NCBI GenBank assembly: GCA_963575745.1
Contig: CAUYUJ010016893.1
Coordinates: 862,733 to 926,732, forward strand
Source: Prorocentrum cordatum
Lineage: Eukaryota; Sar; Dinophyceae; Prorocentrales; Prorocentraceae
Direction: 5' to 3'
Length of the DNA stretch: 64,000 nucleotides
A model generated the notes under the pieces. The model was given only the letters and a program-made list of their open reading frames with translations. It was not told the DNA's origin and made no database searches. Within the stretch, counting starts at the first letter, position 1, and every line of letters starts with the position of its first letter. Made by a program: the position numbers and the translations under genes. Below are positions 1 through 64,000 of this stretch, in pieces.

Positions 1-128
1 CTCAACACCCCGAGCCCGCACCCTCCCCAAGAAGCTGCGCCCTGCCTCTGCTCCCGCCGCCCGCCCGCCTTCCGCCGGCGGGCTTGCCTGGTTCGGGGGC
101 CACATGCGAGCCCTACCCCCTTCCCCCC

Positions 129-212
129 ACGATTTCTGAGGGGGAGGGGGGGGGTCACTTCGCTCGGGAGCTCCCGAGCGACGTGAACCCGACCCTCCCC
201 CTCAGAACTCGT
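129..212. repeat. Palindromic fold-back repeat
   Basis: The two halves are near-perfect inverted repeats meeting at a GGGAGCTCCC centre. The left arm reads acgatttctgagggggaggg and the right arm ends with its complement, ccctccccctcagaactcgt, with only a few mismatches. There is essentially no loop, so the single strand would fold into one long hairpin. No coding content is seen. Confidence 0.7.
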
Positions 213-228
213 GGTGGGTACTTTGGCG

Positions 229-389
229 GCGCGCACAAGGGGGTGGGGGGAGGGGGGAGGGCCTCCTAGAAGCAGGCTGCTTCTTAGAAGGCGCCGGCCT
301 TACATCTGTAGAGAAGGCCCGCGCCTTCTAAGAAGCAGGGGTGCTTCTAAGAAGCCCTCCCCCCTCCCCCCACCCTCCTCTGCGCGTGG
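229..389. repeat. Fold-back repeat, CTTCTAAGAAGC family, copy 1
   Basis: Outer arms gcgcgcacaagggggtgggg and ccccaccctcctctgcgcgt are inverted. The interior holds several CTTCTTAGAAGG/CTTCTAAGAAGC palindromes. A second copy with the same order lies at 44805-44945, so this is a dispersed non-autonomous element rather than a local accident. ORFs across it are frame shadows of the repeat. Confidence 0.6.
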
Positions 390-1304
390 CTGAGTACGGG
401 CAGGGTTCGCATGTGGCCCCCTTTTGCCGCTGCCCTGCCTCCGCCGCCCCGTCTCTCTTTCCGGCGGCCCTCCGCCGACGGTGCAGCTGTGGCGACCCTC
501 GGGCGGCTGGCAGTGGGACACATCCCCGGGCCCAGAGGCAGCGCGCCGGCTCGGCGGCGCGCCAGGGGGGCGCGGGGGGGAGGCGGCAGGGCTTCTTGGA
601 GGGCCGGGTGCTCCTCAGCAGCCCGACGGCCGCAGTCTCTGGACTGAGCGGCTCCAGCGAGGCCCTCGCCCGCTGTCCCGGGCGGGTGGCACCGAGGGGG
701 TGGCCTGCATGAGGGGTGGAGGAAAGGGGGCCCTCAAGGGGCTCTCGAGGGCCCCTTTTCCAAGGAGGCCCCCCATGGCCTCCAGATCCTCACGGGGCCC
801 AGAGGGGCCTGGGGGCGGCATTGAGCGGAAAGCTGGAGGCACCCTGGGCCAGCGGCACCTTTAGCAACCACGGAGGTTGGCGTCACATAGACAGCGTGCA
901 ACACGTACTGGTCTCGGCTGACCCCTCTTCTTCACGGCGGGCCTGTGGCGGACCGGGCGGTCCCGCGGCGGGCTGGGGGCTGTCCGCGGGGGCAACAGTC
1001 AGCCGACGCGGTGGGCCAGGAACCGCGAGGGGACGCTCGTGCGCTCCTGCGGAGAAACGATGCGGCTGGCGTGGCAAGGATATCGTGCAACACCGACCTT
1101 CGAAGAGCACGCTGTTTTCACAGATGCGGCTCCTTCTGTGCGCGCTGTCCCTGTGAGGGGACTCCCCTGCGAGAGCCCCTTCTGTGCATGCGATCCCCCT
1201 GCCAGGACTTCGCCCGCGCACGCTACCCCCCAGGGGGGGGCATGGCGTCCAATCAACGGGCCGGCGGAACCACGTCGCGCGCCATCTTTGCGACGCCGAC
1301 CGCA
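390..1304. other. GC-rich stretch without recognisable gene
   Basis: Open frames exist in several registers because GC-rich DNA has few stops, but their translations are Arg/Pro/Gly/Ala-rich and show no family motif. A short cgcgggg/ggcttcttggagggcc segment near 560-625 resembles the fold-back repeat at 229-389. Nothing else is supported. Confidence 0.4.
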
Positions 1305-1440
1305 AGGAGGCCCCTGAGATCCGACGCCGCGGAAAACTGAAACATCGGGGAAAGTCACGACCAGAGCCCCGGACCCGCCTTTCTGCGGCACCTGCTCGAG
1401 CCGGGTCGAGCTGTAAGGGCCCCGGCACCCGAGATGGGGC
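1305..1440. repeat. Dispersed repeat shared with 55300-55440
   Basis: This segment (gatccgacgcc, then gaaacatcggggaaagtcac, then cgagccgggtcgagct, then gggccc) aligns in order with 55305-55440 (gatccgacgac, gaaacatcgtggaaaatcac, cgagccgcatcgatct, gggccc). Mismatches are scattered through the alignment, which indicates an old interspersed repeat of unknown class. Confidence 0.5.
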
Positions 1441-1572
1441 GAGAAGGCCCGGCGCGCAGCAAAAGTGAGGCGCGAGGAAGTCAGGGGGGGAAGGCGAAGG
1501 GCGAAGCGCAAGCGACGGCATCGCTTCTCTGGTAGGGGGGACCAAGAAAGCATGAACCTGCGCGCTTGGAGG

Positions 1573-1705
1573 TCCGCGTAGTTCTTGGATCCGCGCTAGG
1601 CCCTCCTCCCTGGCGCGAGGAGGGCGCCAGGGGCGGCGCCGAAGGCGCCGCCAGGGGGACCCAACGCAGATCCAAGAAATCTCCGAGGACCGCCGAAAGT
1701 TTCTG
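1573..1705. repeat. Fold-back element, family A (GGTCCGCG..CGCGGACC), copy 1
   Basis: The left arm (tggaggtccgcg, then cttggatccgcgc) is the inverse complement of the right arm (gcagatccaag, then ccgaggaccgcc). The centre is a second nested palindrome, tggcgc..gcgcca followed by ggcggcgcc..ggcgccgcc. The same architecture recurs at 46099-46285, 46509-46719, 47459-47646 and 48618-48822, with partial copies at 62445-62570 and 63805-63850. Confidence 0.65.
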
Positions 1706-4680
1706 ATTATGCAGTTTCTTTCTTCTTCGCCCTGACCCTTTGAGCATCGTTCACCTCTTCCTATCCCCTCGGGTGTGGCCTTGGCCCCACTGGCCGATTG
1801 GTTTACCCCCTAGCTGGGGATGCAGCATGTTCACTTCGTGTTTCGAGGGGTGTATCCCCAACTGGCGCCGGCCCCCGCCCCCCGGGCAGCCGCCTGTCTC
1901 CTCCCGCACGCCGAGCCCGGCGGCACCCCTGAGCTGCTCGAGCTCGCTCCACCGGAAGTGTACGTGCTCGCGGGCGGGGCGACGCAGGGGGAGGCGGCAG
2001 GAGCCCACTTCGAGCAGCCCCCCACGGGGCCAAAGTTGGGGTCGGCCCCCATTTTGACCTCGCGCGCCCCTCACTGGGAACGACGGGGAGGAGGAGGAAG
2101 ACGGGGCAGGAGCCAACTTGTTATCATTTGCGATAACACCTGTGACCGCGCCCCCCCTCATGGTCACGTCACGATTTGCGCCGGCGCCGTTTGGGAATGA
2201 ACCATCCGTCGGCATTACTAGACAGCGCCGCGGCGCGAACCGTGAGGCGACCTGCCCCTGCCATCAATAACTAGTCGCTGAAGGGGGCCGAGGACCCCCC
2301 GTTCGGTCCCTCGGCCAACGAAGACGGCCGTAGGGGGTGGGGAGGCCTGTACCTCCACCTCACGGCACACATGCGCCGCCACCTCCAATTAGATGCGCCA
2401 ACTGCCACCCACCATTTCCTCCACCCCCTCCAGTCAACGCCCGTTGTCGCCAGGTGAAAAGAAAACGGTCTCCTGCAGAGGACAGATCGCTGCCCAAGAA
2501 AGAACGCGCCTCTTAGTCCTTGTAACTTGGACGGTTATTCCGGCCCCAGGGCCCCCGACCGACGAAAAGCGGGTGAACAAAAATGTCCCTGGAGAAGGGG
2601 TCCAGACAGCCAGGGGTCCACGCGCAGAAAAACAACATGCGCCCAATGTCTAGGCATCACACACACCACACACAGATCATGGCCAATCCGCATCCTGGGC
2701 CTGAGATAAGTGCATACTCCCTCCGTGCTCGGCCAGGGGGGGATATGCACCGACACTGGCACAGGCTGGGCTTGACCAGGATCGGTGCATGTGCATAGTT
2801 CTCGTCGCCCGATGGGAAGTGGCCCTGTGAAAGAGAAGGGCAAGGATAGTGAACAAACCTAAGACAATGAAGAATCACACTGGAGACGAGGTGGCAAGTG
2901 CTCTGAGAAACGAGGGGATGGACAGACGACAGATCGCAAGAGCGAAGAAGCTTGAAGGGACATTACGTTGATTCATACAAATGACGCATGTGACATCGTA
3001 GGAACGAATATATCTACTGGCCTTGATGATGAACCAAATCTGCCCAGAAAGCAAGCGATAGAAGGCGAGAGAAAACCATGGCGAAAGCAAGCCAGCGATC
3101 TGGATGCACTGAGGGCGAGTGGCATGAGCGACAATTGAGAAGACATGACGTGAGATGTGAGAGATGCTACACGCAGTTGTGCACGCATTTGTTTGTATGC
3201 TTGTAGGTGTCTGAATTAATCGATCTATCACATGACACACATGCCCGCCGATGGCGCCCCTTTCCCCAGGACGCAACGAAACGAAGAGCCCAGACTGTTT
3301 TCACTCAGTCCGCTTCTGCTCTGTCGCCTCCCCCGTGGGCCCTGCGACTGTGGTCGCCCAGCCCCAGACAGCCCGACGGGGACGTACGCGCCCAGCCACA
3401 TACATGCACGTGCCCCATTCGCAAGGCCGCCTGCAGGTCACGACCGCTCGCGCCATGCGGCCTCTCGAAAGCCGTATGAATTCCTGCACGCGCACGGCAA
3501 CTCGTACAGTAATTACGTCTCTGCTTCTCGCCCGAGGCCCCACAGCCGGCCCACACCGTGTTCAAAGTCCAGCACGAAAAGCGGGAGCCCGCCGCGGGCG
3601 CGGCGATCTGGTTCGAGAGGTATCGGGCGCAGTCGTGAGCCTGTGCGGGCCTTGACCGCGCAGGGCCCGCTGCAGGCGGGGATACTTTTTTTCGGTGCAT
3701 CTCCGCGCAGACCCGGAACCGACGCTGGTCGCGCGAAGTGATGGGGCCCCCTGCCTGTTGGTCTTCCCCCCTCCCCCTGGCCAGGCCCCCAAGCCCCCCC
3801 CCCTGGACCTCAAACGCCGCGATGATGTTCACAACGTGGCTCCTCAGAGATCTGGAACCTTTCCCGCGGGCCGTCTTCTCATCCCGAGTCGGTATCTGAC
3901 GGTCCCGGGGCCCGGCAAGGGAGGCAAAAAGATACCGTAAGCCGTAGACTCCAAGTTCAACCTTTTCTTGCATGCTTCATTACATGTGTGCTTGTCTACT
4001 TCCCCTATCCCGACAGGTCGCCCACGTGATACGAAAAGGGTCAGGAGCATCCGCCCGCTTGCCTTCTGGAGTTAGCCGAAGGGGGGACCTCTTGAATCAC
4101 AGTAAGTGGATGTGGTCGCTGTGATGATGACTTTGGTGGCAGTGGTCTGGTTTGTTAGTTGATCGCCCTGGTTGCTTCACGCCTCCTATGACTGGTACTG
4201 CTGCAAGCGCTGCTACTGACGCTGTAACTACGCTTGCTCTTCCTGCTGCCAACATTGATTACTATATCACGAGTGAAACAAGTGCGATGGCTAGTACTTG
4301 TTCGACTCAAACTACTTGCGTGCTACTGAACACACACACACACCTACCAACACTGCCACTCTTAGCAACTTCGAAAACATTAACAAACGGAACCAGCAAC
4401 CACAGCCGTCATTCTGAGCATGGTCGATTTTATTTCATCGCGTATGATTTGTATGCCCCGTTCTCTCTCGTGTACCCGCCCTCAAGGTTCATGAACGCAG
4501 CCCCCGTCGAGGGAGCCCCTTGCCACCCCAGCTCCAGAATGAACCCTGACAGGGTAAGATGAGGCATGAGAGCGCAGAACGCGCTCGTACCCTGAAATGG
4601 GGAAGAACAACAAACAATTAGACTGGCGAAGGACCCAACCATACGCAGTGATACGTACCACAGTTGTGAGTACCATCTTC
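1706..4680. other. Intergenic, no recognisable gene
   Basis: About 3 kb of less repetitive sequence. No ORF shows a known motif, conserved domain or convincing coding bias. Around 3870-3930, cccggggcccggcaaggg resembles arms of the inverted repeat at 55640-56060 and a segment near 7265-7290. I see nothing else. Confidence 0.4.
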
Positions 4681-4689
4681 GGTGGATCC

Positions 4690-5265
4690 TCCTATGCGGC
4701 CACGGAACGTTTGAGGGGTGTGCCAAAGTGGCCCGTCGGCGGCAGGCGGCCTTTTCCACTGGGGCTTTCGGTGGGGCTCCCCATGGGGCCACGAACCGTG
4801 CGAGGGGTGTGCAGAAATGGGGCGGCACCGACATGCGGACCCTGCCGCTGCGGCCTTTGGTGGTGCCGCCTCAAGCCACGAAACGTCCGAGGGCTGCCCA
4901 AAAATGTGAGATGGAACCGCATGCGGGCGCTGCCACTAGGACCTCAGGTGGAGCACCCTGTGGAGCCACGGAACGCATGAGGGGTTCGCCGAAACGGGGG
5001 GTGGAACCGCATGCGAACGCAGCCACTGGGGCCTTCGGTGGAGCTCCCCATGGGGCCAAGAAACGTGTGACCCGTGGTGCCGAAATCGCGAGGTGGCGGC
5101 ATGCGGGCCCTGCCACTGGGGCCTTCGGTGGAGCTCCCAACGGGGCTATGAAACGTGTGAGGGGTGTGCCGAAATCGCGAGATGGCGGCATGCGGGCCCT
5201 GGCACTGGGGCCTTCGGTGAAACTCCCTATACGGCCACGAAGCGTGTGACGGGTGCGCCGAAGCA
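4690..5265. repeat. Tandem repeat of about 89 bp, six to seven copies
   Basis: The landmark CTTTCGGTGG/CCTTCGGTGG recurs near 4765, 4853, 4941, 5031, 5121 and 5210, a period of 88-90 bp. Each unit also carries gagctccccatggggcca, aaacgtgtgaggggtgtgcc and ggcatgcgggccctgccact. The outer units are more diverged and the last two are most alike. Because the period is close to 90, repeated peptides appear in several frames on both strands, so those frames are not evidence of a gene. Confidence 0.85.
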
Positions 5266-5315
5266 GAGACATGCGGAGGGCAGAGGGGAGGAGGGAGGAG
5301 GGGGAGAAAGGTGGA

Positions 5316-5378
5316 TGGGGGAGGAGGAGGAGGAGGAGGAGGAGGAGGAGGAGGAGAAGGAGGAGGAGGAGGAGGAGA
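5316..5378. repeat. (GGA)n microsatellite
   Basis: A nearly uninterrupted GGA/GAG triplet run. It yields poly-Glu, poly-Gly or poly-Arg frames on the plus strand and poly-Ser/Pro frames on the minus strand, none likely to be genes. Confidence 0.95.
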
Positions 5379-5559
5379 CGCGGGGCGCTGCCTCTTCAAA
5401 ACGAGGACCCCACACCACAGGATGGTTGGGAATGAGGGAGCGAGGAGGGAGGCAGCAAAGGGGAAGGGGAGGGGGGACAAGAAGGCAATGCACGGCAGGA
5501 CCTTTCAGCGGAGGGACACGCGTCTTCGACAGCGCCGCGGGCTGGGGGACCCAACCTGG

Positions 5560-5890
5560 CCCGCGCCTTGTAGTGGGCACGGCTCCAGCGTAAATTGCAA
5601 AGCTGTGTCCTACGAAAGCGCGGGTCCTGCGTAAATTACATGTTGAAGTCTGAGGCGAGAGCGCGACTCTGGCGTACATTGCGAGGAAATCTTAGGCAGG
5701 AGCCAATGCCAATTTGATCGACAGGCTCTCGGCAGCCGACATTTCGAACCATGCCGTCGCTGCAGGACCCCGCTTTCGAAGAGAATGCAAACAACGCTGA
5801 GGCGACAGCGCGATGCGACAGCGCGATGCGTGACGCCACCAGGGCCAATTTAACTCTGACGACTGTACAGAAATCAGGGCTCAATCGCAC
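5560..5890. repeat. Degenerate minisatellite with GCGTAAATTGCA landmark
   Basis: Loosely repeated pieces (gcgtaaattgcaaa, gcgtaaattaca, gcgtacattgcg, alternating with gaggcgagagcgcg) recur at irregular 40-60 bp spacing. The pattern resembles the better-preserved array at 8540-8965. No gene is visible. Confidence 0.4.
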
Positions 5891-6481
5891 AGCTACGACG
5901 TGATAGACGTCGCTGTTTCGAGAAGAAAGTTGGTTGGGCTCGAGGCGCCCGCCATACCTCCCCCTCTCGTTTGCCTGGGTGGCCGCTCAGGGTGGAGGGT
6001 CCGTCGGAAAGTTTGAGAGGGATCGAATTTCTGGGGCCTCCCCAAACCTTTTCCATACGCCAACTTCTTAAGCATGGCACGCCATACTGTCAGCAACCAT
6101 GGACGTGCTCCACATTGCAAGACGACGCGACAATTTCTAGAGATTTCTTCGGGCGCCCCAAGGAAAAAGCAGGGCAGGCATCTCTACCAGAGCGGTAGTG
6201 GGATATCACGCAAGCTGTTTCGGACGTCCTCCACGCTAAGGACCGTATCCGCTGCTCGTTTTTTTCACCTGACGCAACGCACGTCGACACTGCAATTTGC
6301 AACCTGCCAAACAAATGCCTGGCTTCACAAAACAATTACACTCCTGATGCTCCTGAAGCGCCGTAAGGGACGCGGCGGCGCCTGTCACCACGTCGCGTCA
6401 CAAAGCTCCGAGGCGGTGTGACCACGCTCTCCTTGTCGCCTCGGCAGGCGGCAAAGAAAGTAGGCGGCGCACCCGGGGGGG

Positions 6482-6635
6482 AAGTGACAAGGGGCAGGCC
6501 TTCTCAGAAGGCTCAGAAGTTCCCCAGCCTTCTGAAAAGTTTCCTAAGCATTCCCCGAATACACAGAAAACCTCTCAGAAGGCGCGAGAGCTTCTGAGAA
6601 GTCCCGCCGCCTTCGAAGGATCTCGGAGTGAGAGG
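6482..6635. repeat. Fold-back element, TTCTCAGAAGG family, copy 1
   Basis: It begins aaggggcaggccttctcagaagg, has the interior order ccccagccttctgaaaag, ttccccgaa, acacagaaaacctctcagaagg, cttctgagaag, and ends in cgccttcgaagg. The same order is found at 45783-45924, 57171-57326 and 57806-57957. This is a dispersed element of about 150 bp with TTCTCAGAA palindromes. Confidence 0.65.
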
Positions 6636-7050
6636 GCGAACCGACCGTCGCCGTACGCACCACCGTCATCACGCATGAGTAGCGAGTTATGGGGCGACGA
6701 GGCGCTGACCTGTACCTCGACCGTGCTGCGTGAGCTCCTCGCCGAGGAGCGGGCGACCGCCCCTGCGCGTCAAAGAGCGAGGCCTCGCCGTGTGGGGGCG
6801 GAGGGCGGCCAGTCCTGCGACGAGGCGGTGCTCTTTGCGAGGCGGTCCTCCCGCGCGGGCTCGCCCTGGCCCCAGGGCCCTAGCTCGCCGCCGAGCCTGG
6901 CCGCCCTGGGATTTCTGGAGAGCGGCCCTCCGGGGCGCTGTGGCGGCAGCCTCAGGGGCGAGTTGTTTTCTTCCAGTCGCCTTGGGCTGCCTCGGGCTGG
7001 GGCTGCGAGGATGCGAGGGTGACGGGGGAGGAGGGGGCGACGAGGGAGGG

Positions 7051-7141
7051 GGGAGGAGGAGGAGGAGGAGGAGGAGGAGGAGGAGGAGGAGGAGGAGGAG
7101 GAGGAGAAGGAGGAGGAGGAGAAGGAGGAGGAGGAGGAGGG
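7051..7141. repeat. (GGA)n microsatellite
   Basis: About 90 bp of GGA triplets with two GAA interruptions. Confidence 0.95.
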
Positions 7142-7479
7142 GGGTGAACGAATCGCCTCCCAGACCCACGCAGACATCAGACATCGTGATTGTAGGGGAG
7201 CGTGGCTCCCCAGAGGCCTGAACCCCGTCCTGGGGACTGGCGTTTCATTCCGAGCCGTTCCTTGACGACCCTGGGGCCCGGCGAGGGCCCGCGAGAGGCC
7301 GAGAATCCCGTCACACTCTCTCGTCGCGATCTTTTCACGACGCGGGGAGGTCAGGGCGTCCAGGGGTGCGCCCCTCGGCTGGAGTCCCGAGGCGGGCCCA
7401 GCCGAGGCCACGAGGCCACGAGAGGTCTCGCAGAGGCCCAGAGTCCTCAGGAGTGCCGCAGGTTGGAGCTGGCACACAA

Positions 7480-7632
7480 GGGGGAGACAATGCCCTGGAA
7501 TCGGCGATACGTCGCCGACAGATCAGCGATGGCCCGATATCGAAAACAGGTGTTCCTGGGCGGCGTCGGGTGCCGAGGCCCCGACTGGCGATGACTGACT
7601 GGGCGATTGGGGGTCAATGCTCCCGCCCCCCC
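7480..7632. repeat. Fold-back element, family D (GGGCGATTGGGGGTC), copy 1
   Basis: The left end (gggggagacaatgccctgg, then atcggcgat) is loosely complementary to the right end (gggcgattgggggtcaatgc, then tccc). The right end is nearly the same as the right end of the element at 56766-56916, so the two are related copies. Confidence 0.5.
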
Positions 7633-7714
7633 TCCCCCTGCCAGCCACCCCCTGACGTTGCCTCTGAAGGGGGTGCGAAGGATGGCCGGAAGCCTCGGCT
7701 CTGGAGTTGCGAAC

Positions 7715-7940
7715 CTCGATCGACGACAACGACGACAACGACGACGACGACGACTATACGACGACGACGACAAATATGACGACGAAAACGAAAACGAAAA
7801 CGACGACGACGACGACGACGACAACCAGCGGCTGCGGCGGCGGCGACGATGACGAAGTCGGCGGTGTCGTCGCTGCGAAAGGAGAGGAGGAGAAGGAAGG
7901 AAGGAAGGAAGGAAGGAAGGAAGGAAGGAAGGAAAGAAGG
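7715..7940. repeat. (ACG)n then (GGAA)n microsatellites
   Basis: 7715-7852 is a GACGAC/ACGAAA triplet tract with small interruptions. 7884-7935 is a clean GGAA tetranucleotide run. 7950-8450 continues as purine-biased then pyrimidine-biased low-complexity DNA. Long frames through this region encode poly-Asp/Thr, Arg or Ser and are not genes. Confidence 0.9.
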
Positions 7941-8539
7941 AATGAGGCGTGGGGACGAGGAGCGACGGTGGGACGACGACGGGACGAGAGGAGCGAGAAG
8001 GAGCGAAGAGGGACGACGTCGACGACGGGTCTCAGCGGCTCCGACCCCCCTCTTCGCGGGACGGCTTCCGTCCCGAGTCCGTGCTCCATGGCCACGTGGC
8101 CCGAAGACCACCACTGGAGGGCCGGAGCGAGGGACGACCTCGGCGACGGCAGTGCCGTGGAGACCGACGCCTCCTGCTGGCCCTTGGCCCCTGTCCTTCC
8201 TTCCTCCCCCTCCTCGTTCCCCGCCGCCCTTCCTCGCCCTCCCCCCCCCCTTCCTCTCCCTACGCCCCTCCCCCTGCAGGGGGGAGGAGGGGGGGGGCAA
8301 AGGATGCGGAGAAGGAATTGGGAGGGAGCATCCTTCCCTCCTCCTTCCTTCCTCCTCTTCCTCCCCCCCGTCAGGAGGCCAGAAGGGAGGGAGGGAGGAA
8401 TCAGCAGGAAGGACGGAGGAGGAGGAGGACCAATGTAAATCCAAGAGTCATCAACGATGTTGGAATAAACCCTCACTCCAAGCTCCGTCTTCATAGGCCC
8501 CATACAACGGTTCATGCTCATTGAAGGAACTGCCTCGGT

Positions 8540-8965
8540 GGAAAACAACCGTTTGACGACCCTGAAGCATGCCAAAACATGGTTCTCGGGATTCCACAGC
8601 CACGGATCAACCTGACCGTTGCGCCTTGACGATCCTGAACCATGTCAAAACGCCATGTTTGGGATTTCAACATAGCGAATTAACGTAACTGTTGCGCCCG
8701 CATAATCCTGAATACTTCCAATTCTTGCAAACGTTTGAAATGAATGCGCGCGGCGCTAAGGCGTTTGAAAACGGGTTCCTCTCAATACGCGAATTCTTGT
8801 AGATATTTGATACGCAAGTGTGCGGCGCGAAGGCGAGAACCGCATTTTGAAAACGGGCTTCTCTCAATCCGTGAAGCTCTTGCAATTGCTTAACGACTGC
8901 GGGCTGCGCTGAGGCGAGAATAAACATTTGAAAACCACCCGCCCTCCACCTGCGAAGCGGTTGCC
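8540..8965 (-). repeat. Degenerate minisatellite of about 85-95 bp, minus orientation
   Basis: Units share, on the minus strand, a GGAGGGCGGGT..TTTTCAAA core followed by CTC..GCCTNAGCGC..GCGC. On the plus strand this reads tttgaaaaccacccgccctcc at 8930 and tttgaaaacgggttcctctc at 8767. The same unit occurs in plus orientation at 18985-19545. The two blocks therefore form one dispersed tandem-repeat family in opposite orientations. Confidence 0.6.
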
Positions 8966-9093
8966 AATCTTTGAGCTTCAGAGCCAGAACTGGTGAGGAC
9001 GCCTCAGGCGAAGCGCTCGCCCGCCCGAAAAACTGGCCTCAGGGTGCGACAGGGAAAGGTCATGTATAAGGAAAAGGAATGGAGGGAGGGGGG

Positions 9094-9115
9094 TCCGTAG
9101 CGATTTGGGCTCAAG
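9094..9115 (+). other. Spliced-leader (DinoSL) relic
   Basis: The 21 bases at 9095-9115 begin CCGTAGC, continue GATTTG and end GGCTCAAG. They match the dinoflagellate trans-spliced leader at 19 of 21 positions, differing only at leader positions 8 and 13. They are preceded by T, which fits the leader's variable first base. In dinoflagellates, genomic leader relics mark messages that were reverse-transcribed and reinserted. The relic therefore identifies the organism group and predicts that the sequence downstream on the plus strand began as a processed mRNA. Confidence 0.85.
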
Positions 9116-9131
9116 ACTTGCACTGCATCTT

Positions 9132-9152
9132 CTGTATATATATATATATATA
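9132..9152. repeat. (TA)n dinucleotide run
   Basis: A short TATATA tract about 20 bp after the spliced-leader relic, in what would be the 5' untranslated part of a retroposed message. Confidence 0.9.
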
Positions 9153-9187
9153 CACTGCACTGTCTTCAAGCAGCACGTTTTCCTGCT

Positions 9188-9487
9188 GTGTTCGCGCACG
9201 CTAGGGGAATTTCCTCTCTTGCGGTGCCGCGGGGCCGTGGCATCACTGCGCGGCACGGGACGTGCGTGGCGCACGTCGAGTCCCCAGAGGAGGCGGGGGC
9301 GATCATGCAGAAGCTCGGCGGCGGCGCTGGCGCGGGCCCGCCCTGCGATCTGCTGGCGGGCTTCGAGGAGGCGCTCAAGGAGGTGGGCGAAATCCTGAAC
9401 CTCGGCAGGAAGGCGACCTCTGAAAAGGCAATGCGCGTTTTGCTTGTGCTTTCGCCTGGTCTGGCTAAGCGCTGGACGTGTCCTTAG
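9188..9487 (+). CDS. Possible coding exon of a retroposed gene, unknown function
   Basis: This 99-residue frame lies 72 bp downstream of the spliced-leader relic and on the same strand. From about residue 20 it has the GC3-rich codon pattern expected of a dinoflagellate gene and a plausible soluble-protein composition (for example AHVESPEEAGAIMQKLG, then FEEALKEVGEILNLG). I do not recognise the family. The end looks like read-through into non-coding sequence, and a later CTTAG at 9483-9487 could be an acceptor. The start is uncertain because the first codon is not clearly supported. It may equally be a decayed retrocopy. Confidence 0.35.
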   Translation: MFAHARGISSLAVPRGRGITARHGTCVAHVESPEEAGAIMQKLGGGAGAGPPCDLLAGFEEALKEVGEILNLGRKATSEKAMRVLLVLSPGLAKRWTCP

Positions 9488-10720
9488 GTGCTGGGTGGCG
9501 GATGGTGGCGCACCCAGACAAGTCGACTGCAGAGGAGGTCCGAGCTGCCTGGATGGTGGCAGCGCCAAGTCAGGTGCAGCAGTCGCAGATGGCAGCCAAT
9601 GACGAGGGCGCGACGAAGCCTACACTTCAGGAGTGGGCGGTTCGGACGGCTCTGAGATGGCGGCCGGCGAGGAGGAGCGGCCAGGACCCAGACTCCGAGG
9701 CTGCAGCAAATATGGCACACATAGTGCAACAATGTGTGGACTGTGGACCCAAGTGTCCGCTGATGCGGTGCAGCACTCGAAAGAGTTCGCTAAGCTCCAG
9801 GGTAAGCTGGTCGCGGAGAAGAGGCAGCGAGTGGCTGCAGCGGCCGCGGCAGCCGCCGAGCCGGCGCAGCTGAGGCAGCTTCTTTCGGGCATGCAGGCCG
9901 ATATGCCAGAGGCCAAACATAATGGCCGTGAGCGGTATGACATTGGATCGGACACGGCAAGCACCGATCGCCAGGCTCAGGTCCCTTCAGCAGTGGAGGA
10001 GCCCCTCTTGGAGGCCGTCAGGGAGTCAAATACATTGCCATGGACATCCGGGGGGATATCCTCAGCTTGGATGGGCGGCTGCAGCCGTTAGACACGACTC
10101 CTGCCGCCACAGCCTCTCTTTATGACAAGAGCTGCACCGTGGACTTGAATTCGCAGCACAGCACAGATGCCCCTCTGATTCAACCCGCGGGTGCTCGTGA
10201 GGAGGACGCGGAGAGCGTGAGGAGGTACGCGGAGTTCGCGCCAACCGAGGGCGACACGCAGGAAGTAACGGTGGAGCTCTGGTATCCAATGGGCGTCGCA
10301 AAGCTGGTCGCTAGAACACCCGACCCCAAAGAGACCATGTATTGTTTGTGCGGGCAGCGCGAGTGCGATATCAAGAATGGCTTGGTGTGCATGTAGGCAT
10401 GTATCAGCAAGTTGGTCCAGATCTCGGTTGTCCTGTCGCTCAGGAAGGATGTGCTCATCTTGGAGAAGCCTTGCGACCTCATCAGGGGGCCGCCACGACG
10501 CAATGAGAACACAAGCTTCACCATGCACGATGAGCGGATCAATGAGCTGATGAAGATAGCCGTCACTCACAGGGCCATACCACGGCCTGTGTCGCATGTC
10601 GTAACAGCCTTCTGTCCAGAGCGCGACATCGAAATGCATTTTCATGGAGGATACGCATTGATCGTCCGAGGTGTTGTGCCGAGCGCAGCACTACCACTGA
10701 CAGGTGAATGGTGATGGAGA
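9488..10720 (+). other. Possible decayed coding sequence downstream of the leader relic
   Basis: Several plus-strand frames have protein-like composition but do not join. One at about 9700-10090 has a helical stretch (KEFAKLQGKLVAEKRQRVAAAA). One at 10040-10396 is acidic and ends with a Cys-containing tail (YCLCGQRECDIKNGLVC). One at 10412-10714 has CDLIRGPPRRNENTSF. The breaks could be introns or frameshifts. An HPDKST string at 9511-9528 recalls a J-domain, but the helices of a J-domain are not seen. I assign no function. Confidence 0.25.
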
Positions 10721-12239
10721 GACAGCATCGGGCTAATGTGGGAGAGTGCCCAATGAGATGGGTGGCTGGGTGGCTGGGTAGCATCATGCATGCCACAATT
10801 GTCTGTGTAGCCCCAGCGTGCCCTGACGCCCTAGATGTCGGCACGCAGCGCGAGAAGTGCTTCGTAACCATGAAATGCATGGCGTTCTGCCGAAATCGTG
10901 CATTCTAGAACTTTGCCGATTTAGCCCCAACTCGTTAGGCCTCAGTGGTTGCATCCACGCTGTGTGTTCGCCGCACTTTCGAGTGTGCGAGGGTTTCATT
11001 TGCGCAATCCGGCTGTCAGGAGGTAGTTGGTCGAAATGTAAACATAGCAGCCGCCCCGCCACAGCCCCTCTGGTACACAGCCGCTGCAGACGCTTGAGCA
11101 GGTGATGACAAAGTAATGTCTGACCGAAGGTGCACACATTGAATGTTTCTGCGCGGGGATGCCCACTGAGAAGGGTACGCGCGGAGGAATGATGGGGGAA
11201 AGGGGAAGAGACGACGAGGTCTCTTCAGGGAGGCGGGCCTTTCCACATCGCGCAAGGAGTCTGGACACCTGCTCACGGCGCAGTTTTTTGCTTCCTGCCT
11301 CCAAGACCCCAGATAGAGAAGCTGTAGGGATGCTTCGAGTCATAGGACGCGTGATCGTGTGGCGTATGTGCGTTCATTGGGACCCCCTGGGCTTCTCCAG
11401 CTGTTGGAAGTCTTTGGATCGTCAGATACTGGGTCTCTTGATCCCACCCCTCGCCAGCCCCCATTCACCTCCCAGGGCGTGGGGGTGCCCGCCCTGATGA
11501 AGCGTAGCTGGAGGCTTGGGGAAGCCCTGGGGAGGAACAGCTGGACAAGGCTTCATCGGCGCCTACTCTCTTTTCCCTCGTGACCTCCTCCTTTCGGCTC
11601 CCCCTCTTCTCCTTCGGCGTTGTCCTGGCCTTTCCGTTCGCAACTTGTTGTCCATTGCTGTTATATAAATGGACTTGTGGACTCACGCGTGCGCCCGTGC
11701 ACGCGAGGAGGGAATGGGGAAGGGGGAGGGGGATGATAATGAGGAGGAGGTAGAGGAAGAGGAGGAGGAGGAGGAGATAGGGGCGCAGCGAAGCAAACCT
11801 AAACGCCCAAGGGCCGGGCTTACACAGACTGGTGCGGTGGGCGGGGGCCCGCTCACATATCGAGCGTGTATGACACGTTCGAATGTTGTAAACTTTCCCT
11901 GCGGGGGTCTGCAGCAGTTTCCAGCCATTCCGTGGGCATGTTTGTGTACTGGCTTTGGTACTTCATGAAATTCACGGGTTTTTTGTTCTATTTCAGCTGC
12001 GTTCGACTATGGCATCGGTGCGCTGGTCGATTGTCGTGTAGCTCCGGTCTCCACAAGACTGCCTTGCGTAACCACCTGTCAGTCGGTTGCGTAACAATCC
12101 GTTTTGTTGCTCACTTGCACTCGCGCGCGTAGTATACAGTGGCCCAATCATCAACTCACTCAACTCGTTGGATGATGTCAACCCACGGCTCTAGGGCATC
12201 GTCGTCGTCGTCAGGAACGGCGTCTGGAAGTAGGTCGGC
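10721..12239. other. Intergenic, no recognisable gene
   Basis: Mostly unique sequence. There is a small ggtggctggg duplication near 10760 and a GGA-rich tract at 11745-11785. No motif-bearing ORF is seen. Confidence 0.4.
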
Positions 12240-12348
12240 GTGGGATGGCTGAAAGCTGGTGTCGGAATGCCCGTTGCTGCGATCATGATGCTCGTCTCGT
12301 TGTGCATTGATCATGGCGTTTTCTGGTCGGGCGTCGGCGTGGCCAGGG

Positions 12349-12933
12349 TCACGTTGTCATCGTCTTCGCTGCGTTCTCTTCAGAGCGGCAGGCATCTCCT
12401 TGATCAAGGCCCACGAAGCACAACCATACAGAAAAGGACCGGGCGACGGACGCATTGAACAGCCCAAAGCGAGCATGCAGCGATAACTGCGTGTTCGTCA
12501 AGTCGTGTCGGAGCTGACTGATCCGCACCATCCAGACGCGATCCTGTTGTGGAATTCGGCGCCCCGCTGTTTGTGATGAGATAGCATGAACCCCAAGTAC
12601 TTTAAGCTCGCACCGCGGTCCAGAACGCGACGCTGTCTCCACCAACCACGACGCGCTGGACCGCGCGCCCCGCTGAACGACTGAAGTTGGTGTTATCTCC
12701 TCCGGGTGTAGCTGGGGCCCCAGGGGCGCCGCCTTCTCTCGCAGGTCTCGGGGCAGACAAAGTAGTTGTCGGAGGTCGGGCGCGAAGAACAAAACGTCGT
12801 CTGCGTATCGTATAATAACCAAAAGATCGCCGCGGACAAATCCCAACCGGACCCCGAACCCCTTGGAGAGCATAGTGCTCTTCAACGAACCAACAAATGG
12901 CTCCAACAACGAATCGAAGAAAAATAAAAAAAC

Positions 12934-12964
<31 letters not shown>

Positions 12965-13420
12965 GCCAGCCCCCTGTCTGGCACCTCGTTAAATGCTGAA
13001 AGAGTGGCTTATTTTATCCGTTCTGACGTTGGCCATCTGTTCCGCGAGAAGTTGTCGAAATAAGAAACAAATGTTAGCGGCGCTCGTTGAGCTCGCTGCG
13101 CTGCCTACAAGTTCCCGCGATAAATCGAATCGAAAAGCCTTGGATAGATCAGCGGCAGCAGACCGAGAGGTAGTTGCCACTCAGAAGGCCGCTCTGGCAC
13201 GATCGCCGTCGTCAAAAAAAAGTCCTCCGTGCTGGGGCTCGTCCTGAACCCAGCTTGGTCGGGGCTTTGATCCTCGTCGAAGGCGGTCTCGAATCTGGCA
13301 GAGGAGTCGCGCCGCCAACTTGCACGGCAAATTTGTGATAGCGATTGGTCTTTAATTGTTTGGTAACTCTGGATCCCCCGACTTGTAGATGACTCGGATC
13401 GTCGCATGCCTCCACTGGCT
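12349..13420 (-). pseudogene. LINE reverse transcriptase, frameshifted
   Basis: Reading on the minus strand, the AGFRTSPSTEDFF block and the EWQLPLG block (about 13180-13280) occur in one frame. The palm-motif A peptide AAADLSKAF (13130-13160) is in a second frame, followed by FDSI back in the first, so small indels flank motif A. RGARQG of the QGDPLS motif follows at about 12970. The frame then runs into a long A/T tract and resumes with DSLLEPFVGSLKSTMLSKGF and the YADD catalytic box (12797-12808). The C-terminal part ends near LHARFGLFNASVARS, which matches the usual LINE order. It cannot encode an intact enzyme. Confidence 0.75.
12920..12960. repeat. A/T tract interrupting the LINE RT
   Basis: A 41-bp tract of A broken only by one T and one C on the plus strand. 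It sits exactly where the RT should read QGDPLSPLLF, so poly-Phe is encoded there on the minus strand. It replaces or splits a core RT motif, which fits insertion of a bare poly(A) tail or expansion of a T-rich codon run. Confidence 0.85.
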
Positions 13421-16115
13421 TGGCGGCTCCAGCTCGGGCCGAAGGATGTCGCTGTAGAGCTTCGGGAGATGCCGCTCCGCGCGCTCGCCTTCAGACATGA
13501 GCATCTCGGCGGCGACGCCTGCGGCATCGGGGCACCTGCCGCCCCGGAGCCGGCGGATTGCATGCTGGAGCTCTTACGAGCTGAAGGGCGGATGGCGTCG
13601 GGCAGCGATGACTTCTGTTTCCGAATGGTTTTCAAAAGTACTTATGTGTCAAACTCAACGTCGGCATTGCCGCGGCCCCTGTAGAGCTGCTCGCCGAAGG
13701 ACACAAAAATGACAACAATTCCTTGCCGGTCGGTTTCCTCCACGCTATCTTCCGTCGTCGGGCGTGGCATGTACTTTTTTACCTCGGCTGTTTTTGAATG
13801 TGGCCATCTGCTCGATGTCGCCGCAGCTTAAAATGGCATCTTCAATATCGGCCTGCTGGCTCTTTCTCTTGACGCAGCGAGCCTCCTTGAAAATCATCAT
13901 GCTAAATGCAGCACTCATATTTCTATATGCGCGGTCGGTCTTCCTGCGTTTCTCAAATAGTTCATGACATCTGCAAGTTTGTTCCTGCTGGTCGCCGTCG
14001 CGGCGCTGATCTCGACGCCGTCGGGCATGCTGGAGCCACCCGGCAGCTTCGGACACGGCAGCCTCGACGTCGAGACATCTCTCGCCAACGTCCGCCCCGG
14101 GGGTCTCACTGGCCAACTGTTCGACCACATGGTCTTGATAGTCTGCGTCGGACGGACGTGGAGTCGTGCGGACGCGCGCACGTTGTCGATCATTCCTGTC
14201 GAGAGTCGTTCGTTGCGCTGTGCTCCTGGACAGAAAAGGGCACTTTGAAGTCGGGGCACTTGCAGGAGGAAGAGTCCAACATCTTGGAGCGCACGTCCCC
14301 GCCCACACAGATATTATAGATCTGGGGCGCCGTCGGGCCCGGCCCTGGGCTCGCGCGTGCACGTCGCGAGAGCGGATGTAAAACAACCGTTTGCCAAAGT
14401 AAGTTGTTCGTTGGAAGGCCAGCCAAGCAGCCATGTGCCACGAGTTCATCGTGTCAACTGTGCCCGCGCTCTTGTCGTCGCCGTTGCAATCGATTCATCC
14501 CCCAACCTGCGCATTGACGTATCCAGTGAGAATCGCCGTACGTCAGAGTTTGCTAGCCTCTCCGAGTAGAGCGGCGAGGGAGTCGCGCATGCGCTGCGCG
14601 TGCCCATCGCAAACTGCGGGGGAAACGCGCCGATATGATTCGCAAGTGTTGATGTGAGATGTCGATGTCGGCGCGAGCGATCCCCTCGCTGATCCGTTTG
14701 AATATACGCGCTGAGCGCGTTGTTGATTGGCGAGGAGCCCCACTCCAAGGGCAGAGGCTGAATGACTAGATGCTGCAAATAGGTGCTTTTCAGGATCGGT
14801 CAACCACATCTCTCGCGGCGTCGATGATGGCAAAAATATCCAATTCGACGTGCCGAATGTCATGTAGTAGTGAACTGATGGCCGTGTCCGTCGTCAAGCT
14901 TCGCGCAGTTTGATGGATAATGGTGAAACAGCCATGCTAACCATGCGCGGTCGGATTTTTGACAATTGTAGGTGGGAGTGTGACGCGGGAAGAAGTACCT
15001 GAAGAAGATACCGGCGCACACGAAGGTGGTAAAACTTGGTCGGAAGACGTCCTCGTGTTAGTCGCAACATATGCAAAAATATTTGGCACTGAGCGTCGAC
15101 AGAATGTTGCCGCATCCTGGTACGGTTGAAGGGTATATCGCCAGGAACGCTTTGATAAGCTCCCCTGCCACCATCATTGCCACATGGAGAATTCGAGTGG
15201 GGGCGGGGAGAGGTCAGAGCAAGAGCCGTCGGAGGCGGTGGCGCATGGTGTGAGATCGGATGTCACTCATGCGTTGAATCGTCTTTGTCTTGGTCTACTG
15301 CTAGGTGGCCCAAGTGGGCCTGCTCCTTTGTTTTGCACGTTGGTTTTAATTCGGTTGTGATCGCGTCTTCGTCGATGTCCTTATTGTGTACGCCGGCGTT
15401 GTTCCAGCGTAACGTGGTACGTTTGTCTCCAGGCTCAGGCAGAACTTGACTTATTGGGGTGAAGCCAATATAGATGTCGCCATTGAGCTTGCCTGAGTAC
15501 CACAGCTTGTCAAGGTAGCACTGCTATACCAAGGACATAAGCTGTTGGGTCTGGATGTCAATGTGGATCCGATTTAGGGACTTGTCCACTGAGACGTGAA
15601 GTGGCTCGCCCGCACCTCAAGGAGCCTGTACGTGAAATCGTCGCCAATCCCTTCAATTCGTTAACAGGCGAATGCCTTCGCCAACCGTCTCGATGCCAAA
15701 GCCCTGTCTCCTTTGAAATTCAAGGTGTGCCTCTTGCCGGGCGAATCGCCACGCAACTTGAACGTATCATTTTGGATGTCGGCTTCGTGCAGCCACGCAT
15801 CCACGGCAACCTGTACAGCAGCAGCCGTGACAGGCTCGGTGCAACTCAGGCAGAAGATAGTCGGGCCGGTGTCTTCTCCACGTCGATATGGGTCTTGGCT
15901 TTTGAGATGGCCATCTCCTCCGTGAGTTTGGCGATCGTGTCGAGCATCTCCTTGTTTTGCGTTTCTATGCGGGCGAAACGCTCGTTCATATCGGACTGGT
16001 TCTGCCCGATGGGGATCGTTTATCAACCTCTTCGGTGAACTTGTTGATGGACTGGATGACGATGGTGTTGACCCCAGAGGCGGTCTTTTCTGCATTCTCC
16101 TTCGCATTGCTCTGG
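13421..16115 (-). pseudogene. 5' half of the decayed LINE (endonuclease and ORF1 remnants)
   Basis: The minus-strand frames at 13745-14449, 14446-14863 and 15661-16107 are short, broken and in mixed registers. The piece at about 15670-15790 (DAWLHEADIQNDTFKLRGDSPG, then NFKGDRALASRRLAKAF) looks like the C-terminal part of a LINE ORF1-type protein. The middle pieces lack recognisable endonuclease catalytic motifs, so their identity rests on position only. Confidence 0.35.
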
Positions 16116-16159
16116 ATGGCTTCGGTAAGCCTGCACGAAGGGAGTCAAGAGATTCCTTG

Positions 16160-16665
16160 AGCTCGGACGTGCTGAAAAAATCGGTGTCCCCCTCGTCGCC
16201 AAGCCGCTATCGTCTTGCCATGAGCGCTTTGCCATCGCGCCCGAGCAAAGAGTGGCGAGACGGAACAGAGAGGTTAACAAAGTGTCCCCCCCTCTCGGGC
16301 GGGATCTTGGGCCGGATCCGCCTGAGCCAACCAGGAGCGGGGGGGGGAGGAGGAGAAGGCGCGGGGGGGGAAAGGAGGAGGGGGGGGGGGGGGCGGGGAG
16401 AGGAGGAGGAAGGAGGGAGGGATGGACGCGGGAGGAGGGAGGAGGAACGTCGACGTCGATCGTCAGTCGCCAGCCTGCGAAGGTCGGTCAGCGGTCGGCG
16501 GTCGGCGGCTGGACCGCGCCGCAGGCCTCCGACGGACAGCGCCGACTCGGAGTCCTCCGAGCAAACGCGGTCGCCGCGCGGGGCGCCATCGCTGGAGGGG
16601 CGCCGCTCGCCTGTGACGAGCTGGGGGCCCGAGCCCAGCTCCCTTCTCCTGCACCTCCTGTTTCC
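16160..16665. other. GC-rich non-coding stretch
   Basis: Purine-rich GGAGG tracts at 16335-16440 pass into an unremarkable GC-rich segment. The long plus-strand frame that begins here continues into the CAT array and is judged non-genic. Confidence 0.4.
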
Positions 16666-16816
16666 TCCTCCTCCTCCTCCTCCAACTTCTTCTCCTCCGC
16701 CTCCTCCTCCTCCTCCGCCGCCTCCTCCTCCTCCTGCTCCTGCTCCTCCTCCTCCTCCTCCTCCTCCTCCTCATCATCATCATCATCATCATCATCAGCA
16801 TCATCATCGTAATCAA

Positions 16817-16878
<62 letters not shown>

Positions 16879-16924
16879 CCATCATCATGTTAATCAGCAT
16901 CATCATCGTCATCAACAGCATCAG

Positions 16925-16961
<37 letters not shown>

Positions 16962-17516
16962 GGCATCGTCATCGGCACCATAATCGTCATCAACATCATC
17001 AGCAGCAGCATCATCATCATCATCATCATCCGCATCATCATCAAAATCATCAGCAACCTCATCATCAGCATCATGATCATCATCCGCAACATCAGCATCA
17101 ACATCAGCATCAGCATCAGCAGCATCATCATCGTCAGCATCGTCATCATCACCATCAACATCATAATCATCATCATCATCAGCAGCAGCAGCATCATCAT
17201 TATCATCATTATCATCATCCGCATCATCAGCATCAACAACATCATCATCATCATCATCAAAATCGGCATCAGCATCATCAAAGGCATGATCATCAACAGC
17301 ATCATCCTCGTCAGCATCAGAATCGTCAATCTCGTCATTGTCCTCATCATCCTGATCATCATCATTCTCATCATCCCCCGCATCCTCAGCATTATCTTCA
17401 TCATCACCCTCATCCTCATCCTCATCCTCATCCTCACCCGCATGCTCATCCTCACCCTCATCCTCATCCTCACCCTCATCACCATCACCATCACCATCAT
17501 CATCACTACCACCATT

Positions 17517-17612
<96 letters not shown>

Positions 17613-17622
17613 GTCATCACTC
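16665..17622. repeat. Compound (CTC)n-(CAT)n satellite, almost 1 kb
   Basis: CTC triplets (16665-16770) pass into about 850 bp of CAT/ATC triplets with CAG, CGT, CCT and AAT variants. The last 110 bp are almost pure CAT. All three plus frames and the minus frames remain open over much of it (poly-His, poly-Ile, poly-Asp, poly-Met), so the open frames are a property of the triplet repeat. The purity gradient suggests recent expansion at the 3' end. Confidence 0.95.
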
Positions 17623-17848
17623 CGTCCTCGCCGCTGCGGAGGCCTCCTCATGAGAGCAGCGGGCCATCAGACAAAGGGGTCCCGAAGGGTTCTTTGCCGA
17701 TCCGGGGCCCGCCAGGCCCCCCACGGGCTCTGGGGCCGTCAGCAGAACGGCTCTGGAGCCGCTCCTGCAGGCCGCGGCGAGACCGGAGGAACCACTACCG
17801 AAGCCGATATCCGACCAGAGTGCCGGCCGGACCGCCCACTGGCAGCGG

Positions 17849-17935
17849 GGGAGGAGGAGGAGGAGGAGGAGGAGGAGGAGGAGGAGGAGGAGGAGGAGGA
17901 GGAGGAAGAGGAAGAAGAAGAAGAAGAGGAGCAGG
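17849..17935. repeat. (GGA)n microsatellite
   Basis: A GGA run passing into GAAGAAGAAG. The 225 bp between it and the CAT array show no gene. Confidence 0.95.
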
Positions 17936-18049
17936 AGGACAAGAGGACAGGATGAGGAGCTCACTCGACCAGAGGGGAGTGCAAAAAGTTACGGGCGGGA
18001 GCTGTTGATTAAGCGTGCCGCGTCAGCGGCCCCAGCGGCACGCTATGCA

Positions 18050-18195
18050 GTGCAGGCTGACAGCGTGTCGCTCCGCTTTTGCGGGATTGGAGGCTGGGAA
18101 AAGCTCGGGGCATCGATAGCGGGCGGATGGGACTCGGTTAGCGCGTCGCGCCGAGACGCGGCGGGCCAGAGCCGGCGGCGGGACACGCTGACCAC
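18050..18195. repeat. Dispersed repeat shared with 54835-54985
   Basis: The order gtcgctccgc, gcgggattggaggctgg, aaaagctcgg, gcgtcgcgccgagacgc, gccagagccggcg, gggacacgctga is matched at 54850-54980 by cgcttcgctccg, gcgggaggctggaaaagctc, gcgccgacgc, gccagagctggcg, cgacacgctaa. No coding function is evident. Confidence 0.55.
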
Positions 18196-18259
18196 GAGTT
18201 CCTGGATGAGGCGGCGGCGGCGCAGGAGGGAGGCCGACCCAGAGGGCCCCTCCTACGCT

Positions 18260-18414
18260 GAAGGCATCTATACACCACCACCGTGCCATGCCAGGGCCAT
18301 CCTGGCCCTGGCATAGTGTATACGCCCTCCTGGCCGAAGCCAGGAGGGTCTATACACCATCCTGGGGCCCAGGATGGCCCGGGCATGACACGGTGGTGGT
18401 GTATAGATGCCTTC
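18260..18414. repeat. Cloverleaf-like fold-back element, copy 1
   Basis: The outer arms are inverted: gaaggcatctatacaccacc at 18260 and ggtggtgtatagatgccttc ending at 18414. Inside are three further hairpins. The first is ATGCCAGGGCC/GGCCCTGGCAT (loop ATCCT). The second is CCCTCCTGGC/GCCAGGAGGG (loop CGAA), extended by gtgtata/tatacac. The third is ATCCTGG/CCAGGAT. One strand could therefore fold into a closed stem with three arms. A truncated second copy lies at 46732-46811. Confidence 0.8.
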
Positions 18415-18639
18415 GGCGGACCTCCTTCTGAAGTCAAGGCTGTGGGATGAGGTCCGACATGTGTTCAGAAGCGGCTCAGTGCTTCTTGGGCTCTTCCACG
18501 GGTTTTCTTCTGGCGTTCCTCGTTCGTCGCGGCGCAGCCGAAGCCAACGGGGGGCTTCTCTCCTTATCCAGGAGCCCTTGACGCAGAGCTTTGAAGTGCA
18601 CCCCGCGAGGAGGATGAGGATTGAGGTTCGAGGGTCCAG

Positions 18640-18960
18640 TTTTTTGGATCGAGGGCCCGGGCAGGGCGAGAGAATGAGGTTGAGGAGGGAGGTGGGCGGA
18701 GAAGAGGAGAGGGTGGGAGGTGGCAAGAGGAGGAGGAGAGGAGGCGGCGGAAGAACGCGGGAAGGAGGAGACCGAGGAGGAGGAACAACAAGATAAGGGG
18801 GTAGAACCTCCCCCTCCTCCCCCTCCTCCTTCCTCATTCCTTCTTCCTCCTCCTCCCCGTCCTCCTTCTCAAAATCCTCCTCCAATTCCTCCTCCTCCTC
18901 CTTCTCCTCTGTTCTCCTCCTTCTCAGTCCCTCCCCTTATGAATAACTCCTTCCTGTCGC
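18640..18960. repeat. Purine-rich then pyrimidine-rich low-complexity DNA
   Basis: GAGGAGG-rich sequence to about 18795 is followed by CCTCCTCC-rich sequence to about 18935. The two halves are roughly inverse complements. No gene is supported. Confidence 0.7.
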
Positions 18961-18984
18961 ACCCTCAGACGTGTCAGCAGGGCG

Positions 18985-19545
18985 GGCCTGGCGTTTCGCC
19001 TCATACTTCCTCACCAGCCCGGAGCATGAACGCTGCAACATCTTCACGAATGGAGGGCACGCTGTTTTCAACATGATTACTCTCACCCCAGCGACGCGCA
19101 TGCTCTTTCGAAAAGTCTGCAGCATTGTCGCGGGTATTGGTCGGGCCGTTTTTGTAAGGTGCTTCCCGCCTTAGCGCCGCACGTTCGTCATACCAGTTCG
19201 CAAGAGTGCCACGGATCGAGCGCGGGTCGGTTTCAAAATGTGGCTTGCGCCTAGCGCCGCGCATTCTCGTCCCCAAAAAACCCGACAGTTTGACGGATGG
19301 AGGGCGGGTTGTTGTCAAACGATGGCTCTCGTCCAGCGCCGCGCACGTTCGTCTTCCAAGCGTGCAACTGCTTCACGGATGGAGGGCGGGTCGTTTTCAA
19401 CATGTGGCTCTCGCCTTAGCGCAGCGCACATTCGTCTTGAACGGTTGCAAGAGTTTCGCGTGGAGGGCGGTTCCTTTTCAACGTGTGGATATCGCCTCGA
19501 TGTCGTGCGCAATCGTGTTAAAAACTGTCAGTTTCAGATATTCGT
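18985..19545 (+). repeat. Minisatellite of about 80-100 bp, five to six diverged units
   Basis: Units carry ACGGATGGAGGGCGGGTNGTTTTCAA, CTCTCGCC, TAGCGC, GCGCAC, TTCGTC and then a TGCAA segment, for example at 19033, 19290, 19376 and 19459. It is the plus-orientation relative of the array at 8540-8965. Peptide-like frames here repeat with the unit and are not independent genes. Confidence 0.75.
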
Positions 19546-20180
19546 ATAGCTGGCGTCTCAGAAATGGCGTTCCGATAAGATTCAGGATTGCCAGGGCGCA
19601 ACCGTCACGTTGATTCGCTGTGTTGAAATAGGAGTAGCATTCTGGCGCGGTTCAAGATCGTCAGGGCGCAAAAGCAACCCTGACTCGCAGCGGTGAGATC
19701 ACCGAAATGGTGTTTCGGAACGATAGAGGACTCTCAAACAATGGACTTTCAATGGGGCACTTCGCTAAGTGAAAAACAAGTTGTTGCAGCGGCCTGGATA
19801 AATATAAATCTATAGAGAGAGGGAGAGAGAGAGAGAGAGAGAAAAAAAAAAAAAACTTGGAGGGATGGCGTATAGCAGCATCGTTGATGCGCAGTGGGTT
19901 TACGTACACTGGTCCTCATCTTCATCCGAATCCTCATCCTCATCCGCCTTCCCCCGCTATATCAAGTCCTGATCCTCACTCCTGCCCGTCTGCCTTCCAT
20001 CTCTCCTCGTCTTCACCCTCCCTCCTGCCACGCTCTTTCACTCCTCATCCTCAATACGTCCTCTCTACTCACTCCTCATACCTCCACCCTCAGCCATCAT
20101 CCTCCTCATCTTCCTCCTTCTCCACCTCATCTCACTCATCCCATCCATCCTCCTCCTTCTCCCTCCAACCCTCGAGGATC
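19546..20180. repeat. (GA)n and A tract, then TCCTCA-rich sequence
   Basis: 19546-19800 is unique-looking and without a gene. A GA run at 19815-19841 is followed by an A tract to 19855. From about 19915 the sequence is rich in tcatcc/cctcat, without a clean unit. No gene is seen. Confidence 0.7.
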
Positions 20181-20920
20181 GAGGTAACGTTCATGGGCAT
20201 TTCTTGACCTTCGGAGGCCTCCAGGAGAGTTTTCCAGCGTGCGAGCAAGGGGACGGGAACAATCTGATATTGATATCCTCGCGCTCGCCCGCAGCGATCG
20301 CCGCGGGCGCCAGACGGGAACAACATACAATTGCAACTTATTGTGGGGTGCCAGAACTCATGCAGTGAACCCTGGCCTGTAAGAGAAGGCGACCGTGCCG
20401 CATGCGAATCTTTCCCGCGACCCAAGCGGCCAACAAAACCGCATGCACACAACACGACGAGCGGAGACGAGGGGGAGGGGAGGACCTGGAGGAGAAGGAG
20501 AAGGACGAGGAGGAGGAGGACAGGAGGACAGGAGGAACATCTACACACGCGAAAAGCCCCAATGCACTCGCCCACGGCGCGAGACGCCCACTGTGGATTG
20601 CACGGCCACAACCCAAACATCCAACTTAGCACGACGACCTCGGAGTCCTGGCCGTGGCAACCACTGGGGCGCTCGGAACTGCAGTCGCAGCGAGTAACGA
20701 TTGGCTTGGTGGAAACGAAAGACATGCAACAACATGCACGAAAAGGGGGGGGGGATAAAAGCCAAAGGGAAAGGAAACGAGGGGAAGGGAAACTACATAC
20801 CAGCACCAAAAGAGCGACTAAGCTATGCTCGCCACGATTCGGAAACCGCTGCTGCCTCGGAAGCCTCCCCGGGACTCCAGAGACCCCCGGAGACCTGAGG
20901 AGGCCACTATCCGGGGTGGA
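20181..20920. other. Unassigned sequence
   Basis: Mostly unique DNA with a GGA-rich patch at 20470-20535. Open frames here (for example 20331-20996 plus and the long minus frame crossing it) lack recognisable motifs and run into low-complexity DNA on both sides. Confidence 0.35.
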
Positions 20921-20924
20921 GGTC

Positions 20925-21420
20925 AGAGGAGGGAGAGAGAGGAGGAAGAGGAAGAGAAGGAAGAGAGGGGGGAGGAGAGGAGGAGGAAGAAGATAAAGAG
21001 GAGACAGGAGGGGGAAAAGGAGGAACAGGAGGAGGAAGATGAGGAGGAAGAGAAGAGAGAGGAGGGAGAGGAGGAGGAAGAGGAAGAGGAGAAAGGAGAG
21101 GGAGAGAGGAGGAAGAGGAAGAGGAGGAGGCGGCAGGCGGAGGAGAATGAGGCGGAGGTTGACGAGAAAGAGTGAGGATAGGGGACGAGGACGAGAAGGA
21201 TCATGGTGAGGATGAGCAAGGTAAGGTGGGAGACAAGCATCCTTAGGAGGAAGATGAGGATGAGGATGAGGAAGATGAGGTGGTAGAGGAAGATGAGGAT
21301 GAGGAAAACGAGGATGAGGATGATGAGGATGAGGAAAACGAGGATGAGGAATATGAGGTTTGGGAGGAAGATGAGGTGAGGATGAGGAAGATGAGGATGA
21401 GGAAAATGAGGTGGGGGAGA
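20925..21420. repeat. GGA/GAA then GATGAG low-complexity tract
   Basis: Nearly pure purine on the plus strand. The first part is GGAGGAAGAG, then gatgaggatgagga repeats from about 21250. The minus-strand frames over this tract (poly-Ser/Leu/Pro) are composition artefacts. Confidence 0.85.
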
Positions 21421-21529
21421 AGCATCCATTCTTCTCCCCCTGGTTACTTCGCTTTGCCACAGCCCTCGAACCCTGAAGATCGATGAGGGAGGCTTCTGGA
21501 TGGCCCTGAGTGGTGCTTGAAAGGCCTTA

Positions 21530-21995
21530 GCTCTCTCTCTCTCTCTCTCTGTCTCTCCCTCTCTCTCTATCTATCTCTCTGAGGCTGCGGGGGGCTCCGC
21601 GCACCTCCTTCTTCGAAGGAGGAGGTCCGCCTCCTGAATGATGCTGTGGGCAGAGGATATCGCAGGGGAAGGCTGGGAGGGGTCGCGAGGGACGGCGGGA
21701 GGATTGGGGGAGGACGATTATGATGCTGCTGGTGATGATGACGATGCTGATGACGATGGTGTCGATGACGATGATGATGACAATGTGGTGATGACGGCGA
21801 TGATGATGATGATGATGATGATGTCGCTGATGATAGTGAAGCTGACGGTGATAATGATGCTGACAATGATGACGATGATGATGATGCTGATGATGCTGAT
21901 GAGGAGGATGATGGTACTGATGAGGATGCTGCTGCTGATGACGGTGATGATGATGCTGATGATGATGATGCTGCTGATGCTGATGAGGAAGAGGC
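21530..21995. repeat. (CT)n and (GAT)n microsatellites
   Basis: CT dinucleotides at 21530-21583, then a short unique segment, then GAT/GCT triplets from 21719 to 21995. Confidence 0.9.
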
Positions 21996-23345
21996 AAAGT
22001 GAGGACGCCCCCGATGATCGATCCTCGACCGAGCCGTCGATCGACGACGATGGTAGCGACGACGTCTGCCATCAAGGAGAAGGCTTCGGAGGAAGACGGG
22101 TCCTGGTTTCCGAGGCTTCTCTCAGAGCCACCACCTCTTCAGCCCGAGCCGCTCGCGGACGGCCCCACGGCCCCAGGAGGGCCCCATAGAGCTGGAAAGC
22201 TACGAGACATCTCCAAGACCCCTCTCCGGTAGGTGTTGAAGGCGAGCAGGCTGTACGACGCCTCGCCGCCCTCGCGCGAAGCGCGAGAAAACAGCTAAAG
22301 GTGTGGCAGAACCCGGCCACGCAAGGTGGTAGAGGGTGTGGAAGAATCCGGCCACCAAGACCCCTCTCCCTCAGGACCCGTGCCAGGGTCCATGCTGGCA
22401 GCTGTGGGGGGCCCGAAAAAACCACAAGCGGGCACCCAGAGGCCGAAACTGTTTTTTTTTTTTGTTTTTGTTTTTTTTTTTTTGTTTCCGAGAGGCCGAA
22501 ACTGTTGAAAAGCCTTGCAGGGCTCCACCCTCGACGACCTCACGACGACGGCAGCGACGACGGCGCCGGCGACGGAGGCGGAGGCGAAGAGAGATGCGGA
22601 GGAGAGTTTCGGCAGGAGGAGGAGAAGGAAAAGGAGAAAGGAGGAGGATAGAGAGAGAGAGGAGGAGAAGGAAAAGGAGAAAGGAGAAGGAAAAGGAGAA
22701 AGGAGGAGAAGGAAAAGGAGAAAGGAGGAGGAGAAGGAAAAGGAGAAAGGAGGAGGATGGAGAGAGGGAGAAGGAGAGACAAGGAAGGAGCACTCGCGCC
22801 ACGTATGACACCCCGCCCACCACCCATGTCGTCCCTTGCCATCGCGTTGGGCCCCCCTCCATTCGCACAGCCGAGCGTCAGAGAGGATGTGGTGTGGACT
22901 CCGAAAGGGTGACTTTGTCCAAGGGGACATCTGGAGCCAAGAGTTCGAGAGCACACGAAGGAGGATGCTGGGATAGGCATGACGGAGGCGGAGGGGAGAA
23001 GACGGAGTGGGGGAGGCCGCAAGTGGAAGGAGGCTGGACTGAAGACGACGACGAGGAAGGAAACGAAGCACGTACGAGGAGCAAGGAAGAGGCCAAAGGT
23101 AAAAAAGAAGGGGACAAAAGGCCAACTAACTGCATGGACGAGTTCGTCATTTCACGGGGAGAGTGCGTAGGAGGAGGCGAGGCGAGGCGAAGCGAGGCGC
23201 CCGTCAACCGTCCCGTGGGACGGCCCTGCGAGAGCCCGGCGGTGGCGCCGGAGCGCCGCGAACAAAACAAAAATATCCCGGCAAAGCAACCTAACAGCGA
23301 TGTGTATAAGCATATCTGGAAGCATTCCCCTTAAGATTCAGGTGA
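21996..23345. other. Low-complexity region with T tract and GGAGAA repeats
   Basis: A T-rich tract at 22451-22488 is flanked by two copies of gaggccgaaactgtt (22439 and 22491). GGAGAAGGAAAAGGAG repeats occupy 22610-22770. The remainder is GC-rich without recognisable coding motifs. The duplication around the T tract suggests slippage or a small insertion. Confidence 0.5.
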
Positions 23346-23594
23346 GAATCCAGCTGTAGAATTCTGCTGCTCTCGCAGTCGCAGTCGCATTCGCAGTGAC
23401 AGTCGCAGTGGCAACGCCCTTAGGATCCAATGGAATCCTAAGGATTCCGAGGGATTCCTAAGGCATCCTTAGGCATCCTTAGGAATCCATAGGAAACCTT
23501 AGGAAACCTTAGGAATCCTTCGGAATCCTGATTCCTAGGGATTCCTAGGGATTCCTGAGGATTCCTAAGGAATCCTAAGGTTTCCAAAGGATAC
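23346..23594. repeat. CCTTAGGAATC palindromic short repeat
   Basis: After a cagtcgcagt/cagtcgcatt run (23376-23415) come about 170 bp made of ggattcctaagg/ccttaggaatcc and close variants. Units are 10-14 bp and partly self-complementary, so each strand has many small hairpins. Confidence 0.85.
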
Positions 23595-25013
23595 GCCTGC
23601 CTCGGCCTCAGCCTCAGCCTGCCTCAGCCTCAGCCTGCCTCAGCCTCAGCCTCAGCCTGTCTCAGCCTCAGCCTGCCTCAGCATCAGCCTCAGCCTCAGC
23701 CTCAGCCTCAGCCTGCCTCGGCTTGCCTCGGCCTCAGCCTCAGCCTGCCTCGGCCTCAGCCTCAGCCTCAGCCTGCCTCAGCCCCAGCCTCAGCCTGCCT
23801 CAGCCTCAGCCTGCATCAGACTCAGCCTCAGCCTGCCTCAGCCGCAGCTTGCATAAGCCTCAGCCACAGCCTCAGCCTCAGCCTCAGCCTGCCTCAGCCT
23901 CAGCCTCAGCCTCAGCCTGCCTCGGTTTACCTCAGCCTCAGCCTCAGCTTGCCTCGGCCTCAGCCTCAACTTCAGCCTGCCTCGCCTCAGCGTCAGCCTC
24001 TAAGCCTCAGCCTGCCTCAGCCTCAGCCTAAGCCTCAGCCTGCCTCGGCCTCAGCCTCAGAGCCTCAGCCTCAGCCTGCCTCAGCCTCAGCCTCAGCCTG
24101 CCTAAGCCGCAGCTTGCCTCAGCCTCAGCCACTGCCTTAGCCTCAGCATCAGCCTGTGTCAGCTTCAGCCTCAGCCTCAGCCTGCCTCGGCTTGCCTCGG
24201 CCTCAGCCTCAGCCTCAGCCTGCCTCAGCCTCAGCGTCAGCCTCTCAGCCTCAGCCTGCATCAGCCTCAGCCTCAGCCTCAGCCTGCCTCAGCCTCAGTC
24301 ACAGCCTGCCTCAGCCTCCTGAGCCTGCCTCAGCCGCCTCAGCCTGCCTCGGCCTCAGCCTCAGCCTGCCTCAGCCTCAGCCTGCCTCAGCATCAGCCTC
24401 AGCCTGCCTCAGCATCAGCCTCAGCCTCAGCATCAGCCTCAGCCTCAGCCTCCGCCTCCGCCTCAGCCTGCCTCGGCTTGCCTCGGCCTCAGCCTCAGCC
24501 TGCCTCGGCCTCAGCCTCAGCCTCAGCCTGCCTCAGCCTCAGCCTCAGCCTGCCTCAGGCTCAGCCTGCCTCGGCCTCAGCCTAAGCCTCTGCCTGCCTC
24601 AGCCGCAGCTTGCCTCAGCCTCAGCCACAGCCTCAGCCACAGCCGCAGCCTCAGCCCCAGCCTGCCTCAGCTTCAGCCTCAGCCTCAGCCTGCCTCGGCT
24701 TGCGTCAGCGTCAGCCTCAGCCTGCCTCGGCCTCAGCCTCAGCCTCAGCCTGCCTCAGCGTCAGCGTCAGCCTCTAAGCCTCAGCCTGCATCAGCCTCAG
24801 CGTCAGCCTCAGCCTGCCTCAGCCTCAGTCTCAGCCTGCATCAGCCCCAGCCTGCCTCAGCCTCAACTTCAGCCTGCCTCGGCCTCAGCCTGCGTCAGCC
24901 TCAGCCTCAGCCTGCCTCCGCCTCAGCCTGCCTCAGCCTCAGCCTCAGCCTGCCTCGGCGTGCCTCAGCCTCAGCCTCAGCCTGCCTCGGCCTCAGCCTG
25001 CCTCAGCTCGGGC
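23595..25013. repeat. (CCTCAG)n satellite, about 1.4 kb
   Basis: The basic unit CCTCAG alternates with CCTGCCTCAG and CCTGCCTCGG higher-order units across the whole span. The 359-residue plus frame and its neighbours encode Gln/Pro/Ala/Ser repeats that simply mirror the satellite. The satellite ends abruptly where the left LTR begins. Confidence 0.97.
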
Positions 25014-25300
25014 AGTCGAAAACAAGCTGGTAAGCTTAGGTATGTGTTACGCTTTAAGCGTTGCCATATCCCAGGCTTTGGCTCATATCGCATGAGCAAG
25101 AGTGCAAGACGAAGCATGGGATCTGGAGTAAAGGATAGGATGGGCATCGTCAATGGAAAAGGTATTTTCCGATCTCTGATGCAAGTCGTGCGCCTCAGTG
25201 AGGCACAGTCATATATTTGGCCGGGCCCGGCTTGAGCCAGGCACGGCAGCGGTACATGCTCGATTTATACCTCGCCTTTAACCTTCTCCGTTTAAAGTCG
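25014..25300 (-). repeat. 3' LTR
   Basis: This LTR is downstream of ORF3 in the element's orientation. Both ends carry the pentamer AGTCG on the plus strand, and the usual TG..CA termini are absent. It contains GCCTCAGTGAGGC (25192-25204) and GCCGGGCCCGGC (25220-25231) palindromes and, on the sense strand, TATAAAT (25263-25269). Confidence 0.95.
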
Positions 25301-25402
25301 GAGGGGGAGGAGACGAGCAGGCACCGCACTTCTACATTATGCGGAAAAACAGTGCTAAGCAGCAGCGGCTGCCTACAAGGAAAGGGCGCGCGAGTAGCCT
25401 CG
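25301..25402 (-). other. 3' untranslated segment, lacking a normal polypurine tract
   Basis: About 100 bp separate the ORF3 stop from the 3' LTR. A standard element has a purine run on the sense strand just before the 3' LTR. Here the sense strand reads CTCGTCTCCTCCCCCTC, so the purine run (25301-25317) is on the other strand. No alternative sense-strand purine run is adjacent. Confidence 0.6.
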
Positions 25403-25455
25403 CTACCGGCGAGTTTCCTCGCTATTAAAGCGCACCTGCCCGCGGGTTTCCCCGC
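25390..25455. repeat. Cluster of three GC hairpins at the ORF3 stop
   Basis: Perfect 5-bp stems with 4-nt loops occur at 25390-25403 (GCGAG/CTCGC), 25409-25422 (GCGAG/CTCGC) and 25442-25455 (GCGGG/CCCGC). The TAG stop at 25403-25405 sits next to the first. The stem change GCGGG to GCGAG is matched by CCCGC to CTCGC. Confidence 0.85.
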
Positions 25456-28400
25456 TAGCTCGGGAGGCAGGGCCGTCCTGAGACGACCTGCCCGCCCTAT
25501 ACGGTGTATGTTTCTTCAGCTCGTGCTTGAAGGATTGCTGGCCGGCCATTACTTGTAGGAGCAACGCGCGGTCAATACTACCTTTGGTATGACCATCGGC
25601 AGTCATATCCCGCGTGTCACACCATTGAACGCTTTCAACGATTCCGCGCTCCATCATCTGGCGGATCCAGCTAATGTGCCCAAGCAGAGTACATTCTGTG
25701 GGCTTCTTCAGATCTTTGCTAGACAAAGACTTGAAGACAGACTCGGCATCAATAGTCAGAGTGACTTTGATACATAGACCACCCATTTCCAATATGTTCT
25801 TTAACTGTGTGGGGGTCAATGGTCCCGAGTGTAGCTCGTGGAGCGTTACAATGGTCGGGTAGCAGTCTTCCAAGTTGTGGGCTGCTGCCAGTGTTTCCGC
25901 AGAGTAGCTCGAACGCACCTGCAGTCGATGAGACTTGCAGTATGCGTCCACCAGGTGCACGACGGGTTTCCCCGCTTGCGTGTGGCCACGCCTCAGCAGG
26001 TTAGCCCCGCGGATACCATAGCCTTTGACTTCGTCGTCTTCATCTCCGTTGAGACGACGATAGCCAGAATCGCTATGCAGGTCGACTTCTCCTGTTGGGG
26101 TCATAGCTTGATACACGATCTTCTTCGGACCTGCCTGTAGCTTTCTGGTAACCGCGTTTAGTCGTCGTACCTGGATGTTTGTCGGTTCCTGGATACGTTG
26201 TAGTGAGACAACATAGACCATCAGCCATACCTGCGTGATCAACGCATAGGCTAGAGCGCCACGAAGACTGACGAACATATCAGAAATCGTCTTTGTCGCT
26301 TTGCTCTCAGGATCAGCTCCTGTGAGTTCTGGATGTGTGATAGGACGAAGCTGTTTGATGTATTCGTCCTGATCGAGAGTGACGCTCCCATCATCGGTCT
26401 TGTTGTACCGAACGGCACAGTTTGTGTATGTGTGCTTGTTCAGTTTGCACTTCCCAAACGTATCTTCAACACACTTGACATACTTGTCAATAGCCTCTTC
26501 CTTCCCAGTCATATTGATGTCATCAACGTGCTTGGCTGTCAAGAGGTTTGAGCTCATCTCGAACTCTTCGTCGTATGAAGTAGGCTGTAGCCCAAAGCTC
26601 CTAGTGATGGACCTGAGCTTCAGCGAGAATGCCCTGGGAGCATCCTTCGTGCCCGTCCCCGGCTTCAGACACCGAAGACAATGCTTTGATTCGTCATATG
26701 ACTCAAAGCCTGGCAGCGTGCGAAGGACAGCTGCTGACCCAGGTGGTAGTGTGAAGCACACCACACGCTCTTTCTCGCCCGTTGCCGCGGCGAGCTCGCC
26801 ATAGGTCAGTCCCTTCAAGAAAGCCATGTTGATGTCCAGGGAAGCGATGATCCAAGCTTTGTTGCATGCAGCAGAACTTGCGAGCAGTCTCTGGCTTGAC
26901 CTCCTTGCCGTGCCAGAGAAGGTTTCGACATCAAAGGCTTCAAGGTCCATGAAGCCACGGAGTACCAAGCGTAACCTGATCGTCCTTTCCATTTCGCCCT
27001 TTTCGTTCTTGACAAACTTCCATTTGTATACGTAGCGTGACGTCATGATGTTAGACGCTTTGCTCAAGTCAGTCATCTGGAAGCATTTGTTGTCAAGCCA
27101 AGTCTTCAATTCTGTGTAAAGGGCTTTGGAAACTTTGACCGGATTTGCTTGGATGTCGGCCTTCGTGAGTAGATCGTCTTCCTTGACGACCACGGCACGT
27201 TTGGAGGCAGCACTAACATATACTCGCATAGTCGTGACGCTGCTGTCATCCAACAATCGGCGTTGCTGCTCGGACAGGACGACTTTGGACATGTCTGCTG
27301 TGAAGCAGAGCTCGACGTACTTCCCGTGCTCATCGGAGTCCAGGTCATATTTACTGTCCGGATCCGTGGAGCATAAGGGAACGTAGTAAGAAGTGTCCAT
27401 GTCGTATCCTGGCGGGTGACCCCGCTCCGGCAAGTGGCCTTGCACATCTTCACAGGTCGTAGAGACTAACACACACTGTGTGTCTGTCATGTATGTGGGA
27501 ACTGTATGCATGACTTCCTCTGTGTCAGCTTCAAGGAGTGTTCTGTCATCCATCAGTTCAGCATACCACGACTTCAAGACAAAAGCATCCAGATCTTCTT
27601 CTGTTTCCTCTATGATGGTCGGGAGCCGACCATCGTTATCCGTAGGAGGCTCCTCAGGAGCAGCTGCTGGAGGTGATTCGCTTGGTGGTGGACCATCAGC
27701 GAGTTCCTCAAACTTAGTGAGGTCTTGGTCAAACCCAGCAGACGGCTTCCTGGATTTAAGACACTGGATGATGCGTGAGTGTGTAGATCCTGTGATGTCG
27801 TAGATGTTCAAGGCAGTGCCATCAGCTTCGTAGTAATGAAAGCCAGGGGTCACATCATTATCATAGTGCACTAATGTACAGCTGTCTGCATAGGGTGCAG
27901 CAGGCAACTTCGTCAGGCTCTTAGCAAGTCGTACAGCAACAACGTTTTCAATACGAAAGTAGTTGCGTATGAGGTACTGAAGAGCCAAGTGCACCTTAGG
28001 CGAAAGTCGGCTCGCAGCAGTCATCTGCAGCCGACCCTGTTTCGCTGGTAGATATCCGAAAGTCATGGCGGGTTTCCCCGCTGGCAGACCGGCAATAAAG
28101 GCCAATACTGTCCGAAGGGCCGTATTGTCCGATCCTATCTCGCGGACCATAAGTGCTTCGATGTACAGCGTGTGTCGTGTGTCAGGATACTGTACTCGCA
28201 CCTCGCGACTGCCGACCTTCACGATGACCTGGCCTCGGTCAGGTTCGTTGCGGATGACCGGGTATGGACCACTCCATCCACCCCAGTCGTCTTTCGTGGT
28301 GGTCGGGCGATGATAGTCCACGAGATCTCCCTCTTTGTAGTGAAATTCACCCGTAGCAGTAGTCTTCGTACGGAGAGCCCTGTTCGTCTTGGCAACCGCA

Positions 28401-31400
28401 GTGGCCTGCGTGATTGCCTCCAGACTAACCCTCCTGATTGTTTCCTCCCTTGAGTGATCTGATGATTCAGCGGACTGATCATGATCCAAGACAGGGAAAT
28501 CGGGAAGCATAGCTGGTTGTCTGCCATACAGCGCATTGTACGGAGACACTTCATTGTAGAAGGTAAATGCGTTGCTGGCAAACAAGGCTTCATGTAAGAG
28601 ACGAGTGAAATTGAGAGGGATATTTAATCTATTCAATTCTTCTCCCATCACGTGTAAGAGGTGTCGCAGGATGCCGTTCCTAGCTTCGATAGTTGTAGCG
28701 TGTTGGCCACGCGCTCGAATACGAAGCTCTGTTCCCTTAGCCTTAAGGATGGCCTTTGCTGTATCATTATTCAGTGCTCCTTCCCCATCGGAGTATAAGA
28801 TTTTAGCAGGGCCATGTTGCATCCAAGTCGTATGATAGGCATCGAGAACAGTATGCATGGCTTTATCAGGAATCTCTGTGCCAGCTGCCCAGCGAATACA
28901 ACGGTCGATGATGTGAAAAACAATATGTTCCTGTTTGTAAAAGAAAAGATCACATTCGACTTCCTCGTTGAAACGTCCTGGCAGTGACACAGAAGGCATC
29001 ACCGTGTTGCCTGGTTTGTCCCAGGCTCGACATTCTCTACACGAGTCGCAAATGCCTTTGATCAGACTCAAACGGGTTTCACCCAGACCAACCTTGGTTA
29101 GAATCATCCGCATTTTTGGCTCCTTGGCATGAAACCATCTCAGGTGGAGTTTGCGGAGTTCTCGCTGCACTACAGCTGGGTCGAAGCTGCGCAGGTTTTG
29201 GAGGCTGAGCTGAACGTCGAAGCGAGTCCAATCAGGGAGCCTTGGCCTTGGCCTCGGCTCTGCTTGAGGCTGCGGCGGTGGTGGAGGATCTCCTCCCTCC
29301 ATGCGTCCGCGCCTTGCTGCAACTTGTGGCAGTCTACGGTGATCGTCAGAGCTGCCAGCACCACTGTTGCCACCATTAGCCCCGTCAGCTCTGGTGATGT
29401 CATGGCTGCTGGCGCCTGCGGTTGGATCGCCCTCACCAGGCCGTGGCGGCCTAGGCGCGCGTATGCGCGCTCTCGCGGCCGGCGCCGCTTTTGCGGCTGG
29501 CGCCGCTTCTGCGGCTGGAGCCGCTTCCGCGGCTGGCGCCGCAGGAGCGGCTTGCCCCGCCGGGCGCGGCTGGCCAAAGTTATCTGGCAGCTTCCATTTT
29601 TCGGCGAATCTGCATTGGCCAGATATCTTGGTGTGGTGAGGATTGCTCTTCTGATATTCCTTCTTACAGCTTGGACAGTCCCAGTAATACGGTTCAACAT
29701 CATACCACCGACACATCTTCGGATCCCTGCTGTGCTTTGGTGATTGCTTGTAGTTGTTGTCCACACAGCCAGGGCACCCAAGACCGCCAGGTGGTGGTCG
29801 CCAGATTTCTCCGTTTGGGTGTCTCCGGATTGTTGGGTCGTCCAAGTCGTAGCCAGCACTGTTTGTTACGAACGCATAGCTGCGTTCACGATTCGCGAAT
29901 GGATCGCGACCGTAAGCAAACAGGTCTTTGGCGATTTGCACCGCATCAACGATCAGTGACTGCATTCTGTAGGTATACTGTGCCGCCCTTGCTAGCTCTT
30001 TGTTACAAGCATTGGCGTGCACATGATTTCCTGGACAACGCTTGCCTCTGAAAGGTGCCAACAACTCTTCTTTGTTTGCCATCATCTGTGTTGGCTTGCG
30101 GATGTATTGTCCAAATGAATCTTTGAGACCAGTCGTGCACTGATCAATAATCGTTTGGCAAGTGACCTTGCGTTGTGCCAGTTCCTTCCATGGCTGGATC
30201 TCATCCACCCACGTGCCCATTGGTTGTTCCCTGAGAAAGAAACGTCTTAGGTCGTCTTGTAATAGAGCGACTGTTCCACAGAACGTGATGTGAGGCAGGT
30301 CCTCTTTGTGGTGTTTAAGCCACGTATCATGATTGACCTGTGCGTTGAAGTAGGAAGGGAGTCCAGTAGTTCTGCAACTTGGCTGCAGAATCGTGATCTT
30401 GACAAAGCAAGTCTTGAGGTAGTGGAGGACTGCTCTTTGTACTTCCGAGTTTCCAAGGTCAACCATAGATATCTTGTCAAGGTTCCCGCCTGACGAGAGT
30501 CCCCTCTTGAAGGCTAATATGGATATACCACCCTTGCCCCCACATAATTCAAGCATGTCCACTTGATTGTTTCTGCCGTAGCATAATGACTGGACCATCG
30601 AGAAGACATCAGCATGTGAGTCAGCGGGTTGCCCCGCCGGTAACATCATGAAGATGTCCTCTGATTCGCTGTCCGAGTCCGAGTCGTCAAGAGGAACGTC
30701 GTTGAAATATGTGGAGCAGTCAAGCCCTTTGAGGTCCTCTCCACAGTCGTCGTTACCGTCTTCCACTTTCTTCGGGACTTTCTTCGGTTTGATGCCGGCT
30801 TCTTTGTCAGCTTTCTGCTTTTCTTTCTGTTTTATCCTGGCATCAGTGGGCAACGCAGTTTCCGCGGAGAGATCCGCTGCGGAGGAATCCGCTGTAAAGT
30901 CAGGAAATGGCGGAATTTCAGGAAGGTTGTTGGTGGGTCGCGTTTGGCAACGCTCAATCGAAGGGGGAGGAGATCGATCGTCGTCGACGATCGTCACACG
31001 CTTTGGGCGTGGCCTTCGCGACTCACCATTGCCATGAAGAACTGGAGCCGGAGGCTCCCAGTATAGCCGAGTACTGATGTTTGTAACCCCATCAGGTAAT
31101 GGAGCTACATAATTGTACCCAGTTGGCTGATCCTGGATTCTGATATCTTGAACGATCTTGTTCGTGTCCAGGTCGGTCGTGACCCTACGAACCACATGGT
31201 CCCATTGAGGGCCCTTTTGTGGACATTGGACGTAGTGTCTGACCTTTTTGTCAACGCGTGTACACACACTGAGGTGTACCGCACTCCGCTCATTCCTGAT
31301 CATGTTGGCTTTATCGAGTTGATCAAGGAAGCGTGCAATAATAATAGCCAAAGTTTTATTCCGAAACTCGGCACGTTGCTGATCTTGGCCATACCAATCC

Positions 31401-31801
31401 AAATCATGCTCCTTGTGTGATCCACAAGTACATTTCCATAAGTTTATCGGTATATGAGGACAAGATGTAGCAACTTGTATATAGGAACCACTGGGATATT
31501 TACTGGATCGGTCAAACTTGATACCGAAATGACAGAGTCTGATTCGTATAGTGCTTAGCTTCAAATCTTCGATAACATCTTTGATCGGACCCTGTTTCCA
31601 GAAATACCCGGGTGGCCCCAGGATAACTATCTGCATTCTCAGAGCACGCGCTTTGATCAGGAGATTTTGTATACGTTGATAATGTGGCCCCGCCCTCTTT
31701 CCTGGAGTACGAACGTACCAATCAGAGGGTGTGGCCACCCACAACATATTGTAGTCTCCTGCCAACAAATTTCCCAAATACTGTGTTCCAGTTGAAGTCA
31801 T
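25403..31801 (-). CDS. pol: ORF3: pol polyprotein (methyltransferase-like, integrase, copia reverse transcriptase, RNase H)
   Basis: The frame has 2132 residues from the first ATG and is open in the same frame back to the UGA at 32003. An N-terminal conserved-looking block (residues 90-165) includes a CTCGSHKEH cluster. At 410-530 a methyltransferase-like segment shows LELCGGKGG, QPSCRTTG and REQPMGTW. A Cys/His cluster follows at 675-725 (CPGC..CPSC). Integrase has H (about 890) and ICDSC, then catalytic D in VECDLF (about 948), D in LYSDGEG (about 1003) and E in IEARNG (about 1036). The copia-type RT has SLDINMAFLKG (about 1654) and HVDD (about 1759) in place of YVDD. RNase H residues lie in HSDSGY, SAETLAA and DAESV (1905-2030). 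The frame ends TAG in a cluster of GC hairpins. All catalytic residues appear present. Confidence 0.95.
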   Translation of the reverse strand: MTSTGTQYLGNLLAGDYNMLWVATPSDWYVRTPGKRAGPHYQRIQNLLIKARALRMQIVILGPPGYFWKQGPIKDVIEDLKLSTIRIRLCHFGIKFDRSSKYPSGSYIQVATSCPHIPINLWKCTCGSHKEHDLDWYGQDQQRAEFRNKTLAIIIARFLDQLDKANMIRNERSAVHLSVCTRVDKKVRHYVQCPQKGPQWDHVVRRVTTDLDTNKIVQDIRIQDQPTGYNYVAPLPDGVTNISTRLYWEPPAPVLHGNGESRRPRPKRVTIVDDDRSPPPSIERCQTRPTNNLPEIPPFPDFTADSSAADLSAETALPTDARIKQKEKQKADKEAGIKPKKVPKKVEDGNDDCGEDLKGLDCSTYFNDVPLDDSDSDSESEDIFMMLPAGQPADSHADVFSMVQSLCYGRNNQVDMLELCGGKGGISILAFKRGLSSGGNLDKISMVDLGNSEVQRAVLHYLKTCFVKITILQPSCRTTGLPSYFNAQVNHDTWLKHHKEDLPHITFCGTVALLQDDLRRFFLREQPMGTWVDEIQPWKELAQRKVTCQTIIDQCTTGLKDSFGQYIRKPTQMMANKEELLAPFRGKRCPGNHVHANACNKELARAAQYTYRMQSLIVDAVQIAKDLFAYGRDPFANRERSYAFVTNSAGYDLDDPTIRRHPNGEIWRPPPGGLGCPGCVDNNYKQSPKHSRDPKMCRWYDVEPYYWDCPSCKKEYQKSNPHHTKISGQCRFAEKWKLPDNFGQPRPAGQAAPAAPAAEAAPAAEAAPAAKAAPAARARIRAPRPPRPGEGDPTAGASSHDITRADGANGGNSGAGSSDDHRRLPQVAARRGRMEGGDPPPPPQPQAEPRPRPRLPDWTRFDVQLSLQNLRSFDPAVVQRELRKLHLRWFHAKEPKMRMILTKVGLGETRLSLIKGICDSCRECRAWDKPGNTVMPSVSLPGRFNEEVECDLFFYKQEHIVFHIIDRCIRWAAGTEIPDKAMHTVLDAYHTTWMQHGPAKILYSDGEGALNNDTAKAILKAKGTELRIRARGQHATTIEARNGILRHLLHVMGEELNRLNIPLNFTRLLHEALFASNAFTFYNEVSPYNALYGRQPAMLPDFPVLDHDQSAESSDHSREETIRRVSLEAITQATAVAKTNRALRTKTTATGEFHYKEGDLVDYHRPTTTKDDWGGWSGPYPVIRNEPDRGQVIVKVGSREVRVQYPDTRHTLYIEALMVREIGSDNTALRTVLAFIAGLPAGKPAMTFGYLPAKQGRLQMTAASRLSPKVHLALQYLIRNYFRIENVVAVRLAKSLTKLPAAPYADSCTLVHYDNDVTPGFHYYEADGTALNIYDITGSTHSRIIQCLKSRKPSAGFDQDLTKFEELADGPPPSESPPAAAPEEPPTDNDGRLPTIIEETEEDLDAFVLKSWYAELMDDRTLLEADTEEVMHTVPTYMTDTQCVLVSTTCEDVQGHLPERGHPPGYDMDTSYYVPLCSTDPDSKYDLDSDEHGKYVELCFTADMSKVVLSEQQRRLLDDSSVTTMRVYVSAASKRAVVVKEDDLLTKADIQANPVKVSKALYTELKTWLDNKCFQMTDLSKASNIMTSRYVYKWKFVKNEKGEMERTIRLRLVLRGFMDLEAFDVETFSGTARRSSQRLLASSAACNKAWIIASLDINMAFLKGLTYGELAAATGEKERVVCFTLPPGSAAVLRTLPGFESYDESKHCLRCLKPGTGTKDAPRAFSLKLRSITRSFGLQPTSYDEEFEMSSNLLTAKHVDDINMTGKEEAIDKYVKCVEDTFGKCKLNKHTYTNCAVRYNKTDDGSVTLDQDEYIKQLRPITHPELTGADPESKATKTISDMFVSLRGALAYALITQVWLMVYVVSLQRIQEPTNIQVRRLNAVTRKLQAGPKKIVYQAMTPTGEVDLHSDSGYRRLNGDEDDEVKGYGIRGANLLRRGHTQAGKPVVHLVDAYCKSHRLQVRSSYSAETLAAAHNLEDCYPTIVTLHELHSGPLTPTQLKNILEMGGLCIKVTLTIDAESVFKSLSSKDLKKPTECTLLGHISWIRQMMERGIVESVQWCDTRDMTADGHTKGSIDRALLLQVMAGQQSFKHELKKHTPYRAGRSSQDGPASRASGETRGQVRFNSEETRR
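29475..29560. repeat. Tandem hairpin array, 18-nt period
   Basis: Hairpins start at 29475, 29493, 29511 and 29529, with a one-mismatch copy at 29547, each exactly 18 nt after the last. Stem arms are GCGGC/GCCGC with loops CGGC, TGGC and TGGA. They encode Ala-rich AAPAAEAAPAAEAA. The same 18-nt spacing occurs at 33537/33555/33573, 34138/34156 and 35328/35346, and a 24-nt spacing at 32412-32497. Confidence 0.85.
30180..30575 (-). other. SAM methyltransferase-like domain within ORF3
   Basis: LELCGGKGGISILAFKRG resembles the glycine-rich SAM-binding motif I of cytosine methyltransferases. LQPSCRTTG stands where motif IV would be, with PSC instead of PPC, and REQPMG where motif VI (ENV/ENP) would be. 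Dinoflagellate LTR elements are known to have captured cytosine methyltransferases, which makes this reading reasonable. The altered motifs leave activity uncertain. Confidence 0.45.
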
Positions 31802-31970
31802 TACCTCATTATGGGTAATCCGGTCGCATATATATCCACGGGTTCGGAGTTCAGCGCAAGCTGTGCGAATATCTTCGATGACGAGACATTTTGAATGATA
31901 TTTTTCTTCTCGGGCCTCAGCGCGGCCAACGTATGTCGCGAGGAGGCCGGTATTCGGCTTCTCTTCGCAA

Positions 31971-32010
31971 GCGAGCGCCGCCGGCGCGCCCGCCTGCCCC
32001 CGTCAGCGGC
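31971..32010 (-). promoter_or_regulatory. UGA-CGG readthrough site joining ORF2 to ORF3
   Basis: ORF2 ends CGC CGC UGA and the next codon is CGG. From there to the first ATG of ORF3 (31801) the same frame has no stop, which I checked codon by codon. UGA followed by CGG, with downstream structure, is a recognised leaky-stop context in several plant RNA viruses. Here the next 30 nt are almost pure GC with GGCGCGCC and GCGCC/GGCGC pairing. The 67 codons between stop and ATG encode a sensible peptide (for example CLVIEDIRTACAELRTRGY), which suggests that ORF3 protein normally begins by readthrough. Confidence 0.75.
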
Positions 32011-35000
32011 GGTCGTGTGACCACGTTGCCGTCTGACTCGGGGGCATGCTGTTAGCGGATGGCTCCGCAGGAGTCGCTGGTGCGGCTACGCTCACGATCT
32101 CCACGCGGGTTGGCCCCGCAGAGTCCGACGAACCTCCGCCCGTGTAGCTTGGTGGTGGTGGCGGTGTCGCGGGTGGCCCCGCTTGGTTCTCAGGCGTCCA
32201 TTTATTCACCGCCTCCTGGACTGCCCAAAATATCTTGGACTTCAGGGCATCCTTCATATGTGGCCAGGTCCCTTCGGGACACTGTTGGCCCTCCCACCAG
32301 CTGTTCAGCGTCCTGTCCACGATCAAACGGGTCGTGTCTTCCAGGAGCTGCTTGTCGAGATACGGCTCGACAATGTACGTATCAGTCGTGACGGTCATGG
32401 ACTGTCCCGTCGCGGGTTGCCCCGCTGTGGTCTCGGCGGGTGGCCCCGCACTTACTCCGGCGGGTGGCCCCGCACCTACACCGGCGGGTGGCCCCGCACT
32501 GACGGGGTCCTCTTCGTTCTCCGTCTCGGTGTAGCCATCCCGACTGCTGCGGATTGTGAAGGTGTTCGTGACCGTCTGGCTTTTAGCCCCGTCATACAAC
32601 CCGCAGGGAATGGCTAGATGTCCTGAGGGACTTTTCTTCGCCCTCAGGACCTTGGCGCCCCTCCCCAGCTTCAGAATATAATCTCCGCTGGGGAAGATAA
32701 CCTTCTGGTAGCCTGGCTTCAGCACGATGATCGTGTCACGTGCTTCCATGGCACCAAGGCCCCAGATGGCCGGGAGGTTGGCACCCGAGCCTTCTGCGAT
32801 GTTGGAGGCATACTCCTCGATACGGGGGCTTGCCTCATTGGCGTATTGCACCCCGATCTTGAAGTTGCCCATTTTCCGACATATCGCAGCACCCTCACCG
32901 ACACCGTTGATGTAGAGGGTCTTGCTCAGGGTGCATATGGCAGGTCTGTGATTGTACCTGGCCATAGCCTCCTGGAAGGTTCGCGCCGTATTGGCCCCGA
33001 TGATGTTCACGTTGGAGCCAATGTCTAGCATGAACGAGATGCACGGCAGTCCGTCTTCGTCAGGGAAGAACGTCCCGTTCCGCGCTGCCAGAGCCATCGT
33101 ACCATGGTCATCAGTGTGGTACGTAATCTGTGAACCGAGTGTGCCTTTCAACAGGCGCTGCTCAAGCACCCATTGGCTCATGGTTAACTCGGTGCACCAC
33201 ATCTGCTCATATTGGCGGCGCTCCTCTACGGCAATTGGTTCCTGTTCAAGAACCCAATAATTCGCAGAGAGTGTGGACGTCCATTCACCTCCTGGCGGCA
33301 GCGTGTCCGTGTCGTCACGTGCATAGGTCAGCCCTTTTGTATCAATCATGAATGTGGTGTGGAACTGGGCTGCCTCCGCACTTTCAGCGCTTGCCCGGCT
33401 CCTAGCGCTGACCGGGCTCGCCACACGTGAGGTCCTGGATGATCCAGTCAGCCTGCGCGTCCCGCCTCCGCTCCTGCCACTCCGCCTGATATTGGCCTCC
33501 ATTGCCCTCAGGAATCCTGGATTTGGAAGTCCATTTGCGGGTGGCCCCGCTTTGGCGGCGGGAGCCGCTTCGGCGGGTGGCCCCGCTGCTGGGGGCTCCT
33601 GCGCTCGAAGCGTAGGCAGGATTGGCATCTGGATGCCTTGCTCTGGCGCTGGCCAGGGGTGTGTCTGTGCAGCTGGAGCACGTGCGGATGGCTCCGCCGA
33701 GTGTGCGGCTCGAGCCTCTAGTGCCTCCACTGCTTCCCGCAGCCGACGCAGTTCCCGGGCATCTACCACGTACCTTTCCTGCTGGCGCGCTTGTTCCGAC
33801 TCAGCGTCGCGCTGTCCAGCATACGGGAAATGTGCTGTAATTATGCCCGGCCCACGACATACAGCGCAGGGGGCCTCGTTCGGCGCACCTGGTCGCTGAT
33901 TGCGGACGTGCTGCTGTGCAACACGATCCCAGCATATATCGTGGAAGAAGTGCCCGCACGCCAGTCTCCACACTGTGGTGCCCATCTCGTAGGAGTCCAT
34001 ACAGATTGGGCACTGTGTGAAGTTGTAGTCTGAAATGACTGGAGCAGGCACGTCGGGGCGAGTCCGAGCCTGGCGCTCGAAAGTGGTTTCGCCCTCCCGA
34101 TATGGCGTCGGTGGCGGCAGTCTATCTGTTCGTTCAGCGGGTGGCCCCGCGTCTGCGGGTGTCCCCGCTTGGTTTTCACGCTCGATCCTTCTCTGGATCG
34201 CGCGCTGTTGGCGCAGCCTGGCGTTGTCCCGAGCCTGCTGCCTAGATGCCAGTATCGCTTGCTGCGTGTTGTGCACGTCGCGGATGTAGTCTGGCATGCT
34301 GCCCATAGCGGCTGGCACCGCGAGACCAGCTGGCTGAACTACGGTCTCGGGGTCCGTCGGCGTGGGCATGTAGGCGTAGTGCGGCATAGACTGCGCATCG
34401 ACCGCTCGTGTAAACTGCAAACGAAACATCTCATTAGCAAGATTCCGAGTGTATTCGTTCGCAGGTGGCCCCGCAATCATAGGAGTGTTATTCATCTGCG
34501 CGTAGTACTCCGGGTACATCGGCGCGTCCATGGCCTGTGCCTCTGCTGGTCCATGATTGTCCCATCCATATATTGGGTGTGATGCTATTCCTGGAATAAA
34601 CACCTGTCGATATGGATTCGTAGGATCAGCATTTGGAGCATCATCAGAAGTCCAGCTCCAGAGAGGCCGAAAGTCGCCATGATTCGTAACATCTATGTTG
34701 CGGTTCCGCAACAGGCTGGGCACTCTATCAGCTTGTTGCTGCAGAAAGGTAGCCTGTGCTCTCAAGTTAGCTGCCCGACGTTCGTAGTCTGAACCTTGCT
34801 GTCCGTCAGCGGGTGGCCCCGCATGTGCGGATGACTCCGCAGGCGTTCGCTCGGCGGGTGTCCCCGCAGCCACTCCTCCTTCACTACCCCTCGGAGTGCC
34901 AAAGGGAGTGGTCGCCTGGAGTGCTGCTGCGAGCGCCGGATTTCCGCGAATCGCCTGGAGTCTTTGCCACAAGCTGTTCTCGCTCGTTTCAGACGGCGGA

Positions 35001-37267
35001 GTCCGAAACGGCGAGCCACCATCTGAACCGCCCATAGGGACAAACCTCGCACCTCCAGCCTGCTGCGGAGGGCGTTGTGGTTGTGGTCCTAGGACGCCTG
35101 GTGGCCCCGCAGGAGTGCGCAGGTTCCTCTGCTGTGCGTCTTGGATACCTGTATGCACCGCCCACGGGTCAGCACGATATAACTGATCGGTCAGTCCAGA
35201 GACGTCGGCTGATGTCAAATGACTGTTGAGGGCCTGGACCCATGACTGCTGGTCCGGCCTCAAAGGAGATGCTACCATTGCTACTGGTGTGACCACTTGT
35301 TGCCATGAACCGTCCGAGGTGTCTGCCGCGGGTGTCCCCGCACCTGCGGGTGGCCCCGCTTCAGGCATGACCACGTCCTCCTGGGCATTCATCATGAGGA
35401 CTGTCTGTGTGTCGCACGGTCGTGGAGCAACATCTTGCTCGGTCATGACCAAATTGAATGGGCGACCGTCCGTTTTAGTCCAGCCCTTTAGGTACATGGC
35501 GTGATCTTCCATTACACCCAGAGTTCTGTCACACATTTTAAGTGGCAGGTAGTCATCGGTGCGAATCCTGTCCGCGGGTTGACCCCGCCTCCGCGACTTG
35601 TCATAAGCCAGCGGATTGCTCCAGGCTTCGCCGACCCGATATTTCGCAATGCTCACTATCTGGAGGATATGATCGGGCGGTATACGTCCGTCGTGGCCCC
35701 GTGTCATGACTATGTCATTTGCTGATCTCCATAGAGAGAAGCCACTGGACAGCATCTTGTTGATGCTGCAGAATATGAGCACCTCCGAGTCAGGACGGAT
35801 GCCCGATTGAATCCTCGGGTCGCCCGGGAGGTAGGGGCAGCCGTGCACAAATTGGCGCCCCCCCTTCCTCTTAGGGTTGTCCTGTGCGAGGCATGAAAGG
35901 CCATTAGCAAGGATGTCCTTGACATACTCCCACTGTGTCCCGTGGATGAAATATACTGGGTCGTCTGGTTCTTTCATCCATGTTGTGATCGGCTTGTACA
36001 GCGACTCGGGACAGTGGATGCCTGGACTGCTGTGGCCGTTCGTGGCTCTGATGAAGTACTGTGGCCTGCGTGCCTTTGGTCGAAACCTGGGAGGCAGCAG
36101 CATGCTGTCCTCAACGCACTTCATCTGGAGCCTGCCCTTCTGCATGCCGTGATGGTCAATCATCTCACAGCAGTTTAGCAGCACCCAATACACGTATGAC
36201 GTGTGGGGCCTGCCCTTGATCAGCACCTCGTGCATTTCACGATAGCCTTTCCACTGATCATTTTCAGTCCAGTTTGTCAGCAGATCGTCAACGACAACCC
36301 AGCCATCGTATGGATCGAAAGTGCTGATCTTTTCGAAGTGTCGGCTGAATCCGTCCTTCCAATATGGACTGTGGCGTAGGGCTGTGGAAAACCATATTGA
36401 CACCTTGGTCATCTGCCCTTCACGCGGCAAAGTCGGATCCATGCCGAACCTCTCCATGACCTTCAGGAGCTCTGCTTTATGCTGCGCAACACGTAGTGGC
36501 GGCCTGTCTCGCAACATATTTCCCACGGTTTGTTGTTCACGTTCCCAGTCGTTGCGGCACTCGAAGTTACGACGAACTGGACAATTAATGACTTCGTATC
36601 GGTCCGTATCGTCTGGAGTGACTCGTGGGTTTATGGTGCGCTTCGGGCCTTTGCCTTCAATGCCTTGCCAGTATTCGATGGCTCCCAAAGGGATGTTCCT
36701 GAGAACAGACATTATTGGCTGCCCTTGTGCGGGTGGCCCCGCTAATGCAGCCGGCGGCGCTTTAACGGGTGGCCCCGCTAATGCAGCTGGCGCCGCTTTA
36801 TTGGGTGGCCCTGCAGAACCTGCGGCCGACGAGGCAGCTCCTGCGGATGACTCCGCGCCAGGGTTCGGGTGACCTTCGTCAGCAGCTGCATCATCGGTTA
36901 GTTTCTGTTGGTCGCCAAACTCTTTGAGGACTCTGAAGCGTTCTTCTCTTGAGAGAGTGCCTTCTGCGGGTGTCCCCGCTGTTACGGCTGGCGCCGCTTT
37001 AGCGGGTGGCCCCGCAGAGCCCTTGTCCTCCTTAGCCTTGGCGGCCGCTTCTGCCCGCACCGACCTCATCCCAGCTTCGGGCTTCGGCTGCGCTTTCATT
37101 CGTGCCGAACCTGGTCGTGGTGCAAGGCGCGGCTGATGCAGAGTTGGAGTCCAGTCACCTCGGAAAGCTGCCTGAGGCTTGTCGCGAACTTCGTCCTTGA
37201 CATCGCCTTGGGTCGCCGGTGGCATCGGGGTCGATGGTCCAGCAAAAGCCTTCTTCCTCTCTGTCAC
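32003..37267 (-). CDS. ORF2: polyprotein with Tpt1/KptA-like, RING-H2 and retropepsin-like domains
   Basis: A frame of 1754 residues, open upstream to 37456. At about 435-560 a region has the layout of RNA 2'-phosphotransferases (Tpt1/KptA): YFIHGTQWEYVKDILANGL, then GRQFVHG, then an Arg-containing SGIRPDSEVLIF strand and GHDGRIPPDHILQIV. The known family uses NAD to remove an internal 2'-phosphate from RNA. At about 1084-1137 a RING-H2 finger reads CPIC..CGHFFHDIC..CAVC, suggesting ubiquitin-ligase activity. At about 1400-1510 LDIGSNVNIIG with a later LPAIWGLGAM fits a retropepsin, although the usual DTG/DSG is DIG. Many linkers are AGPPA-type peptides encoded by hairpins. The frame ends at UGA 32003-32005, after which the same frame continues into ORF3. 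Confidence 0.85.
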   Translation of the reverse strand: MTERKKAFAGPSTPMPPATQGDVKDEVRDKPQAAFRGDWTPTLHQPRLAPRPGSARMKAQPKPEAGMRSVRAEAAAKAKEDKGSAGPPAKAAPAVTAGTPAEGTLSREERFRVLKEFGDQQKLTDDAAADEGHPNPGAESSAGAASSAAGSAGPPNKAAPAALAGPPVKAPPAALAGPPAQGQPIMSVLRNIPLGAIEYWQGIEGKGPKRTINPRVTPDDTDRYEVINCPVRRNFECRNDWEREQQTVGNMLRDRPPLRVAQHKAELLKVMERFGMDPTLPREGQMTKVSIWFSTALRHSPYWKDGFSRHFEKISTFDPYDGWVVVDDLLTNWTENDQWKGYREMHEVLIKGRPHTSYVYWVLLNCCEMIDHHGMQKGRLQMKCVEDSMLLPPRFRPKARRPQYFIRATNGHSSPGIHCPESLYKPITTWMKEPDDPVYFIHGTQWEYVKDILANGLSCLAQDNPKRKGGRQFVHGCPYLPGDPRIQSGIRPDSEVLIFCSINKMLSSGFSLWRSANDIVMTRGHDGRIPPDHILQIVSIAKYRVGEAWSNPLAYDKSRRRGQPADRIRTDDYLPLKMCDRTLGVMEDHAMYLKGWTKTDGRPFNLVMTEQDVAPRPCDTQTVLMMNAQEDVVMPEAGPPAGAGTPAADTSDGSWQQVVTPVAMVASPLRPDQQSWVQALNSHLTSADVSGLTDQLYRADPWAVHTGIQDAQQRNLRTPAGPPGVLGPQPQRPPQQAGGARFVPMGGSDGGSPFRTPPSETSENSLWQRLQAIRGNPALAAALQATTPFGTPRGSEGGVAAGTPAERTPAESSAHAGPPADGQQGSDYERRAANLRAQATFLQQQADRVPSLLRNRNIDVTNHGDFRPLWSWTSDDAPNADPTNPYRQVFIPGIASHPIYGWDNHGPAEAQAMDAPMYPEYYAQMNNTPMIAGPPANEYTRNLANEMFRLQFTRAVDAQSMPHYAYMPTPTDPETVVQPAGLAVPAAMGSMPDYIRDVHNTQQAILASRQQARDNARLRQQRAIQRRIERENQAGTPADAGPPAERTDRLPPPTPYREGETTFERQARTRPDVPAPVISDYNFTQCPICMDSYEMGTTVWRLACGHFFHDICWDRVAQQHVRNQRPGAPNEAPCAVCRGPGIITAHFPYAGQRDAESEQARQQERYVVDARELRRLREAVEALEARAAHSAEPSARAPAAQTHPWPAPEQGIQMPILPTLRAQEPPAAGPPAEAAPAAKAGPPANGLPNPGFLRAMEANIRRSGRSGGGTRRLTGSSRTSRVASPVSARSRASAESAEAAQFHTTFMIDTKGLTYARDDTDTLPPGGEWTSTLSANYWVLEQEPIAVEERRQYEQMWCTELTMSQWVLEQRLLKGTLGSQITYHTDDHGTMALAARNGTFFPDEDGLPCISFMLDIGSNVNIIGANTARTFQEAMARYNHRPAICTLSKTLYINGVGEGAAICRKMGNFKIGVQYANEASPRIEEYASNIAEGSGANLPAIWGLGAMEARDTIIVLKPGYQKVIFPSGDYILKLGRGAKVLRAKKSPSGHLAIPCGLYDGAKSQTVTNTFTIRSSRDGYTETENEEDPVSAGPPAGVGAGPPAGVSAGPPAETTAGQPATGQSMTVTTDTYIVEPYLDKQLLEDTTRLIVDRTLNSWWEGQQCPEGTWPHMKDALKSKIFWAVQEAVNKWTPENQAGPPATPPPPPSYTGGGSSDSAGPTRVEIVSVAAPATPAEPSANSMPPSQTATWSHDRR
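33846..34016 (-). other. RING-H2 finger within ORF2
   Basis: The eight ligand positions are visible: CPIC, then C and H in ACGHFFH, then C in DICW, and finally CAVC. The spacing is that of a RING-H2 domain, which binds two zinc ions and recruits a ubiquitin-conjugating enzyme. RING fingers are not part of standard copia gag-pol. Confidence 0.85.
35580..35965 (-). other. RNA 2'-phosphotransferase (Tpt1/KptA)-like domain within ORF2
   Basis: Similarity is by motif order: an HGT near the start, a helix ending in GL, a second His in a GRQFVHG strand, an Arg in the RPDSEVLIF strand and a GXXGXIPPD turn. In the family the His and Arg residues bind NAD and the RNA 2'-phosphate. The spacing between the second and third blocks is longer than in bacterial KptA. 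A more general ADP-ribosyltransferase fold is an alternative. Confidence 0.55.
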
Positions 37268-37284
37268 GGACAGACCGGGAGGAT

Positions 37285-37456
37285 CTACCGGCTCAGGGTC
37301 GTCCGTCTTGGCGATCCCTCTGGCCTTCGCCCGCCCACGTGTGCCTTCGGGGCTCTTGGACGGGTGCCTTTTCGCAGGAGTCGGTGAAGACGAGGAGTCG
37401 GCTTTAGGTCTTGGAGGTGGTCTACTGCCCTTGCCGGTTGTGGACCAGGAGGGTCT
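37285..37456 (-). promoter_or_regulatory. ORF1/ORF2 overlap, predicted -1 frameshift window
   Basis: The ORF2 frame is open from just after a TAG at 37457-37459, while ORF1 runs to its stop at 37285. Going from ORF1 to ORF2 requires a -1 shift within these 172 nt. I see no perfect X-XXY-YYZ slippery heptamer in the ORF1 phase. The nearest runs are CGAAAAGG and GCCCCGAAGG. The first ORF2 codon otherwise available, at 37265-37267, is GTG. Frameshifting, re-initiation or splicing all remain possible. Confidence 0.5.
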
Positions 37457-40400
37457 CTAGGAGGGCCTTCTGGCTGGCCATGATCATGGATGACCTGCCT
37501 CATCTGGTCGATGTCGGCAGAGCCTTTTATGGCCAGCTTGTACTTGCCGTTTTTATGGCGGTAAAGTACCCTCGTGCAAAACCACTTCTGCGCCGAAGAG
37601 CTGCAGTACCAGCAGGCGCATCCATCAGGGAATGGATTCTCTGAGCCGTCTTCCGCCGCCCATTCTTCATTTAGTTCGGTGTGGTCAGTGCCGGCGGCGG
37701 ACCCGGCAGCAGATGCAACAGCTATCCACTCGTCGTCCGCAGGCCCAGCGGCTGGTGCCGCTTCTGCGGGTGACCCCGCTTCCTTGCTGGATTCTGCGGG
37801 TGGCCCCGCCTCTTTGCTGGATTCTGCGGGTGACCCCGCCTCTTTATGGAATCGGCGGTTCCATTCCTTGAGGCGATGGTCATTGGGAAGCTGTACCCAA
37901 TTTTCCCTGACGATGTTGGCCACCTCTTCGGTCATAGGGACGCGATCGGCTTCGGTGATGCGCTTTCCTCCTCCAGGGACCTCCTTGTTAGGATCATGGA
38001 CGTTACCAGCGTCATCTCCATGAGACCAATTCCACGGGGTCTCTCCGTGATGAGGGCTCCTGGAGGGGCGGTCCATCGGACACCTGCGCATGTGACCTTT
38101 GAAGGGCTCGCACTGACATACTTGTTTCCTGTATGTCTTGCGATCATTGATGATCTCCTGTTTCTTAGCCCTTTTGTCCCAAGCCTCTGGCGTCTTGGTC
38201 TTGCCACCCTTGGTACGTATTATCGCGCCAGTTTCGTCCCTTTTTGTGCAATACTCCTTAGAATACCAGTGGCGAAGAGTATCCATCGAGTAGCCGGGGT
38301 ACCATCTGATGTACCAATCCGGCACTTGTTGAGCAGATACTCCAACGGAGTGCTCAGTACTGTACGGATAGTCCGATTCATCATGCGTAGGGCGTCTAGG
38401 AGCTGAACGGCTCCTTCCGCGGGCTGGCCCCGCTGACGCACTACCACGTGTCATTGGCCTTTGATCGTCATGCTCTGAGTCTCGGGGAGGCGACGGTCGC
38501 CTGTCCCTCTTGGCGTAACGCATGTCCTCCGAGTCCTCTGAGCTGTCCTGGACCATGAACACGTTTTGATACGGGCTTCTGAAATACCCGATGTCGTTTA
38601 ACTGCTCCATCGTGAGGTCGTTAATGTCCATTTGATCACAACCTTGCATGAATACATCCATAGACCAAGCGGGTGGCCCCGCTGTTGCGTCTAGCGTCTC
38701 TTCGGCGGGTGACCCCGCTAGAGCTTGGAGTGCTGTCAGCATCTGAGATGCTGACATGTTCGAATCCAAGTATGGACGTAGACGTGCAACTCCTGGGTGT
38801 GACAGCAGTTCGTTCATGGTTATGTGCTGATGTGCTGGCGCACTCAGGAGTCGGATTGCTTCTGAGACCTGCTCTTGGAGCATGTCCTTATAATCTTCTT
38901 CGGCTTCTTCGGAGTCGGAATACGCGGGATGGCCCCGCATTTCGTCATCGGCGTCTCCCGCCTCCGAACCAGCCCACGAAGGATTTGGCAGCAACGGCAT
39001 GCCAATCACTTGCGGTGCCAGCACGGCGGTGAGTTCTTCCTCTGTTGCCGGGACGGTCTCGGCTTCGGAGACCTCGTCGCCGGCGGGTGGCCCCGCTGGA
39101 AGACCGAACCAAGCATTGTACGCGACCTCGTCGACCTCGTCCCAGCCGTGGAACTCGTCGAAGAGGGTCACTGCGTAGTCTTCCAGGGCTACAGTTGCTT
39201 CAGCGTAGCGGGCCATCACGTAATACGTGGAGGAGCCCGCGGCGGGAGCCGCTTCTGGATTGACGTAAAACTCGTAGTCAATGTAATCTATGTCATCCAT
39301 AAAAGAATTTTGAGCCAAATGTACGGATCCCTTTCCTTTCCCCTTCGGGCATTGATCGCGCAAATGCTCTGTGCTACCGCATGTATGACACTTCATAGTA
39401 TTGCCAGAAGCGTCCCTAGGGTTGCCCCTCCGCCCTTTTCCCTTACCGGAGGTCCGCCTGTGACCCCGACCTTTGCCTCCGATAAGAACTTCTTCAAAAG
39501 CCATATCAGTTAAGGACGTGAGGAAAGCAGTAATACCCCTACCATGCATACGGCGTCTGCGACCCCCTTTGCCACGACCCTTTCCAAATCGTTTGAAATG
39601 TCGGCGTACTGCACGTCTCACCTTTCTGACTGGTTTCTTCATAAAGCGCCTCCAACGGCGTTTTGATTTGCGATAAGCCATAAAGGCGGCTTCCGCTCTT
39701 TGTTGTTCAGAGAGGTGAGTGTCATCCGCTGGGTAGTCATTACCAGCAGAGACTATGCCATTGTGCTCATCGTCAGATGAGGTATCCGTGTCAGTGCCAG
39801 ATTCAAACGGTGAGGGTGGCTGAGACCCTTGAGCGGATGACTCCGCTTGGCCCCAGAGGGTTGTGCCCGAGGGCGGGCTTGCAGTGTAGGCGGCGCCTGG
39901 CGAGTAGTTCGACCAGGCGTTCGCCTCAGCTGCCTCTGCCGATGCCTGGCCGGTCTGCCCTAAAAGGGCAGTGGCCTCGTTGGGCATATCGGCTGGGTCA
40001 GCCCAGGGATTTGGCTCGCCAGGACCAGCGGGTGACCCCGCAGTCGTGGCGTAGACACCTGCATGTGAGTGGTGCCCTGTGAAGATACCCGCTATGTTGC
40101 CAGGAGAGCGCTCGGCAACATGTCCGTAATTCCTCATCCTGGTCAGCAGCCTGTCATAGTCTGCTTGTGTTCGGGGCATCTGATGATTGAAGGGCTCAAG
40201 CAGGTGTTGGGCTCGTGACGCGCCAACGCCTAACGCTCTGAAGAGAATCAGCGTTAGGATCTGAAAGTTGGGGATGACAAAGCCAACAGAGTTAGCCTCG
40301 TCACGGGCCATCTCGAATCGAGCTAATACTGAGTCGATTCGCTCGCCCCTTTCGACGCGGAAGTCGATAAGGGCAGTGCCAGAGTTGAGCTGGCGCTCAT

Positions 40401-41268
40401 CTTCCAGATTTTCAAATTTGGTGCTCAGTAAGTACAGTATATATGTTACTGCATCCGTTGGCTGTCCATTGACAGTTACACCATAATTGATGATCTGGGA
40501 GGGGACCTGCATGGCGATACGACGAGCCAGACCTTGAAGGCCTCGTTGTAGTGCTGCAGCTTGTTGTGGTGGTGTCATATTGCCACTCGTTACGTTTAAC
40601 CATGCATGTACTTCGCGAACGTATTCGCGGAAAGGCGTAGTACCGGCAGGGTCCCATGAAGGGCCAGTAGTACGCGTGTCGTCCATCCCCTGCCGCATGT
40701 ATCCCACAGCACATCCCATTATTACCCACAGAATGCCGAAGATAGTTATCTTAATCCAATGCATGTGCATTTCGGCTTCGGTGATTGGTTTGGGCTGTGG
40801 TTTGTCAGGCTCTGGCGTGGTAGCCGTGAGGCGCCTGACCGGCACGGGATGCAGGTGGCCCCGCTGCGGGTAGCCCCGCAGGGTGACCACGTTCTCGATC
40901 GAGTTGCCGATTGGCATCTGGTGGAAGTCGGGAGTGAAGTAGCGCAGTGAAGTAGGAGAGAGCGTCTCGAGTTCGCGGGTTGCCCCGCTAGCTCGATCGC
41001 GGACTGGCTCCGCTCCTCGCAGAGCCGGCGCAACATGGTATTCCACCGTAGTAGTAGTCCACCAAGTTGTGCCGTGGATTACAGGAATCAGAGCGAGAGC
41101 CAGCCACACGAGAGTGTAGCCAGCTCCGCTACCAAGTCGAAAACAAGCTGGTAAGCTTAGGTATGTGTTACGCTTTAAGCGTTGCCATATCCCAGGCTTT
41201 GGCTCATATCGCATGAGCAAGAGTGCAAGACGAAGCATGGGATCTGGAGTAAAGGATAGGATGGGCAT
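37285..41268 (-). CDS. gag: ORF1: gag-like polyprotein with CCHC zinc knuckle and two hydrophobic segments
   Basis: A frame of about 1327 residues opens at ATG 41268 inside the LTR. The longer frame starts at a non-ATG codon, so I prefer this ATG. Hydrophobic segments at about residues 52-66 (YTLVWLALALIPVI) and 171-190 (IFGILWVIMGCAVGYM) are unusual for a copia gag and may anchor particles in membrane. A helical capsid-like region spans about 215-390. A basic stretch is followed by the RNA-binding knuckle CHTCGSTEHLRDQC (C-X2-C-X4-H-X4-C) near 627-640. A late Cys cluster (CACWYC) lies near the C-terminus. Proline-alanine linkers encoded by short hairpins recur throughout. The frame ends TAG at 37285-37287, overlapping the open ORF2 frame by 172 nt. 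Confidence 0.85.
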   Translation of the reverse strand: MPILSFTPDPMLRLALLLMRYEPKPGIWQRLKRNTYLSLPACFRLGSGAGYTLVWLALALIPVIHGTTWWTTTTVEYHVAPALRGAEPVRDRASGATRELETLSPTSLRYFTPDFHQMPIGNSIENVVTLRGYPQRGHLHPVPVRRLTATTPEPDKPQPKPITEAEMHMHWIKITIFGILWVIMGCAVGYMRQGMDDTRTTGPSWDPAGTTPFREYVREVHAWLNVTSGNMTPPQQAAALQRGLQGLARRIAMQVPSQIINYGVTVNGQPTDAVTYILYLLSTKFENLEDERQLNSGTALIDFRVERGERIDSVLARFEMARDEANSVGFVIPNFQILTLILFRALGVGASRAQHLLEPFNHQMPRTQADYDRLLTRMRNYGHVAERSPGNIAGIFTGHHSHAGVYATTAGSPAGPGEPNPWADPADMPNEATALLGQTGQASAEAAEANAWSNYSPGAAYTASPPSGTTLWGQAESSAQGSQPPSPFESGTDTDTSSDDEHNGIVSAGNDYPADDTHLSEQQRAEAAFMAYRKSKRRWRRFMKKPVRKVRRAVRRHFKRFGKGRGKGGRRRRMHGRGITAFLTSLTDMAFEEVLIGGKGRGHRRTSGKGKGRRGNPRDASGNTMKCHTCGSTEHLRDQCPKGKGKGSVHLAQNSFMDDIDYIDYEFYVNPEAAPAAGSSTYYVMARYAEATVALEDYAVTLFDEFHGWDEVDEVAYNAWFGLPAGPPAGDEVSEAETVPATEEELTAVLAPQVIGMPLLPNPSWAGSEAGDADDEMRGHPAYSDSEEAEEDYKDMLQEQVSEAIRLLSAPAHQHITMNELLSHPGVARLRPYLDSNMSASQMLTALQALAGSPAEETLDATAGPPAWSMDVFMQGCDQMDINDLTMEQLNDIGYFRSPYQNVFMVQDSSEDSEDMRYAKRDRRPSPPRDSEHDDQRPMTRGSASAGPARGRSRSAPRRPTHDESDYPYSTEHSVGVSAQQVPDWYIRWYPGYSMDTLRHWYSKEYCTKRDETGAIIRTKGGKTKTPEAWDKRAKKQEIINDRKTYRKQVCQCEPFKGHMRRCPMDRPSRSPHHGETPWNWSHGDDAGNVHDPNKEVPGGGKRITEADRVPMTEEVANIVRENWVQLPNDHRLKEWNRRFHKEAGSPAESSKEAGPPAESSKEAGSPAEAAPAAGPADDEWIAVASAAGSAAGTDHTELNEEWAAEDGSENPFPDGCACWYCSSSAQKWFCTRVLYRHKNGKYKLAIKGSADIDQMRQVIHDHGQPEGPPRDPPGPQPARAVDHLQDLKPTPRLHRLLRKGTRPRAPKAHVGGRRPEGSPRRTTLSR
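41123..41134 (-). promoter_or_regulatory. Primer-binding site, initiator tRNA-Met type
   Basis: On the sense strand TGGTAGCGGAGC follows the LTR directly. Its complement, GCTCCGCTACCA, ends in CCA and closely resembles the acceptor end of eukaryotic initiator tRNA-Met, the usual primer of copia elements. The site lies within the ORF1 coding sequence (residues around 47-51). The host tRNA sequence itself is not visible in this window. Confidence 0.85.
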
Positions 41269-41421
41269 CGTCAATGGAAAAGGTATTTTCCGATCTCTGA
41301 TGCAAGTCGTGCGCCTCAGTGAGGCACAGTCATATATTTGGCCGGGCCCGGCTTGAGCCAGGCACGGCAGCGGTACATGCTCGATTTATACCTCGCCTTT
41401 AACCTTCTCCGTTTAAAGTCG
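41135..41421 (-). repeat. 5' LTR (promoter side)
   Basis: Same sequence as the 3' LTR. In sense order it carries TATAAAT at 41390-41384, then 23 bases on from its first T CCGTGCCTGGCTCAAG (41367-41352), which resembles the spliced leader. Two palindromes follow, and the ORF1 ATG is at 41268, so gag translation begins inside the LTR, as in yeast Ty1. That leaves about 150 bp of LTR upstream of the ATG for promoter and leader. Confidence 0.95.
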
Positions 41422-41566
41422 CAGGACATTTCCAGCCGCCCGGAAGCAGGCGCCCACGACGGCCGAAGCGGCCCCCGAGATCGCTTCGAGGCGGCCGCTG
41501 AGGCTGACGAGATGGCCGGAGAGGACCACAGGACGGCCACACCTAGGGGCCCAAGAGTCGGGGGCG

Positions 41567-41724
41567 CGCAACCACGGATTAGCGATCCACGGATGTGGCG
41601 CGCGGTCGCCGAATCCATGGATCGGGGGAGGTGCCCTCCCCAAAGTGCGGCTGGTGCCGCCTCGTTCGGCGGCGGAAGCCCGCGGTTTCTCATGGAAACG
41701 GGGCCCGTCGCTAATCCACGCCCC
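41567..41724. repeat. Fold-back element (GGATTAGCGA arms)
   Basis: The left arm gggggcgcgcaaccacggat, followed by tagcgatcc, is the inverse of the right arm cgtcgctaatccacgccccc, with a small insertion. The interior has ggaggtgccctcc and ggcggaagcccgc hairpins. The 140 bp between the LTR element and this repeat show no gene. Confidence 0.55.
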
Positions 41725-41759
41725 CTTGATCCATGTTTGCGTTCGCCTGAAAGAAGGAC

Positions 41760-41945
41760 ACACGAATGAACCCTTCGAGCCAGTCCCCCCAAGATGGCCC
41801 CCGAGACTGCGAGAAGGCTTCCAAGAAGCCCCCCCAAAGGCACCCCACCCAGACGCCTCCAAGAGGTGCCCACGAGGCCACAACAGACCTCCGAGAGTCC
41901 TCAAGATGCATCAAAGAGACCCCACAAGAGAACCCCAGTCGACCT
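41760..41945. repeat. CCAAGATGGCCC-type minisatellite, block 1
   Basis: Short units of 9-24 bp built on CCAAGA(T/G)GGCCC/CCAAGAGGC are repeated with many variants. Related blocks occur at 43155-43780, 53150-53440 and 60450-60795, making this one dispersed minisatellite family. Confidence 0.7.
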
Positions 41946-42380
41946 CCGCAAGGTCTGCTGTGCAATACCAGGCACGGTGGCAAGGTGGGCCGAAGGCCAC
42001 TGGACGTCGAGGCTTCCTTCCGCACGGCACCGCTCGAAGCGAGCAGATGCCAGGGCACAACACTTTTGGCAGGCCGCCTCTGGCGGTGTGCGTTGCGAGC
42101 AGGAGGGCACGCCGCCAGAGGCGGCGGAGAGCTTGAGAGATCCACCTACCAAAAAACAATGTTCTCTCACGGCCGAACAAATCCGCCGAAATTATATACT
42201 TCGGTGGGCCTGGGTTGAATACTTTCAAACGTGCCCAAAATACGAAGCGATTCCCACCAGCCCTCGAGGGCGTAGGTGGTCTAGGGAGGCTTCTCTTCCA
42301 ATCCCCTTCTTCCCCCTATCGGGGAAAGGTCTTTCACTGTTCCTTATTATATAGACCCCCTTCCCAACCAGGCTGGCGGC
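41946..42380. other. Unassigned sequence
   Basis: No recognisable gene or repeat beyond a ccgcctctggcggt/cgccagaggcggcg inverted pair at 42079-42126. Confidence 0.35.
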
Positions 42381-42389
42381 CAACCCGGA

Positions 42390-43030
42390 ACCATGCCGAC
42401 CCTCTCGGGCCCGCCCCCCACCGTCGCTGTCAAAAACAATACAAACCGCACTCTGCCTCCACATGTGGAGCCTGCGCGGCCAACCCGTTGCGCCCCCACC
42501 CACCCCTCATCATCCATGCCAAAAACAATGCGAAGTACACTTTGTGGCAAAATCTTGAGTCATAGTCGTGAGGCCCGCGAGCATTTAATTTATAAGGTTC
42601 GTTGACAGGGACAGCGGGGGTGTCAACATATTCCCTGCCGCGCGCGGGACTACCATCCTGTACAAAAAAAACATCATGCACCTCGCAGCTAAATCTGGAT
42701 TGACAGGGACGGCGGGGGTACTGGCGCGTGGCCTGCTGTGCGCAACGCACCAGACACAATGATGGGCATTGGTTTTCCGCAAGGATGGCGGGGGCCGACA
42801 TGTTTCCTGATGTGTGCTGTCACGTGAGCAGGCGCACCTGACACACTCTGCACGTGCCCCGAACGTGGCGCACCTGGCGCGGCTGGAGTGTGCGGCACAC
42901 CTAGCGCATCTGGCGCACGTGACGCCCCTGGCACGCGTGGCGCACCTTGCCCAAGCGTCGCGCACCTGGGGTCGGCTTTGCTGCCCAATAGCTGTCCATC
43001 CAAAGACGACCACTGAACATGCTCAGGCTC
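42390..43030. repeat. Short degenerate duplications
   Basis: CAAAAACAATRC with flanking sequence occurs twice about 90 bp apart (42432 and 42521). GACAGGGACRGCGGGGGT occurs twice about 98 bp apart (42605 and 42702). From 42835 to 42970 a GCGCACCTGGCGC-like unit of about 12 bp is repeated. No gene is seen. Confidence 0.5.
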
Positions 43031-43154
43031 GGGTGGTACTTATGTGTTGGGAGGGCAGGTGGGAATGAGCTAGACGACTTGCGGGCGGGTGGGTAGCCTG
43101 ACCCATCCCCCTTCACCTGAACCGGACGGCGGGAGGGCACGTGGGTAGTTGGAT

Positions 43155-43780
43155 CGTTCAAGATGGCCCAGGGCAGCTCCAAGAGCGCCTCGGAGAGCCC
43201 AAGAAGAGCTCTAAGATGGCTCAAGATAGCCTAAAATGCCTCAAGATGGCTCCGAAGATGCTCCAACAAGCCCCAAGACCGCCCCAAGACGGCTCCAAGA
43301 GGCCCACGAGACCTCCACGGAGGCCTCCAAGATGCCCAAGTCCTTCAAATACCAAAGGGAAACCAATGATTGTTGGTTCGTCGCCCGCTCGTTTTCGATA
43401 GCCTTCTGAGGCCTCAAGATGGCTCCACGATGGCCTACGAGGGCCCCAAGAGAGGCCCAAGATAGCCCCAACACGGCCTCAAGAGCGGCCAAGAGCGCCC
43501 CAAGAGTGCTCCAAGAGGGGTCCAGGAGGCGATGGTTGGGGCAGCGCTAATTGAAGAACCCCTCTTGTTCGATCGATAGCATCCAAGATGGCTCCAAAAG
43601 CGTCCCCAATGCTCCCAAGAGCGCCCCAAGAGGGTCCCAAGAGGCGCCCAGGCGGCCCCAAGAGGCGCCCAGGAGGCTTCCAAGAGGCCCCCAGAGGCCC
43701 CCAAGCGGCTTCAACAGGATCCCCGAGGCACGCAAGATGCCCCCCAGACGCTCTACGAGGCCTAAACAAAAAGAACATCC
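43155..43780. repeat. CCAAGATGGCCC-type minisatellite, block 2
   Basis: The longest block of this family, made almost wholly of CCAAGA(T/G)GGC, GCCCCAAGAG and CTCCAAGAG units. Frames through it (for example WASLGALLGRSW on the minus strand) are repeat translations. Confidence 0.8.
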
Positions 43781-43804
43781 GAGGAGGCTCTTCTGATCGT
43801 CATT

Positions 43805-44530
43805 TGTTCCTCCTCCTCCTACTTTTCCTCATCCTTATCCGCCTTCTCCTCCTCCTCCTCCTCCACCCTCCTCCACCCTCCTCCCCCCTCTCTCTCTTAC
43901 CCGCCTCCTCATCCGCCTCCTCCTCCTCCGAGGGCAGGAGGAAGTACGCGCGAAAACCACGACAGTCCGTATGCTTCGCGAAAGTTGCTGTCCTGGGATG
44001 GGCTGGTGGAGACACTTGTTGTTCGCGAGCGCAAGCGGGAGAGCCGCGCGCGTCTCAAGAACAAGCGAGCCTAAACGCCGCGGCCAGAGACGGAAGCGCT
44101 GGTGGGGATAACTACGCGAAGCGTCAAGAATTTGCAATGTTGGATATAGAGCCCGTATAAATTAGAACGACCGCTCCCAAACTGCTTTGGGCAACACAAC
44201 TATTCGGGATATGCCTGGTCTGGGTACGGCCACGTATGGGGCCCTCCGAATGTGTGCTCCTGCGCCAGAAAAAAACAGGCTGGCCAGTATCTACGCGTGG
44301 GAGAATATGACCCCGGAGAGCTTCACCTGGATGCAATCTCGGCGCATCCTGGCGCAAACGCGGAAACCCTCCGTCATCAGTGACTCATCCGTTCACTCGG
44401 GCCTCGGAACGACTGCTCCGCCTCTCGGTGTCGTCCTCGTCGCCCCACGACCCGCCTCGACCCGCCCGCGGAGCCCCCCGAGACCCACCGGCGACACGCC
44501 CCGAGACCGCGGCACGCCATCCCGCTCTTT
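43805..44530. other. (CTC)n-rich tract, then unassigned sequence
   Basis: 43805-43930 is CTCCTC-rich. 43931-44530 contains no motif-bearing ORF or repeat that I can identify. Confidence 0.4.
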
Positions 44531-44746
44531 CGAGGCCTCTCAGACAGGTTTCGGAGGACGCGCCGCATCGCCGATGCATCAGTGATGCATCGGCGAAGCA
44601 GCGGCGATGCATCGGCGATGTCAGCGATGCATCGCCGCCGTCAGCGCGGAGCAAGCCGGGTGTCACATCCAGCCGCATCGGCGATGCATCGGCGATGCGG
44701 CGCGCTCCTCCGACCCCAGCTGCTTGGACCCCATCGGGGAGGCCTA
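44531..44746. repeat. Fold-back element, family C (GCATCGGCGATGC), copy 1
   Basis: The left part (gaggcctct, then tcggaggacgcgccgcatcg) is inverted relative to the right part (cgatgcggcgcgctcctccga, then ggaggcctag). The interior is dense in GATGCATC and GCATCGGCGATGC palindromes. Copies are at 45080-45315 and 59567-59805, with a partial one at 62090-62230. Confidence 0.75.
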
Positions 44747-44804
44747 GACTCCTCTCCGCTACTGAGGCGGCGCATTCGAGTAACTGTGCTGCCTGGAATG
44801 GCGG

Positions 44805-44945
44805 CGCGAACAAGGGGGTAATTAAGGGGAGGGGAGAAGGCCTCTTAGAAGGAGGCTGCCTCTTATAATATGAGAAGAAGGGTGCTTCTAAGAAGCCTTC
44901 CCCCCTCCCCCTACCCCCCTCTGCGCGTGGCCTACTCTCAGAGGC
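44805..44945. repeat. Fold-back repeat, CTTCTAAGAAGC family, copy 2
   Basis: ggcgcgaacaagggggtaat, gaaggcctcttagaaggagg, gtgcttctaagaagccttcc and ctctgcgcgtgg occur in the same order as at 229-389. Confidence 0.65.
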
Positions 44946-45079
44946 CTACCCCTCGCCTCCCTAGAAGACCGCCCGCCTACGTAGAAGCACGCCCGCCTCT
45001 TGCGCGCGCCGCCAAGCTGAGAGCGAAGGTGGGAGACAGGACGCGAATGATGCCATGATGCGATTGTCTCAGGATGCGC

Positions 45080-45315
45080 TCCTAGAGGCCCTCAAGATGG
45101 GGCCCGAGTACATGGGGTCGAAGGATCGCACCGCATCGCCAATGATTGGCCGATGTATCATCGATGCATCTTCGATGCATCGGCAACGTCGGCGTGGGGA
45201 AACACGGGCTCCACATCGAGCCGCAGCGCCGATGCATCGGCGATGCGGCGCGATCCTCCAACCCCATCTACTCCGACCCCATCTACTCCGACCCCATCTG
45301 GGAGGCCTAGAGCTC
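45080..45315. repeat. Fold-back element, family C, copy 2
   Basis: The left arm (cctagaggcc, then atggggtcgaaggatcgc, accgcatcgcc) is inverted to the right arm (ggcgatgcggcgcgatcctc, caaccccat, ggaggcctagag). The interior has cgatgcat palindromes. The segment actccgaccccatct near the right end is duplicated in tandem. Confidence 0.7.
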
Positions 45316-45782
45316 CAGGACTTCTGGAGGAGCCAGCGGCCCTCGGCTCTGCAGCCCGCGCGGACCACCAGGAAGCTCTTGGGAAACCCTGGGAATCCTG
45401 GAGCCTCGCGGCCCTCAGAGGAAACACGGAGGCGGCCCGGGTGCCTGCACTGGCTGGGACCCCATACGATCGGTCATGAGGAAATGGACGAGGCCAACTC
45501 CGCCATCGGTCCCCGGGCCCCTTCCAGGGCCCATCGATGTGCAGCGTTTCGCACCGGCTCTGACTTCTGCGGCCCCGGGGCCCTATCGGGCGGCCCGTGG
45601 AGGCCGACGAAGGCGAAACACCCTCAGGAACCCAAATCATCGAACCTGCCCGCCCTCCCTGGTGGCCGGAACCAGCGCTGGGCCACCTCGGACCCCAAGA
45701 CTCGGCGGCGAACGAGGGGGGCCCCCAGACGGCTCCAAGAGGAAAGCGCGCCCGATGGCTCGGCGGCGAGCCCAGGTTGGGA
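45316..45782. other. Unassigned GC-rich sequence
   Basis: Open in several frames but without recognisable motifs. No repeat relation was found by eye. Confidence 0.35.
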
Positions 45783-45924
45783 GTGAGCAGGGGCGGGCCC
45801 TCTCCGAAGGCTAGGGAGCCCCCTGGCCTTCTGAGAAGCTTCCTGACGCAGGCAACCTCCGAGAGAAGGCGTGAGGGCTTCCGATAAGCCCCGCCACCTT
45901 CCGTGAAGACCTGCTGCTCCTCAC
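45783..45924. repeat. Fold-back element, TTCTCAGAAGG family, copy 2
   Basis: The ends gtgagcaggggcgggccctc and gacctgctgctcctcac are loosely inverted. The interior order matches the copies at 6482, 57171 and 57806. Confidence 0.6.
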
Positions 45925-46098
45925 TTCCCCCACTCGCTCGCCGCAGGAGGGAGGCGGGGGAAGCGCACGCGGTCACCCCTGGAGGCTTGGAACTGAACAC
46001 CCGCACCAAAGCAAGGGGTTTTGCCTCCCTCCCCTGGGGCAGCATGGCCCTTGACCTCGGTGCTGGTGGTAATCTTCCGATCTCCCAGGAGGCCCGAA

Positions 46099-46285
46099 AA
46101 TTTAGGGGAACACAAAGTGGCATAAGCACAAAAACTCGGAGGTCCGCGCGGATTTCTCGGATCGGCGCTGGACCCCCCCTCCCTGGCGCGCGGAGCGCCG
46201 CCGGGAGGGCCCCAGCGCCGATCCGAGGAATCCGCGCGGACCTCCGAGTTTTGATGCTTATGCCCCACCTGTTGCTCCCCCAATG
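46099..46285. repeat. Fold-back element, family A, copy 2
   Basis: The left arm (ggcataagcacaaaaactcg, gaggtccgcgcggatttctc, ggatcggcgctgg) is an almost perfect inverse of the right arm (ccagcgccgatccgaggaat, ccgcgcggacctccgagttt, tgatgcttatgcc). The loop holds a tggcgcgcgga/gcgccgccggg segment. It is the best-preserved copy and could form a hairpin of about 60 bp. Confidence 0.85.
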
Positions 46286-46508
46286 AATTGGGGCGCGCCC
46301 TCCGGAGCCGCCTCTCGGCGGCGAGCGAGGCGACCCCCTCGGCCTGCTGCCGCTCCGCTGCGGACGCCGCCCTCGCGGGCGGCGTCGTCCGCGGGTGTGG
46401 GGCGATCGGCCCGCGCAGGGCCCCGGGGGGGCGGCAGATGCCGCCCAGCTGCTTCGGCTGTGTGCCTCCAACGAGGGAAGAGGATCCCTATCTCGGTGGC
46501 AGTGGTGA

Positions 46509-46719
46509 TATTTAGGGGAGCAAAAACGTAGCATAAACATCAAAACTCGGAGGTCCGCACGGATTTCTCGGATCGGCGCTGGGGCCCCCCCGGCGGCGCC
46601 TCCGGCGCCGCCCCTGGCGCGCTCCGCGCGCCAGGGAGGGGGGTCCAGCGCCGATGCGAGAAATCCGCGCGGACCTCCGAGTCTTTGTGTCTATGCCACT
46701 TTTTGTTCCCAAACCAATG
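46509..46719. repeat. Fold-back element, family A, copy 3
   Basis: The left end (tttaggggagcaaaaacgta, gcataaac, aaaactcggaggtccgc) is inverted to the right end (gcggacctccgagtctttgt, atgccactttttgttccc). The centre carries nested ggcggcgcc/ggcgccgcc and ctggcgcgc/gcgcgccag arms. Confidence 0.85.
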
Positions 46720-46731
46720 CTACGTAGAGGC

Positions 46732-46868
46732 GTCTGTACACCACCACCGCGCCAGGCTGGGGCCGTCCTGGGCCCCAGGATGGTGTACGCCCTCCTGGCC
46801 GAGGCCAGGAGAGGAGGAGGAGGAGGAGGAGGAGGAGGAGGAGGAGGAGGAGGAGGAGGAGGAGGAAG
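46732..46868. repeat. Truncated cloverleaf-like fold-back, copy 2, running into (GGA)n
   Basis: gcgtctgtacaccaccaccg, gtcctgggccccaggatgg, tgtacgccctcctggccg and aggccaggag match the 18260-18414 element. The last arm passes directly into about 58 bp of GGA repeat, and the closing outer arm is missing. Confidence 0.7.
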
Positions 46869-46869
46869 A

Positions 46870-47458
46870 GCATGGCGGTCCGCGTCTCACGCTGTCCGCC
46901 CGCGCCGTCGGCCCCCCAGTGCCCGGCGGAGCGGCGCCGAGGGCCACGACCACGGCCTGCCCGCCCAGGCCGGCAAGGCGTGGGCGGGCCCCACCTTCAC
47001 CGACCACTTCGTCGCCGCGGCCCCGTCGCCGTCGTCCTGCGGGGTCGCAGGACGGGCAGACGAGCAGCGATCCGCCATCAAAGAACCCCCTAGCCCTCTG
47101 GGAGGAGACCTCAGTCAGGAGGGCCAGAAGCACACACATCGTGGATCACGGGGTCTTTTCCTGCGGGTGCAGCAAGCCAAACCGCCCAGCACTATTATCC
47201 CGAATGCAGAGACGGGGACCTAAATCAGGCCACGTCTTCACTATGTTACTAGGGTTAAGGGTCCTTGTGTCCGAACAGATCGTACATAAGTCTTGTAGTA
47301 GAGAGTTCCCAGCGCGGTATAGCCATAAAACGACGGCCACGGAGCTGATTCTATAAGAATCCTCGGCGCGCGCGTCGTCCCCGTGGGGGCCACGCACACA
47401 TAGTATTTCGAGCTAAATGTTTGGATGACGCCGATCCTAAGAAGAACAGAACACTGGC
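46870..47458. other. Unassigned sequence
   Basis: 46870-47100 is GC-rich with several open frames but no motif. 47100-47458 is more AT-rich and has no gene or repeat that I can identify. Confidence 0.35.
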
Positions 47459-48490
47459 AGAAGGAACCTGCATAAGTACACGCTTTCGGAGGTCCTCGCA
47501 GATTTCTTGCATCGGCACCAGAACCCCTCCCAGGCACGCGGAACGCGCCCGGGGCGGCGCCGGAGGCGGCGCTGGTGGGGGGCCCCGGCGCCGATCCGAC
47601 ACATCCGCGCGGACCTCCGAAAGTTTCTGTGTAGGTATGCCGTCTTCCGTGCCTCGGAGGTCCTTGCGCCTGCCCTTGCCGCTGCGCACGCGCAGCTTGA
47701 CGCCGCCCCTGCAGATGCCGACCAGCCACGCGGCCGTCAGCCCCAGCAGGAAGACCACCGCGGAGCGCGACCTGCCGCGGCAGCAGCCCTCGGGCACCTC
47801 GGCCACGGCCGCCAGGCGCTGCACCTGCGCGGCCTGCACCACCACCACGCGGCGGAGCTCGGAGACCTCCTGCGCCATCTCCTGCTGCAGCTCCGCCAGC
47901 CCGCTCATGGCCACGAACACCGAGTCCCCCTCCTTCAGCTGCGCCAGGGCCGCGTGCCGCTGCGACGGCTGGCCCGGCACCGCCAGCGCCAGCGCCGAGT
48001 CCGTCAGGCTGCGCTTCCAGTGCTTGGCCACCTCGCCGCCCTCGACGGGCGTCGAGGCGCCCGAGGGCAGGTCCCCCGCGCCGCCGTCCAGCTTGGCCTG
48101 CCGCAGCGCCTGCAGGGCCTCCGACTGCGAGCGCAGGAACTGCTCCAGGTGCCGCTTGGAGCCCGCCTGCCGGCGCCGGATGGCCTCCAGGCACGCCGCG
48201 TGCTTCTGCCGCGCGGCCCCCAGGGCGGCGTCGGGGCAGACCTCCACCCCGTTGGCGCTGATGGTCCGCCGCGGAGCACCCGCCTCCAGCGCCTCGCCGC
48301 CGGGCTCGTGGCCCGCCGGCTGCGTCACCGCCCGCGCCAGCCTGGTGGCGCTCGCGGGCGAGCCGCTGCCGCGAAGGCTCCCCTGGCGGGCACATCGTCG
48401 TCGGGCTCGTCGCCGCCGTTGCAGCATCCGACGGGGGGGGGGGGGGGAAACGGACACAGACTTCGGTGACAACTCATGGGAGACTCCCAT
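47351..48490 (-). CDS. Possible host gene: coiled-coil protein with C-terminal membrane anchor
   Basis: A minus-strand frame of about 380 residues from the ATG at 48488-48490. An alternative ATG at 48427 lies just after a C tract. From about residue 30 to 260 the composition is that of a real GC-rich dinoflagellate gene: a helical stretch (AACLEAIRRRQAGSKRHLEQ, then RSQSEALQALRQAK), a second helix (MSGLAELQQEMAQEVSELRR) and a hydrophobic segment SAVVFLLGLTAAWLVGI followed by basic residues, as in tail-anchored proteins. I do not recognise the family. After KLRVRSGKGRR the frame runs into the fold-back element at 47459-47646, so the natural C-terminus is either near there or supplied by the element. 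Both exon limits are uncertain. Confidence 0.45.
   Translation of the reverse strand: MGVSHELSPKSVSVSPPPPRRMLQRRRRARRRCARQGSLRGSGSPASATRLARAVTQPAGHEPGGEALEAGAPRRTISANGVEVCPDAALGAARQKHAACLEAIRRRQAGSKRHLEQFLRSQSEALQALRQAKLDGGAGDLPSGASTPVEGGEVAKHWKRSLTDSALALAVPGQPSQRHAALAQLKEGDSVFVAMSGLAELQQEMAQEVSELRRVVVVQAAQVQRLAAVAEVPEGCCRGRSRSAVVFLLGLTAAWLVGICRGGVKLRVRSGKGRRKDLRGTEDGIPTQKLSEVRADVSDRRRGPPPAPPPAPPRARSACLGGVLVPMQEICEDLRKRVLMQVPSASVLFFLGSASSKHLARNTMCAWPPRGRRARRGFL
47459..47646. repeat. Fold-back element, family A, copy 4
   Basis: Ends (tgcataagtac, cggaggtcctcgcag) and (ccgcgcggacctccgaaagt, gtaggtatgc) are inverted. The GC-rich interior (gcggcgccggaggcggcgc) is typical of the family. It abuts the coding-like region on its right. 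Confidence 0.75.
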
Positions 48491-48596
48491 ACCATCCCGT
48501 TGGCTCTTGCGAATCGACGCTGCGGCGACGCGAATCGCCAATGCCGGACGCGATCGTATCGATTACCGAACGCTACCCGACGCAAGTGCAGTCCAA

Positions 48597-48843
48597 AGAC
48601 CGACTTGCGAGGGTGTGAAGAAGAATTGCACAGAACCTTTCGGCGCTCCGCATGGATTTCTTGGATCTGCGCTGGACCCCCCTTCCTGGCGCGCGGAGCA
48701 CGCCAGGGGCGGCGCTGGAGGCGCCGCCAGGGGGGGCACCAGCGCGGACCCAAGAGATCCGCGCGGAGCGCCAAACGTTTGTGGTTATGTCGTTTTCTCT
48801 TCTTCGAGTTCGTGCGCTCAAGAGACCGACTTGCGAGGGTGTG
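48597..48843. repeat. Fold-back element, family A, copy 5, flanked by 21-bp direct repeats
   Basis: Inverted arms (cggcgctccgc, ggatttcttggatctgcgc) and (gcgcggacccaagagatccg, gcggagcgcc) enclose the usual nested palindromes. On both sides is an identical 21-bp sequence beginning AGACCGACTTGCGAGG (48597-48617 and 48823-48843), like a long target-site duplication. Confidence 0.8.
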
Positions 48844-48846
48844 GTG

Positions 48847-49011
48847 TTAGGTCGGGCCTGCCCCCCTGCAGGGGGCATTCTGGACGGGACCTACAACATA
48901 GGCAAAACATACCCCACGGTGGCCGCAAAATGCTAAAAAGCAATCGTCCCCAGACTGTTTGGAGACTATTTCTGAATATTCCGCCTGTAGAGGGCTAAAC
49001 CCGACTTGACA
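48847..49011. mobile_element. MITE with 8-bp target duplication (hAT-like), copy 1
   Basis: It starts ttaggtcggg and ends near cccgactt, with GTGTGGTG directly before (48839-48846) and after (49012-49019). The interior (cgtccccagactgtttgg, ctatttctgaatattccgcc, tgtagag) aligns with the copy at 56999-57157. Eight-bp target duplications are typical of hAT transposons. At about 165 bp it cannot encode a transposase and must have been moved in trans. Confidence 0.7.
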
Positions 49012-49019
49012 GTGTGGTG

Positions 49020-49574
49020 CACAAGGCTCCCGCTCTGCTGCCGAACATGGGACGCACAGAGACATGCTAATACTATATGTCCTCCTTGGAGGCGCGCGTC
49101 CGACCCGAAGATATAGTACACTTATCTTAGCCGGCGTCTTAGCAATCGTAACGAAACGCAGACGGGCCCAGCTTAGTGCGGTACTACGCTGATCAGAGCA
49201 TGACCTCGCCATCCTTGGGGGGGTGCGAATTGCGAGACTGTCGCCACTTTCGAGGGTGGCTGCGGGTTCCAGAGGAGTGCTAAACAACGGCCAAGTGCTT
49301 GAGTCCCAGTGTAACGCTTCATGGTGCTGGGTGCGTCATCGTTTCAACGGAAGGGGGGTTCTTGATGGCCTCCCCCGGTTTTGTCAGTGTTTGTTGCCCT
49401 ATCCGTTGCCGTCCGCCCGACGTTGTCCTGACCCTTTCCCCAGGCCCGATCTTTGCCCCCGAGGCGCTTTTGACTCGGCGAGGGCCCCGGGAGGCCAGAA
49501 ATGTCCAAAAACCGCGCGGTGTGATTTCCCTTGACGCGAGCATCAAATTTCTTTTATCCTCGTCCCAGCCCCGC
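49020..49574. other. Unassigned sequence
   Basis: Unique-looking sequence with no motif-bearing ORF and no repeat that I recognise. Confidence 0.35.
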
Positions 49575-49879
49575 CCGGGGCGTCGTCGTCGTCGTCGCGC
49601 CCGTGCCCATCTGACCGACCGTACATGACCCAGACTGAAGCGGAGACGTCGTGCAGATCTTGGTCACCGTCGATCTTGGTCAATGTCATTTCATGGATCA
49701 TCCTTGCGAATCGGCGACGGCCGACACGGACTATGACCAGGATCGGCACCAACAACATCCCACGACACCTATCTTGGTCATGGTCCCTGTGTTTCTTCCC
49801 CCGAATTTCATGCTCGTCCCAAGACCGGCCAGGCCGTCGTCGACGTCTTCGTCGTCTTCGCCGTCGACGTCGTCGCCGC

Positions 49880-49910
<31 letters not shown>

Positions 49911-49952
49911 TTCACCGTCGTCGCCGTCGCCGTCGCCGTCGTCGTCGTCGTC

Positions 49953-49991
<39 letters not shown>

Positions 49992-50300
49992 CTCCTGGCC
50001 CCGCTCCGTGTTGGCCCTCCCGGGCAGGCACCTCTGCCTGCATCCCCGCGGCGCCCCCCTCTGCCGCGCGCGGCGGCCCCGCGCGGCGGGCGCCCGCGGT
50101 GCCCCGCGGCGGCCCCGCGCGGCGCGCGCCGGCGGCGCCCGCGAGCCAGAGAGGGCGCCGGAGGAGTCCGCCGGAGGCCCCTCTGCTGGCCATGGGCCTC
50201 GTCGGCCTCGTCGGCCTCGTCGGCCTCGTCGGCCGCGTCGGCCTCGTCGGCCTCGTCGTCGTCGTCGTCGTCGGCGGCGTCGTCGCCCTCGTCGGAGGGC
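49575..50300. repeat. (GTC)n-rich triplet region
   Basis: CGTCGTCGTC tracts occur at 49578-49597 and, densely, at 49838-49990, then gtcggcctcgtcggcctc repeats at 50195-50290. Between them lies gcgcgcggcggccccgcgcg. All long frames here are triplet-repeat translations. Confidence 0.85.
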
Positions 50301-50889
50301 CGTGTGTTGGCCCTCGCGGGGTGCCATTGGGAAAGGGGCGGGGCTCCCAGGCAGGGGCGCGCCGTAGAGAATCGCGACGGGCTTATTCGGCCGTCTGCGG
50401 CCTCCAGTGGGCGCCGCCAGGCCCCGGACCGTGAGAAAACCAGCGGGAGGGCCTCTCGCTGGCCCTGCAGGGTCTGGCGGGGTGATCTTCGCGAGAGGCG
50501 AACGTATCCCTATCCACGCCTCCCCCCCCCCCCTGTCGCACTGCCGCTGCAACGGTGTCCGGAATTAAAAATCGGCGATGGGATCGTCACACAAATCTGC
50601 GCTCGCGCCCCAGCGAAGGATCCCTATCCACGCCCTCGCGGCGTGAATTCCAGGGCGTGGCCCCACGGGTTCGCGGTCGCAAAGATACGCTCCGCGCGGG
50701 GCATCCGCGAAGAATTCCTTGGGGTCGCGGCCGCGGGCCGCCATGAGGGGCGCCAGGGGCGGGTTTCTCAGCCGAAGTGTTGCAATCCCACCAGCCGTTT
50801 GGGTGTAGGTGGCCCAACGATATTCCCCAAACTGTGCTTGCACTTAGGGTTCATACTTCTGGACTTAAAGTATTGGGGGGAATCGGTCT
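50301..50889. other. Unassigned GC-rich sequence
   Basis: A segment at 50395-50470 (gcggcctccagtgggcgccg, ggaccgtgagaaaaccagcg) resembles one arm of the inverted repeat at 55640-56060. tatccctatccacgcc occurs twice (50504 and 50620). No gene is seen. Confidence 0.35.
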
Positions 50890-51075
50890 GGCAAGGTAAT
50901 GGTCGCCCGTCGCCGCAGTCCGTCGCAGCTGCTACTGGGCCTGGCTGTCGGTCGCCGCGCTTGTGTCGCCCGTCGGCGTCCGCCCGTCGGCGTCCGTCCG
51001 TCGCCGCTGCTACTGGACCTGCTTGTCGGTCGCCGCGCGTGTTGTCGTTTGTTGTCGCCCGTCGCAGCCGTTCGA
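50890..51075. repeat. Duplicated unit of about 100 bp
   Basis: GTCGCCGC, tgctactggrcctg, ctgtcggtcgccgcgc and gtcgcccgtcg recur with a spacing of roughly 80-100 bp, giving two units and a part. It is non-coding as far as can be seen. Confidence 0.6.
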
Positions 51076-51279
51076 CGCCGCACCACATATATCGCACCAC
51101 ATCGATTCTCCTTTTTTGTTGGAAAAATATATATACTTACGATTCTGCCCCACCGTCCATCCCAATAATGAGCTCGCACCATCCCAGCCGAACCAGTATC
51201 CACCCCCCCCCATCGTCCGCGAAGAAAACTATGCACGCGCACTCGTTTATCACAAAGCACTAGCTTTCAAACTCAAACA

Positions 51280-51860
51280 TCCATTGCAAACAAATGAACG
51301 ACATGCAAACGCGCGCGTCGCCGCGCGCGCATGCCGAAATCCTTCAAAAACCCTCGGTGTCGTAAGGATTTCAAGTTCGAGTCCTAACTCTATCAAACAT
51401 TGTTTCGCAACGCAAATGTTCAAAAACAAACTTGCGCACGCGATGTTGCGGGTCTTTTTAAACACCAAAAACATTAGTTTTCCATGTTCATACTGTGCTA
51501 CCACAAGGGCCGCGTGACGAATCGCACGCGCGCGCGTCGTCGCGCGCTGCCGCAATACGTCAACAACCTTAGGTTTCGTAAGGATATCAAAGCCGAGTGT
51601 CCCGAAACCATACAACAACACACGGTTCCACAACATCCGTAAAAAAAGCCTGCGCGCTTGCACATGCTTAAGCAAACCATTGGTTGTGTCACCGTTGTCA
51701 TGGAATTCTGTCAAACGGGCCTCTCGCGCCGCATGCCGAAATCATCCGGACGCCTTTGCGCGCGCGGGGGGGGGGGGGCACGATCCGTGCCGAATAATAC
51801 CATGCGGCCACTCTCGCGCGTCGGCCGCGCGCGCATGTCGAACTCCTTCCCCAACCTTCA
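51280..51860. repeat. Diverged tandem repeat of about 210-220 bp, three units
   Basis: The landmark cgcgcgcgtcgycgcgcg, followed by gccgaaatcc or gccgcaatac and then cttaggtttcgtaaggat or ctcggtgtcgtaaggatt, occurs near 51310, 51525 and, partly, 51730. Between landmarks the sequence is AT-richer, with caaacrttrtttcgcaac. No coding role is evident. Confidence 0.6.
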
Positions 51861-52204
51861 TCATCGACGCGATGACGCCGTGGTCGTCGCCGGCGTGATC
51901 AGCATCGGCGCCGTCGCTGGCCGTGCCGTCGTCGCTGTCAGCATCGTCGCCAACATCGTTACTATCGTCATCATGTCTGCCGTTTGTCGTTGCCATGGCA
52001 CCGCGTTCGCGTCGGTCGCACCAAACTAGCTGGCCGCTGCGCGCGCGAGCGCGCACGGGCTACCGCGGCCGCAGAGATGCACCAGCCAACGCCAGCCACT
52101 CATCGCAGTGGCCACTTCAAGGGTTTTGCAAACCAAATTGTGGGTGGGTGGGTGGGAGGATTGAGCGAGCAGTGGAGGTGAAAACTACAAGTTCGGCAGG
52201 GTGA
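51861..52204. other. Unassigned sequence
   Basis: GTCGTC- and gccgtcgctg-rich stretch to 51990, then unique sequence with ggtgggtgggtggg at 52142. No gene is seen. Confidence 0.35.
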
Positions 52205-52765
52205 ATTGCAGCACTTCAATTGCACCATGGAGTCTGCTCCACAGAGATCGTACAACATATGTTGCACCACGTAGGTGACACCACAAATATCCTGCACTGC
52301 AGATCCTGCACCACATATCTTACACCACGTAACTCACATCACATACGTTGCACGACATGTGTTGCACCATGTATCATGCGTCGCGTAGTTCACACGGCAT
52401 AGAAATTGCACCACATAGATTGCACGACGTTGCGTGCACCACACAGGTTGCAATATATAACTTACACCACACAGCTCAGGCCACATATATTGTACTGCGC
52501 ATGCTGCACCACTATAGCTCGTATCACACATATTGCCCAATACCGATTGCACCAGTATAGCTCACACATCGATTGCACTGCAAAGATGACACCACTGAGC
52601 TCACATCACACATATTGTACCACAAAGATAGTGCACGACATTCATTGCACAATAAACTTTGCACCGCGTAGATCGCACCACATAGCTTATACTACATAGC
52701 TAGCTACATAAAAGAAGGGGCCGCATGCATTGCATCACGTAGACTGTGCAACATATGTTGCTACA
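52205..52765. repeat. TTGCACCACATAG minisatellite, unit about 16-18 bp
   Basis: More than 25 diverged units of the type ttgcaccacatagmt/ctcacaccacatat run across the block. This AT-rich, CA-rich array stands out against its GC-rich surroundings. Confidence 0.85.
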
Positions 52766-53149
52766 CGTACACTGTTTGGGGTCTCGAACACAGCGTTTGG
52801 GGCCCACCCTGGCTAACATGTGTCATTCCTATTCCAGAACCCGCTCCCCTTCGGGGGAGGGGTACGTTCCCCCTCACCTCCCCAAGGTGATCTCGGGGGC
52901 TCGCGATGTGTCAGAGGGTTTTGGTGCGCCCAAGATGACTCCAGCAGGGCGTCCAATGCTATGAGATTGCCTCCAATTTCGCAGAAGATACCCGACGATG
53001 GCTCAACATGGTTTTCAAAGCACTCTAAGAAGCCAACCGAAGGCCACAAGACGGTCTCACGTGCTCGCAGAGCCCCTTCCGGACGCCAAGAACCCCAAAT
53101 CCCGAATTAGAAAATCACTGGCGCGCGCCAGCTCGCCTTTTCGTGTTCG
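52766..53149. other. Unassigned, with a small CCCTCCCC/GGGGAGGG hairpin
   Basis: cgctccccttcgggggaggg at 52841-52861 forms a hairpin. The rest shows no feature. Confidence 0.4.
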
Positions 53150-53440
53150 ATGGGCGTCGGCCGCAAGATGGCCCCAAGATGGCCCACGGGAGGCCCAATA
53201 TTGGCCCAAGAGGCACCCAAGACGGCCCAAATAGCGCCCAAGATCTGTGCAAAAACGCCCAAAGAGGCGATTATGATGGCCCCATTGCGGGGGGGCAAAT
53301 CTTGGGCCCCCCCGACTTTGATCGATGGCCTCCAAGAGAGCCCCAAGAGAGCCCCAAGAGGGTCCCAGGCTGGCCCCAAGACCCCTCAAAGAGCTTAAAC
53401 AGGACCTCAAGACCCGCCAACAGAACCCCAAGAGAGCTTT
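53150..53440. repeat. CCAAGATGGCCC-type minisatellite, block 3
   Basis: Same short units as at 43155-43780 (aagatggcccc, ccaagagagccc). Confidence 0.75.
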
Positions 53441-53579
53441 AAGAGGCAATTTTGAAGGTTTTCAGGGAGGGGGGAGGTAAGGTCAACACCTGGTTTCGTT
53501 GCACGATGTGTTTTGTTTGTTTCTCTCATATCTTGTTTTGCTTACAAATGTCGATGATTGCTCTTGTGATGGCGTTTGA

Positions 53580-53770
53580 TAGTGGGGATTTTTCTGTAGC
53601 GGATTGCAACAAAAATGAATGTTCGTGGCGAATTGCAAATGGATCGCTTTTGAAGCAGATTGCACATCAATTCCTTTTGTGGTAGATTGCAAAATCATTG
53701 CTGTTCTGTGAAGGGTTGCAAAATGATTCCTTCTGTGGCGGATTACAGGTTGATTCTTCTGTGGGCGGGC
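53580..53770. repeat. Minisatellite of about 33-38 bp with GATTGCAAA landmark
   Basis: ttctgtagcggattgcaaca, gtggcgaattgcaaatg, gaagcagattgcacat, gtggtagattgcaaaatc, gaagggttgcaaaatg and gtggcggattacagg follow one another at 33-38 bp. Flanks 53441-53579 and 53771-54145 show no gene. Confidence 0.75.
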
Positions 53771-54149
53771 AGTTAGGAGAAAGCTACGGACAACTTATGC
53801 AGAAAAAAACATACAAAATCACTGACAACATGAAAATCTAACATGTTCGATGTTTTTGGTGCCGGAAGACTAAAGACTTGTGTGAACACGGCGCTCTCAA
53901 CCTCTCACGCTCCGGAACCGTGATTCATTGCGGGGGTTGCACTGCACAGCTCGGGCGGCTCCGACCTGGTCGGAGCCTCGGATATCCCTGTGGGGCAGGG
54001 ATGCGGCGACCCCGACGGAGCATCGAGAGGCGAGGCAAGGCGAGGGCGAAGGCCTGGATGCTCAGCGTCGGGGGCGGGCTGCACACCCACAGCCGCCCGC
54101 TGCACACCTCCGAAGGGCGGGGCTGGCCAGCGCCATCACTCTGACTACG

Positions 54150-54330
54150 TACCAGAGCACCCCAACCCAACCCGAAGACCCGAATTTGACCCGAATTTCG
54201 GGTTGGGGGGGTTCGGGTTCCGTATGTTTTTTCAATGTTCCCCGACCCCCATCCCACTGGAAATGGAGGGCAAACTGAGGCCTTCGGGTTGGGTTGGGGT
54301 GGTTTGGTGGGTGGTGGTGACCCTCGCCCC
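54150..54330. repeat. Fold-back element (ACCCCAACCCAACCCGAAG arms)
   Basis: The left arm caccccaacccaacccgaag (54159) and right arm cttcgggttgggttggggtg (54283) are perfect inverse complements. Between them lies gacccgaatttgacccgaat, then ttcgggttggggg. Confidence 0.8.
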
Positions 54331-54834
54331 TCCGTCCTCCTCGTCCGCTGCCGCGACCACGGTCGGGGAGACGTAAGACTTGGCGTAAGACTTGGGTTCT
54401 GGGGACTCGGGTTGGCCTGTCGGGGCCATCATGCAAATGACGAGACCCAGTGTAAAATTTGACGCGAGCTCCTGCTGCAGACATCCTAAGAAAACTGGAA
54501 CATCAAAAATCCAAGGCGCGCTCGCCGAAAAGCGTCGGCAAACCCGAGGTCCTGCGTACGCGAGTCTTACGTTTCCCCGACACGACTGAGGCAGCCACAT
54601 GCGAGCCCTACCCCCGCAGGTCAGACTCGGTCTCCAATATTCGAGGGATGTCCATACCAAGCGAACCCCAGCCCGGGTGTCCGATATCCCAGCGTCGATG
54701 GGATCCACAGGGGTAGGGTGCGCCATGGGTCGAAGGTGACTGCAACAGCCGCTAGAGCCTCTTGGAGCTGACTTGGAAACCTGCGGTCCAGAACGTTCGC
54801 TTTGCGTGCCGCGGCGGCTGCCCCGGCGACACGC
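54331..54834. other. Unassigned sequence
   Basis: No recognisable gene. gtaagacttggcgtaagact is a small direct repeat at 54373-54392. Confidence 0.35.
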
Positions 54835-54985
54835 TGTGCCTTGCGAGGGGTCGGCGAGTCGCTTCGCTCCGTGGGGCGGGAGGCTGGAAAAGCTCCGAGC
54901 TTGGACGCTCGGGGACCTGGTCGTGGGTAGCGTGTTGCGCCGACGCATGGCTGGCCAGAGCTGGCGCCGCGACACGCTAAGCCGA
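54835..54985. repeat. Dispersed repeat shared with 18050-18195
   Basis: See the ordered matches given for 18050-18195. Both copies are in the same orientation. gcgacacgct also occurs at both ends of this copy (54826 and 54969). Confidence 0.55.
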
Positions 54986-55299
54986 AGTTCCAGCCCGTAC
55001 ACCGCGGACCTCTCAACGCCGCTCGGTGGACGGCGCGGGGTTGCGCGATGTGTGGCGGTGTCGTGCGGCGATGCGTGGTGTTGTGCGGTGTGCCGCGGCG
55101 GTGCTGCTCTGACGAGCTGTCAGATGGTGAAACAACTCTCATGGACGGGCACGAAACAACGACTACCACTCCCTCCTTCTTCCTCACTGAGTCCTGGAGG
55201 AACGGTGTCCTGGAGGTCGTTCGCCATTCTCGGGCCCCTAGGCCCTCCTCGGGCCCCGCGACCAACCAGGACCGCGAAGCGCGAATAACTTCGCGCCCT
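54986..55299. other. Unassigned sequence
   Basis: Short gcggtgtcgtgcggcg/gcgtggtgttgtgcggtg near-repeats at 55040-55100. No gene is seen. Confidence 0.35.
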
Positions 55300-55440
55300 C
55301 GTGGAGTCCTTGGAGATCCGACGACTCGACAACATTTGAAACATCGTGGAAAATCACGGCTGGAGCCCCTGGGCCCTGCAACCTCTCTGCGCCATGTTTC
55401 GAGCCGCATCGATCTCTGAGGGTCCCAGGGCCCGAATCTG
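55300..55440. repeat. Dispersed repeat shared with 1305-1440
   Basis: Ordered matches are described for 1305-1440. Here the unit is preceded by tcgggcccctaggccctcct (55232), a GC palindrome. Confidence 0.5.
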
Positions 55441-55639
55441 AACGACAACGCTCGGCTCAAACAAAACTGAGACGCAAGGAACAGGCAATGCTGTCGACAA
55501 TCGCACTCATCCTTTTTGTGTTTATTCCGATCGTACAGGTCCAGGTGAGGGAAGGAGAAGCGACGCCAACACCACGAGGGGGCCAACAGCGGGGAAGTCC
55601 ACGATGCCTCCCCGAGCTGGGGATAAGGGATTGCTTCAC

Positions 55640-56060
55640 AGCGTCGACCCCCAGAGGTCTCGCAGGGGCCCGGCAAGGGCCCCCGGAGGCCGAACATAGC
55701 GCCCCCCCCCCCCTGCGCGAGTGTCTCGCATCGCGAGAGGGGAGGGGGGGGGGGGGGGGGGACACCACCGGGGGGACCCCTCCCGGGCTCCTCTCGCTGG
55801 TGGTCCCTGGCGGTGCCCGTGCCGCTGTCCCATGGTCCTGCGAGGACGGCGGCGGGCCCCCTCCCGGGCGAGCGGAGCGCGAACGGGGCCGCCCCGGAGG
55901 GCCTCAGCACCGATCCGAGACACCCTCGCGGACCTTCGACGGGTGGAGCTCGTGTCCTCCCAGACATGCGCGCGTCGTGAGAAAAACATCACCACGGCCG
56001 CTTCTTTATGTTTTTCGGCCTCTGGGGGCCCTCGCCGGGCCCCTGGACCGTCAAAACTAC
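55640..56060. repeat. Inverted-repeat element of about 420 bp (GGGCCCGGCAAGGGCCC arms)
   Basis: The left arm (cccagaggtctcgcaggggc, ccggcaagggcccccggagg, ccgaacata) is the inverse of the right arm (tatgtttttcggcctctggg, ggccctcgccgggcccctgg, accgtc). The interior includes a long G run (55741-55760) and half of a family A fold-back (55905-55945). Single arms also occur near 3895, 7270 and 50410. Confidence 0.65.
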
Positions 56061-56355
56061 TGAGGATGAAAAACCAGGTTTTGGGACAGGGTCGGGACTT
56101 CTGGGGGCCGCATATCCAAAAACTCAGGACGTCGCATGTCTGGATGTATGCCAGCGCTTGATCCCCAAGGACAACGTCCGATGCCACACCGGCAGCGAGT
56201 CTTCGGACGGAGGAGGAGGAAGACGAGGACGACAGACGACGACGGCAGCGGCGCGCCGCGGCGGCACCCCGCTGAGGGGAAACGCTGGGGAAGGACGGGG
56301 GGAGGAAACTCGGAAGCTGGGCGAGGGCTGGCAAGCCCGTGGCTGCAACAACAGC

Positions 56356-56644
56356 CTGGATGGGTGTGGGGATTGGTTTTGAGCAGGGACCGACCGTCCC
56401 GGCATTCCTATAGGCCTACCACGAGATGCTCTGATAATACAGAAATGTTCCAACAGCACAAACAATGTTCTTAGAATATAAGCCCGATGAGTTAAAACAA
56501 GACAGCCCCAGCCAGAAATGTTCTGATAACATTTCGTGTGCAAACCACAAAAACTCTCAGAACACTGTTTGTTGGGCCTGTAGGCCAAACAAGACGCTTC
56601 GCTACTGCTTGAACAAAAACAAACTGGATGGGTATGGGGATTGG
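56356..56644. repeat. Segment flanked by 21-bp direct repeats
   Basis: CTGGATGGGTRTGGGGATTGG occurs at 56356-56376 and 56624-56644, differing at one base. Inner ends ttttgagcag and its loose complement gcttgaacaaaaac are inverted, with ataggcctac/ctgtaggcc further in. The interior has tgttctgataaca palindromes. It looks like an inserted inverted-repeat element with a long target duplication. Confidence 0.55.
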
Positions 56645-56765
56645 CTAAACGATGCCGATGTTCCCATCCTCTGCGTGCCCCTTCCGAGCCTGCCGACCGA
56701 GGGAGTGAGGGGCGGGGGGGAAAAGCTTCTTACGGGGAGCAACGACAGGGGGGGAACTGGCAGAA

Positions 56766-56916
56766 GGGGGGGGATGCATCGACCTAGAATCGTTGACACA
56801 TCGCCGATCAATCGGCGACAGGCCCACGACAGTGAATCCGCACCTTCCTCGGCAGGTTGGAGCTGCCGGGCCCCTATCGGCGATCAATGGGCGATTGGGG
56901 GTCGATGCAATCCCCC
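56766..56916. repeat. Fold-back element, family D, copy 2
   Basis: The left end (gggggatgcatcgacc, atcgccgatcaatcggcg) is inverted to the right end (cggcgatcaatgggcgattg, ggggtcgatgcaatccccc). It is related to 7480-7632. Confidence 0.75.
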
Positions 56917-56998
56917 TTATGCTTACCCCCCCCATCGTTGCCCCTGATATTAGGAGGCCGCTTCTTGGAAGGTGCCGGCCTTAGCGGCGAGCCTAGGG

Positions 56999-57157
56999 TT
57001 AGGTCGGGAATGTCCTCCTACATGGGGATTTTGGACGAAAAATAAGAAATACTCCAAACATACTTCAAATTTGTCAAAAAATGATCGAAAAGTCGTCCCC
57101 AGACTATTTCTGACTAGTTTCAATCATTCCTCCTGTAGAACAACGTGCCCGACTTAA
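56999..57157. mobile_element. MITE with 8-bp target duplication (hAT-like), copy 2
   Basis: The ends ttaggtcggg and cccgacttaa are inverted repeats with one mismatch. GCCTAGGG stands directly before (56991-56998) and after (57158-57165). The interior (tcgtccccagactatttctg, attcctcctgtagaa) aligns with 48847-49011. The insertion is well defined and presumably moved by a transposase encoded elsewhere. Confidence 0.8.
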
Positions 57158-57170
57158 GCCTAGGGGGGAC

Positions 57171-57326
57171 GTGAGAAGGGGCAGGCCTTCTCAGAAGGTT
57201 CGGGAGTCCCCTGGCCTTCTGAGAAGGCTCCTGAATTCTCCCCGAAGACACAGGAACATTCTCGGAAGGTGCGCGAAGGCTTCTGACAGGCTCCGCCGCC
57301 TTCTGAGCAGGCCTTCTCCCTCTCAC
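57171..57326. repeat. Fold-back element, TTCTCAGAAGG family, copy 3
   Basis: Ends gtgagaaggggcaggccttc and gcaggccttctccctctcac are inverted. The full interior order of the family is present. It lies five bases beyond the right target duplication of the MITE. Confidence 0.8.
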
Positions 57327-57805
57327 TTCTCCCCCTCGCCCGCCGCCGAAGGAAGCCTGGGCTTATGATGTTCCAACCGACTTCGGCCTTGATCACCAGG
57401 AAAAATTCTGTGCACCAAGGAAGTACCGACACTGGAGGCTTTTCACGTGTCGGGCCCTGGGAAACGATACTCGTCCGAAACACTCTCTTGACGCTTTTTT
57501 CTGGGTGCTCGAACTTGTTTCTGGCATGTGGCCCTCAAGTACGACGGGAACAGCATAAGCCGGGGTGCTTCTGCGAGGCCGCCCCCTCTGCGCGCGGCCG
57601 AGGCCGAGGACGGCGACGGGCGGCCGCACCGCGGCAGTCAGCCGGCACAGCGCCGCGGCCACCGGCGCGGCCCGCGCCGAGAGGGTGGACGGCAGCGCCA
57701 GGGCCGTGCTCGGGGCCGCCTGGGCGTCCTGCGGCGCGGGCCGGTCGCGCGGCGGCGGGCGGCCACGGCCCAGGCTCGGCGGCGGGCGAGAGGGGGGGGA
57801 AACGA
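57327..57805. other. Unassigned GC-rich sequence
   Basis: Several open frames in GC-rich DNA (57528-57935 and others) are mutually overlapping and motif-free. No gene is supported. Confidence 0.35.
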
Positions 57806-57957
57806 GAAGGGGCGGCACTTCTCAGAAGGCTCGGAAGTCCCGCGGCCTTCTGAGAAGCTTCCCGAGCCTCCCCCGAAGGCACGTAGAGCCTCTCAGAGGG
57901 CCGGAAGCCTGCCGAGAAGCGCCGCCGCCTCCTGAGAGGGCCTTCTCCTTCTCATTT
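57806..57957. repeat. Fold-back element, TTCTCAGAAGG family, copy 4
   Basis: Ends gagaaggggcggcacttctc and gagagggccttctccttctc are inverted. The interior is as in the other copies. Confidence 0.75.
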
Positions 57958-59150
57958 CCCCCCTTCGCTCGCCGCAAACAGACACCCGGGCGACGATCAA
58001 AAACGGGTCTTATGCGAGACGGCGCAGCGACCTTCCGCGGTGGCTTACGCGGGCCACCAGCACGGTGCGCCACGGTAGAGGCTGACGGCGCTTACGCGCG
58101 ACCCTACGCGGGCAGCTTACGCGCCACTGTCGGCGCAGACGCCCCCGTTTTTTTGGCGTCGCCCACCTGGCGACGGGGCCTCTCGAGGCGCCTCCTCTCG
58201 GCAAATTGCACGTAGGAATGCTGCTGGATGAGAGTGGCCGCTGGTGCGCGGCCTTCTGGAGGGCGCGGGGTGACTAACCAAACGCAAGCGCGCAAGGCGC
58301 CAATCTTACAAAACGTTCGGCGGTCGGGGGGCGCCACTGGGCCCGCACCAAAGGTCACTCCGGCGACGGGCCACTCTTAAGTGTACTTTATGGCAGCGCT
58401 TGTTTCCCGAATGAAATCAAAAGCGAGCGCAACCCAACAACCCTGCAACGTTACGCCACTGCAGCATGGTGGCAATCAGTGGTAGGCTATCAGAGCTTGG
58501 TGCAGGTCGATGCTGCGCCGACGCGGTGGCGGAATCTGCCGCAGGCAGCTGGATAAAATGTCGAAGGATGCAGCACTGCAGCATTGGATACTGACCCGTC
58601 AAAATCTGGTTTTGCCTCAAGGATTGGACGCAATCCCACTGGAATCGTCTTGGCATTCGCGCTGGATGACCCCGGCGCTGCTGGGGCAGTGCAGCTGCTG
58701 CTGTGGCTCAGATGAAGACGCAAAGTGGCCCGCAGCGACTGCGCCGTGAGCAAGTGACTGGACGCAGTCTCCCTACGGGCTTAGGCGAAGCGGCGACCGC
58801 GAGTGCCTCTACGCTTCCATCGTCCTAGTCGCTGGCAGAAGTACAAGGGGCACCTCTTTTTTGTCCCACAGACCTCAGTCTGCCATGAGCCAACAGTTGG
58901 CAACAATTGGTACACTTAGATTGTCAACAGTTGGCAAGATAAGACCGCAGCGTATAGCCACTATACAATGCTGCAACAAATCATAAACGACAACGCGACG
59001 ATGGGACTAGACAATTGCGGGACTCGCCACGATCGCCGCCGCTGCCGAGACGTGCATGCTTAGTTACTGAGGCATAGCTCAATCAATTCGTCAGCCGCAC
59101 TGCAAAGCTCGGCGTGCGCAGTTGCCAGACAGTGGAGGCCATCAGGAAGA
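57958..59150. other. Unassigned sequence
   Basis: 57958-58380 is GC-rich with a ttacgcg-containing short repeat near 58045-58125. 58381-59150 is more balanced in composition and has no motif-bearing ORF. Confidence 0.35.
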
Positions 59151-59156
59151 AGGAGG

Positions 59157-59439
59157 GATGGAGACCTGGGAGCTTTGTGGGCCCGCGAAACGGCAGATCC
59201 GTTTTTTCACCGTTTCCCAAAAAAGTCCCTTGAAAATGGAAACGGCAAAAAAACGGCGACCGGAAACGGCAACAAAAACAGCTCCAGGATTGGAGCTGGG
59301 GCCGGAACCGGTCACAAAAACGGCGACGGAACGGGTAAAAAACGGCGTCGGAACCGGCAACAACAACGGCAAAACGGAACCGGTAAAAAAACGGCCCTGT
59401 CGTTTCCAGGGCCCACTAAGTGGATGGAGACCTGGGAGG
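59157..59439. repeat. Inverted-repeat element with 17-bp flanking direct repeats
   Basis: GGATGGAGACCTGGGAG occurs at 59157-59173 and 59423-59439. Just inside are inverted ends ctttgtgggcccgcgaaacg and cgtttccagggcccactaag. The interior is a run of acggcaaaaaaacggc-type repeats with an aggattggagct hairpin. It is consistent with an insertion of about 250 bp. Confidence 0.7.
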
Positions 59440-59566
59440 GGCTCGGAATAAACACCAGGCCGTCTCGTCGGCAGAGGAGCTCAATGTATCGACCCCCCCG
59501 AGCTTCTACGCACCGGCTTCCTCCGCCAAGCTCCTGGACTCCATGGCCACACACACACACCAGTAG

Positions 59567-59805
59567 AGACCTCCCAGATGGGTCGGCGTAGATGGGATCG
59601 GAGGATAGCGCCGCACCGACGATACATCGGCGATGCATCAGTGATGCATCGGCTATGCATCGGCGATGCACCAGCGATGCGTCGTCGACGGGGGCGATGC
59701 ATCGGCGACGTCGACGTGAAGCAAATCGGGCTCCACATCGAGCCGCATCGGCGATGCATCGGCGATGCGGCGCGATCCTCCGACCCCATCTAAGAGCCCT
59801 AGAAC
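59567..59805. repeat. Fold-back element, family C, copy 3
   Basis: The left end (tagatgggatcggaggatag, cgccgcac) is inverted to the right end (gatgcggcgcgatcctccga, ccccatcta). The interior contains many GATGCATC units. Confidence 0.8.
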
Positions 59806-60449
59806 CGAACGACGTGGTGTATACATCGAGTCCCTCCAGAACGGAGGAAGCGGAGGGGAAGGAGCGAGAGGCACACGGACGCGGACGGCGTGTCATTGAG
59901 CCCCCTCCCCCGACGCAGGCGCATGCGATGCGTGCTGCTCCAGATGCCTACGTGCTTGCAAGCTGACTCAGAGAGCCCAGAGCCAGCACGCTGGCTGAGG
60001 CCGCCCGCAGGGAGGCACTGGTTAGTGAGATCTGCCGGCCCCAGCTTGCCCGGGGCAAGGCGTGTGAGATCAGAAGGCTGGCCACCCCCCAAGGCCTCAA
60101 GGGTTCCCCCTTCCCCGAGATCCAACCAACATGCCCATGGAAGGCGCAAGCCCATCGACGCAACGCTGAAGCCTTAGGAGGACAACAAAAGCGCGCACTG
60201 GGCCTTGGAAACTTGAAAGTGTCCCAAGGTGGCTAACGGGTGCGGCTGGACCTAGGACAGAAGAACATCCTTCAAGAACATCAGGCCCTCCGCAGGCCAA
60301 CACCTATAGAACATCCAAGGGTACCCTGCCCAAGATGTGCAAGAACATCCGACAAACACGAAGGACATCAACGTACCCTCCCCGAACCGACCTCCATCCT
60401 ATACCTCGGTCTGGCCGTAACCGACGATAACCGAATAACACTTCAAAAT
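59806..60449. other. Unassigned, with AAGAACATC short repeat
   Basis: 60260-60375 carries agaagaacatcc, caagaacatca, tagaacatcc and caagaacatccg units at irregular spacing. The remainder has no recognisable gene. Confidence 0.4.
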
Positions 60450-60795
60450 CGACCCATGCTGGCCCACGGTGGCCTCCCGAAGATACCCTTCGCTGGCCCC
60501 AAAATGGCTCCGCGGTAATGTTCGAAGTAAACGGGCACAGCAAGCACGTGTGACATAAAATTGGCATTCCCCACTTTCGGGCGCAAGATGCTCCAGGCCC
60601 GAACAGCCACCACAACAGCCTCCAACGGGCTCCAGTTTTTCCCAAGACGGCTTCCAGGCGGCCCAGTAAGCTTCTAAGACACTCCAAAAAGACGGCCCCG
60701 AGGCCCCTGTCTCTCTATGGGGCGACAAGAAAGGACCAAAAAGACTCCCAAACGACTCAAGCATCCCAACATAGCTCCGAACACCTCCCGAAACG
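60450..60795. repeat. CCAAGATGGCCC-type minisatellite, block 4
   Basis: Same short units as blocks 1-3 (caagatgctcc, ccaagacggcttcc, aaaagactccc). It overlaps the 3' end of the open frame at 60674-61378. Confidence 0.6.
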
Positions 60796-61378
60796 GCCCC
60801 CTCCAGTAACACCCAGAGATGTGCGCATAGCTGGGGAACACGCCGCTGCGGATTGTCGGAATGGCGCAAGTCTGAAGAACATCGCCCCCGTCTGGCGGCG
60901 TCGATGTCGGTGACAACGTGGACTCAGTAAAACAAAACGTGTCGCCTGCCGTGTTGCTCACTGATGGTGTTATGCACACTCGCTCGACGACGATCTCGTT
61001 GTTGACCAGTGTGCCAGTGATTGTTACCTGTTCGTCGAAGGAGCGATCACCAGCACGTGATTGCTCTGCCTGGCCCATTTCAGTGACGAGGGCGTCCCCG
61101 ATATCATCCAACTGATGCTTCGCAGCGTAAGTATAGCCATCAGACGTGGGTGTCGACAGCGCCTCCAGAAGCACATAACCCAGAGCCTTGCATGCGGGAA
61201 CCTGCCACAAACAATGAAGGGCGTGTGTTCCCGGAGCGGTGCCGAGCTGAGACCCATCGATGCCCTGATGACCCGGCTGGTCCCAGCAGTAGTTGTCCAC
61301 CACGTAACCAGTGAACTCGTCGGCTGCCACTGTGAAAGATAACGTGAGCTGTATGGCAACCCCTGCGAGCACGCCCAT
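60674..61378 (-). CDS. Possible host gene: secreted cysteine-containing protein
   Basis: The ATG at 61376-61378 opens 234 residues. The frame extends further upstream, but this Met directly precedes a good signal peptide (GVLAGVAIQLTLSFTVAADE). The mature part begins TGYVVDNYCWD and has cysteines at about 31, 56, 63, 135 and 149, an ordered mixed composition, a GTAPGTHALHC segment, VTITGTLVNNEIVV and VCITPS..DTFCF. Codon use is less GC3-extreme than in the neighbouring GC-rich frames, and the translation is clearly protein-like. I do not know its biochemical role. From about residue 195 the frame enters the minisatellite at 60680-60795, so the true end or an intron probably lies near 60800-60900. 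Confidence 0.55.
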   Translation of the reverse strand: MGVLAGVAIQLTLSFTVAADEFTGYVVDNYCWDQPGHQGIDGSQLGTAPGTHALHCLWQVPACKALGYVLLEALSTPTSDGYTYAAKHQLDDIGDALVTEMGQAEQSRAGDRSFDEQVTITGTLVNNEIVVERVCITPSVSNTAGDTFCFTESTLSPTSTPPDGGDVLQTCAIPTIRSGVFPSYAHISGCYWRGPFREVFGAMLGCLSRLGVFLVLSCRPIERQGPRGRLFGVS

Positions 61379-61609
61379 CGTTCGGAAGCCCGCGCCCACG
61401 CTGCTTGAGCACTGCGGCAGGGGCCCAGGGACTTCAGCCGAAATGGCTACGGACAACATGCCTCGGGGTCTGGGGACTGCAACGCTAGGCTGCACGGGCG
61501 GCTCTCTAGCGAGGTGGACACCATGGCGGAGAATGCGTGTTGGCAAACGCACTGCTCGGTACAATGCAGCTTCAGGCCTCGGAACAAATAGCGAACGCTC
61601 ATGCCACAT

Positions 61610-62089
61610 TCATCCGTCAACGCATCCCCTCCCCCCAATGTTCAAAGTTGGCGGTGGGTCTGGTGTGCTGTACCTCGACCTTAGTCTCCCCCGCGCGTGC
61701 CAACATTGAGTTTGGGGGGCAGGGGGGGTGTTCACTCATCGTTTCCCTCTACCGTTGCAACCACAGCCTCATCGCAGAACCCCCGCGTCAACCTCGAGCC
61801 AGTCGTCGGCGAGACCTTCCTCGAGCAGCCGCCCACGAGGAGGGTGCCCGACGTGGGCAAGGCGCCGACGCCGCATCACGAATCAGCGCCAGGCAATTTC
61901 GATCATCAGAAGCCTCCCAAATGTGGTCGGGGTAGATTGAAGGGGCCCTGGGACACACACAAATAACACACAAATTAAAGCATTACCCATAGTTTCCCAT
62001 ATTTTCGGTGTTTTTGTTTGCCCCCCCATTTCCCATATTTTCTGGGAATCGACGATTCATTGTGTCTGTGTTTTTTCCCTCCTGTTAGA
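61610..62089. other. Unassigned, possible plus-strand exon at 61750-61960
   Basis: A plus-strand frame reads VNLEPVVGETFLEQPPTRRV and DVGKAPTPHHESAPG, which looks mildly protein-like, but there is no family match and no clear boundaries. TTTCCCATATTTTC is duplicated at 61994 and 62029. Confidence 0.3.
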
Positions 62090-62230
62090 TGGGTGTGGAG
62101 GATGCGGCTGCGTCGTGGATGCGTCGCCGATGCATCGGCGACGCATCCGCGTCATCGTCGCGGCGAAAATCGGGCCCCACGTCGAGCCGCATCGTCGATG
62201 CGGTGCAATGCCCCGACCGACCCCGTCTCC
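62090..62230. repeat. Fold-back element, family C, partial copy 4
   Basis: cgtcgccgatgcatcggcga, aaaatcgggccccacgtcga and gccgcatcgtcgatgcgg match the interior and right half of family C. Confidence 0.55.
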
Positions 62231-62444
62231 TCGGACCCCTTCGTGGGGCTTCACAGTCGGGCCATCAGACTGGGAGCGCCAGGCCCAATCGGTGACCCGC
62301 GGCCGCGACAAGGGACCCGGCGTCGCACACTTTTCGCTGGTGATGGCGGACCTCGCCGCGCAGGTGCCCCCGAAAGAGAGAACCGCAGATCAAGGATTGA
62401 CCAGGCAGCGGCGAGGACACCACCGACGGCGCTGAACTCGAGGA

Positions 62445-62570
62445 ACAGAAAAGTGGCATTCACACAACCTGTCGGAAGTCCGCGCGGATCTCTTGGATCG
62501 GCTCTGGGCCCGTCTTCCTGGCGCGCTCCGCGCGCCAGGGGCGGCGCCAGAGGCGCCGCCAGGGGGCTCT
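62445..62570. repeat. Fold-back element, family A, truncated copy 6
   Basis: The left arm (gtggcattcacacaacctgt, cggaagtccgcgcggatctc) and the nested centre (ctggcgcgctccgcgcgcca, ggggcggcgcc, ggcgccgcc) are present. The right arm is missing after 62565. Confidence 0.65.
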
Positions 62571-62789
62571 CCACTGGAGAGTTCCTGATTCCGTGTCCAC
62601 ATGAGAAGGTCTCTAGAGCCCCGCGGGTCCCCGAAGCCTCGGACGGCGAGGAGTGCCAGCAGGTCAACTGCAGTCTGGATCGAGCTCTGACCGATCTCGC
62701 CAGCTCGTGTCTGTGCCCCTGCTGCTCCTCGGCGAACTCCACCGCAGGGCGCGGCGCCGCAGGAGTGAGTTTCTGTGTATGTCGTCGCT

Positions 62790-63145
62790 TGTTCCTCGAT
62801 GGGCTTCGCTGGAGCTTCCAACGCGGGTGATGAAACGCGCCCCTGAAAAACAAGATCGCATCGGCTCCCCATGCGGGCAGTACGTATATCCATATCGAGA
62901 GCGTCTTGGACTTTTCGGGAAGAGGTGCCGCAACGCCGAGGCGCACTGGATATGGATAAAATCAAGCGTCTTGTGGCCAGATGTTTATCCATATCCAGTG
63001 CGGCTACGGTTTCTGGGGAAGAGAGCCCAAGACTCCAAGACGCACTGGATGTGGCTATAACTATTGCCCGCACCCCACACAGTCCAACCTTCAAACTCTG
63101 TCTGTTCCTCGAGCGCCGCTGGAGCTTCCCGCGCCCGCCTGCAGG
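62790..63145. repeat. Inverted-repeat segment between imperfect direct repeats
   Basis: Arms gcgggcagtacgtatatcca..gagcgtcttgg (62873) and ccaagacgcactggatgtgg..attgcccgc (63037) are inverted. tttatccatatccagtgc is inverse to gcactggatatggataaa within. Outside, ttgttcctcga..cgctggagcttcc (62788) is repeated imperfectly at 63105. This is another fold-back insertion with duplicated flanks. Confidence 0.6.
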
Positions 63146-63799
63146 CCGCCGGCCCCCCGCGCGCCCGGACGTGCGCGGCACCGTGGCAAGACTGTGGACC
63201 CCCCCCGCACGGCGGCCTCGCAGGCCCTGGCCGGAGTTGACTTCCGCCCCTCTCAGGCCTTGGGCTTCGGCGGGGATGCCTAGACGGGCGCGTTCCGCTA
63301 CTTGAAAAAGCAACTGCTCGAAAATGGCCTCGATCCGCCGCGGGGGATCTACGACACATTTGGTCAGAAATGCATGTTTTTCGTACAATTGCGAGTCGGC
63401 ACTTTGCGAGTAGTGCACGCGCTCGGTGAATGTCGGATCTCATGGAACAGCGGGCGCTGGAACGCGGGCGTGGCGACCTCGAATCCGAGCGGCCCCTCGG
63501 CGCCAGAGTCGAGCCCTTGGCGAAGGGCGACGAGGGCTCCCCCTCCTCCGCTTCCCCTGCCCCTCCACCCTCCCCCCTCCTCGTCCCTTCCCTTCTCCCA
63601 CGAGCCGCCCCATCTTCCGTTTCCCTCTGCCCTCCCCTCATTCATTCCTCTCTGCCTCTCCTCTTCCCCCTCGACCCCCTTTCACCACGCCGCCCCCAAT
63701 CGCCCCCCTCATCGCACTCCACTTCCCCCCCGTTCTCTCGAGCAGCGACGGGCGTGGCTATGGCGCAGCACCTTGTGCTAGCAGCTTAGTCGTGGAGCA
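63146..63799. other. Unassigned, pyrimidine-rich from 63540
   Basis: 63146-63530 has no recognised feature. 63540-63740 is CCCTCCC/CTTCCCC-rich, and its long frames are composition artefacts. Confidence 0.4.
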
Positions 63800-63804
63800 T
63801 CAGC

Positions 63805-63850
63805 GGGGCCCAACGCCGATCCACAAAATCCGCGCGGAACTCCGACAATT
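63805..63850. repeat. Fold-back element, family A, right-arm fragment
   Basis: ggggcccaacgccgatccac followed by aaaatccgcgcggaactccg matches the right arm of family A. The left half is absent, and the window ends soon after. Confidence 0.55.
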
Positions 63851-64000
63851 TATGTGTACGTATGCATTCATGTGTTGTTCCTCTACTTTCGCCGATACAT
63901 TGCCCGATGTACAGTCGGTGCCTTGACCTAAGGAACCCAAAATAAGGAACGAGGCCCCTCTTTTCCCATAAGTTAAACTTCGATTTCCGATCGAAAACAT

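Follow-up and report, generated by a model that had tools for sequence, protein, structure and literature searches.

Palindromes within genes and reading frames are known from Rickettsia palindromic elements and mitochondrial GC clusters, in which the units are longer and inserted. For the LTR elements Ty1 and Ty3, most known packaging determinants map to the 5' region. A review (PMC4974528) states that the sequences needed for Ty1 and Ty3 packaging lack a clear definition and that several scattered sites are likely to be involved. Stem-loops with a common loop motif occur along viral genome RNAs, as described in several papers (PMC6281560, PMC4751978, PMC3593212, PMC7612645, PMC7793301); the viruses with dispersed packaging signals that we used for comparison are MS2, satellite tobacco necrosis virus, hepatitis B virus (pregenome) and enterovirus E. 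How far dispersed-hairpin packaging extends among the genomes of RNA viruses and retroelements is an open question.

The window analyzed here, a stretch of 64,000 nucleotides from the 4.13-Gb genome of Prorocentrum cordatum, contains a 16.4-kb element (Table 1). The evidence supports its assignment to the LTR-type RVT_2 retrotransposons of the dinoflagellate copia type, the kind of host element that the original prediction had named: the pol ORF matches the Pfam RVT_2 profile (E 1e-10, 42.1 bits against a cut-off of 31.6), terminal repeats are present, and there are relatives in Symbiodinium. The terminal repeat reads CGACTTT...TTCGACT, where TG...CA ends would be typical of Ty1/copia LTRs; the flanks show no obvious target-site duplication, and the exact ends are not fixed by an empty site. 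We take the sequence TGGTAGCGGAGC next to the 5' LTR to resemble initiator-tRNA primer sites. Besides its zinc knuckle, Gag has a basic KGKGKG tract.

Table 1. Features of the retroelement and positions of its hairpins in the window
Feature	Position	Strand	Basis or remark
Whole retroelement, 16.4 kb	25014..41421	-	terminal direct repeats, RVT_2, matches of other copies stop near same ends
5' terminal repeat (LTR), 287 nt, identical to 3' copy	41135..41421	-	repeat comparison
3' terminal repeat (LTR)	25014..25300	-	direct repeat
Primer-binding-site-like TGGTAGCGGAGC, immediately 3' of 5' LTR, also translated	41123..41134	-	sequence
gag-type ORF	37285..41274	-	ORF; start falls within 5' LTR
Zinc knuckle of gag-type ORF, score under Pfam cut-off	39343-39393	-	profile match
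Middle ORF	32003..37267	-	carries KptA/Tpt1 domain and RING finger
KptA/Tpt1 domain, middle ORF	about 35696-36307	-	domain match
RING finger, middle ORF	about 33854-34015	-	domain match
pol ORF	25403..31801	-	ORF with RVT_2
RVT_2 reverse transcriptase in pol ORF	about 26312-27091	-	domain match
Hairpin GCGGG-GCAA-CCCGC, phase 1	40975..40988	-	palindrome scan
Hairpin GCGGG-GCTA-CCCGC, phase 2	40866..40879	-	palindrome scan
Hairpin GCGGG-GCCA-CCTGC, one G.U pair	40851..40864	-	pattern scan
Hairpins at 39833 (GCGGA/TCCGC), 40028 (GTCA loop)	39833..40041	-	palindrome scan
Hairpin GCGGG-GCCA-CCCGC	39083..39096	-	palindrome scan
Hairpins at 38669, 38705	38669..38718	-	palindrome scan
Hairpins at 37766, 37796, 37826; tandem, 30-nt period	37766..37839	-	palindrome scan
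Hairpins at 36729, 36843, 36966, 37002; G.U variants at 36765, 36783, 36984	36729..37015	-	
Hairpins at 35328, 35346	35328..35359	-	palindrome scan
Hairpins at 34137, 34155, 34809, 34827, 34854; wobble at 34308 (U.G), 34461 (G.U)	34137..34867	-	
Hairpins at 33537, 33573, 33684	33537..33697	-	palindrome scan
Hairpins at 32055, 32169, 32412, 32436, 32460, 32484; last four with 24-nt period	32055..32497	-	
Hairpins at 30624 (GCAA loop), 30940 (GCGTT/AACGC)	30624..30953	-	
GC-anchored G..A hairpin, stem not GCG	30158..30171	-	position derived from gap listing
Hairpins at 29493, 29529 (GCGGC/GCCGC), overlapping one at 29520	29493..29542	-	
Hairpin GCGGG-GAAA-CCCGC, encodes AGKPA	28068..28081	-	palindrome scan
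Hairpins at 27412 (GCGGG-GTCA-CCCGC, phase 2, RGHPP), 27430	27412..27443	-	
Hairpin GCGTG-GCCA-CACGC; G.U variant at 25962	25978..25991	-	
Hairpins at 25409 (GCGAG-GAAA-CTCGC), 25442 (phase 1)	25409..25455	-	
Hairpin GCGAG-GCTA-CTCGC; shares just first base with pol stop codon	25390..25403	-	

On the sense strand of the element, the repeated unit reads GCnnG-GNNA-CnnGC, a 5-bp GC-anchored stem with a 4-nt loop that begins with G and ends with A. At least 44 GC hairpins with co-varying stems had been predicted between 25390 and 40988, and the claim was borne out more strongly than it was made: of the 57 perfect 5-4-5 palindromes starting with GCG in the 64-kb window, 49 fall in this interval. 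The predicted numbers of GCGGA (7), GCGGC (7) and GCGAG (2) stems were exact, but GCGGG occurs 29 rather than 28 times, for a sum of 45 rather than 44. The loop length of 4 nt was also right, but the loop is not free: on the sense strand it is mostly G..A, with a bias for this strand (47 G..A hairpins against 10 on the opposite strand of the window element), two features that the original prediction had missed, and only seven of the 45 have another sense loop (29475, 29511, 30864, 30879, 33555, 37748, 39239).

G..A loops cap 47 of the 91 perfect 5-4-5 hairpins on the sense strand, and 46 of these 47 lie inside the three ORFs. The second-ranking class, T..C with 10 hairpins, corresponds to G..A loops read on the opposite strand and is likewise above expectation. 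Strong enrichment is limited to the G..A class and to loop length 4, other lengths and ends being far less enriched. The remaining 47.6 kb of the window have 3 and 8 G..A hairpins on their two strands. Synonymous-codon shuffling of the three ORFs (1000 times) failed to reproduce the hairpins (46 seen, mean 2.3, maximum 7); restricted to GCG stems, the count was 39, against a shuffled mean of 0.32 and a maximum of 3. Forty-three GC-anchored G..A hairpins extend from nt 434 to nt 16032 of the element, throughout the internal region and absent from the LTRs; their spacing is uneven, with none in the RVT_2 core and with tandem arrays of 18-, 24- and 30-nt periods. As predicted, some copies lie in another reading phase: the 36 perfect units that fit GCGGnGNNAnCCGC are in codon phase 0 (32), phase 1 (2) and phase 2 (2). 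Searches of window positions 24900-41500 and of loci L035, L036, L041 and L042 gave no Rfam match at the gathering score.

A second element family in the same genome also carries the hairpin, here with a wide variety of stem sequences, and its main codon phase differs from that of the window family. Four of its loci contain 65 G..A loops against at most 6 for any other class, and across six loci the strand bias is 99 sense to 3 opposite. Of the first 100 genomic hairpin sites listed, out of a total of 30,980, 87 cluster in a few loci, and 78 of these 87 come from loci associated with the two families.

Pairing was tested on sites picked with two stem positions left free, where the chance of pairing is 1 in 16. 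In the window element 34 of 36 sites paired at these positions, as did 85 of 94 in the second family (homologous sites from three copies being counted among the 94), with 11 of the 16 dinucleotides in use. The covariation test suggested with the original prediction gave the same answer in a set of 61 sites. The pattern used to select them dictates three pairs per stem and leaves two free; counted over distinct rows, the free pairs are matched in 117 of 118 cells, and one of the two occurs in all four Watson-Crick types. Over all cells, pairing is 99.7% against 78.2% in shuffles, none of 500 shuffles reaching the observed value. When copies that have diverged by 22% are compared, stems differ by 3.3% and loop ends by 0-3%, against 42-47% for the three 5' flanking bases; ungapped units are still paired in 14 of 15 cases, compared with 2 of 9 palindromes with other loops. 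Pooled over eight overlapping copy comparisons, the figures are 102 of 112 and 53 of 94. Stems compensated between common flanks (GCGAG/CTCGC against GCGGG/CCCGC) are found in copies, and at the AGKPA site the window has GCGGG-GAAA-CCCGC where the second family has GCAGG-GAAA-CCTGC, two synonymous changes that keep both stem and peptide. The pairing tests, the divergence of stems relative to flanks and this synonymous compensation show that selection acts on base pairing and loop identity, not on the peptide. That pairing rather than peptide seems to be conserved had been part of the original prediction, and the shuffles and the phases of the two families agree with it. The linked changes of amino acid pairs follow from the need for the stem to stay paired.

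Because most protein relatives show few linked peptides, the array is not general to such elements. All 7 phase-2 peptides of the metagenomic relative P0001 are linked; the other 46 proteins together give 6 of 21, and the pol relatives P0002-P0020 (52-57% identity) have at most one each. In phase 0, P0044 has 13 of 17 and P0045 4 of 4, against 23 of 69 in the remaining proteins.

Together, our data suggest a model in which one small hairpin recurs some 30-45 times along the genomic RNA, always with a GC-anchored 5-bp stem topped by a tetraloop of GNNA (GNRA-like) type. Each copy is overlaid on whatever reading frame the local protein tolerates, usually where the gag, middle and pol proteins evolve fast. 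The hairpins would be repeated binding sites on the RNA for the element's own RNA-binding protein or a host partner; as a guess, the first candidate is Gag, through its zinc knuckle and basic tract. Through many weak sites used jointly, the binder could recognize the element's long RNA, condense it and package it, much as has been proposed for dispersed packaging signals in some RNA viruses. Such a code may be written in any reading phase with free stem sequence, as long as shape and loop are fixed. The redundancy of sites would account for the turnover of single positions between families at constant density. That Gag or a partner reads the hairpins in order to package the RNA has, in our judgment, a little better than an even chance; that they form a distributed self-recognition code over the whole coding sequence of an LTR lineage, read cooperatively by its own protein, stands at about even. 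Packaging and recognition rank first, ahead of dimerization and pausing, although we infer all of these functions. Against this reading speak the near absence of linked peptides from the pol relatives, predicted local folding that is no better for the window units than for other palindromes, uneven spacing, an RVT_2 core without units, and the excess of T..C hairpins.

The pairing is probably under selection at the RNA level. A hairpin formed in DNA and acting in reverse transcription or integration is quite improbable: perfect palindromes exist in DNA as well, and GNNA loops also form stable mini-hairpins in single-stranded DNA, but single departures from pairing are 29 wobble pairs against 9 A.C/C.A and 9 other mismatches (rows partly from sister copies and not all independent), and 6 against 2 in the window element, as expected of RNA and not of DNA. 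The RNA might need no protein reader if tetraloops docking into receptors or helices, or pairing between arms, compacted or dimerized it. GNRA tetraloops do dock into receptors, and GNNA loops with interchangeable arms would permit docking or swapping, which could also be why the window units are not predicted to fold locally any better than the other palindromes of the window, with a mean helix probability of 0.57 for the units and 0.63 for the others. In L041 the two groups come out alike (0.73 and 0.71), and only in L037 do the units fold better (0.89 against 0.43). Second-family stems vary by site and their arms are not interchangeable, so conservation does not concern arm swapping; we regard this architecture as unlikely. 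Rather unlikely, too, is a host protein that binds the hairpins for nuclear export, stability or escape from silencing. The hairpin anatomy would fit equally, a very long RNA requires export, and the hairpin occurs in two or more element families within a single genome; however, broad use in host genes is not apparent, given the clustering of the listed sites.

That clustering among the listed sites also gives no support to a likeness to gene-invading palindromic elements, which the original prediction had drawn. Selfish units that insert into the element in the manner of Rickettsia palindromic elements could have left the tandem arrays of the window family, and the gapped cases of this family fall within the 24- and 30-nt arrays. 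However, one orientation prevails in both families, and the presence or absence of units at homologous sites, expected to reflect insertions, proved to be a matter of substitution in alignable sequence, with no unit-sized gap between second-family sister copies. Since gains and losses at the alignable sites are substitutions, an insertion origin is disfavored, and we find it scarcely credible. Unaligned stretches hold 4 of 23 sites in L035 and 3 of 23 in L037 (against L041), and 4 of 13 in L042 (against L036). Ribosome slowing in interdomain stretches, as an aid to folding or frameshifting, would suit the fast-evolving, linker-like flanks and the RVT_2 core without units, but pausing requires neither a hairpin beyond the stop codon (25390-25403) nor a fixed loop nor free stems, making translation control very improbable. 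The window peptides do look AGPPA-like, and a low-complexity Ala-Gly-Pro peptide with biased codons and no nucleic-acid role might be proposed. It has next to no probability, being refuted by the synonymous shuffle, the change of phase between families, the stem diversity and the synonymous compensation.

Packaging by a repeated hairpin, if true, would make this the clearest natural case of a repeated uniform packaging signal and, to our knowledge, the first among retrotransposons. The signal is plain, with tens of copies of one hairpin in each molecule and covariation visible within one element, and two codes, protein and nucleic-acid shape, are overlaid in one sequence. A 14-nt RNA could be used to search for a candidate binder.

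With dinoflagellate Ty1/copia elements, including the relatives in Symbiodinium, the element shares RVT_2, terminal repeats and a weak zinc knuckle; it differs in its 16.4-kb size, its KptA/Tpt1 and RING domains and its hairpin array. With Ty1 and Ty3 it has in common an LTR-element genomic RNA, which Gag recognizes in those elements, but the relevant passages of the review describe no repeated uniform hairpin (PMC4974528). Unlike Rickettsia palindromic elements and mitochondrial GC clusters, the P. cordatum units show no insertion at alignable sites, have one main orientation and keep their pairing by substitution. The likeness to viral dispersed packaging signals lies in the many stem-loops, the common loop motif and the stem held by pairing. 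Viral packaging stems and motifs are looser than a uniform 5-bp/G..A unit, whereas the candidate units of P. cordatum all have a 5-bp stem and a 4-nt G..A loop and reside in an LTR-type retroelement.

The hairpin array is held by a retroelement on the minus strand of the window, the features of which are listed in the table.

Features of the hairpin-bearing retroelement in the window
Feature	Position	Strand	Evidence
Terminal direct repeats	25014-25300 (3' copy) and 41135-41421 (5' copy)	-	287 identical bases
Primer-binding-site-like TGGTAGCGGAGC	directly adjoining the 5' terminal repeat on its inner side	-	putative site, sequence likeness
First long ORF	41274-37285	-	Pfam zinc knuckle, below cut-off
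Second long ORF	37267-32003	-	Pfam KptA/Tpt1 RNA 2'-phosphotransferase domain and RING finger
KptA/Tpt1 domain	35696-36307	-	E 1.2e-15; matches tRNA 2'-phosphotransferase 1 chain 7yw3_A (solved structure)
Third long ORF	31801-25403	-	Pfam RVT_2 reverse transcriptase

The first ORF begins in the 5' LTR (41135-41274) and translates the putative primer-binding site as LGSGAG, and the related protein P0045 encodes it likewise. With pol residues 860-2050 as query, 40 proteins were found, the nearest being metagenomic with 68% identity and two being named Symbiodinium; pol alignment gave no relative in GTDB genomes, and neither pol alignment nor a two-unit pattern gave one in IMG/VR. Segments amounting to 7-12% of the middle ORF match Prorocentrum cordatum proteins at 93-100%. 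The KptA/Tpt1 domain contains LRH, IRA..GHS and SGIR motifs, which we take to be the catalytic ones, and is also present in a second family of elements of the same genome (L035:5886-7151). Among the literature matches listed, none mentions a retrotransposon with this domain. The RING finger (33854-34015, minus strand) is common to the second family and the distant relatives P0046, P0035 and P0037. The protein P0044, assigned to a Myxococcales MAG, shares 91% identity with the gag region and extends into the middle ORF; it probably represents dinoflagellate DNA in a bacterial bin. A long array of GCCTCA-type hexamers (23599-25007) adjoins the 3' LTR.

The repeated unit is a 14-nt hairpin, GCnnG-GNNA-CnnGC. 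Its abundance, as first noted, is real: 49 of the window's 57 GCG-starting palindromes with 5-4-5 layout lie between 25390 and 40988, and 45 are of the four stem types originally named. The loop reads mostly G-N-N-A on the coding strand: 47 of the 91 perfect 5-4-5 hairpins on the sense strand of the element have a G..A loop, the next of the 16 loop-end classes having 10. There is no comparable excess at loop lengths 3 and 5-9; GC-anchored stems with any loop number 57 at length 4 and 1 to 7 at each of these other lengths. In 1000 synonymous-codon shuffles within the three ORFs, G..A hairpins reached a mean of 2.3 and a maximum of 7, against 46 observed, and those with GCG stems a mean of 0.32 and a maximum of 3, against 39. 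T..C loops in the ORFs also exceed the shuffles (7 versus a mean of 1.2, maximum 5); the element has ten T..C hairpins in all, of which the two LTR copies account for four and near-relatives of the unit with GCGG stems for four. The units are spread over the internal region, with none in the LTRs, and the remaining 47.6 kb of the window contain 3 and 8 GNNA hairpins on the two strands. Rfam gave no match, so the reading as a known RNA family was rejected, and predicted local folding did not favor the units of the window over other palindromes.

The hairpin is not confined to the window. Across the genome (4.13 Gb in 21,875 contigs), GCGGGGNNACCCGC occurs at 14,835 + 16,145 sites, compared with 1,680 + 1,710 for the reversed control, and 87 of the first 100 sites listed, which come from low-numbered contigs, lie in clusters of at least four on one strand within 20 kb. 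Copies of the window family are 92-99% identical, apart from one 683-nt piece at 83%. The second family (L035-L038, L041 and L042; 75-94% identical among themselves) matches the window in parts only, at 65-67% identity; KptA, RING and a weak zinc knuckle are present in its member L035. Its sense strand carries the same GCnnG-GNNA-CnnGC, with loops mainly GAAA, GCAA or GAGA and with stems GCTCG, GCAGG, GCGGG, GCTGG, GCCTG, GCCGG, GCACG, GCGTG, GCGCG and others. The six loci have 99 GNNA versus 3 TNNC hairpins; in six arbitrary 10-kb loci, the two types together number 0 to 2 in four, 3 in one and 8 in one. In a third cluster, 8/14 sites are paired in L043 and 0/5 in L051, 8 of the 11 unpaired sites having a single G.U; four ORFs of L043 were submitted to Pfam, and it recognized none. 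A further locus, L039, has a close series of GCGGG-GCTA/GTTA-CCCGC hairpins at about 7463-7704, with the minus strand as sense.

To reduce circularity, sites were selected with GCnnGGNNACnnGC, a pattern in which two of the five stem pairs are free and the other three set, so that pairing by chance is expected at 1 in 16. Such sites are paired at 34/36 in the window element, 64/68 in the loci of its family (family 1) and 85/94 in the second family, the last with 11 of the 16 dinucleotides. The antisense strands have none in the window element, 2 (unpaired) in its family and 1 (paired) in the second family; 3 occur elsewhere in the window, one of them paired, and five arbitrary loci have a single, unpaired site on both strands together. 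The proposed covariation test, done on 61 sites (59 distinct) of L035, L036, L041 and L042, points the same way: 99.7% of all cells pair versus 78.2% in shuffles (0/500), and slid structures on the same set pair in 25-49% of cells. These rows include related homologous sites, yet stems vary between sites of one single copy. At the two free pairs, 117/118 cells pair, and one of the two pairs is GC 24, AU 13, UA 12, CG 8 and GU 2 times.

As first noted, amino acids that share a stem change in linked pairs, in both families alike, while the reading phase differs. Phase 0 prevails in the window family (AGPPA, AESSA, AAPAA; 32/36 perfect units), phase 2 in the second family (MRGNPP, QQGNLP, LLGNEP, TLGNQP, MPGNRP, THGNVP, ERGNTP), with sums over its six loci of 73 in phase 2, 18 in phase 0 and 21 in phase 1, sites in overlapping open frames being counted twice. 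The metagenomic relative P0001, known as protein only, has HGDVP, LGDEP, RGDTP, RGDAP and PGDRP, linked in 7/7 cases, compared with 6/21 for this motif type in the other 46 proteins. Phase 0 linkage is found in 13/17 cases in the near-copy P0044 and 4/4 in P0045 (AGQPA four times); the remaining proteins, at 23/69, give no sign of it, and the feature is not seen in most pol relatives. Because P0001, P0044 and P0045 show linked peptides, the feature is probably present in other elements or species.

Between copies, the units change slowly. L041 and L035 are 22% diverged; unit stems and loop ends each differ at 3.3%, loop middles at 0% and the three bases preceding the unit at 47%. For L041 and L037 the values are 3.3% (stems), 0% (loop ends and middles) and 42%. 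In each comparison 14/15 ungapped units are still strictly paired, two further units being gapped within the 20-nt stretch compared, and palindromes with other loops remain paired in 2/9. Over all eight locus pairs, which overlap, units are paired in 102/112 and other palindromes in 53/94; where divergence is lowest, in two pairs at 4% and 7%, flanks are not faster than average. Compensated stem pairs occur with common flanks. In the aligned regions of the two families only two G..A hairpin positions are shared, in the conserved gag peptide DERQL and at an AGKPA site. The former is a TGAGC-GNCA-GCTCA palindrome with a varying loop letter (window 40386-40399, L035:2709, L041:4192). The latter reads GCG GGG AAA CCC GC in the window and GCA GGG AAA CCT GC in the second family, so that two synonymous changes preserve peptide and stem, a direct answer to the concern that related elements might keep the peptide with codons that break the stem. 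Synonymous shuffling, phase change, stem diversity and compensation rule out a peptide or codon artefact; together with the free-pair pairing and the stem versus flank rates, they uphold the view that pairing rather than peptide is conserved.

The likeness to palindromic elements that invade genes is not supported. Units do come and go at homologous sites, but where family 2 sister copies can be aligned, the letters at a missing unit have been substituted or, in one case, altered by a 1-nt indel, and never lost as a unit-sized gap; unalignable are 4/23 (L035) and 3/23 (L037) units against L041, and 4/13 (L042) against L036. Gapped cases in family 1 lie within 24- and 30-nt tandem arrays. Selfish insertion of the units is rejected on these substitution-type differences and on the 99 to 3 strand bias. 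As a test of a DNA-level role, the single departures from pairing are weak; they comprise 29 wobbles versus 9 A.C or C.A and 9 other mismatches (in the window element by itself, 6 wobbles versus 2 A.C or C.A), counts that include non-independent rows from sister copies. At stem position 3, GCGGGGNNACCTGC gives G.U, GCAGGGNNACCCGC A.C and GCAGGGNNACCTGC A-U; mutation to G.U or A.C is symmetric because each single change removes a CpG. The wobble excess favors RNA.

Given tens of repeats per long RNA, with shape and loop fixed, stem letters free and positions redundant, as would be expected of a multivalent binding code, such a code is the most likely candidate for how the array works. Its putative reader would be Gag, whose RNA binding selects genomic RNA. 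Dimerisation, host export and escape from silencing are possible roles as well. Among the titles and opening lines of abstracts listed, mostly from outside the subscription literature, none describes a retrotransposon with hairpins of this kind, and no literature match covered GNRA tetraloops as dispersed packaging signals or hairpin or palindromic copia elements of dinoflagellates; in PMC11453091, the terms hairpin, stem-loop and palindrom have 0 occurrences each. For Ty1/Ty3, a review describes packaging sequences as not clearly defined, multiple scattered sites probably contributing (PMC4974528). RNA viruses and hepatitis B virus, according to Twarock and colleagues (PMC6281560), have multiple dispersed packaging signals sharing a recognition motif. 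The array of the element resembles these signals in consisting of dispersed hairpins with a common loop motif.
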